DNA of 64,000 nt from Megaleporinus macrocephalus (lineage: Eukaryota > Chordata > Actinopteri > Characiformes > Anostomidae), in contig CM038720.1 of NCBI GenBank assembly GCA_021613375.1, forward strand, positions 1,474,069-1,538,068, in the 5' to 3' direction. This document shows positions 1 to 64,000 of this stretch, piece after piece. The first letter of the stretch is position 1. Each line of letters opens with the position of its first letter. The notes below the pieces were generated by a model. That model searched no databases, was not told where the DNA came from, and saw nothing but the letters and a program-made list of their open reading frames with translations. The position numbers were made by a program, and so were the translations under genes.

Positions 1-27
1 CCGCAGTGCTGGACTGAAGCTGTTCAG
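1..27 (+). other. Possible 5' UTR exon end of rabgef1
   Basis: The window opens with a short stretch ending GTTCAG|gtaaat, a good splice donor, about 5 kb upstream of the rabgef1 start codon. It could be the end of a non-coding first exon. Nothing else supports it, and the promoter would be outside the window. Confidence 0.2.
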
Positions 28-421
28 GTAAATAATAACGAAACACTTGTTTAAGGTTTCAGAGTAAATTTATACATCAGATTCGCGACATTAAGGTATT
101 TTAGTGAGAATAACAACTAAAATACTGCGTTTGTTCGCAGCAGTCGGTTCTGTTTAGTCTGTTAGCTTTAGCTGAAGAGCTAAATCTTGTGGGTCGGACT
201 GTCCGGTTCACCTCAGCTGGTGCTGCGGTGACGTCCTGGCGCCTCAGGGTTTATACTTTATATTCATTATATTCTGAATTTAATAAAGTCTCTTTCAGCC
301 TCATTAACCAGCCCAGACAAGGTTATCCTCCCCAAGGGCAACTCCGCCGATTTTTCAGAATTCCTGCATATTTAAACAGCTAACATGTAAACAGACTGAT
401 TCAGAGTGCTGCGGTGTGAAA

Positions 422-558
422 CTCACAGTGGTGGTGAATGGAACCAGACGTCCTCCTCTAAAAGCTCCTCACAGAAAGTTCTTACAGTAGATGTTATAAA
501 TACACTGTCTGATTCTGAGACGCTGTTTATGATAGTTTGGTAAAAAAAATAATATATA

Positions 559-629
<71 letters not shown>

Positions 630-959
630 CAGGGTGAAGAGGTATAGGCAAGGTAAACTACACATCTCTCAGACATTTCTGTTTCAAAGTTTGTAAACAA
701 TTGGGCAGTAAACTAGTAAACATTTATAAAGTAATAACTTTCTGTGAGTAAGCTTTTAGATCTGGTTTCATTCACCACCACTGTGAACAGTTCTGGAGCA
801 CTCTGAGTAAGTGCAATAACACATAGATGTCTGCTAGTCTCTAAACTATCATAAACAACGTCTCAGAATCAGACAGTGTATTTATAACATCTACTGTAAG
901 AACTTTCTGTGAGGAGCTTTTAGAGGTGGACGTCTGGTTCCATTCACCTCCACTGTGAA
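422..959. mobile_element. Long-armed inverted-repeat element (MITE-like)
   Basis: Arms 422-539 and 842-959 are about 118 bp and near-identical inverted copies (a handful of mismatches). They are separated by about 300 bp that includes a (TA)n run and a degenerate extra arm end at about 735-787. A solo copy of the same arm is at 26485-26602. No coding capacity and no superfamily assignment. Confidence 0.7.
541..626. repeat. (TA)n microsatellite
   Basis: An almost pure TA run of about 80 bp in the loop of the inverted-repeat element. Confidence 0.95.
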
Positions 960-961
960 CA

Positions 962-2171
962 GATCTTACCCAGTGTGTTTCTCTAGAACAGCATTTCATA
1001 CGACGTACTTTGGTGAAATTCCCTTTTCAGGTTGAACTGGAGGTCCTGGAGACCTGTGTAAAGAGCTGTGTTGTTGTGGGTTGAAGGGGAGATTTGTGTG
1101 GAGTTGTTTCTGCAGTGAAAGTAAAAGTATTTGTGGTCCCAAAATAGCAGCACAGAAAAAACACACTGCAGTGGAATTTCTTAGTCTGTCACCTGCCAGC
1201 GTACGAACCGGAGTGTGTACAGTTCTGCTTTTCTCTGTTTGCTCTAAAATTAAACACTAGAGCTTCAAAGTGAGAAGAACGAGCAGCAGTGAAGCAGAAC
1301 AGGAGCCGAACCATCACAGACAGACATAACTGAAAGGAAAACGTGTTACTTTTACTGTTACTATAGAAGAGTATAGTGTAATATAGTATTATAGATTTAT
1401 GCTGCAACAATAAGAAACAGTGCAGCTGTTCAGTGTTTCTCAAGTACATTTACTGGAGAATGTATTGTAAAAAAAACAGCAAAATAATAATAAAATTATA
1501 AAATTGCTGTTAATGTGTTTCTTAGTGTGCAATGTACCTCACACAGCCTGCTCATTAATTAAGAAAGCAGCTTTGAATTCATCATTGATTTGTAATTAAG
1601 TGTTCATTACAGCCAGACTATGCTATGCTATGCTATATACTATACTCTCACTATACTGCAAAGCATTTTCGTGATGTGCATCACAATATTATATATTTTT
1701 GTTGGAACAGATAAAATGGAATCCGTAGCTTAACATACAAAATATGATATATTAATAAAAGCAACAACAATAATAATCACACTAGTAATCATAAGCCTAC
1801 AATTACGCTGTTCTTTAGTAAATTGTTGATGAACTGCACTAAAGCCAGTTAAACAGGCCTAATTATACTCACTTTATAATAAAATAATAAGCAGTAAGTG
1901 TGTTTACACACACTTAATAATCTGAAAACTGCAGAAAATCAGATTTTGTGAATATTTAAATCCCCCATTTTAACAAGCATGTAATTATAATTATTATTAA
2001 ACATTATTTATACACGTTATAATGTGTTATATTGAGTTATATCAGCCTTTTTTTCAAAAATAAACCAGTGTAATATTTTCACTCTGCACTTTAACAGTCC
2101 TTATGCACACTTCTGTTTTCTGTATCGTTTTGCTCTTAAATACATTCCTTAATATTTCAGATGTTTTATAT
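962..2171. other. AT-rich non-coding sequence upstream of rabgef1
   Basis: No open frame with recognisable coding character, no tandem array and no element ends that I can see. Probably intron or upstream sequence of rabgef1. Confidence 0.5.
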
Positions 2172-2938
2172 CAGGGGTGTTTAATTAGAGTCAGTATGGT
2201 CCAGTTCGAGGAGATCTCCTCAGGCCGGTCCAGCTTGTAGCCTAGTATCAGCATCTTATACCATCAGCTACTGAAACACCAACACATCACACATACCGTT
2301 CAGTATATTTCAGTATATTTACTGTTTAAATACTGAACTGAATTAATTATTAATAAACTTCTAATAATTTTTGTTGACATTACTTCAATAAGAACAAGGA
2401 CCACATTAAAACAACAATATGTTTTTGAAAAAAAGTGCATCTTAAAGTGTTTATTTATAGAGAAAGTAAATAAACGTGGTTCTTCTTGTTAACTCAGCTT
2501 CACAGATGAACATGTTGGTTGTACAGAGCGGTGTTCTCCAGAACTAGACGAGCAGGTCCATTCCAGAACCGTTCCAGAACCGTTCCAGAACTGTTCCAGA
2601 ACCGTTCCTGTTAAACACTCAGTTCTCTCTGTTCCCTTTACTGTTTTTAGAGCTCCTTATTCTTTCTGACTCGCTTTAGTCTCCGGCTGCTGCTTCTCCT
2701 CGCCGCACGCCCCAATGTGCACAGATCTGATTGGCTGAGGAGCCCTCTGTGATCTTACAGCGCACGTGATTGGTCTGTGAGTTCACTGCGCTGTAAAGCC
2801 TGTATACCGTAAAGACTAGAAAAGCTCCGCCTTTTAAAAAATAAACCAGTTAGAATTAAATCATTCTCAGTAGATTATCAGTTTGGGACAACGTCTGGGT
2901 CCGGATCCGGACCGCTGTCCGCCTTTTAGAGACCCCGG
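2172..2938. mobile_element. Probable non-autonomous hAT-like element
   Basis: It begins CAGGGGTGT and ends ACCCCGG, short inverted ends of hAT type. The flanking octamers TTTTATAT and CTCTATAT match at 6 of 8 positions, consistent with an aged 8-bp target duplication. There is no transposase frame. Confidence 0.5.
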
Positions 2939-3483
2939 CTCTATATTATTTATTATTTAATGTGAGCTGCAGTTGTGAAAGCATATCACTGACAGTTGTA
3001 CCGTGTGTGACTCTGTATGTGACAAATACACTTTGATATGATGAGTGTTTGTGAAAGGACAGTAGTTGTGATGTTTTTGCCGTCCGCTCTTTGAAGCGAC
3101 GCTCTGGAGATGCTCGTCTGAGACAGACAGACGCTGTAATCTTGCAGGACGACATGTTTCTGTTGGCCTGATTCAGCAGAACTGCTGCGCCGTCTCAGTG
3201 ACGCTCCACCCTGAACTGAAAAACTGGTCCATTTTCACTTCTCCTGCTTTTACATAGACGCCAAGTTCAGGTTATAGAGTCTCTTGGTGAAGGAAGCTCT
3301 TCTTCTTATGGAGCTTTAAGCTGTCAGACTGAAACGTGTGCTGATATTGTGGAATATTAGGAATTGAAGCTCAGTCCACTAGTGTATATACCTGATTGAC
3401 TCAGTTTCTTATCATTCATAACCTGTAACTGAGCTCATTTCATTCGTTTAAGACACTCTATACACTAGACCAGCCCCATAGAG

Positions 3484-4708
3484 TCAAATAACAAATACGT
3501 GTGAGGACATCTGAGGACAAAGTGAGACGATGGCTTTTGGAGGACGGCTTGGTGTCAAGAAGAGCTGGGGTACAGTTATTTTCTCTGATGAAGCCTCTTC
3601 AGACTGTTTGGAACATCTGGAAAAATGATGGTCCAAAGAAGAAAAGGTGAGTGCCACCATGAGTCCTGTGTCCTCCCAACAGTGAAGCATGCTGAGAGCA
3701 TTCATGTGTTGGGTTGCTTCTCCTCCAGGAGAGCAGGTTCACTGCCATGAATAAGGAATGGTATCAAAACATCCTCCAAGAGCAACTTCTCCCAACCATC
3801 CAGGAGCAGTTTGGAGATGAACAGTGCTTTCTCCAGCGTGATGGAGCTCCATGTCACAAGACAAACGTGATAACCAAGGGGCTTGGTGAACAAAACATTG
3901 AAATGTTGGGTCCATGGCCAGGAACCTCCCCAGATCTCAATCCCAGTGAGAACCTGTGGTCAGTCCTCAAAAAGAGTACAGGGGGACAGGTATTCTCTCT
4001 GATGAAGCCCCTTCAGACTGTTTGGAACATCTGGAAAAATGATTGTCTGTGGAAAGAAAAGGTAAGCGCCACCATGAGTCATGAGTCATGGCAACAGTGA
4101 AGCATCCTGAGACCGTTCATGTGTGGGGTTGCTTCTCTTCCAGGGGAGTGGGTTCACTGCCATGAATAAGGAATAGTATCAAAGCATCCTTCAAGATCAA
4201 CTTCTCCCAACCATCCAGGAGCAGTTTGGAGATGAACGGTGCTTTCTCCAGTGTGATGGAGCAAATGGAGAAAAAAGTGATCACCAAGCAGCTGGGTGAA
4301 CAAAACAATAAAATGTTGGCTCCATGGCCAGGAACCTCCCCAGATCTCAATCCCTCTGAGAACCTGTGGTCAATCCTCAAAAAGAAGGTGGACAAACTAA
4401 AACCCAGAATCTGTGATCTTCTCCAAACACTGATTGGGTGAGAATGTCTCGCCATCATTCAAGGTCTTGGCCAGAAGCTGAGGTGAACTGCAGAAGTCTT
4501 AAAGAAGACGATCAACTCTGTAAATATGAAGTCTTTTCTTAAACTGGGTGTGTTTGTTAATAAACAGTTAACACACGTATGGAATGTTTATAATTAACTT
4601 CATTAAACCTTATAAACATCTGACCACAGCTTCTAAACAAACTGAGACAGCAAACTTCATGAAAACCAAAATTTGTACCCTTCTCAAAACGTTTGTCCCA
4701 CGACTGTA
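3484..4708 (+). pseudogene. Tc1-like transposase remnant with internal tandem duplication
   Basis: A broken Tc1-family transposase. A SDEA block (about 3584) matches the first catalytic Asp region, RDGAPCHKT (about 3840) the second, and SPDLNPSENLWS (about 3930) the third. About 414 bp is then repeated in tandem (second copy about 3987-4450) with its own stops and a lesion that removes the RDGAPCHKT block. The right end GTCCCACGACTGTA at about 4695-4708 looks like a terminal repeat next to TA; the left end is missing. Many stops and frameshifts make it inactive. Confidence 0.8.
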
Positions 4709-5112
4709 GAAGGACCTGCACACCAGTAACCTCTGAAATAAATACAGGATCAAAAACCTGTTTGATTTGGTCTTAGAGACGATCAGCTTCTATATCGCCA
4801 GCTGCCACGTGTGTTTTTGTTTATAACAGGATTAAAAAAGTATATGCTAAACGATCGACCAATAGAAACCCTGCATTCTGAAGTAAACACTTATAGGTGA
4901 GTGAGGCGACAGCACCTGGGGAAGAAATGTCCTGTACACTGGATGCTTGGAATGTTGAGGATGATATAATTAGTAATGACTGTTGTTGATAATTAATAAA
5001 CACATTAATAATAATCACATCAATCTTGTTTGTGTTGATTGTGTGTACAGAGTCTACAGTGGGTGTAGAAAGGTGAACACCTTTGTCCTCTCAGCGCAGG
5101 TAAGTGGACAGA

Positions 5113-5291
5113 ATGAGTCAACGGTCCGAGCGTCGGGGGATCCACGTGGACCAGTCGGAGCTGCTGTGTAAAAAGGGATGCGGTTACTATGGAAACGCGG
5201 CCTGGCAGGGACTGTGCTCTAAGTGCTGGAGGGAGGAATACCACCAGGCCCGGCAGAAACAGATCCAAGAGGACTGGGCGCTGGCCGAGAA
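5113..5291 (+). CDS. rabgef1: rabgef1 coding exon 1: A20 zinc finger and start of ubiquitin-interacting helix
   Basis: ATG at 5113 opens [14 protein letters not shown], followed by the A20-type finger. The reading frame upstream has no better ATG. Acceptor candidates are AG at 5094 and at 5099, so the exon carries a few bases of 5' UTR. The exon ends in the middle of Lys60 (AA|gtgagt). The finger and the following helix are the two ubiquitin-binding surfaces of Rabex-5. Confidence 0.93.
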
Positions 5292-8200
5292 GTGAGTGAC
5301 ACTCAGAACTCCCAATTACTTTTATATATATATATATACATTTAGACACACCAGCACAACACACACTAACACACCACCACGTCAGTGTCACTGCAGTGCT
5401 GAGAATGACCCACCTCCCTAATAGTACCTGCTCTGTGGTGGTCCTGTGTCCGAGAGCCGATACCGATCGAGGGCGGGGCTATATGCCACGACCGGGGTAC
5501 ATATACTTATTAGCGCAAGCACATCATGAAACATGGTCTAAACTGGTTTCTTACCATTTTTAACGAGCTCATATGATATTTTTAACAAAATGTGCAGAAA
5601 ATAAACAAAGTAAATCAAACAAATATCAACAATACTGTAATCATTACATTTTACTCTTAATTTAAAACGAAAAAAGCTAATTAAATACATGCAGTCAGAA
5701 CTGCAGTCGTTAAACTCAGACTGTAATCATTAAATGTAGAATATAGAGTTTCTGCTGCTGTTCTGTTCGTACCGGTCAGATCTGGTCTGTACGGGTTTCT
5801 GGGTTGTTTGTTTTGTGTTAGCTGTGCGTGCTAGCTCTGCTGTTACTGATACTCACTGTATTCAGCTTTACATACGGTAAACACTGCCAGACGGACGACA
5901 TGTTTTCTATCAGCGCATGCTTTTCCTGCGACGCCGCTGCTTTAGTCAGTCTGTGGAAATGAAATGGTATGTGTTTCCACCTAGTGGTTCAGATAGGAAT
6001 TGCAGGGAGCTGGCTGGAGGGCTCCTCTTCCTGGATGAAACGCTAGCTGGAAATACATAAATTAGGCTCATTTGTTTATCGATTGGCTCTCGGGATCCGC
6101 TAAATTGGAGAAATATCGGCTGATCACATTTTTTAAATAAAAATCGATAACGATACATAGCCAATCGATCCTTCCATCTCTACTTTTGACCATATTGTCA
6201 ATGTTTCACGCTAGCACTCAGTTCAGCCTGAGCCATGTTTCACTTGCTGTGTTTCTTTGTGAGATGATGGCGTCCAGCAGCACAAATAGACCCAATGTAA
6301 GTGAGCGTGATGGATTTCTCAACTTTAGGACCTCTGTAAATACTGCTTTATTAAAATACAATTAATATACAAACTAAATAATTAAACGTATTAAAGATCT
6401 CTGGGAAACATATCAAAAGATACAAGTCTCATTTGGACAGCATTACAGGTCCTAATTAGGGGTGTGTTTAAAAAATAGATTTTTCAATTCAAATCGATCT
6501 TCATTTAAATAACCCGGTATCGATTTATAAACCTGAGATCGACCTTTAAAATTAGCATTCCAGGACACTAATGTTTTTAGGAATGGTAGGTTGAGTGTTC
6601 CTTGTACATTTACCCACATTAGTTCTCTGAAAATCTCTTTTCAATTCAAACAAAACATATTATTGTAACTGAAATATCCCTAAATTAATCCATATTCAGT
6701 TTAATCGAATCGGAAATCGAATTGAATTGGAACCTTGTGCATCGGAATCGAAACGATCTGGGAAATCAGTGGCGATACCCAGCCCTAATCCTAATACCTC
6801 TTCCTGTTGTCTGCATGTAACCTCTTAGTGGACCATGTGTGATGAGGTTTCTGACACTATGTGACTCACTGTTATCTATAAACAGGGACTAAAGTACATT
6901 ATCATAGCTGAATACAGAAAACAGTAACAGAGTCAGTCCAGCAGTTTAAACTATACGTTTGTAATTTGCGTTATAGGTTGCAGAGGGAGGAGGAAGCAGC
7001 CTACGCCAGCAGCCATGGCACCCAATCACAGTCTCCGGCTCAGCCGTCTCAGTCTCAGCCCAGTCTCACACCTTTCTCCAAGTTTGAGGAGAAGAAAACC
7101 AACGAGAAGACCCGTAAAGTGACCACTGTGAAAAAGTTCTTCAGCCCATCCTCCCGTACCGCTCCTAAGAAAGGTATGATCTCCTGCAGGCAGAGAAGCT
7201 CAGCTAGAAAAAATATATTTCATTCCTTTCATAGCTACTGTTCAACAACACTCACAACTCATAACACGTCTATCACAGTACCTACCTTTAGAGTTATACA
7301 CTCAACCTAATGAGAAACTGTAACTCAGTTTATATACAATACCTACATTTAGAGTTATACACTCAACCTAATGAGAAACTGTAACTCAGTTTATATACAA
7401 TACCTACATTTAGAGTTATACATTCAACCTAATGAGAAACTGTAACTCAGTTTATATACAATACCTACATTTAGAGTTATACATTCAACCTAATGAGAAA
7501 CTGTAACTCAGTTTATATACAATACCTACATTTAGAGTTATACATTCAACCTAATGAGAAACTGTAACTCAGTTTATATACAATACCTACATTTAGAGTT
7601 ATACACTCAACCTAATGAGAAACTGTAACTCAGTTTATATACAATACCTACATTTAGAGTTATACATTCAACCTAATGAGAAACTGTAACTCAGTTTATA
7701 TACAATACCTACATTTAGAGTTATACACTCAACCTAATGAGAAACTGTAACTCAGTTTATATACAATACCTACATTTAGAGTTATACACTCAACCTAATG
7801 AGAAACTGTAACTCAGTTTATATACAATACCTACATTTAGAGTTATACACTCAACCTAATGAGAAACTGTAACTCAGTTTATATACAATACCTACATTTA
7901 GAGTTATACATTCAACCTAATGAGAAACTGTAACTCAGTTTATATACAATACCTACATTTAGAGTTATACATTCTACCTAATGAGAATCTGTAACTCAGT
8001 TTATATACAATACCTACATTTAGAGTTATACATTCAACCTAATGAGAAACTGTAACTCAGTTTATATACAATACCTACATTTAGAGTTATACATTCAACC
8101 TAATGAGAAACTGTAACTCAGTTTATATACAATACCTACATTTAGAGTTATACACTCAACCTAATGAGAAACTGTAACTCAGTTTATATACAATACCTAC

Positions 8201-11200
8201 ATTTAGAGTTATACACTCAACCTAATGAGAAACTGTAACTCAGTTTATATACAATACCTACATTTAGAGTTATACACTCAACCTAATGAGAAACTGTAAC
8301 TCAGTTTATATACAATACCTACATTTAGAGTTATACATTCTACCTAATGAGAATCTGTAACTCAGTTTATATACAATACCTACATTTAGAGTTATACATT
8401 CAACCTAATGAGAAACTGTAACTCAGTTTATATACAATACCTACATTTAGAGTTATACATTCAACCTAATGAGAAACTGTAACTCAGTTTATATACAATA
8501 CCTACATTTAGAGTTATACATTCAACCTAATGAGAAACTGTAACTCAGTTTATATACAATACCTACATTTAGAGTTATACATTCAACCTAATGAGAAACT
8601 GTAACTCAGTTTATATACAATACCTACATTTAGAGTTATACACTCAACCTAATGAGAAACTGTAACTCAGTTTATATACAATACCTACATTTAGAGTTAT
8701 ACATTCAACCTAATGAGAAACTGTAACTCAGTTTATATACAATACCTACATTTAGAGTTATACATTCAACCTAATGAGAAACTGTAACTCAGTTTATATA
8801 CAATACCTACATTTAGAGTTATACATTCTACCTAATGAGAATCTGTAACTCAGTTTATATACAATACCTACATTTAGAGTTATACACTCAACCTAATGAG
8901 AAACTGTTACTCAGTTTATATACAATACCTACATTTAGAGTTATACATTCAACCTCAGTAGAGTTTCTGATGAGATCATGTGTGTGGGTGACTAGTTAAT
9001 TGTTTAATTGCAGGTAAAGAGCTGTGTGTTCTCTGGTTTGAGTCCAGTTCAGGTTTTTGCTCCAGCTCTGCTGTGGGAGTTGAAGACAGATGAAAGTAGA
9101 TCTGTAGTTATGTCTGAACTCACTTTCACTTTAGTTTGTTTAGTCTTGACAGATTGTTTCTTCTTCCGTATCTGAACCTTCCACACAGCGTTACTGCTCT
9201 GACTGGTCCACCGTGTCCTCGAGTCCTTCTCAGAACTTGCTGTTTACATCTACATCACTTCCTCTTCTCATCACATCACCTTTTCTCTCTTTATTTATTT
9301 ATGTTTATTTGTTTTTGCAGCTCTTTATATAAAAGCATCAACCAAATTAATCCTTGATTGAGACACATTCAGTTTATTGATTTCGATCCTGATGATTTAC
9401 CTCCGTTATGTTTTAATGATATGAGCGTGATCACTTATTCCCTCCACGCTTTCATTTCCTCTTTTTTAAATTCATGTCATCACAATCCACTTGCATGCTC
9501 TTCTCTTTCTCTCTGTGGCCTTTTCTTTCCTTTGTTCCTCTTTTTCTCTTCTCCCCTCTTTATCATTTGCACCACACTCCACCCTGCCCCCAGCCCCAGT
9601 GCTGTGCGAGAGAGAGAGGGATGAGGAAAGAGAGAGGGGGGAGAAGTTTCAGGGCAGGAGAGAGAGCCACGGGGAGACACTGCTGAGGGACCTGAGGGGC
9701 ATTTTTACCCCTAACTGGGAGATGAGCTCTCCTACTGAAGGTAGATGTGAAAGTAGAGGTTGCAGTGATTTGTTCTGCTCGAGTGCTTCTCTGTTTCAGC
9801 CTCTTACACGCCTCAGAAACAAGACCTGTCAGATCTCCTCTGGGTTCCTCTTCAACCTCCATATAGTATTTTCTGTAGTATTCCATATTTATATACCTCC
9901 TTCTGTACACCCATCACTGTACCTCCATATAGTACCTCAGTATATTTCTCTCTCTCTGTGTAGTACATCAGCATAGTACTCTATTTCTGTGTAGTACATC
10001 AGCATAGTACTCTATTTCTGTGTAGTACATCAGCATAGTACTCTATTTCTGTGTAGTACATCAGCATAGTACTCTGTTTCTATGTAGTACCTCAGTATAG
10101 TAGTTAATTTTTGTTACGCCTCGGTGTAGTGCTCTATTTCTGTTTAGTACCTCAGTGTAGTACTTTTTTCTTTATAGTACCTCTGTGTGGTAACCTATTT
10201 CTGTATAGTACCTCAGTGTAGTACTATATTACTATATAGTATCTATCTGTGTAGTATCTCAGTATAGTATCTATCTGTGTAGTATCTCAGTATAGTATCT
10301 ATCTGTGTAGTATCTCAGTATAGTACTCTGTCTGTGTAGTATCTCAGTATAGTACTCTGTCTGTGTAGTATCTCAGTATAGTATCTATCTGTGTAGTATC
10401 TCAGTATAGTACTCTGTCTGTGTAGTATCTCAGTATAGTACTCTGTCTGTGTAGTATCTCAGTATAGTATCTATCTGTGTAGTATCTCAGTATAGTACTC
10501 TGTCTGTGTAGTATCTCAGTATAGTACTCTGTCTGTGTAGTATCTCAGTATAGTATCTATCTGTGTAGTATCTCAGTATAGTACTCTGTCTGTGTAGTAT
10601 CTCAGTATAGTACTCTGTCTGTGTAGTATCTCAGTATAGTACTCTGTCTGTGTAGTATCTCAGTATAGTACTCTGTCTGTGTAATATCTCAGTATAGTAT
10701 CTATCTGTGTAGTATCTCAGTATAGTACTCTGTCTGTGTAGTATCTCAGTATAGTATCTATCTGTGTAGTATCTCAGTATAGTATCTATCTGTGTAGTAT
10801 CTCAGTATAGTACTCTGTCTGTGTAGTATCTCAGTATAGTATCTATCTGTGTAGTATCTCAGTATAGTACTCTGTCTGTGTAGTATCTCAGTATAGTATC
10901 TATCTGTGTAGTATCTCAGTATAGTACTCTGTCTGTGTAGTATCTCAGTATAGTATCTATCTGTGTAGTATCTCAGTATAGTACTCTACTGTGTAGTATC
11001 TCAGTATAGTATCTATCTGTGTAGTATCTCAGTATAGTACTCTGTCTGTGTAGTATCTCAGTATAGTATCTATCTGTGTAGTATCTCAGTATAGTATCTA
11101 TCTGTGTAGTATCTCAGTATAGTACTCTGTCTGTGTAGTATCTCAGTATAGTACTCTGTCTGTGTAGTATCTCAGTATAGTATCTATCTGTGTAGTATCT

Positions 11201-11911
11201 CAGTATAGTACTCTGTCTGTGTAGTATCTCAGTATAGTACTCTGTCTGTGTAGTATCTCAGTATAGTATCTATCTGTGTAGTATCTCAGTATAGTACTCT
11301 GTCTGTGTAGTATCTCAGTATAGTATCTATCTGTGTAGTATCTCAGTATAGTACTCTGTCTGTGTAGTATCTCAGTATAGTACTCTACGGTGTAGTACCT
11401 CCAACCACAGAAGTTGGTTCCTGTGTTCTTCAGTCCGGTTCTGGTTACTTCTTGTCCATCAGTCTGTTTTTTTCTTTCTCAGCTGTTTGTGTTTTTGCAT
11501 CCACTCCGTCCTTAATGCTTGTGTGGTGTGTGTTATGTTGTGTGGTGTGTGTTATGTTGTGTGTTGTGTGTTGTGTGGTGTGTGTTGTGTGCTGTGGTGT
11601 GTGTTGTGTGGTGTGTGTTGTGTGTTGTGTTGTGTTGTGTTATGTTGTGTGGTGTGTGTTGTGTGTTGTGTTATGTTGTGTTGTGTTGTATGTGTTGTGT
11701 GTGTTTTGTGTTGTGTATGTGTGTTGTGTGGTGTGTGTTGTGTTGTGTGGTGTTTGTTTGTTGTATGTGTTGTGTGTGTATGTATGAGTATGTTGTGTGT
11801 TGTGTGATATGTTGTGTGTGTATGTTGTGTGTGTGATATGTTGTGTGTGTATGTGTTGTATGTGTTGTGTGTGTGATATGTTGCGTGTGTATGTGTTGTG
11901 TGTGTGATATG

Positions 11912-11955
<44 letters not shown>

Positions 11956-14900
11956 TATGTTGTGTGCTGTTCTGCTCATGTGTTGTTGCTGTTTTGTCAT
12001 CACACTGTCTCTGATCTCCTGTCTGATGGGCAGCTCTGGTGTCCAGGCTCAGAGGTGGGTGTGTATGTGATGGAGCATGATAGTTTGGGGACGATTAGAT
12101 TTCTTTTTAAAGTGTTTTTGTTTTAATGTTTGTTTTTGTTTACATCTCAGTGAAGTCTGCAGTGTATCTATATTTCTGATGATAAAGAAGCTCTGTCTGA
12201 ACCTTTAAACACCTGAAAGTGTTCAGAGCTGTTGGCATCAGTGAGTTATTTTTGTAACGTTTGTAAAATTTTGTGAGTTATTTACTGTTTTTAATGAGTT
12301 TCTGTTTAATATGTAAAGTTATTGAGTATCTTATTCAACAAAAAAACATTTTGAAAAGCTGGCCGTCCCCAAACTATTGATGGGCAGTGTAGATGTTAGT
12401 CATGCTCTGCTGAGGAGTTCATGTTTAAATGTTTTATACGTTCTTGATTGTAAAGTAACTTCCTGCCGTGGCGTTGTTTCAGAAACGTGTGATTAACACG
12501 TTAGCTACGCTGCAGGAAGTGTCTCTCACTCGTTAATCTGTTTGTTCAGCTGCTTCAAACAGACGTACTCACAGTTTAACACGGATTGACCCTGTTACGT
12601 AACTGTGTTTCACAGCTGCTGGTATTTGCAGCAGATCAATATCTAATCAGACATTCCTGCTGTTTGAAGGTTCAGCGTGAAGCTGCATTCCTCCTCTATC
12701 TGCCTGCTGGACTGACTTGAGTCTCGGAGTCAGTCTGGACGGTGCAGTGGATTGAGTATGCAGATGTGGTCAATGCGCTGGAGTGTTTGTGTGGATTCTG
12801 CTGGTTCTTCTTGAAGACCTCAGCAAGTGTGCTAACTGCTAAATTAGCCTTGTAGCTCCAGCGCTAACTCAAAGAAGCAACCGTCTGTTTCTTAGCCGAT
12901 TGTCCACATTTGATGAGATGTTTGAGATGTTTGAGCTGGATGTCGACTCTCTGAACCCTTTGATGCACTAGTAATGCAAACCCCGCCCAAAGCACAGCTT
13001 GGATCAGAAACAACTCGTCTTTATTACCTGTTTTATTTCAGGACCGTCCGAGTATTTATTTTCTATTAAAGTAAATCAGTTTATTATGTTTAATTGTCAA
13101 GAATAGCTTTTATTTTATTACATCAAGTTTACACACTTGGGTCAAAGATCACTCGTGTGTGCAAATTAAGGCGTAATGTGATTAATAGTGATAAGTAAAT
13201 ATTTTAGCAGTGATTTCGCCCAAACAATAGTTCACATTTAAAATATGTTTATTATCCACTTCATCACACAACACGTACATATCACTAATAACAATAACAC
13301 TGATATTGAGCTGTAGTGTAGCTGTAGTGAAAGTGTAGTGTAACAATAGTGAACTGTAGTGCAACACTAGTGAACAGTAGTATAACTGTAGTGTAACAAT
13401 AGTGAACAGTAGGGTAATTTTAGTGAACAGTAGTGTAACACTAATAAACTGTAGTGTAATAGTTGTAGAGTCTAGTTTAACAACAGTGAACAGCTGTGTA
13501 ACACAAGTAAACTAGTGTAGCCGAAGTGTAGTGTAGTGTAACTGTAATGAACTGTAGCGTTACTAGTAAAGTGTAGTGTAACAGGAGTGAACTGTAGTGT
13601 AACTGTAGTAAAATGTAATGTAACATTACTGTAACTATAATGTAACACTGGTAACAGTAGTGAGCTGTAGTGTAACAGGAGTGAGCTGTAGTGTAACTGT
13701 AGTAAAATGTAATGTAACGTTACTGTAACTATAATGTAACACTGGTAACAGTAGTGAGCTGTAGTGTAACAGGAGTGAGCTGTAGTGTAACTGTAGTAAA
13801 ATGTAATGTAACATTACTGTAACTGTAGTGTAACTGGTAACAGTAGTGAGCTGTAGTGTAACTGGTAACAGTAGTGAGCTGTAGTGTAACTGTAGTAAAA
13901 TGTAATGTAACATTACTGTAACTGTAGTGTAACTGGTAACAGAAGTGAGCTGTAGTGTAACTCTGGTAACTGTAGTGAGCTGTAGTGTAACTCTGGTAAC
14001 AGTAGTGAGCTGTAGTGTAACTGTAGTGAGCTGTAGTGTAACTCTTGTAACAGTAGTGAGCTGTAGTGTAACTGTGGTAACAGTAGTGAGCTGTAGTGTA
14101 ACTGTAGTGAGCTGTAGTGTAACTCTGGTAACAGTAGTGAGCTGTAGTGTAACTAGTGAGCTGTAGTGTAACTGTAGTGAGCTGTAGTGTAACTCTGGTA
14201 ACAGTAGTGAGCTGTAGTGTAACTAGTGAGCTGTAGTGTAACTCTGGTAACAGTAGTGAGCTGTAGTGTAACTGTAGTGAGCTGTAGTGTAACTCTGGTA
14301 ACAGTAGTAAGCTGTAGTGTAACTGTATTGAGCTATAGTGTAACTGTATTAAGCTGTAGTGTAACTATAGTGAGCTGTAGTGTAACTCTGGTAGCAGTAG
14401 TGAGCTGTAGTGTAACTGTATTGAGCTGTAGTGTAACTGTAGTGAGCTGTAGTGTAACTCTGGTAACAGTAGTGAGCTGTAGTGTAACTGTAGTGAGCTG
14501 TAGTGTAACTCTGGTAACAGTAGTGAGCTGTAGTGTAACTCTGGTAACAGTAGTGAGCTGTAGTGAGCTGTAGTGTAACTCTGGTAACAGTAGTGAGCTG
14601 TAGTGTAACTCTGGTAACAGTACTGAGCTGTAGTGTAACTGTAGTGAGCTGTAGTGTAACTCTGGTAACAGTAGTGAGCTGTAGTGTAACTCTGGTAACA
14701 GTAGTGAGCTGTAGTGTAACTGTAGTGAGCTGTAGTGTAACTCTGGTAACAGTAGTGAGCTGTAGTGTAACTCTGGTAGCAGTAGTGAGCTGTAGTGTAA
14801 CTGTATTGAGCTGTAGTGTAACTGTAGTGAGCTGTAGTGTAACTCTGGTAACAGTAGTGAGCTGTAGTGTAACTGTAGTGAGCTGTAGTGTAACTCTGGT

Positions 14901-17900
14901 AACAGTAGTGAGCTGTAGTGTAACTCTGGTAACAGTAGTGAGCTGTAGTGTAACTGTAGTGAGCTGTAGTGTAACTCTGGTAACTGTAGTGAGCAGTAGT
15001 GAGCTGTAGTGTAACTGTAGTGAGCTGTAGTGTAACTCTGGTAACAGTAGTGAGCTGTAGTGTAACCCTGGTAACAGTAGTGAGCTGTAGTGTAACTCTG
15101 GTAACAGTAGTGAGCTGTAGTGTAACTCTGGTAACAGTAGTGAGCTGTAGTGTAACTGTAGTGAGCTGTAGTGTAACTCTGGTAACAGTAGTGAGCTGTA
15201 GTGTATTTGTAGTGAGCTATAGTGTAACTCTGGTAACAGTAGTGAGCTGTAGTGTAACTGTAGTGAGCTATAGTGTAACTCTGGTAACAGTAGTGAGCTG
15301 TAGTGTAACTGTAGTGAGCTATAGTGTAACTCTGGTAACAGTAGTGAGCTGTAGTGTAACTGTAGTGAGCTATAGTGTAACTCTGGTAACAGTAGTGAGC
15401 TGTAGTGTACGTGTAGGTTTAAACTTTGAGCTGTATTTTGTTGGACTCGCTAACGGGAGCTTCTTACGATCAAACAGACAATTATGGAAATTAGGTGATG
15501 TAGCGACTTCAGGACAGCCAATAGCTGCTTTCCTTACTGAGGAGTTGGCAACACTGCATGTTGTGCATCAGAGGGTTCAGGACTGTTATGAAGCTGCAGC
15601 GTGTAGAAGGTCCAGTGGGCGTTTAGGGGGTCTGAGTCTCCACCTGGTTTTAATGCGCTGCTTTATTGTTTCAGAGAGCCACGAGGGGAAGTCACACAGC
15701 CCCTCCTTCACACGGCAGCCGAGCCTGGAGACTGACCGCGTGTCCAGAGACTTTGTGGACTTCCTGAAGAACCTGCAGAAACCCGGACGAGAAATCCACA
15801 AACAGAGCCGAGTCTTCATCGAGAGCATGGCCAACAAGAAGGTGAGAGATCTGAGAGCCTGTAAAGCCCCCCGTGTCCCACCACCAACACAACCAGCAAC
15901 CACATACGTGATAGATCACAAATGACCTCACGTGACTGCGTTGCTGGTGGTGTGAACTACAGATGGAGGGCAGGAAGTGATTCTCCACATGGGGGCGCTA
16001 TCACACTCTCTCAGAATCTACTGTGATGTTCTATTTGTATCTTTCTCTCCTGATATCGTCTCAACTAGTGCAGCATCTTCTCTGCTCTGTTCTTCACCTC
16101 CATCTCCTCCACTCTGTTCTTCACCTCCATCACCTCCACTGTTCTATACCGCCATCTCCTACACTCTATTCTTCACCTCCATCACCTCCACTCTGTTCTT
16201 CACCTCCATCTCCTACACTCTGTTCTTCACCTCCATCTCCTCCACTCTGTTTCTCACCTCCATCTCCTCCACTCTGTTCTTCACCTCCATCTCCTACACT
16301 CTGTTTCTCACCTCCATCTCCTCCACTCTGCTCTTCACCTCCATCTCCTGCACTATATTCTTCACCTCCATCTCCTCCACTCTGTTTCTCACCTCCATCT
16401 CCTCCTCTCTGTTCTTCACCTCCATCTCCTCCACACTATTTTTCACCTCCATCTCCTCTGCTTTGTTCTTCACCTCCATCTCTTACACTCTGTTCTTCAC
16501 CTCCATCTCCTCCACTCTGTTCCTCACCTCCATCTCCTCCACTCTGTTTCTCACCTCCATCTCCTCCTCTCTGTTCTTCACCTCCATCTCCTCCACTCTG
16601 TTCTTCATCTCCATCTCCACTGCTTTGTTCTTCACCTCCATCTCTTACACTCTGTTCTTCACCTCCATCTCCTCCACTCTGTTCCTCACCTCCATCTCCT
16701 CCACTCTATTTCTAACCTCCATCTCCTCCACTCTGTTTCTAACCTCCATCTCCTCCTCTCTGTTCCTCACCTCCATCTCCTCCACTCTGTTCCTCACCTC
16801 CATCTCCTCCACTCTGTTCCTCACCTCCATCTCCTCCGCTCTGTTCCTCACCTCCATCTCCTCCACTCTGTTCTTCACCTCCATCTCCTCCACTCTGTTT
16901 CTAACCTCCATCTCCTCCACTCTGTTTCTAACCTCCATCTCCTCCACTCTGTTCTTCACCTCCATCTCCTCCACTCTGTTCTATACCTCCATCTCCTCCA
17001 CTCTGTTCTATGCCTCCAAATCCTCCACTCTGTTCCTCACCTCCATCTCCTCCATCTCCTCCACTTTGTTCTTCACCTCCATCTCCTCCACTCTGTTCCT
17101 CACCTCTATCTCCTCCACTCTGTTTCTCACCTCCATCTCCTCCACTCTGTTTCTCACCTCCATCTCCTCCACTCTGTTTCTAACCTCCATCTCCTCCACT
17201 CTGTTCTTCACCTCCATCTCCTCCACTCTGTTCCTCACCTCCATCTCCTCCACTCTGTTTCTAACCTCCATCTCCTCCACTCTGTTTCTAACCTCCATCT
17301 CCTCCACTCTGTTCTTCACCTCCATCTCCTCCACTCTGTTCTTCACCTCCATCTCCTCCACTCTGTTCTTCACCTCCATCTCCTCCACTCTGTTCTATAC
17401 CTCCATCTCCTCCACTTTGTTCCTCACCTCCATCTCCTCCACTCTGTTTCTAACCTCCATCTCCTCCACTCTATTTCTAACCTCCATCTCCTCCACTCTG
17501 TTTCTAACCTCCATCTCCTCCTCTCTGTTCCTCACCTCCATCTCCTCCACTCTGTTCCTCACCTCCATCTCCTCCATCTCCTCCACTCTGTTCTTCACCT
17601 CCATCTGCTCCACTCTGTTCTTCACCTCCATCTCCTCCACTCTGTTCTTCACCTTCATCTCCTCCACTCTGTTCTTCACCTCCATGTCATCCACTCTGTT
17701 CTTCACCTCCATCTCCTCCACTCTGTTCTTCACGCACTGCCTCCATCACGAGCCCCTGTGCTCTGATTGGTCCACTCGGAGGACTCGGGCCGGTTCAGAG
17801 TGAGTTCTAATGTACAGTGAGATCAGACTACAGCTGCTGTTTCAGGCTGTCTGAGTGGTTTCAGTCTCGGAGCTGTTGTTGTGTAAACATGTTTTCCCCG

Positions 17901-18314
17901 AGATTACCTCAGCAGATTGTGAAACACCTGAAGGACAAGTGCGTACGAGAAGTTACGTCATAAACAGCCCGGCGCTCGCTGTCCGTCCAGTATTTACTCA
18001 GCGGTCCGAACGCTGCTCCTGCTGTGTACTGTACTGGTATTAAATCTCAGTGCTGACCGTGTGTCCGGTGTTTTAGGACCTTGGTGCTGACGAGCTGTCC
18101 GAGTGTGTACAGGACTTCTACCAGAACATGTCTGATCGTCTCATGACTCATTTTAAAGGTGAGTTTCTTTATTTACTCAGTACATAGTAATTAAACCGCG
18201 TCACTGTGTGTATAAATAAAGAAGCTGGAAAGTACAAATCAAGTGTTCTAAAACTTTTGACCCGTGTGTATGTGCGTGTGTGTATGTATGTATGTATGTA
18301 TGTATGTATGTATG

Positions 18315-18351
<37 letters not shown>

Positions 18352-18730
18352 ATGTTAGGGCTGTTTATAGGCAAGTTCCTGGCGATACAATACGTATCGT
18401 GGTACAGAGGTCACGATTCAATATATCATGATGCAAACAAAGTGATAAACTGTGATTTTTCAAATCCTACTATGAAATCACTCCACTGTATGAACAGGTT
18501 TATCAATGTTTACAATAGCACTGCGTCCTTGTGCTGCTTGTTAATGTTGGAGTGGAGCTGAAAATGGATTACAACACTGACATCTAGTGGTCAGAGGTTT
18601 AAACACAACACACAATGATTCACTGTCTGCCAGGAATCTGTGTATCAATACTGTGTTTTTGAGAATCGATACTGTATCACTAAACAAAATATCCCGATAA
18701 TCAATATTTCGATATTTTCGTACACCCCTA

Positions 18731-18788
<58 letters not shown>

Positions 18789-21700
18789 ATAAAGTACATA
18801 TGATATATACTTTCCAGCCTCTCTTTATCCTTCAGAAGACTGTTCTTGTTATTGTGCCGTTAAGACTAATATACTTAAATAAGCTGTGTTCTGATTGGCT
18901 GCCTCATTTACTAACACATTCTTTATGGAAGGATCTGCTGTAGGCTGAATGGGTGGAGCTAAACTGCTGTAGACTGAATAGGTGGAGCTAAACTGCTATA
19001 GGCTGAATGGGTGGAGCTAAACTGCTGTAGGCTGAATGGGTGGAGCTAAACTGCTGTAGGCTGAATGGATGGAGCTAAACAGCTGTAGGTTGAATGGGTG
19101 GAGCTAAACTGCTGTAGGCTGAATGGGTGGGGCTAAACTGCTGTAGGCTGACTGGGTGGAGCTAAACTGCTGTAGGCTGAATGGGTGGGGCTAAGCTGCT
19201 GTAGGCTGAATGGGTGGAGCTAAACTGCTGTAGGCTGAATGGATGGAGCTAAACAGCTGTAGGTTGAATGGGTGGAGCTAAACTACTGTAGGCTGAATGG
19301 GTGGGGCTAAACTGCTGTAAGCTGACTGGGTGGAGCTAAACTGCTGTAGGCTGAATGGGTGGAGCTAAACTGCTGTAGGCTGAATGGGTGGGGCTAAGCT
19401 GCTGTAGGCTGAATGGGTGGAGCTAAACAGCTGTAGGTTGAATGGGTGGAGCTAAACTGCTGTAGGCTGAATGGGTGGGGCTAAGCTGCTGTAGGCTGAA
19501 TGGGTGGGGCTAAGCTGCTGTAGGCTGAATGGGTGGAGCTAAACTGCTGTAGGCTGAATGGGTGGATGTATGTAGAAAATGGACTAAATAGAGAGGGTTA
19601 CTTTAACGGTCAGGCAGTGGGTTGGCATGGTCAGTGTGTAGTGGAGGTCATTAGAGGTCATTAGAAATGGTCAGTTATAAGCCTATTACAGCAGTTTAGC
19701 AATCCTGGAGGTAAATACAGCGTGAGCTGGGTTTCCTGCTGCACTGGATGATGAATGAGTCGAAGAATTAGAACAAAACATTACCACATTCTGACCCTTT
19801 GATCACAAATACCTTCAATCAATAAGGGGCGGAGCTAATCCACAGCATTTCAGAAGCACACAAAGAAAATCTATAAATATATGAAATATATCAAATTAAA
19901 AATAAGCCGCCGTCTGATAAATGACTCACAGAGTTGCTTAAAGCAATTACATACCTGCATGCAAATTAGATGTAAATTAGACAAATGATCTGTGTAGTTT
20001 CTGCACTCCGTCCAGGTGAGACTGGAATTACAGCCAATCCTGTCTTCTCTACAGGTTCTTCGGAAAAGGTGGAGCGAGTGATGGATCAGGTGGAGAAGTA
20101 CATCATGACCCGCCTCTATAAAAGTGTCTTCTGTCCCGAGACGACGGACGATGAGAAAAAAGATCTGGCAACCCAGCACAGGATCCGGTGAGGAGCTTTA
20201 CATGGAGTAAAATGTTTAAAAATAATAAAAAAGAATAAAAATACTACTTACATACTGTGGTGAAGGCAGAAGAAGGCATGGACTGGTGATCCATGGTGTA
20301 CCCGATAACGCTGGGATTGGCTCTAGCTCCAGCTGATGTTGGTGATGGTGACGGTGTTTGTGATGGTGACTGTGTTGGTGACTGTGATGGTGACTGTTGT
20401 TTATGGTGACAGTGACGGTGTTGGTGACCGTGTTGGTGACCGTGTTGGTGACTGTGTTGGTGACTGTGTTGGTGACTGTGTTGTTGATGGTGACAGTGAC
20501 GGTGGTGGTGACTGTGTTGTTGATGGTGACAGTGATGGTGTTGGTGATTGTGATGGTGTTGGTGACTGTGTTGGTGACTGTGTTGTTGATGGTGACAGTG
20601 ATGGTGTTGGTGATTGTGATGGTGTTGGTGACTGTGTTGGTGACTGTGTTGTTGATGGTGACAGTGACGGTGTTGGTGACTGTGTTGGTGTTGGTGACTG
20701 TGTTGTTGATGGTGACAGTGACGGTGTTGGTGACTGTGTTGTTGATGGTGACAGTGACTGTGTTGGTGACGGTGTTGGTGACTGTGATGGTGACTGTTGG
20801 TGACTGTGATGGTGACTGTGTTGTTGATGGGGACAGTGATGGTGTTGGTGATTGTGATGGTGTTGGTGACTGTGTTGGTGACTGTGTTGTTGATGGTGAC
20901 AGTGACGGTGTTGGTGACTGTGTTGTTGATGGTGACAGTGATGGTGTTGGTGATTGTGATGGTGTTGGTGACTGTGTTGGTGACTGTGTTGTTGATGGTG
21001 ACAGTGATGGTGTTGGTAATTGTGATGGTGTTGGTGACTGTGTTGTTGATGGTGACAGTGACGGTGTTGGTGACTGTGTTGTTGATGGTGACAGTGACGG
21101 TGTTGGTGATTGTGACTGTGATGGTGACTGTGATGGGGACTGTGTTGGTGTTGGTGACTGTGTTGTTGATGGTGACAGTGTGTTGGTGACTGTGATGGTG
21201 ACTGTGTTGGTGTTGGTGACTGTGTTGTTGATGGTGACAGTGATTGTGTTGGTGACTGTGTTGTTGATGGCGACAGTGACGGTGTTGGTGACTGTGTTGG
21301 TGACTTTGTTGTTGATGGTGACAGTGACTGTGTTGGTGACTGTGTTGTTGCTGGTGACAGTGACTGTGTTGGTGACTGTGTTGTTGCTGGTGACAGTGAC
21401 GGTGTTGGTGACTGTGTTGTTGATGGTGACAGTGACTGTGTTGGTGACTTTGTTGTTGATGGTGACAGTGACTGTGTTGGTGACTGTGTTGTTGCTGGTG
21501 ACAGTGACGGTGTTGGTGACTGTGTTGGTGACTGTGTTGGTGACTGTGTTGTTGATGGTGACAGTGACGGTGGTGGTGACTGTGTTGTTGATGGTGACAG
21601 TGACGGTGTTGGTGACCGTGTTGGTGACCGTGTTGGTGACCGTGTTGGTGACTGTGTTGGTGACTGTGTTGTTGATGGTGACAGTGACGGTGGTGACTGT

Positions 21701-24700
21701 GTTGTTGCTGGTGACAGTGACGGTGTTGGTGACGGTGTTGGTGACTGTGTTGTTGATGGTGACAGTGACTGTGTTGGTGACTTTGTTGTTGATGGTGACA
21801 GTGACTGTGTTGATGACTGTGTTGTTGCTGGTGACAGTGACGGTGTTGGTGACTGTGTTGGTGACTGTGTTGGTGACTGTGTTGTTGATGGTGACAGTGA
21901 CGGTGGTGGTGACTGTGTTGTTGATGGTGACAGTGACGGTGGTGGTGACTGTGTTGTTGATGGTGACAGTGACGGTGTTGGTGACGGTGTTGGTGACTGT
22001 GTTGGTGACTGTGTTGGTGACTGTGTTGTTGATGGTGACAGTGACGGTGGTGGTGACTGTGTTGTTGATGGTGACAGTGACGGTGTTGGTGATGGTGTTG
22101 GTGTTGGTGTTGCAGGGCTCTACACTGGGTCACTATTCAGATGCTGTGCGTTCCTGTGGATGAAGAAATCCCAGAAGTGGCTGACAGTGTAGTGAAGGCT
22201 ATTACAGGTAACTGCCCTCGTCTCACCTGCTCTGTTTACTTCTGACCAGCAGTAACGCTGTGAGGGAGACGAAAGCCGAGATGAAATGTTTCTCTCCTCC
22301 TCAGATATTATTGAGATGGACTCTAAACGTGTGCCCAGAGATAAGCTAGCCTGCATCACCAGCTGCAGCAAACACATCTTCAACGCTATTAAGGTGACCA
22401 AGAAGGAACCGGCCTCGGCCGACGACTTCCTGCCCACGCTCATCTACATCGTCCTGAAGGCCAACCCCCCCAGACTGCAGTCCAACATCCAGTACATCAC
22501 CCGCTTCTGCAACCCCAGCCGCCTGATGACCGGCGAGGACGGCTATTACTTCACCAACCTGGTGAGACATCTATCACCCTGAACGGACGCTGAACTCCTG
22601 TGATGTCCAGGCTTCTCTTTCCAGCCACACGAGCAGCAGCTCAAACTATTCCACTCGTTTAAATCAGTTTTATTGGAATAAAAACATGCAGCCGCGCCGG
22701 ACCTGCTGTACTCGTAACCATAATCCCATCAGACACGTTACAGTGTCTCAGTTCTCTCATCAGTTAATGTAAATAATCAGACATACAATACAAAGTAACA
22801 TGGATATGTTATTGTGAGAGAACTAGATCAGATCTTGATCCAGTTTGAAGAACAAAGTTAGGTTCCAGATTTCTCCTGGACGCCCCAGACATTGTATGAA
22901 TGTGTTCAGTTCTTGATTTATCTTAATGAAGTACTGAGCAGTCAAAGCAGGTATTAGATCAGAACTGATAATAAAACTGGGTTGTTTAGGAGAAGCTTGG
23001 AAAGAGTTAAATAAACACACTGACGTATGAAAAACACTACTTACTCTATTAATACTGATTAATATTTAATAATAAAGTGTAAAAGCTCTACTTACTCTAT
23101 TAATACTGATCAATATTTAATAATAAAGTGTAAAAGCTCTACTTACTCTATTAATACTGATTAATATTTAATAATAAAGTGTAAAAGCTCTACTTACTCT
23201 ATTAATACTGATTCATATTTAATAATAAAGTGTAAAAGCTCTACTTACTCTATTAATACTGATTAATATTTAATAATAAAGTGTAAAAGCACTACTTACT
23301 CTACTAATACTGATTAATATTTAATAATAAAGTGTAAAAGCACTACTTACTATATTAATACTGATTAATATTTAATAATAAAGTGTAAAAGCTCTACTTA
23401 CTCTATTAATACTGATTAATATTTAATAATAAAGTGTAAAAGCTCTACTTACTCTATTAATACTGATTAATATTTAATAATAAAGTGTAAAAGCTCTACT
23501 TACTCTATTAATACTGTTTAATATTTAATAATAAAGTGTAAAAGCACTACTTACTCTATTAATACTGATTAATATTTAATAATAAAGTGTAAATGCTCTA
23601 CTTACTCTATTAATACTGATTAATATTTAATAATAAAGTGTAAAAGCTCTACTTACTCTATTAATACTGATTAATATTTAATAATAAAGTGTAAAAGCAC
23701 TACTTACTCTATTAATACTGATTAATATTTAATAATAAAGTGTAAAAGCTCTACTTACTCTATTAATACTGATTAATATTTAATAATAAAGTGTAAAAGC
23801 TCTACTTACTCTATTAATATTGATTAATATTTAATAATAAAGTGTAAAAGCACTACTTACTCTATTAATACTGATTAATATTTAATAATAAAGTGTAAAA
23901 GCTCTACTTACTCTATTAATACTGTTTAATATTTAATAATAAAGTGTAAAAGCTCTACTTACTCTATTAATATTGATTAATATTTAATAATAAAGTGTAA
24001 AAGCTCTACTTACTCTATTAATACTGATTAATATTTAATAATAAAGTGTAAAAGCACTACTTACTCTATTAATACTGATTAATATTTAATAATAAAGTGT
24101 AAAAGCTCTACTTACTCTATTAATACTGATTAATATTTAATAATAAAGTGTAAAAGCTCTACTTACTCTATTAATATTGATTAATATTTAATAATAAAGT
24201 GTAAAAGCTCTACTTACTCTATTAATACTGTTTAATATTTAATAATAAAGTGTAAAAGCTCTACTTACTACTCAAGGGCAAGTTTTTCCAATGGGAAGGT
24301 GGTTGTGTAACAGATCAAAGAAGACCAGGATTGTCTCAGAAATCAATTGATGTAATCTGTTACTGAACTGCGTCTTCAGATCTGAGATCAGCTCCAGGGT
24401 CAGTGGACTGAACATGGTGTTCAATGTGGTTGTTGTTACGTTTGAACTACAAGAGAAATCTGAAATCTGATTACATCAATTTCTGATCAGTTCTGATCTT
24501 CTTTGATCTGCTACACGACCACCTTCCCATTGGACAAACTCTCCCTTGATCCAATATGGCGGCTTTCAAGATGGTGGCAATGTTTGGGATACAGCCTAAA
24601 AGATAGCCCCCCCCCCACCCCCACCCCACCCGTTACTTTTGACTCACTCTGTGTATGTTTATATATCACCTGATGGTCAGGAGTTTGAGTTCTGGTGATG

Positions 24701-25274
24701 CCATGACCAAAACCTTCACTAATTAGTGACTTAATTGACGATGTCTTCTTCCATTACCACTAACACCTCTATTATCAGCCAGCAGAAACAGTTCTGATCC
24801 TCCTTCTCTCCTCCTTCTCTCCTCCTTCTCTCCTCCTTATCTCCTCCTTCTCTCCTCCTTCTCTCCGCACAGTGCTGCGCCGTGGCCTTCATTGAAAAGC
24901 TGGACGCTCAGTCTCTGAACTTGAGTCCGGAGGATTTCGAGCGCTACATGTCCGGCCAGGTGTCTCCACGGAGACAGGACGATCCGGGCTCCTGGCCGCA
25001 GTCCGGCCCCAACGTCAACCCCGTCATCAGCCAGATAAACCGGACCCTGGACCTGCTGACGTGCCTGGAGAAGCGACAGCAGCAGGTTCTGGACGGAGCT
25101 GTCGCCATGCAGGCCGAGCTGGGCGAGTGGCAGGACAGCGTGGCTCGGGAAGTCCAGGACATCCTGGAGAAATTCCCGCTGGAGATCAAACCCCGTGCCT
25201 CAGCCATAGACGCTGAGAACGTGGAGAACGACAGACTGCCACCTCCGCTCCAGCCTCAGGTGTTCGCCGGCTAG
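5113..25274 (+). CDS. rabgef1: Rabex-5 (Rab5 guanine nucleotide exchange factor), complete spliced gene
   Basis: Coding exons 5113-5291, 6977-7173, (optional 9594-9740), 15675-15841, 18077-18158, 20055-20187, 22116-22207, 22305-22561 and 24873-25274 join in phase with GT/AG borders. They give 502 aa (551 with the optional exon); the mammalian protein is about 490 aa. Seen: an A20 zinc finger with Cys19, Cys23, Cys35 and Cys38 and the Tyr25-Tyr26 pair; a ubiquitin-interacting helix with Ala58; a linker to about 145; a helical bundle and Vps9 domain (about 150-370) with Asp324 in SADDFLPT and Tyr365 in [10 protein letters not shown]; and a C-terminal helical tail. Family knowledge: Rabex-5 exchanges nucleotide on Rab5 and Rab21 at early endosomes, binds Rabaptin-5 through the tail, and binds ubiquitinated cargo through its N-terminus. 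The Asp and Tyr correspond to the catalytic pair. Fish also carry a paralogue, rabgef1l; I cannot separate the two here. Confidence 0.94.
5325..5452. mobile_element. Fragment of dispersed fish repeat (also at 35065 and 41300)
   Basis: CACCACCACGTCAGTGTCAC, CAGTGCTGAGAATGACCCAC and TGCTCTGTGGTGGTCCTGTG blocks are shared with 35150-35245 and 41360-41470. It sits just after rabgef1 exon 1. Confidence 0.6.
5453..6182. mobile_element. Probable decayed hAT-like MITE or cluster
   Basis: Cis-acting repeat character only: CGATACCGATCG near the left and ATCGATAACGATACATAG to TCCATCTCTA at the right. This end resembles the TAGRGATG-type ends of other elements here. The left boundary is unclear and no target duplication was found. 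Confidence 0.3.
6457..6787. mobile_element. hAT-type MITE
   Basis: It starts TAGGGGTGTG and ends CCAGCCCTA. The flanking octamers GTCCTAAT (6449-6456) and ATCCTAAT (6788-6795) match at 7 of 8 positions, the hAT duplication length. It contains ATCGATTT-rich internal sequence and no coding frame. Confidence 0.75.
6977..7173 (+). CDS. rabgef1: rabgef1 coding exon 2: ubiquitin-interacting helix and linker
   Basis: Acceptor TTATAG at 6976 and donor AAG|gtatga after 7173. It completes Lys60 and continues [12 protein letters not shown], the acidic end of the inverted ubiquitin-interacting motif. A Ser/Gln/Pro-rich linker and the basic [13 protein letters not shown] segment follow. It ends in phase 1, and the 61-bp satellite starts about 105 bp downstream. 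Confidence 0.93.
7279..8955 (+). repeat. 61-bp satellite array, locus 1 (about 27 copies)
   Basis: Period 61 is read directly from the one-base shift per 60-base line. The unit contains AACTCAGTTTATATACAATA and CCTACATTTAGAGTTATACA. Copies differ mainly at one C/T (ACACTC or ACATTC). It lies in the rabgef1 intron after exon 2. Confidence 0.98.
8956..9593. other. Intron sequence before the cassette exon
   Basis: Unique sequence. From about 9475 it becomes a strong pyrimidine tract leading to the CCCCAG acceptor at 9593. No other feature seen. Confidence 0.5.
9594..9740 (+). CDS. rabgef1: rabgef1 predicted cassette exon (frame-neutral, 147 bp)
   Basis: A long pyrimidine tract (about 9475-9590) ends in CCCCAG at 9593, and a donor GAAG|gtagat follows 9740. 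The phase-1 end of exon 2 joins it in frame. It has no stop codon, is exactly 49 codons long and leaves the frame unchanged, so it can be included or skipped. The peptide is charged at first (repeated Arg/Glu) and ends [14 protein letters not shown]. It would lengthen the linker between the ubiquitin-binding and catalytic halves. Inclusion is inferred only from splice signals and frame; I do not recall a known homologous exon. Confidence 0.55.
9905..11395 (+). repeat. 28/29-bp minisatellite
   Basis: Alternating units built on CTGTGTAGTATCTCAGTATA followed by GTACTCTGT (29 bp) or GTATCTAT (28 bp). Homogeneous from about 10230; degenerate flanks of the same motif start near 9905. Confidence 0.97.
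11519..11955 (+). repeat. TG-rich minisatellite and (GT)n
   Basis: Irregular TGTGTTGTGTGG-type units pass into pure GT at about 11908-11955. It gives overlapping Cys/Val open frames with no coding meaning. Confidence 0.97.
12061..12391. mobile_element. Probable Tc1/mariner-like MITE
   Basis: Inverted ends share ATAGTTTGGGGACG (left, about 12078) with CGTCCCCAAACTAT (right, about 12366). The right end reads GGGCAGTGTA next to TA. About 330 bp, non-coding. Confidence 0.5.
12392..13300. other. Unique intron sequence of rabgef1
   Basis: No exon, array or element ends recognised. From about 13300 a degenerate AGTGTAGTGTAAC motif begins and grades into the next array. Confidence 0.5.
13310..15412 (+). 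repeat. 21/30-bp composite minisatellite
   Basis: The 30-bp unit is TGAGCTGTAGTGTAACTCTG plus GTAACAGTAG; the 21-bp unit ends after GTAACTGTAG. Both are multiples of three, which explains the long Ser/Cys/Val/Thr frame. The 5' part (13310-13940) is more diverged. Confidence 0.97.
15675..15841 (+). CDS. rabgef1: rabgef1 coding exon 3 (constitutive): start of helical bundle
   Basis: Acceptor TTGTTTCAG at 15674, donor AAG|gtgaga after 15841. It encodes [20 protein letters not shown] then [14 protein letters not shown] and the first helices of the bundle that packs on the Vps9 core. It ends in phase 0. A 21/30-bp minisatellite lies just upstream and a 27-bp one just downstream. Confidence 0.94.
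16075..17735 (+). repeat. 27-bp pyrimidine-rich minisatellite (about 60 copies)
   Basis: The unit combines CACCTCCATCTCCTCCACTC with TGTTCTT. The 27-bp period keeps frame, producing a 608-codon open frame on + and others on -. It lies in the intron after rabgef1 exon 15675-15841. Confidence 0.97.
18077..18158 (+). CDS. rabgef1: rabgef1 coding exon 4: helical bundle
   Basis: Acceptor GTTTTAG at 18076, donor AAAG|gtgagt after 18158. It encodes [20 protein letters not shown] and RLMTHFK, matching the helical bundle that precedes the Vps9 domain in Rabex-5. It begins in phase 0 and ends in phase 1. Confidence 0.93.
18266..18352 (+). repeat. (ATGT)n/(TA)n/(GT)n compound microsatellite
   Basis: Runs of GTAT, TA and GT lie directly left of the hAT-type MITE at 18356. 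A second GT run (about 18735-18784) lies directly right of it. Confidence 0.95.
18356..18730 (+). mobile_element. hAT-type MITE, family A copy 1
   Basis: It starts TAGGGCTGTTTATAGGCAAG and ends TACACCCCTA. Flanks GTGTATGT and ATCTATGT match at 6 of 8. It shares CTAGTGGTCAGAGGTTTAAA and CTTGTGCTGCTTGTTAATGT with copies at 38361, 51808 and 55545. Confidence 0.8.
18735..18784 (+). repeat. (GT)n microsatellite
   Basis: A pure GT run of about 50 bp next to the right end of the hAT-type MITE. Confidence 0.95.
18810..19567 (+). repeat. 29-bp minisatellite, locus 1, with transposon-like flank
   Basis: About 21 copies of CTGCTGTAGGCTGAATGGGT plus GGAGCTAAA from about 18935. The left flank (TTCCAGCCTCTCTTTATCC) resembles the interior of the Kolobok/T2-like element at 26978, which carries the same 29-bp array. 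Likely a truncated relative of that element. Confidence 0.85.
19568..20054. other. Unique intron sequence of rabgef1
   Basis: No repeat or element recognised, apart from the pyrimidine tract before the exon at 20055. Confidence 0.5.
20055..20187 (+). CDS. rabgef1: rabgef1 coding exon 5: helical bundle / Vps9 junction
   Basis: Acceptor TCTCTACAG at 20054, donor ATCCG|gtgagg after 20187. It encodes [20 protein letters not shown] then [20 protein letters not shown], strongly conserved in Rabex-5. Within the following intron a long GTGACTGTGTT-type array begins about 150 bp downstream. Confidence 0.95.
20336..22112 (+). repeat. 6/12/18-bp GTGACTGTGTTG-type minisatellite
   Basis: Variants of GGTGACAGTGACGGTGTT and GGTGACTGTGTTGTTGAT, all multiples of six. 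This keeps frames open on both strands (629 codons on -, 588 on +). It fills the intron between rabgef1 exons 20055-20187 and 22116-22207 and runs into the acceptor. Confidence 0.97.
22116..22207 (+). CDS. rabgef1: rabgef1 coding exon 6: Vps9 domain
   Basis: The acceptor GTTGCAG at 22115 sits at the very end of the preceding minisatellite. Donor ACAG|gtaact follows 22207. It encodes [20 protein letters not shown] and the next helix of the Vps9 fold. It ends in phase 1. Confidence 0.94.
22305..22561 (+). CDS. rabgef1: rabgef1 coding exon 7: Vps9 catalytic core
   Basis: Acceptor CTCCTCAG at 22304, donor CCTG|gtgaga after 22561. It encodes [20 protein letters not shown] through [10 protein letters not shown]. 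It carries Asp324 and Tyr365, which by family knowledge correspond to the exchange-critical Asp and Tyr of Rabex-5. Third positions are GC-rich compared with the AT-rich introns. Confidence 0.96.
22562..23034. other. Unique intron sequence of rabgef1
   Basis: No exon, transposon end or array recognised between the donor at 22562 and the 51-bp array. Confidence 0.5.
23035..24270 (+). repeat. 51-bp AT-rich satellite (about 24 copies)
   Basis: The unit combines TACTCTATTAATACTGATTA, ATATTTAATAATAAAGTGTA and AAAGCTCTACT. Very homogeneous. It ends abruptly where the MITE at 24272 begins. Confidence 0.98.
24272..24549. mobile_element. MITE with about 85-bp inverted arms
   Basis: The left arm starts TCAAGGGCAAG and the right arm ends CTCTCCCTTGA. 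Both contain CCAATGGGAAGGTGGT (or its complement) and AGATCAAAGAAGA. The arms span about 24272-24358 and 24465-24549. Confidence 0.8.
24607..24632 (+). repeat. C-rich tract
   Basis: A poly-C run with single A interruptions, a candidate i-motif on + or G-quadruplex on -. It lies in the intron before the last rabgef1 exon. Confidence 0.8.
24801..24866 (+). repeat. 12-bp pyrimidine repeat forming the last rabgef1 acceptor tract
   Basis: About five and a half copies of TTCTCTCCTCCT directly before CGCACAG at 24872. It supplies the polypyrimidine tract of the last exon. Confidence 0.9.
24873..25274 (+). CDS. rabgef1: rabgef1 last coding exon: C-terminal region and stop
   Basis: Acceptor CCGCACAG at 24872 after a perfect pyrimidine minisatellite. 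It encodes [20 protein letters not shown], then a Ser/Pro linker, a predicted coiled coil (about 413-465; the Rabaptin-5-binding region by family knowledge) and the conserved end [22 protein letters not shown] at 25272-25274. Confidence 0.96.
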   Translation, partial: CCAVAFIEKLDAQSLNLSPEDFERYMSGQVSPRRQDDPGSWPQSGPNVNPVISQINRTLDLLTCLEKRQQQVLDGAVAMQAELGEWQDSVAREVQDILEKFPLEIKPRASAIDAENVENDRLPPPLQPQVFAG

Positions 25275-26484
25275 CAGGAGCAGCGGCGGAGTGGTGGAAG
25301 TCGATCGCAGTCGGTTGTGCCGCTTCCATCTCGTCGGGTTTGGTGGACTTCTGTTTGTTTAGCGTCCCTCGAAGCTCTTGCACTTTGCTGTCGGCGGCCG
25401 CTGGACTACAGTTCTGCGAGTGGAGCTGCAGCTACGGGCAGCAGAGAATCTGCAGAACTACAGTCCAGCTGTTCACCTGGACTTACATTATACAAACTAA
25501 CACACAGCACTAACATTACTAGTGTTCAACAGTAGATCAGGACCGCGCTGACCAGCCTCATCCACGTCCTGAGCGTCCACTCTGTAGCGTCTGCGGGTAC
25601 ACTAAACAAAAAAACGCTGAATTTACTTAATTATGCATCATTTCCTCATTAAATCTTACACAAACACTCATCAGCTGAACGTAGGACAGTGACGGAGAAA
25701 CGCTACAGGTTTGAAAATGTTCCTCTAGTTCAGATAAACATCTAAGTTCCAACTCAAACATTATATTTTATTATAATTATAATATAATATTATCATAATA
25801 TCCCATGTGACCCAATGAGTGAACTCATTAATAAGAGTTATTTTTAATTATATCGTAACACTGTATTTAAAAACCACAACAGATTCCGTTCATCAGACTT
25901 TATGCAAATTAATCTGGACAGCACGGAACGTCTACCCAATCAGAGGGCCAGCTGCATAGCTTCATGAAGGCGTTCATCTTGCACCAGTGTAAATGTGTAA
26001 ATACAGCACTAAGCTTCAGAAACTATTCCGATCTCTAAAAAGGGGGAGTAGAAGCTTCCTGGTCCGTTGATCTCCATGTTTGATGTTAGAGCTAATCAGA
26101 TTTAAGCTCAGAGAACGTTTAGGCCAAAGGAACATTCCTTATATGGGCGTGAATTAAATATTTGAAAATATTACATGTAACACGTGAAAATTATGGATCA
26201 GGTGAGTTCAGCATCTCCACTGATGTTTCAGAACTTCTACATAATTCAGGTGTAAACAGAGAGTGTTTTTAGTGTGAGGTGGTTCAGATGGTGTGTATAT
26301 ATAAACTGTATTTACTATGAAACCCACCAGTGAAGCTACACGTGTCTTCTGAGTTTATCTGGATGTTGATGGTAAAATGTGGAAGATCTGAAAATACTAG
26401 GTTTTCTTTGGGGACTATTTGAACCTCACAGCGTCCTGCATGTATCCCTCCACCATGAATGGAGTTTAAGACTGAGATCTTCTC
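25275..26484. other. rabgef1 3' UTR and downstream sequence
   Basis: Unique, increasingly AT-rich sequence after the stop codon with an ATTAAA at 25648. No further gene seen. Confidence 0.5.
25648..25653 (+). terminator. Candidate poly(A) signal for rabgef1 (ATTAAA)
   Basis: ATTAAA lies 374 bp past the rabgef1 stop, a normal 3' UTR distance. Canonical AATAAA hexamers occur later, at 28137 and 28193, after a Kolobok/T2-like element, so a longer 3' UTR is also possible. Confidence 0.35.
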
Positions 26485-26602
26485 TAAACATCATAAACAG
26501 CGTCTCAGAATCAGACATTGTATTTATAACATCTACTGTAAGAACTTTCTGTGAGGAGCTTTTAGAGGAGGACGTCTGGTTCCATTCACCTCCACTGTGA
26601 AC
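26485..26602 (+). mobile_element. Solo arm of the inverted-repeat element at 422-959
   Basis: Shares CAGCGTCTCAGAATCAGACA and CGTCTGGTTCCATTCACCTC with both arms at 422-959, at very high identity. The partner arm is absent. Confidence 0.75.
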
Positions 26603-26977
26603 CTCGTTATGCAGAAATTTTGAAAAATTGGTGGAGTTCCTCTTTGAACATGCGTGCTATGCTGCTGTGGAATGAAGTTCTGAGGAAAGGCTCTCCTTAG
26701 ACTACTGGTAAGGGATGTGTTGTCCTTTAGAAAAGCTTGAAATGAAATGTAGAGTATTGATTTACTGATATTGATTATTTCAGGTATACGTGCGGTACCT
26801 TTGTTTTTTGTTATGAATATGAATTTTGTTATTCTCTGTAGTGTTACTGTACCAGACTGTGGTTTGGTGTAAACATCTAAACGTAAACACTAGTTACAGA
26901 TTGTACACTGTATATACGGCTGAGCTGTTACCATGACTACAGGAGTATAAACTGAGTTTCTGTACTGCTATACTACT

Positions 26978-27980
26978 TTAAAGGGCCCGTATGTCACTGT
27001 TCTCCACGTTTCTGTGTTTGTGTAGCATGAATGCTTCTAATTCATCTCTGTATGAGCTGTTCCAGCCTCTCTTTCTCCTTTAAAGCTCATTTATACTCTC
27101 TTGTACTCAAAAGACCCCCTGATCTTTGGGCGGGGGTCCCACAGTGGCTGCTTGCTCACTCCTACCCTCTCCATAGTGGTGCTGATGTCAGTAATGATTT
27201 GGTTCATCAGCTCTTCTTCTTCTACTCTTTTCTAGTTTGGCAGATGGTTACAGCTGGAAGGCTGTAGAGGACCACCAGGGTGAACTAGTCTGCTACAGCG
27301 CCCCCCTGAGGCAGACCAGTGACGCAGCTCTAGTTAGTGAGGAGTACCGACCACAGCAGCTCACTGATGAACTCTGAGCTGAATGGGTGGAGCTAAACAG
27401 CTGTAGGCTGAATGGGTGGAGCTAAAGTGCTTTAGACTGAAAAGGTGGCGCTAAAGTGCTTTAGGCTGAATGGGTGGAGCTAAACTTGCATTGAACTGAA
27501 TGGGTGGAGCTAAACAGCTGTAGGCTGAATGGGTGGAGCTAAACTTGCATTGAACTTAGTGGGTGGAGCTAAACAGCTGTGAGCTGAATGGGTGGAGCTA
27601 AACTTGCATTGAACTGAGTGGGTGGAGCTAAACTGCTGTAGGCTGATTGGGTGAAGCTATACTGCTGTAGGCTGAATAGGTGGAGCTAAACAGCTGTAGG
27701 CTGAATGGGTGGAGCTAAACCGCTGTAGGCTGAATGGGTGGAGCTAAACAGCTGTAGGCTGAATGGGTGGAGCTAAACTGCTATAGGCTGAATAGGTGGA
27801 GCTAAACTGCTGTAGGCTGAATGGGTGGAGCTAAACTGCTGTAGGCTGAATGGGTGGAGCTAAACTGCTGTTTGTGACATCACGAAAGCGCTTCATTCAG
27901 AATGGGCTGTTTCTGTGTTTGGACTGTGTGTGTCGGAGTTGATGGTTAGCGGTGACTCTTTTCTCATACGGGCCCTTTAA
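26978..27980. mobile_element. Kolobok/T2-like non-autonomous element carrying a 29-bp minisatellite
   Basis: It begins TTAAAGGGCCCGTATG and ends with the exact complement CATACGGGCCCTTTAA, a 16-bp perfect inverted end including TTAA. TTAAAGGRR ends with TTAA duplications are the known signature of the T2/Kolobok group. The interior holds a 29-bp array (about 27377-27870). No transposase. Confidence 0.75.
27377..27870 (+). repeat. 29-bp minisatellite, locus 2 (inside the Kolobok/T2-like element)
   Basis: Units GGCTGAATGGGTGGAGCTAA plus ACTGCTGTA, with ACAGCTGTA and ACTTGCATTGAACT variants. Same unit as 18935-19567. Confidence 0.95.
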
Positions 27981-28136
27981 CGAGGCTGTGTTGTGGTGCA
28001 GTGTTGTGTTTGGTAACAGTTGTATGATGTCACACTTCTCTCCGTGGTAACCAGGTACACAGACACTATACTCACACAGGTTTTGGGTGGAGTCTCACAC
28101 GTGTGATCTTTTGTGAGTGTTAAGTTTTATTTCTAG

Positions 28137-28142
28137 AATAAA
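28137..28142 (+). terminator. Candidate distal poly(A) signal (AATAAA)
   Basis: AATAAA at 28137, with a second at 28193-28198. They would give a 3' UTR of about 2.9 kb that contains the 26978-27980 transposon. Only the hexamers support this. Confidence 0.25.
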
Positions 28143-28204
28143 AGTCACTGACCGGCGTGACGCTGCTGTGAGCGTCTCTTTAATCAACACTCAATAAAAC
28201 CTTC

Positions 28205-29185
28205 AGTCAAGTACTCTCCTGATCATTTCTCAATCATTTCTCAATCATTTCTCAATAATCTCTCAATAATCTCTCATCATTTCTCAATAATCTCTCAATA
28301 ATCTCTCATCATTTCTCAATCATTTCTTAGTAATCTCTCAATAATCTCTCATCATTTCTCAATAATCTCTCATCATTTCTCAATAATCTCTCATCATTTC
28401 TCAATAATCTCTCAATAATCTCTCATCATTTCTCAGTAATCTCTCAATAATCTCTCATCATTTCTCAGTAATCTCTCAGCATTTCTCAATCATTTCTCAA
28501 TAATCTCTCAATAATCTCTCATTTCTTAATAATCTCTCAATAATCTCTCAGCATTTCTTAATCATTTCTCAATAATCTCTCATCATTTCTCAATCTCTCA
28601 TAATTTCTCATTTCTCAATAATCTCTCATCATTTCTTAATCATTTCTCAATAATCTCTCAATAATCTCTCATCATTTCTCAGTAATCTCTCAATAATCTC
28701 TCATCATTTCTCAATAATCTCTCAATAATCTCTCATCATTTCTCAGTAATCTCTCAATAATCTCTCATCATTTCTCAATAATCTCTCGTCATTTCTCAAT
28801 CATTTCTCAATAATCTCTCAATAATCTATCATCATTTCTCTATAATCTCTCAATAATCTCTCATCATTTCTTAATAATCTCTCAGCATTTCTCAATCATT
28901 TCTCAATAATCTCTCAATAATCTCTCATTTCTTAATAATCTCTCAATAATCTCTCAGCATTTCTTAATCATTTCTCAATAATCTCTCATCATTTCTCAAT
29001 CTCTCATAATTTCTCATTTCTCAATAATCTCTCAATAATCTCTCATCATTTCTTAATCATTTCTCAATAATCTCTCAATAATCTCTCATCATTTCTCAAT
29101 AATCTCTCAATAATTTCTAATCATTCCTCAATCATTCCTCAATCATTCTTCAATCATTTCTCAATAATCTCTCATCTCTCAGCAC
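28205..29185 (+). repeat. CTCAATAATCT-type low-complexity minisatellite
   Basis: Irregular mixtures of TCTCAATAATC, TCTCATCATT and TCTCAATCATT, some in longer duplicated blocks (about 28490-28620 and 28870-29010 are similar). Confidence 0.95.
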
Positions 29186-29218
29186 AGACCAACACTGACA
29201 CCTAGTGGCTGATCTGTG

Positions 29219-29225
<7 letters not shown>

Positions 29226-29282
<57 letters not shown>

Positions 29283-29294
29283 AATCCGGAATGT

Positions 29295-29357
<63 letters not shown>

Positions 29358-29371
29358 AATCCGGAATGTTG

Positions 29372-29404
<33 letters not shown>

Positions 29405-29449
29405 AATCCGGAATGTTGTCTCTCTCTCTCTCTTTTTAATCCGGAATGT

Positions 29450-29502
<53 letters not shown>

Positions 29503-29580
29503 AATCCGAAATGTTGTCTCTCTCTCTTTTCAATCCGAAATTTTGTCTCTCTCTCTCTCTCTCTTTTTAATCCGGAATGT

Positions 29581-29615
<35 letters not shown>

Positions 29616-29765
29616 AATCCGAAATTTTGTCTCTCTCTCTCTTTTTAATCCGGAATGTTGTCTCTCTCTCTCTCTCTCTCTCTTTTTAATCAGAAAGTTT
29701 GTCTCTCTCTCTCTTTTTAATCCGGAATGTTGTCTCTCTCTCTCTCTCTTTTTAATCCGGAATGT

Positions 29766-29826
<61 letters not shown>

Positions 29827-29939
29827 AATCTGAAAGTTTGTCTCTCTCTCTCTTTTTAATCCGGAATGTTGTCTCTCTCTCTCTTTTTAATCCGGAATGT
29901 TGTCTCTCTTTCTCTCTCTCTCTTTTTAATCCGGAATGT

Positions 29940-29996
<57 letters not shown>

Positions 29997-30072
29997 AATC
30001 CGAAAGTTTGTCTCTCTCTCTTTTTTTAATCCGGAATGTTGTCTCTCTCTCTCTCTTTTTAATCCGAAATGT

Positions 30073-30115
<43 letters not shown>

Positions 30116-30345
30116 AATCCGAAAGTTTGTCTCTCTCTCTCTTTTTAATCCGGAATGTTGTCTCTCTCTCTCTCTTTTTAATCCGGAATGTTGTCTCTCT
30201 TTCTCTCTCTCTCTTTTTAATCCGGAATGTTGTCTCTCTCTCTCTCTTTTTAATCCAGAATGTTGTCTCTCTCTCTCTCTTTTTAATCCGGAATTTTGTC
30301 TCTCTCTCTCTCTCTCTCTCTCTTTTTAATTCGGAATGTTGTCTC
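29226..30345 (+). repeat. (CT)n array punctuated by an 18-20-bp spacer
   Basis: Pure TC runs of 10-60 bp alternate with TTTTTAATCCGGAATGTTG or close variants, about 25 times. Length varies mostly in the TC parts. Not a CRISPR: the constant part alternates with dinucleotide runs. Confidence 0.97.
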
Positions 30346-30670
30346 TCCGGATGTAACCTGGATGGAACTCTTTAAACTGTGGATGTTCACCTGGGATTTT
30401 CCAAAGTGGCCCATTTAACAAACTCCTCCGAACTCCTGCTGCAGCACCTCCACCGTCTCCAGACGCTCTCAGATTAGAATATGGGTCAGTCTCTGTCTCC
30501 GGAGACGCGTCTCTCCTCTCCCTCTCGCGCTTCTCCTCCTCCTGTTTTCGGGGAATTGTGTCTGAAACATGCCGGACAGACTGTGGCTCCAACGTTCCGT
30601 GTTCTGAGCTATATTTCATTTATTGAAATATTTACTATTAAATCTGAATATAAACTTTCTAACGAAGTAA

Positions 30671-30825
30671 TCAGAGTTGATCAGAGTTGATCAGAGTTGA
30701 TCAGAGTTAATCAGAGTTGATCAGAGTTGATCAGAGTTGATCAGAGTTAATCAGAGTTGATCAGAGTTGATCAGAGTTGATCAGAGTTAATCAGAGTTGA
30801 TCAGAGTTGATCAGAGTTGATCAGA
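30671..30825 (+). repeat. 10-bp repeat with 40-bp higher-order period
   Basis: TCAGAGTTGA repeated, with every fourth unit TCAGAGTTAA. The 3+1 pattern is exact for three cycles. Confidence 0.98.
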
Positions 30826-30954
30826 CAGACTCTGCTTGCTGGAGGGGTCAGTGATTATAGATTAGACTTATTTATTGTATTTATTACTGTATGAGAGTTT
30901 TTCTATTGTTGGACAAAATTTACTGTAAATAGGAATATTCTGTTTTTTACGGGA

Positions 30955-33430
30955 CTCATGTTTTTAGTGACCTGGACACGGTGTTCACTATTAAATTAGA
31001 ATATAAATGATCAGTGGTGAATAATAATACACCCCGTTATTGGACAGAATTCCCTATTATATTGGAATATTTTTTACTTTTTGGACGTAATATTGAGTAC
31101 TGAATGGGAAAATTACATAATATTAAATATGACTACTGACTGGACACGCTATTCACTATTAAATTCTACTTTTTGGACAGTGTATTCCTTATTAGAATAA
31201 TCCAATTTTTGGACACAGTACTCACTATTAAATGAAACTACTCCAATTGTTGGATTCTATATTCAGTATTAAATGCGAATATTTCCATTTCTGGACACAA
31301 TATTTACTATTAAATGGGAATATTCAACTTTTTTATTGGACATACTCCTCTTCTTGGAATAGTTAATGGCCATTAATTAGGCATATTCTAATTTTTGTAC
31401 ACAGTATTCACTAATTATTGATAATATTCCACTTTTTACTGGAACAGATAATGACTACTGGACACAGTGTTCACTATTAAATAAAAATAATCCAATTTTG
31501 GAGACGGTACTCACTATTAAATAAAAATAATCAAATTTTGGAGACGGTACTCACTATTAAATAAAAATAATCCAATTTTGGAGACTGTACTCACTATTAA
31601 ATAAAAATAATCCAATTTTGGAGACAGTACTCACTATTAGATAAAAATAATCCAATTTTGGAGACGGTACTCACTATTAAATGAAAATAATCCAATTTTG
31701 GAGACAGTACTCACTATTAAATAAACATAATCCAATTTTGGAGACGGTTCTCACTATTAAATAAAAATAATCCAATTTTGGAGACTGTACTCACTATTAA
31801 ATAAACATAATCCAATTTTGGAGACAGTACTCACTATTAAATAAAAATAATCCAATTTTGGAGACGGTACTCACTATTAAATAAAAATAATCCAATTTAG
31901 GAGACGGTACTCACTATTAAATTAAAATAATCTAATTTTGGAGATGGTACTCACTATTAAATAAACATAATCCAATTTTGGATACGGTACTCACTATTAA
32001 ATGAAAATAATCTAATTTTGGATACGGTACTCACTATTAAATAAAAATAATCCAATTTTGGAGACTGTACTCACTATTAAATCAAAATAATCCAATTTTG
32101 GAGACGGTACTCACTATTAAATAAAAATAATCCAATTTTGGAGACGGTACTCACTATTAAATAAACATAATCCAATTTTGGAGACGGTACTCACTATTAA
32201 ATAAAAATAATCCAATTTAGGAGACGGTACTCACTATTAAATTAAAATAATCTAATTTTGGAGATGGTACTCACTATTAAATAAACATAATCCAATTTTG
32301 GATACGGTACTCACTATTAAATGAAAATAATCTAATTTTGGATACGGTACTCACTATTAAATGAAAATAATCTAATTTTGGATACGGTACTCACTATTAA
32401 ATGAAAATAATCTAATTTTGGATACGGTACTCACTATTAAATAAAAATAATCCAATTTTGGAGACGGTACTCACTATTAAATCAAAATAATCCAATTTTG
32501 GAGACGGTACTCACTATTAAATAAAAATAATCCAATTTTGGAGACTGTACTCACTATTAAATAAAAATAATCCAATTTTGGAGACGGTACTCACTATTAA
32601 ATAAAAATAATCCAATTTTGGAGACAGTACTCACTATTAAATGAAAATAATCTAATTTTGGAGATGGTACTCACTATTAAATAAACATAATCCAATTTTG
32701 GAGACAGTACTCACTATTAAATGAAAATAATCTAATTTTGGAGACTGTACTCACTATTAAATAAAAATAATCCAATTTTGGAGACAGTACTCACTATTAA
32801 ATAAAAATAATCCAATTTTGGAGACAGTACTCACTATTAAATGAAAATAATCTAATTTTGGAGACGGTACTCACTATTAAATAAAAATAATCCAATTTTG
32901 GAGACAGTACTCACTATTAAATGAAAATAATCTAATTTTGGAGACGGTACTCACTATTAAATAAAAATAATCCAATTTTGGAGACAGTACTCACTATTAA
33001 ATGAAAATAATCTAATTTTGGAGACTGTACTCACTATTAAATAAAAATAATCCAATTTTGGAGACGGTACTCACTATTAAATAAAAATAATCCAATTTTG
33101 GAGACAGTACTCACTATTAAATGAAAATAATCTAATTTTGGAGACGGTACTCACTATTAAATAAAAATAATCCAATTTTGGAGACAGTACTCACTATTAA
33201 ATGAAAATAATCTAATTTTGGAGACTGTACTCACTATTAAATAAAAATAATCCAATTTTGGAGACAGTACTCACTATTAAATGAAAATAATCTAATTTTG
33301 GAGACGGTACTCACTATTAAATAAAAATAATCCAATCATGGTTAATGAATATTAATTAGACATATTCCAATTTTTATACACCACATTCACTACTAAATAG
33401 GAATACTCCACATTTCTGGTAGAGTATTGA
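30955..33430 (+). repeat. 40-bp AT-rich satellite with decayed shoulders
   Basis: The core 31485-33335 has about 46 copies of CCAATTTTGGAGACGGTACT plus CACTATTAAATAAAAATAAT. Flanks 30955-31485 and 33336-33430 hold diverged TTCACTATTAAAT-type relatives. Confidence 0.96.
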
Positions 33431-33469
33431 TGATTTTTAGTGTTAGTGATTACTGATTGGATTATCTGT

Positions 33470-34090
33470 TACAGTCCTGCAGCAGTATTGATGATCACTG
33501 ATCAGCTGATCTACCCCAGCCCTGCAGCAGTATTGATGATCACTGATCAGTTGATCTGCTACAGCCCTGCATCAGTATTGATGATCACTGATCAGTTGAT
33601 CTACCCCAGCCCTGCAGCAGTATTGATGATCACTGATCAGTTGATCTACCCCAGCCCTGCATCAGTATTGATGATCACTGATCAGTTGATCTACCCCAGC
33701 CCTGCATCAGTATTGATGATCACTGATCAGTTGATCTACCCCAGCCCTGCATCAGTATTGATGATCACTGATCAGTTGATCTACCCCAGCCCTGCATCAG
33801 TATTGATGATCACTGATCAGTTGATCTACCCCAGCCCTGCATCAGTATTGATGATCACTGATCAGTTGATCTACCCCAGCCCTGCATCAGTATTGATGAT
33901 CACTGATCAGTTGATCTACCCCAGCCCTGCATCAGTATTGATGATCACTGATCAGTTGATCTACCCCAGCCCTGCATCAGTATTGATGATCACTGATCAG
34001 TTGATCTACCTCAGCCCTGCATCAGTATTGATAATTACTGATAAGTTTATCTGTTACAGCCCTGCAGCAGTATTGATAATCACTGATCTG
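33470..34090 (+). repeat. 45-bp minisatellite upstream of the trim37 promoter
   Basis: About 13 copies of CAGTATTGATGATCACTGAT plus CAGTTGATCTACCCCAGCCC plus TGCAT. The period is a multiple of three, giving a 275-codon open frame that is not a gene. Confidence 0.97.
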
Positions 34091-34099
34091 CAGCAGTGT

Positions 34100-34400
34100 T
34101 GCAGTGCTGCATGGGTGCAGAGAGGTGGGCGAGGCGTGCGACCAAGCTCAGTCCCCTCGCTCTCAATCCCGTCTCTGATTGGCCGGCGTAAATCGCAGCG
34201 CCCTCTGCGATTGGCGCGAGCGGTTTCCCATGGTGACGGACACTGCCCAGCGCAGTGTGGATGCTAAGCTAACGCGGCGCCGTCGGCGGACAGACGGAGC
34301 AAAACTGCCCGCTTCTGCCCTCAAACCCGACGTCCATGTAGGCGTTTGAGGCGAGACACAGCAGATTAACGTCCCCACTGCGAGGTAACCCCGAGCCGCT
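34100..34400 (+). promoter_or_regulatory. CpG-rich promoter and non-coding first exon of trim37
   Basis: This is the only clearly CpG-dense stretch near a gene start. It has two inverted CCAAT boxes (GATTGGC at about 34176 and 34209) and GC-rich sequence. It ends in a donor-like CTGCGAG|gtaacc at 34384/34385, so a non-coding exon 1 probably ends at 34384. The first coding exon is 1 kb downstream. The 45-bp minisatellite stops only tens of bases upstream. Confidence 0.65.
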
Positions 34401-34607
34401 CTCTGTTTTAGCCGGAAAATCACTAATACAGCCCCGCTGGTCTGCGTTAGCTTCACCGGAGCTATGCTAAGCTAACGGTAGCGGCGGTGTTTATTAGCAG
34501 CGATATTAAAACTGCTCGTGTTTAATTAAAGGGGATTAACGAGTTTAAATTTGGGTCACCCTAAAATTTATATATCAGTTGCCTGGAAAATTTTAACTCT
34601 TTATTTT

Positions 34608-34730
34608 CTGAAGTTAGCTTCTTATTAGAATTCTCCGTTCCACCTTAAATGGCGCAGCAGTTAGGTTCTGGGGCCTGAGGCTGCACCATTTAAGGTGGAA
34701 CGGAGAATTCCAATAAGAAGCTAACTTCAG
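34608..34730. mobile_element. Near-perfect 50-bp hairpin (MITE-like)
   Basis: Arms 34608-34657 and 34681-34730 match at 48 of 50 positions, with a 23-base loop. It contains TTCCACCTTAAATGG and its complement. It lies in the first intron of trim37. Confidence 0.85.
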
Positions 34731-35064
34731 CTACTTCTTTCTTTAGATTTAGCCTAAAAAAAGTCCCCCTTAAAATCTCTTTCACTCCTAAATCAGCTCC
34801 AGCTTTGTTTACGGAGGACTCCTGATGTTTGTGTAGCAGAAACTGAAATATTAGTATATATTTAGCATTAGCTGCCGCTGCTAATTCTGACACTAGCACC
34901 CAACTTGCTTTACCCATCACATCACATTAAAGCTGTTGCTGGTTTGCTTATTTCTGGTCATGTATATCACGAAACACTGTAGTTTAACGACTGGCTGTCC
35001 TCATAAAACTTAGAACCACGAAAAACTACAGCCTCCCAAACGGAGCTGAAGGCCTGGAGCTCAT
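34731..35064. other. Unique intron 1 sequence of trim37
   Basis: No array or transposon end recognised. Short TTAGC-rich words only. Confidence 0.4.
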
Positions 35065-35245
35065 CTACTTGAACACAACTGAGCATACAGGAGCTCCACT
35101 TACAGACTGTAGTTCATCTGGTTCTCTGTATACTTTATTACTCCTGGACCCCCACAGGACCACCACAGAGCAGATACTATTAAGGAGGTGGGTCAGTCTC
35201 AGCACTGCAGTGACACTGGCGTGGTGGTGGTGTGCATACTGGTGA
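35065..35245. mobile_element. Dispersed fish repeat, second copy
   Basis: GAGCTCCACTTACAGACTGT, GACCACCACAGAGCAG and CAGCACTGCAGTGACACTGG are shared with 41300-41450 and partly with 5325-5452. Confidence 0.65.
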
Positions 35246-35337
35246 AGATGAACCATCTTAACCCCAGCCTGGAGGTTATGATGTTTGTGTATAGTTTCAT
35301 ATGAAAATGCAAGCTTTCTCTTTCTCCTCCATGACAG

Positions 35338-35399
35338 CAGCTGTTGAAGGAGAACGTTCAGGACCTCAGTTCATCTGCAGAACACTAAAACTGGCTGAG
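35338..35399 (+). other. trim37 5' UTR part of first coding exon
   Basis: Pyrimidine-rich sequence ends CATGACAGCAG, giving tandem acceptors at 35337 and 35340 (a NAGNAG-like pair). About 60 bases of UTR then lead to ATG at 35400. An in-frame TGA just upstream (CTGGCTGAG region) supports this start. Confidence 0.5.
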
Positions 35400-54997
<19,598 letters not shown>

Positions 54998-55239
54998 GTG
55001 AGTAACTGTAGTGGTCACTGCTGGAGCGGTTAATCAGTCCAGCTCCTTCAGTACAGAGTGTTTAGTATCCACACCCGCACCGCGCCCACCATCTGACCAA
55101 CATCCTTTAACACCGGACCACCACTGTACACGTCCTGCTGCTCACTAAAAGCTCCATTCACACTTGATCTTACTTACTTTTTGGGTTGGCAGTATCTCGT
55201 GGTAAATGGAGAGATCTAGAACAGTACATCTCCATGAAT

Positions 55240-56560
55240 GTATTACTTTAGCTGTTAGTGTTAGCTAGTGCTAAATGCTTAGAACTATCTAGAACATTAC
55301 ATTTTTGTTAATATTCTACCATAGCTGTGTTAGCTAGTGATTTAAAAACAGATAACCATAACAGTGGAGGTAATATATTATCAGATATGTAGTGTAAGCT
55401 AGTGTTAAACGCAGTGAACTATCTAGAACATTACATCTCTATAAATGTATTATCTTAGCCGTTAGTGTTAGCTAGTGCTAAATGCTGAGAGCTATCTCGA
55501 ACATTCCATTTCCGTTAATATTCTACCTTAGCTGTGTTAGCTAGTAGGCTGTGTATTGGCAAGAACCTGGCGATAAAATATGTATCGTGATATTTTGTGA
55601 TACTGCAAACAAAGTGATAAACGGTGATTTTTCTAATCCTACTATTAAAACACTCAACTGTATGAACAGGTTTATCAATGTTTACAGTAGCTCTGCGTCC
55701 TTGTGCTGCTTGTTAATGTTGGAGTGAAGCTGAAAATGGATTACAACACTGACATCTAGTGGTCAGAGGTTTAAACACAACACACAATGATTCACTGTCT
55801 GCCAGGAATCTGTGTATCGATACTGTGTTTTTGAGAATCGATACCGTATCACTAAATATAATATCCCGATAATCAATACTTTCTATATTTATTACACCCC
55901 TATTAGCTAGTGCTAAAAACAGAGAACTATACCAATGGAGGTAATATAATACCAGATATGTAGTGTTCGCTAGTGCTAATTGCTGAGAATTATCTAGAAC
56001 ATTACATTTCTTTTAATTTTCTACCTTAGCTGTGTTAGCTAGTACTAAAAGCAGAGAACTATACCAATGGAGGTAATATAATACCAGATATGTAGTGTTC
56101 GCTAGTGCTAATTGCTGAGAATTATCTAGAACATTTCTTTTAATTTTCTACCTTAGCTGTGTTAGCTAGTACTAAAAACAAATAACTATACCAGTGGAGA
56201 TAATATAATACCAGATATGTATTGTTAGCTAGTGGTAAACGCAGGGAACTATCTAGAACATTACATTTCTTTTAATTTTCTACCTTAGCTGTGTTAGCTA
56301 GTACTAAAAACAGAGAACTATACCGGTGGAGGTAATATAATACCAGATATGTAGTGTTAGCTAGTGCTAATTGCTGAGAATTATCTAGAACATTTCTTTT
56401 AATTTTCTACCTTAGCTGTGTTAGCTAGTACTAAAAACAGAGAACTATACCAGTGGAGGTAATATAATACCAGATATGTAGTGTTAGCTAGTGGTAAACG
56501 CAGGAAACTATCTAGAACATTGTATCCCGTCAGAATATTACCTTAACTGTTAACGTTACC
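55240..56560 (+). repeat. About 127-132-bp tandem array interrupted by a hAT-type MITE
   Basis: Repeated blocks contain GCTGTGTTAGCTAGTACTAA, AACTATACCAGTGGAGGTAA and ATTATCTAGAACATT. Spacings between successive GCTGTGTTAGCT words are 127, 132 and 127 bp. The 5' copies are more diverged. Confidence 0.9.
55545..55902 (+). mobile_element. hAT-type MITE, family A copy 4, with perfect 8-bp target duplication
   Basis: TTAGCTAG occurs at 55537-55544 and again at 55903-55910. The element starts TAGGCTGTGTATTGGCAAG and ends TACACCCCTA. Interior matches the 18356 copy. Confidence 0.9.
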
Positions 56561-56810
56561 TAGTATCTAGTGCTAAAATCAACTTTAGCCACTCAGCTGC
56601 ACCGGCGGCGGAACAGTTCCCCCGATTAGTTCTCAACTTCAGTGTAATCGTGAGGAAGTAATGGCACACATTGTGAAGGTAGCTCTGAAATAGTGGGTGG
56701 AGCTTCTCAGATGGGGGCAGTATTATTCTAATGAGTTAATAAAGGGCAGCACATCTAAACAGCTTGTTCAGTCCCATATTTTTTTTTATCTTGGCAGCCC
56801 CCAGAAGCTA

Positions 56811-57180
56811 TAAATAAATAAATAAATAAATTAATTAATTAATAAATCACATTTAAGTAAACATTAAATATATGAATAACATTAAATCACATAATTAAAT
56901 CACATGTAAATATTTATTACATTAATGAATCATGTGTTAATAAATATTAAATAAATTAATGAATCACATTTAAATAAATAAAATTAAAGAATATAAATAA
57001 ATATTGAATTCATAAATAAATTACATTTGAATAAACATTCAGTTAAATAATAATATACATAAATATAAAATGTATTAATAAATCACATTTGAGTAAAACT
57101 TAAATACGTAATCATGTTTAAGTAAATTATTAAATCACATAAATATTAAATAAATTAATGAATCATATTTAAATAAATAT
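56811..57180 (+). repeat. AT-rich AAATAAAT-type low-complexity region
   Basis: Loose repeats of TAAATAAAT, CACATTTAAATAAA and ATTAATGAATCA. No clear unit length. Confidence 0.75.
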
Positions 57181-57411
57181 TACTTAAATTAATCAGAGCT
57201 GCACTTTCTGGAATGTAAAATATTGAGCTCAGTGTTGAGTGTATTGATCTATTAGAAGCTGTTGTTTAGTGAACTGTATAGTGCACTTTGTAGGGAGCAT
57301 GTAACAGTTTGAGACGCGGCCTCTGCTGTTCAGGCCTCTCCAGGCCAGTGGCCAGCACTTCCACCAGCAGCCGGACTTTTCCTGACGCTCTGAACCTATC
57401 CTGTGTTGTCG

Positions 57412-58165
57412 GTGAGACTGTGAGTGCTGGTGTGGTTGTGAGCCGGCGGTGAGACTGTGAGTGCTAGTGGGGTTGTGAGCCGGCGGTGAGACTGTGAGTG
57501 CTGGTGAGGCTGTGAGCCGGCGGTGAGACTGTGAGTGCTGGTGTGGTTGTGAGCCGGCGGTGAGACTGTGAGTGCTGGTGAGGCTGTGAGCTGGCGGTGA
57601 GACTGTAAGTGCTGGTAGGGCTGTGAGCTGGCGGTGAGACTGTGAGTGCTGGTGTGGTTGTGAGTGCTGGTGTGGTTGTGAGCTGGCGGTGAGACTGTGA
57701 GTGCTAGTGGGGTTGTGAGCCGGCGGTGAGACTGTGAGTGCTGGTGGGGTTGTGAGCTGGCGGTGAGACTGTGAGTGCTGGTGGGGTTGTGAGCTGGCGG
57801 TGAGACTGTGAGTGCTAGTGGGGTTGTGAGCCGGCGGTGAGACTGTGAGTGCTGGTGTGGTTGTGAGTGCTGGTGTGGTTGTGAGTGCTGGTGTGGTTGT
57901 GAGCCGGCGGTGAGACTGAGTGCTGGTGTGGTTGTGAGTGCTGGTGTGGTTGTGAGTGCTGGTGTGGTTGTGAGCCGGCGGTGAGACTGTGAGTGCTGGT
58001 GTGGTTGTGAGTGCTGGTGTGGTTGTGAGCCGGCGGTGAGACTGAGTGCTGGTGTGGTTGTGAGCCGGCGGTGAGACTGTGAGTGCTGGTGTGGTTGTGA
58101 GTGCTGGTGTGGTTGTGAGTGCTGGTGTGGTTGTGAGCCGGCGGTGAGACTGTGAGTGCTGGTCG
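57412..58165 (+). repeat. 37/18-bp minisatellite
   Basis: A long unit GAGCCGGCGGTGAGACTGTG plus AGTGCTGGTGTGGTTGT (37 bp) mixed with an 18-bp short unit GAGTGCTGGTGTGGTTGT. Confidence 0.95.
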
Positions 58166-58599
58166 TGGTCTCAGTGTGGTGCAGTTAGGCTTGGAGAGTG
58201 CTGTGCTGGGTTTTGGAGGAGTGTTGGAGTATCTGCAGTGAGGTGTCACCTCCTCACATGCTGACACTCCCGCTGCTCACTACCGCCCGCTCACCGCCGA
58301 AAACACACACACAGCCAGATGAGACGAGTGACTCATCATCAGAGCTCCTGCTTACACACACTCGTCCTCATCCTCTCCCTTACAGTCACGCTCACATCAA
58401 CACTCTCGCTCACCCACACACGTTCCCTCGCTCTGACACAGCTCACTCTCTCTCTCTCTGATCACTCTTAGACTCTTCACGCTCGCTTTAGTCCAGACTC
58501 TCGTCCATCTCTCCTCTCTTTAACCGTTCTTCTCTCAGAGCATTCCGTCATATCAGACTCGTATCAGTATCAGCCAATCATCAATCTTAACAATCAGCC

Positions 58600-59480
58600 A
58601 GTGACTCTCCCTCCGTCACTGACGCTCCCTCTGTCACTGACTCGCCCTCTGTCACTGACTCTCCCTCTCTTACTGCTTCTTCGTCACTGACTTGCCCTCT
58701 GTCACTGACTCGCCCTCTGTCACTGACTCTCCCTCTCTTACTGCTTCTTCGTCACTGACTCGCCCTCTGTCACTGACTCTCCCTCTCTTACTGCTTCTTC
58801 GTCACTGACTTGCCCTCTGTCACTGACTCGCCCTCTGTCACTGACTCATCCCTCTCTTACTGCTTCTTCGTCACTGACTCGCCCTCTGTCACTGACTCTC
58901 CCTCTCTTACTGCTTCTTCGTCACTGACTCGCCCTCTGTCACTGACTCTCCCTCTGTCACTGACTCTCCCTCTGTCACTGACTCTCCCTCTGTCACTGAC
59001 TCGCCCTCTGTCACTGACTCTCCCTCTGTCACTGACTCGCCCTCTGTCACTGACTCTCCCTCTGTCACTGACTCGCCCTCTGTCACTGACTCGCCCTCTG
59101 TCACTGACTTGCCCTCTGTCACTGACTCGCCCTCTGTCACTGACTCTCCCTCTGTCACTGACTCGCCCTCTGTCACTGACTCGCCCTCTGTCACTGACTC
59201 GCCCTCTGTCACTGACTCGCCCTCTGTCACTGACTCTCCCTCTGTCACTGACTCGCCCTCTGTCACTGACTCTCCCTCTGTCACTGACTCGCCCTCTGTC
59301 ACTGACACTCCCTCTCTTACTGGTTCTTCGTCACTGACTCTCCCCCCGTCACTGACTCATCCCTCTGTCACTGACTCGCCACAGTCACTGACGCTCCCTC
59401 TCTCACTGACGCTCCCTCTCTCACTGACTTTTTTACTAACTCGCCCCCCTGTCACTGACTCGCCCCCCGTCACTGACTCT
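58600..59480 (+). repeat. 18-bp minisatellite
   Basis: Units CTGTCACTGACTCGCCCT and CTGTCACTGACTCTCCCT, with larger blocks containing CTTACTGCTTCTTCGTCACT. Multiple-of-three period, hence open frames on both strands. Confidence 0.96.
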
Positions 59481-59659
59481 CCCTCCGTCACTGAGCCGAG
59501 AGAAACAAGATTAACTTGATTTGAAAACTCGGATTTAAGTTCCCGGGAGCTTAAACGTTCCGGCGACGCTGACTGAGTCACAGCAGCGCCGCTTATTGCT
59601 TCTCACAGCCGCGCACGCTAACCCTGCAGCTCTTCAGCCTCTTCATCACTCCTTCAGAA

Positions 59660-62600
59660 ATCACACCCGTTCCTCACACACACGTTCCACACACACGTTC
59701 CTCACACACCCGTTCCTCACACACACGTTCCACACACACACGTTCCACACACACACGTTCCACACACACACGTTCCTCACACACACGTTCCTCACACACA
59801 CGTTCCACACACACACGTTCCACACACACACGTTCCTCACACACGTTCCACACACACGTTCCTCTCACACACGTTCCTCACACACACGTTCCTCACACAC
59901 ACGTTCCACACACACACGTTCCACACACACGTTCCTCACACACGTTCCTCTCACACACGTTCCTCACACACACGTTCCTCACACACACGTTCCACACACA
60001 CACGTTCCACACACACGTTCCACACACACGTTCCTCACACACACGTTCCTCACACACACGTTCCTCACACACACGTTCCACACACACGTTCCTCTCACAC
60101 ACGTTCCTCACACACACGTTCCTCACACACACGTTCCTCACACACGTTCCTCACACACACGTTCCACACACGTTCCTCACACACACGTTCCTCACACACG
60201 TTCCTCACACACACGTTCCACACACACGTTCCTCTCACACACGTTCCACACACACACGTTCCTCACATACACGTTCCACACACACGTTCCTCACACACAC
60301 GTTCCTCACACACACGTTCCACACACACACGTTCCTCACACACACGTTCCTCACACACACGTTCCTCACATACACGTTCCTCACACACACGTTCCTCACA
60401 CACACGTTCCTCACATACACGTTCCACACACACACGTTCCTCACACACACGTTCCACACACGTTCCTCACACACACGTTCCTCACACACACGTTCCACAC
60501 ACACACGTTCCTCACACACACGTTCCTCACACACACGTTCCACACACACGTTCCACACACACGTTCCACACACACACGTTCCTCACACACACGTTCCTCA
60601 CACACACGATCCTCACACACACGTTCCACACACACACGTTCCTCACACACACGTTCCACACACACGTTCCTCACACACACGTTCCACACACGTTCCTCAC
60701 ACACACGTTCCTCACACACACACGTTCCTCACACACACGTTCCTCACACACGTTCCTCACACACACGTTCCTCACACACGTTCCTCACACACCCGTTCCT
60801 CACACACACGACCCACACACACACGTTCCACACACACACGTTCCTCACACACACGTTCCACACACACACGTTCCACACACACACACACGTTCCTCACACA
60901 CACGTTCCACACACACGTTCCTCAGACACACGTTCCACACACACACGTTCCACACACACACGTTCCTCACACACACGTTCCACACACACACGTTCCTCAC
61001 ACACACGTTCCTCACACACACGTTCCTCACATACACGTTCCACACACACGTTCCACACACACGTTCCTCACACACACGTTCCTCACACACGTTCCTCACA
61101 CACGTTCCTCACACACGTTCCTCACACACACGTTCCACACACGTTCCTCACACACACGTTCCTCACACACGTTCCTCACACACACGTTCCTCACACACGT
61201 TCCTCACACACACGTTCCTCTCACACACGTTCCTCACACACACGTTCCACACACGTTCCTCACACACACGTTCCACACACACACGTTCCTCACACACACG
61301 TTCCTCACACACGTTCCTCACACACACGTTCCACACACGTTCCTCACACACACGTTCCTCACACACACGTTCCACACACACGTTCCACACACACACGTTC
61401 CTCACACACACGTTCCTCACACACACGTTCCACACACACACGTTCCTCACACACACGTTCCTCACACACACGTTCCTCACACACACGTTCCACACACACG
61501 TTCCACACACACGTTCCACACACACGTTCCTCACACACACGTTCCACACACACACGTTCCTCACACACACGTTCCACACACGTTCCTCACACACACGTTC
61601 CTCACACACACGTTCCTCACACACGTTCCTCACACACACGTTCCTCACACACACCCGTTCCTCACACACACGTTCCTCACACACACACGTTCCTCACACA
61701 CACGACCCACACACACACGTTCCACACACACACGTTCCTCACACACACGTTCCACACACACACGTTCCACACACACACACACGTTCCTCACACACACGTT
61801 CCACACACACGTTCCTCAGACACACGTTCCACACACACACGTTCCACACACACACGTTCCACACATACACGTTCCTCTCACACACGTTCCTCTCACACAC
61901 GTTCCTCACACACACGTTCCTCACACACACGTTCCTCTCACACACGTTCCACACACACACACGTTCCTCACACACACGTTCCTCTCACACACGTTCCTCT
62001 CACACACGTTCCTCACACACACGTTCCTCTCACACACGTTCCTCACACACACGTTCCTCACACACACGTTCCTCACACACACGTTCCACACACACGTTCC
62101 TCACACACACGTTCCACACACGTTCCTCACACACACGTTCCTCACACACACGTTCCTCACACACACGTTCCTCACACACACGTTCCTCACACACACGTTC
62201 CACACACACGTTCCTCACACACCCGTTCCTCACACACACGTTCCTCACACACACGTTCCTCACACACACGTTCCTCACACACACGTTCCACACACACACG
62301 TTCCTCACACACACGTTCCTCACATACACGTTCCTCACACACACGTTCCTCACACACACGTTCCTCACACACACGTTCCTCACACACACGTTCCTCACAC
62401 ACACCCGTTCCTCACACACACCCGTTCCACACACACACGTTCCACACACACACGTTCCTCACACACACGTTCCTCACATACACGTTCCACACACACACGT
62501 TCCTCTCACACACGTTCCTCACACACACGTTCCTCACACACGTTCCTCACACCCGTTCCTCACACACACACGTTCCTCACACACCCGTTCCTCACACACC

Positions 62601-63085
62601 CGTTCCACACACACGTTCCTCACACACACGTTCCTCACACACACGTTCCACACACACACGTTCCTCACACCCGTTCCACACACACCCGTTCCACACACAC
62701 CCGTTCCTCACACACGTTCCTCACACACACGTTCCACACACACGTTCCTCACACACACGTTCCACACACACGTTCCTCACACACGTTCCTCACACACACG
62801 TTCCTCACACACGTTCCTCACACACGTTCCACACACACACGTTCCACACACACGTTCCACACACACGTTCCTCACACACACGTTCCTCACACACACGTTC
62901 CTCACACACGTTCCTCACACACACACGTTCCTCACACACACGTTCCTCACACACGTTCCTCACACACACGTTCCTCACACACACCCGTTCCTCACACACC
63001 CGTTCCTCACACACACACGACCCACACACACACGTTCCACACACACACGTTCCTCACACACACGTTCCTCACACACACGACCCAA
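59660..63085 (+). repeat. 13/15-bp CGTTCCTCACACACA minisatellite (3.4 kb)
   Basis: More than 200 units of CGTTCC followed by TCACACACA, ACACACACA or shorter versions. Larger duplicated blocks can be seen (GACCCACACACACACGTTCC at about 60810, 61705 and 63019). It yields a 1,169-codon His/Thr/Val/Pro frame that is not a gene. Confidence 0.97.
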
Positions 63086-64000
63086 ACCCTCTCACAGCAG
63101 AGTGATGGAGGTTCTCTCTCTGGAGCTGCAGCAGTTACAGTAACATTCAAACCTGAAGCCCATACGACAGTCTGATGGTCTAAATCACCTCGTCAGACGT
63201 CGAGTCCTGCATGGAAAGGATCATTAGGATCGCGGCAGGTAGATTTGCAGGTCTGAGATATAAATATAAACATAAGCACGTGTAAAATATCAGCATCAGC
63301 AGATTTGGGCGTGTAGAATTTCAGATATTGGACTTTAATTCTCTCCAGAAGATAAACAGTTTTCCCAAATTTGGAGAGAAATTTCAAAAAGGAAACTGTG
63401 GCCTGATCAGTGTTATGATCTCTTTCTGAGATAATGACCATCCTCCCATCCTGTTGGATGCTGGTGGAAGACTAACCATCAGGTCCTCCACCTCCTCCAT
63501 CACCAATCAGCTCTCCTGTCCAGTCATGCCAACTGCTACACCCTCAGTTACATCCCTGCACACCATCCAGATATATCAGCATAGAGATAGGATGGGACTG
63601 TTTCAGCTCACTCCCACTTTACATAAAGACTGTCAGAGACCGCCTCAGTCAGAGACCGCCTCAGTCAGAGTCTGCCTCAGTCAGAGACCGCCTCAGTCAG
63701 AGACCGCCTCAGTCAGAGACCGCCTCAGTCAGAGACCGCCTCAGTCAGAGACTACCTCAGTCAGAGACTGCCTCTACCTGTGCAGCTTCTAAAGCTTTGC
63801 TATCCAGATTTCAAACAGAGACTCTTTTCTTTGGTGTTTAGTTGTAAACTGTAAATACTGTTTGATCAGAGGAGGACGGGTCTCCACTTGTGGGTCTTGG
63901 TTCCTCCCAAGGTTTCTTTCTCCAGTCTGAGGCAGTTTTTCTTGCCACTATTGCCTCTGCAACGTCAGCACATCAGCTCCTAAACGGAGTCAGCTCAGCA
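63086..64000. other. Unique intron 16 sequence of trim37 with a small 16-bp repeat
   Basis: No trim37 exon seen. A short CCTCAGTCAGAGACCG array (about nine copies) lies at 63632-63775. TCTGAGGCAGTTTTTCTTGC near 63930 has the look of a dispersed repeat. Confidence 0.5.

What the first reader, a model, noticed from the sequence alone, without database searches (positions are those of the whole stretch)
7279..54846. One 61-bp satellite occupies four introns of two different genes, once inverted
Arrays at 7279-8955, 41989-42562 and 49990-50990 are in one orientation and 53921-54846 is the exact reverse. They share the same C/T variant site (ACACTC/ACATTC). One family has seeded four unlinked sites within 48 kb, so something moved it: transposition, extrachromosomal circles, or gene conversion between introns. 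Inverted neighbours in trim37 introns 10 and 15 could pair in the pre-mRNA.
Basis: partly seen in the sequence, partly recalled or inferred. Interest (0 to 1): 0.75.

Follow-up and report, generated by a model that had tools for sequence, protein, structure and literature searches.

The report
Satellite repeat carried by a transposon
A 61-letter repeat found in four gene introns of a piranha-like fish appears to be part of a small genome-wide jumping element, whose inner end was copied many times in tandem and carried into genes, a known way for such repeats to spread.

Summary
Four arrays of one 61-bp unit lie in a rabgef1 intron and trim37 introns 5, 10 and 15 of a characiform fish; the last is inverted. 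The local picture does not hold: the family is on at least 14 contigs, the C state of the C/T site occurs in 17 of 26 arrays, and the window's arrays are no closer to each other than to others.

The probable vehicle is visible. Arrays sit inside a short inverted-repeat element with ends YAGRCTCCGCCCAC. A profile built only from loci found through such ends detects them beside 9 of 26 arrays: 13 of 50 flanks, all facing outward; reversed flanks gave nothing better than E 4.9. Array B is a complete 686-bp copy; A keeps an inner end piece; C and D show no ends. The unit matches the element's own arm (23 of 24 bases in L039; two of four arms tested were clear), and array-free copies exist. So the satellite most likely arose from the inverted repeat and travelled with it. 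No target-site duplication was seen; superfamily and activity are open. Similar cases are published in frogs, flies and bivalves.

The parts
7225..7242 (+). Inner piece of the element's left terminal inverted repeat (within CTTTCATAGCTACTGTT) beside array A
   Evidence: 17/17 to TIR positions 24-40; profile from TIR-found loci: E 0.0016 on flanks, E 0.007 in a whole-window scan
7275..8955 (+). Array A, 27.6 copies of the 61-bp unit, rabgef1 intron
   Evidence: array preceded by TATC as in B and some other arrays
41967..42652 (+). Copy of the TIR element with both termini (686 bp), trim37 intron 5
   Evidence: perfect 17-bp inverted repeat TAGACTCCGCCCACAAA at both ends; both ends match the TIR profile
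41987..42563 (+). Array B, about 9.4 copies, inside the element above
49996..50989 (+). Array C, about 16 copies, most diverse of the four (mean pairwise 8.3%), fills 994 of 1048 bp of trim37 intron 10; no recognisable element ends
53921..54854 (-). Array D, about 15 copies, inverted, trim37 intron 15, ends 6-15 nt before exon 16 depending on how the edge is drawn; no recognisable element ends

Best explanation
The 61-bp family is the internal tandem repeat of a small non-autonomous, foldback-like DNA element. The element has inverted arms of about 100 bp (YAGRCTCCGCCCACAAATGTGTTCTTTCATAGCTACTGTT... to ...AATCCCATTCAACCTAATGAGAAACTGTAG). The innermost part of an arm plus adjoining internal sequence formed a proto-unit, which was tandemly amplified in one arm and later shortened from about 63-68 to 61 bp. 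Copies of the element then moved and left arrays in many places, including introns of rabgef1 and trim37. Afterwards each array changed length and was homogenised locally while the ends decayed, leaving apparently bare arrays such as C and D. Shown: the ends, their outward orientation, arrays inside them, unit homology in some arms, array-free copies. Inferred: movement by a transposase supplied in trans, the order of events including the shortening, and that C and D were once inside such elements.
For: 27 aligned termini are nearly invariant at positions 4-13 and lose conservation within three bases outside (sites were picked by their core, so the outside drop is the informative part). A profile built from 16 termini of 14 TIR-found loci hits 13 of 50 array flanks in 9 of 26 arrays at E<0.01, 13 of 13 facing outward; the only reversed-control hit has E 4.9. 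L009 supplied the first TIR query; without it 11 flanks in 8 of 25 arrays. In the window the profile gives three hits under E 0.1, all at arrays A and B. Conversely 9 of 16 independent TIR-found loci contain or adjoin 61-64-bp units: 4 of 7, whose query holds no unit, and 5 of 9 fetched, whose query includes some 24 unit-like bases. L039 and L040 have both ends with an array inside; L017 holds an 8-kb array between two ends. Arms without array match the unit: L039 23/24, L028 over a unit length (score 65, best of 500 shuffles 27). In L053 the arm runs without a break into 63-bp units; array-free L052 carries one proto-unit-like stretch (score 46, best of 1000 shuffles 33). Array edges are not at random unit phases: 12 of 25 left edges in one 10-nt span, P 0.008; 11 of 25 right edges, P 0.03.
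Against: 17 of 26 arrays, C and D among them, show no end at E<0.01. No target-site duplication was seen (by eye) in five elements with both ends (L039, L040, B, L054, L017), so cut-and-paste integration is not demonstrated. No autonomous partner was looked for. Of four array-free arms tested, L030's matched the unit no better than shuffles (23, shuffled maximum 28) and L040's only modestly (28 against 23). Direct comparison of the window's own flanks found no homology among A, C and D beyond chance-level matches.
Confidence: 0.87

Rival explanations
1. Multi-unit pieces of array move on their own, as extrachromosomal circles or by template switching, and land in introns; the element ends beside some arrays are later insertions.
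For: 17 of 26 arrays lack recognisable ends; edges still occur at many unit phases.
Against: Random circle integration predicts random edge phases, but both edges are clustered (P 0.008 left, 0.03 right) and in L053 the arm continues into the first unit. All 13 end hits face outward. Array-free L052 contains a proto-unit-like stretch.
Confidence: 0.08
2. Gene conversion or unequal exchange between introns of rabgef1 and trim37 spread the repeat locally.
For: A and B are not differentiated (shuffle P 0.16), nor B-C and B-D, and all four arrays share the C/T site.
Against: The window arrays are as close to arrays on other contigs; shared substitutions are no more than chance (4 observed, 3.0-5.3 expected); flanks are not shared.
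Confidence: 0.03
3. C and D were never inside elements: they arose by local copying from A or B, while A and B came with the element.
For: C and D have no ends; A ranks first of 25 in net closeness to C and second to D.
Against: The ranks are near ties with L020 and L022 on other contigs; C is the most diverse of the four, unlike a recent copy.
Confidence: 0.2

Closest known systems
Tetris / TIR-220, Drosophila virilis (PMC4079207, passages read, abstract text among them)
   Same: Foldback element whose inverted repeats contain internal tandem repeats that also form longer satellite-like arrays.
   Different: About 220-bp units, amplification in beta-heterochromatin; no sequence comparison made. 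Here 61-bp units, arrays in introns of a fish.
Xstir MITE repeats and miDNA4, Xenopus (seen only as described in passages of the review PMC12628747)
   Same: Tandem repeats riding on, or derived from, a MITE; elements with longer arrays lose their ends and leave bare satellite arrays.
   Different: Other elements; miDNA4 is described there as Tc1/mariner with a captured repeat, whereas here the unit overlaps the inverted repeat itself.
Cg_HINE Helentron elements, Crassostrea gigas (PMC7492417, passages read, abstract text among them)
   Same: Short satellite-like arrays dispersed genome-wide as central repeats of a non-autonomous element; no target-site duplication.
   Different: Helentron structure (subterminal inverted repeats, 3' palindrome); here the inverted repeats are terminal.
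Short non-clustered satDNAs of Serrasalmidae (PMC9859320: abstract, results, discussion, tables; PMC13156159: abstract, results)
   Same: Short units (up to 76 bp) shared among Characiformes, several not clustered on chromosomes; likely the same group of fish.
   Different: No unit of 61 bp is listed in the three catalogues. Families of 62 and 65-68 bp are listed, their sequences are not in the text, and older forms of this unit are 63-68 bp, so identity with one of them cannot be excluded.

Membership tests
MITE (non-autonomous TIR DNA transposon) | Terminal inverted repeats at both ends of dispersed copies | tested here: met
   L039, L040, L017, L054 and B have both ends; 27 termini aligned
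MITE (non-autonomous TIR DNA transposon) | Target-site duplication of fixed length | tested here: not met
   None seen by eye in 5 elements with both ends; age or small sample may explain it. For that reason I call it MITE-like or foldback-like, not a MITE of a named superfamily
MITE (non-autonomous TIR DNA transposon) | Autonomous partner with the same ends | not tested
Foldback element with TIR-internal tandem repeats (Tetris-like) | Inverted arms with tandem repeats belonging to an arm | tested here: met
   Arms about 100 bp; unit homologous to array-free arms in L039 and L028, modestly in L040, not in L030; seamless in L053
Foldback element with TIR-internal tandem repeats (Tetris-like) | Relationship of the mobilising transposase (P superfamily; label recalled) | not tested
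   No transposase identified
Helentron / HINE | Subterminal inverted repeats, 3' palindrome, TT insertion without TSD | tested here: inconclusive
   No TSD and a T preference at -2 (19 of 27) would fit, but the inverted repeats are terminal; 3' palindrome not tested
Classical satellite DNA | Long clustered heterochromatic arrays | tested here: inconclusive
   26 measured arrays are 0.6-8 kb in assembled contigs, which does not fit; but two contig-16 stretches run for at least 9.8 kb each and were not measured to their ends, and chromosome location by FISH is not testable here

The most novel reading that the evidence does not exclude
The tandem units in one arm are not passengers but help the element, for example as repeated transposase-binding or foldback sites, so array growth and mobility reinforce each other. 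The family would then be a still-spreading mobile minisatellite that keeps placing inverted, self-complementary arrays in introns and changes splicing or makes circular RNAs there.
Probability: 0.12. Interest if true: 0.75.

Novelty: new member of a known kind. Interest (0 to 1): 0.5.

Why it matters
It gives a concrete vehicle and birth mechanism for a dispersed short satellite in a fish group where short, non-clustered satellite families conserved between species have been noted and attributed to short arrays (PMC9859320 discussion). Array-free, intermediate and bare-array stages are found in one genome, so the route from transposon arm to satellite can be followed step by step.

Tried and rejected
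Tried and dropped: unit letters in papers (0 papers); the unit in viral and in bacterial/archaeal contigs (0 matches); target-site duplications at the four window arrays (none beyond chance); homology of the window's flanks with each other (no better than random 150-nt pairs apart from B's own ends and one 12-nt match, C left against D right, P 0.015), which alone would have led to rejecting a vehicle; sharing of variants as proof of exchange; hairpin formation by the unit itself (z -2.15, 5 of 200 shuffles fold as well), not pursued; array C as birthplace because its intron has only 54 non-array bases, given up when element arms explained the unit. hAT membership from the CAG start was considered and not adopted, as no 8-bp duplication was seen.

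Rows dropped before counts: L031 (segmental duplicate of L030), L025 and L033 (array runs through nearly the whole stretch fetched), second small arrays in L024, L026 and L028; flanks L010 right (all N) and L020 left (19 bases). L043 and L044 counted with L042, L047 with L046. Four new hits (two on contig 9, one each on 15 and 21) were not fetched.

Confidence lowered from 0.88 to 0.87 for the query caveat.

Full report
Observation. Tandem Repeats Finder and a wraparound alignment place four arrays of one 61-bp unit at 7275-8955, 41987-42563, 49996-50989 (+) and 53921-54854 (-). No further part of the window shares a 15-mer with the unit. The genes are rabgef1 (coding exons about 5.1-25.3 kb) and trim37 (first coding exon near 35.4 kb). 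The assembled rabgef1 peptide is 96% identical (482 of 502) to Pygocentrus nattereri and 91-93% to Astyanax, so the host is a characiform close to the piranhas. The window lies 1.5 Mb from the start of contig 19 of a 1.28-Gb assembly.

Variation among the four arrays. Full units number A 26, B 9, C 15, D 15; mean pairwise difference within arrays is 1.6%, 2.2%, 8.3% and 3.6%. Units are grouped by array overall (0 of 1000 shuffles as strong). By pairs, A-C, A-D and C-D differ (P 0.001 or less); A-B (0.16), B-C (0.73) and B-D (0.24) do not. Four substitutions, the C/T site included, are shared between arrays; 3.0 to 5.3 are expected by chance depending on transition bias.

Genome-wide family. 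A 222-base piece of A gives 102 matches at about 24 sites on 14 contigs; only 40 of 53 candidates were scored and B, C and D themselves were not listed, so this is a lower bound. I fetched these sites with flanks and measured 26 independent arrays, the window's four included, 0.6 to 8 kb long, with 953 full units; two long stretches on contig 16 were not measured to their ends. The C state of the C/T site occurs in 17 of the 26. Net distances among the four window arrays average 0.0071, the same as between them and 19 other arrays of similar diversity; 69% of random foursomes are as close. So the window is an ordinary sample of a dispersed family and shows no sign of local exchange. Fifteen of 22 sites (contig-19 sites counted once) lie within 5 Mb of a contig end, against 22% expected (p 5e-6); only the best-matching sites were seen, so this may reflect younger arrays.

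The vehicle. Array B is bracketed by a perfect 17-bp inverted repeat. Alone this was only suggestive, and the flanks of A, C and D showed no clear homology in the window. With genome copies the same sequence appeared next to other arrays. A query with one such flank and one with an array-free arm found further copies. L039 (1029 bp) and L040 (1126 bp) hold arrays between inverted arms of about 100 bp; L017 holds 8 kb between two ends. Among 27 aligned termini, positions 4-13 are nearly invariant and conservation falls away within three bases outside.

Cross-test. A profile from 16 termini of 14 TIR-found loci was run on 50 flanks of the 26 array-found loci. Thirteen flanks in nine arrays (A, B, L009, L011, L013, L015, L017, L023, L030) scored E<0.01, every one facing outward; reversed flanks gave one hit, E 4.9. 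L009 had supplied the first query; without it the count is 11 flanks in 8 of 25 arrays. Over the whole window the profile has three hits below E 0.1, at the two ends of B and beside A. C and D have none. In the other direction, 9 of 16 independent TIR-found loci contain or adjoin the units: L039, L040, L042, L045 of seven, and L050, L051, L053, L056, L057 of nine fetched, whose query includes some 24 unit-like bases. Of the rest, L049 ends in a gap; L041 and L048 are followed by unrelated tandem repeats; L046 and L055 show no units in the stretch held; L052 and L054 are array-free.

Birth of the unit. The inner end of the arm reads AATCCCATTCAACCTAATGAGAAACTGTAG; unit positions 29-52 read CATTCAACCTAATGAGAAACTGTA. 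Four arms without arrays were compared: L039 matches at 23 of 24 bases (score 43, shuffled maximum 22), L028 over a unit length (65 against 27), L040 modestly (28 against 23), L030 not beyond shuffles (23 against 28). L053 shows an arm continuing without a break into 63-bp units. L052 is a short array-free copy with one proto-unit-like stretch, its second arm seen only by direct arm alignment; L054 (237 bp) has both ends and the arm's inner part. Relative to the 61-mer, a C after position 4 is inserted 110 times in 15 arrays and AG after position 51 61 times in 5 arrays, which I read as the older, longer form. Array edges are clustered by unit phase on both sides (P 0.008 left, 0.03 right), as expected if many edges are positions in an element.

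Mechanism. Shown: ends, orientation, content, arm-unit homology in some copies, array-free copies. Inferred: transposition in trans, local length change and homogenisation, loss of ends. Not shown: a target-site duplication (none in five elements), an autonomous partner, current activity.

Consequences in the gene. C leaves 54 non-array bases in a 1048-bp intron and D stops 6-15 nt before exon 16, so part of the region used for branch-site recognition probably lies in array sequence (inference). C and D could pair over 888 base pairs at -1371 kcal/mol and B with D at -924; two unrelated intronic pieces of 800-900 nt gave -285 and -286 against D, and B with C, same strand, -140. Whether this makes exon 11-15 circles is untested.

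Comparison. The review PMC12628747 (passages) describes the same route for Xenopus MITEs, and Tetris (PMC4079207, passages) is the closest in having repeats in the arms. Helentron-borne arrays in oysters (PMC7492417, passages) are the same idea with another element. Serrasalmid catalogues (PMC9859320, PMC13156159) list no 61-bp family, though sequences are not in the text. Searches for fish foldback or MITE satellites (11 of 11 papers listed, 15 of 186 listed) showed no title or opening of an abstract that describes this family; that is a limited look at open-licence papers. I file it as a new member of a known kind.

Noticed in passing
window 1-64000: 29,922 of 64,000 bases (47%) lie in 37 tandem-repeat intervals merged by hand, 24 of them at least 400 bp long, dense for a gene region.
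   Followed up: partly
18935-19566 and 27378-27871: A second family, a 29-bp unit (CTGCTGTAGGCTGAATGGGTGGAGCTAAA), occurs at two sites in the same orientation.
   Followed up: partly
26978-27980: The second 29-bp array lies between a perfect 16-bp inverted repeat TTAAAGGGCCCGTATG, suggesting another transposon-borne array with a TTAA-like site; a genome search for it did not complete.
   Followed up: partly
18356-18730, 38363-38676, 51816-52163, 55547-55902: A dispersed repeat of about 340 bp occurs four times, once inverted; the last copy lies between two related tandem arrays at 55214-55535 and 55903-56521.
   Followed up: no
L041 1510 onward; L048 1510 onward: The same element end is followed by unrelated minisatellites (GTTAGGAGTAGG-type and CCTAACCTCAACTGTAAA-type), as if this element family often breeds tandem arrays.
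   Followed up: no
L026 flanks of the array: Left and right flanks of this array are 95% identical over 439 bp in the same orientation, i.e. the array lies between direct repeats.
   Followed up: no
49996-50963 and 7942-8857: Higher-order periods inside arrays: about six units in C (364 bp) and a double variant in A at spacings of six and eight units.
   Followed up: no
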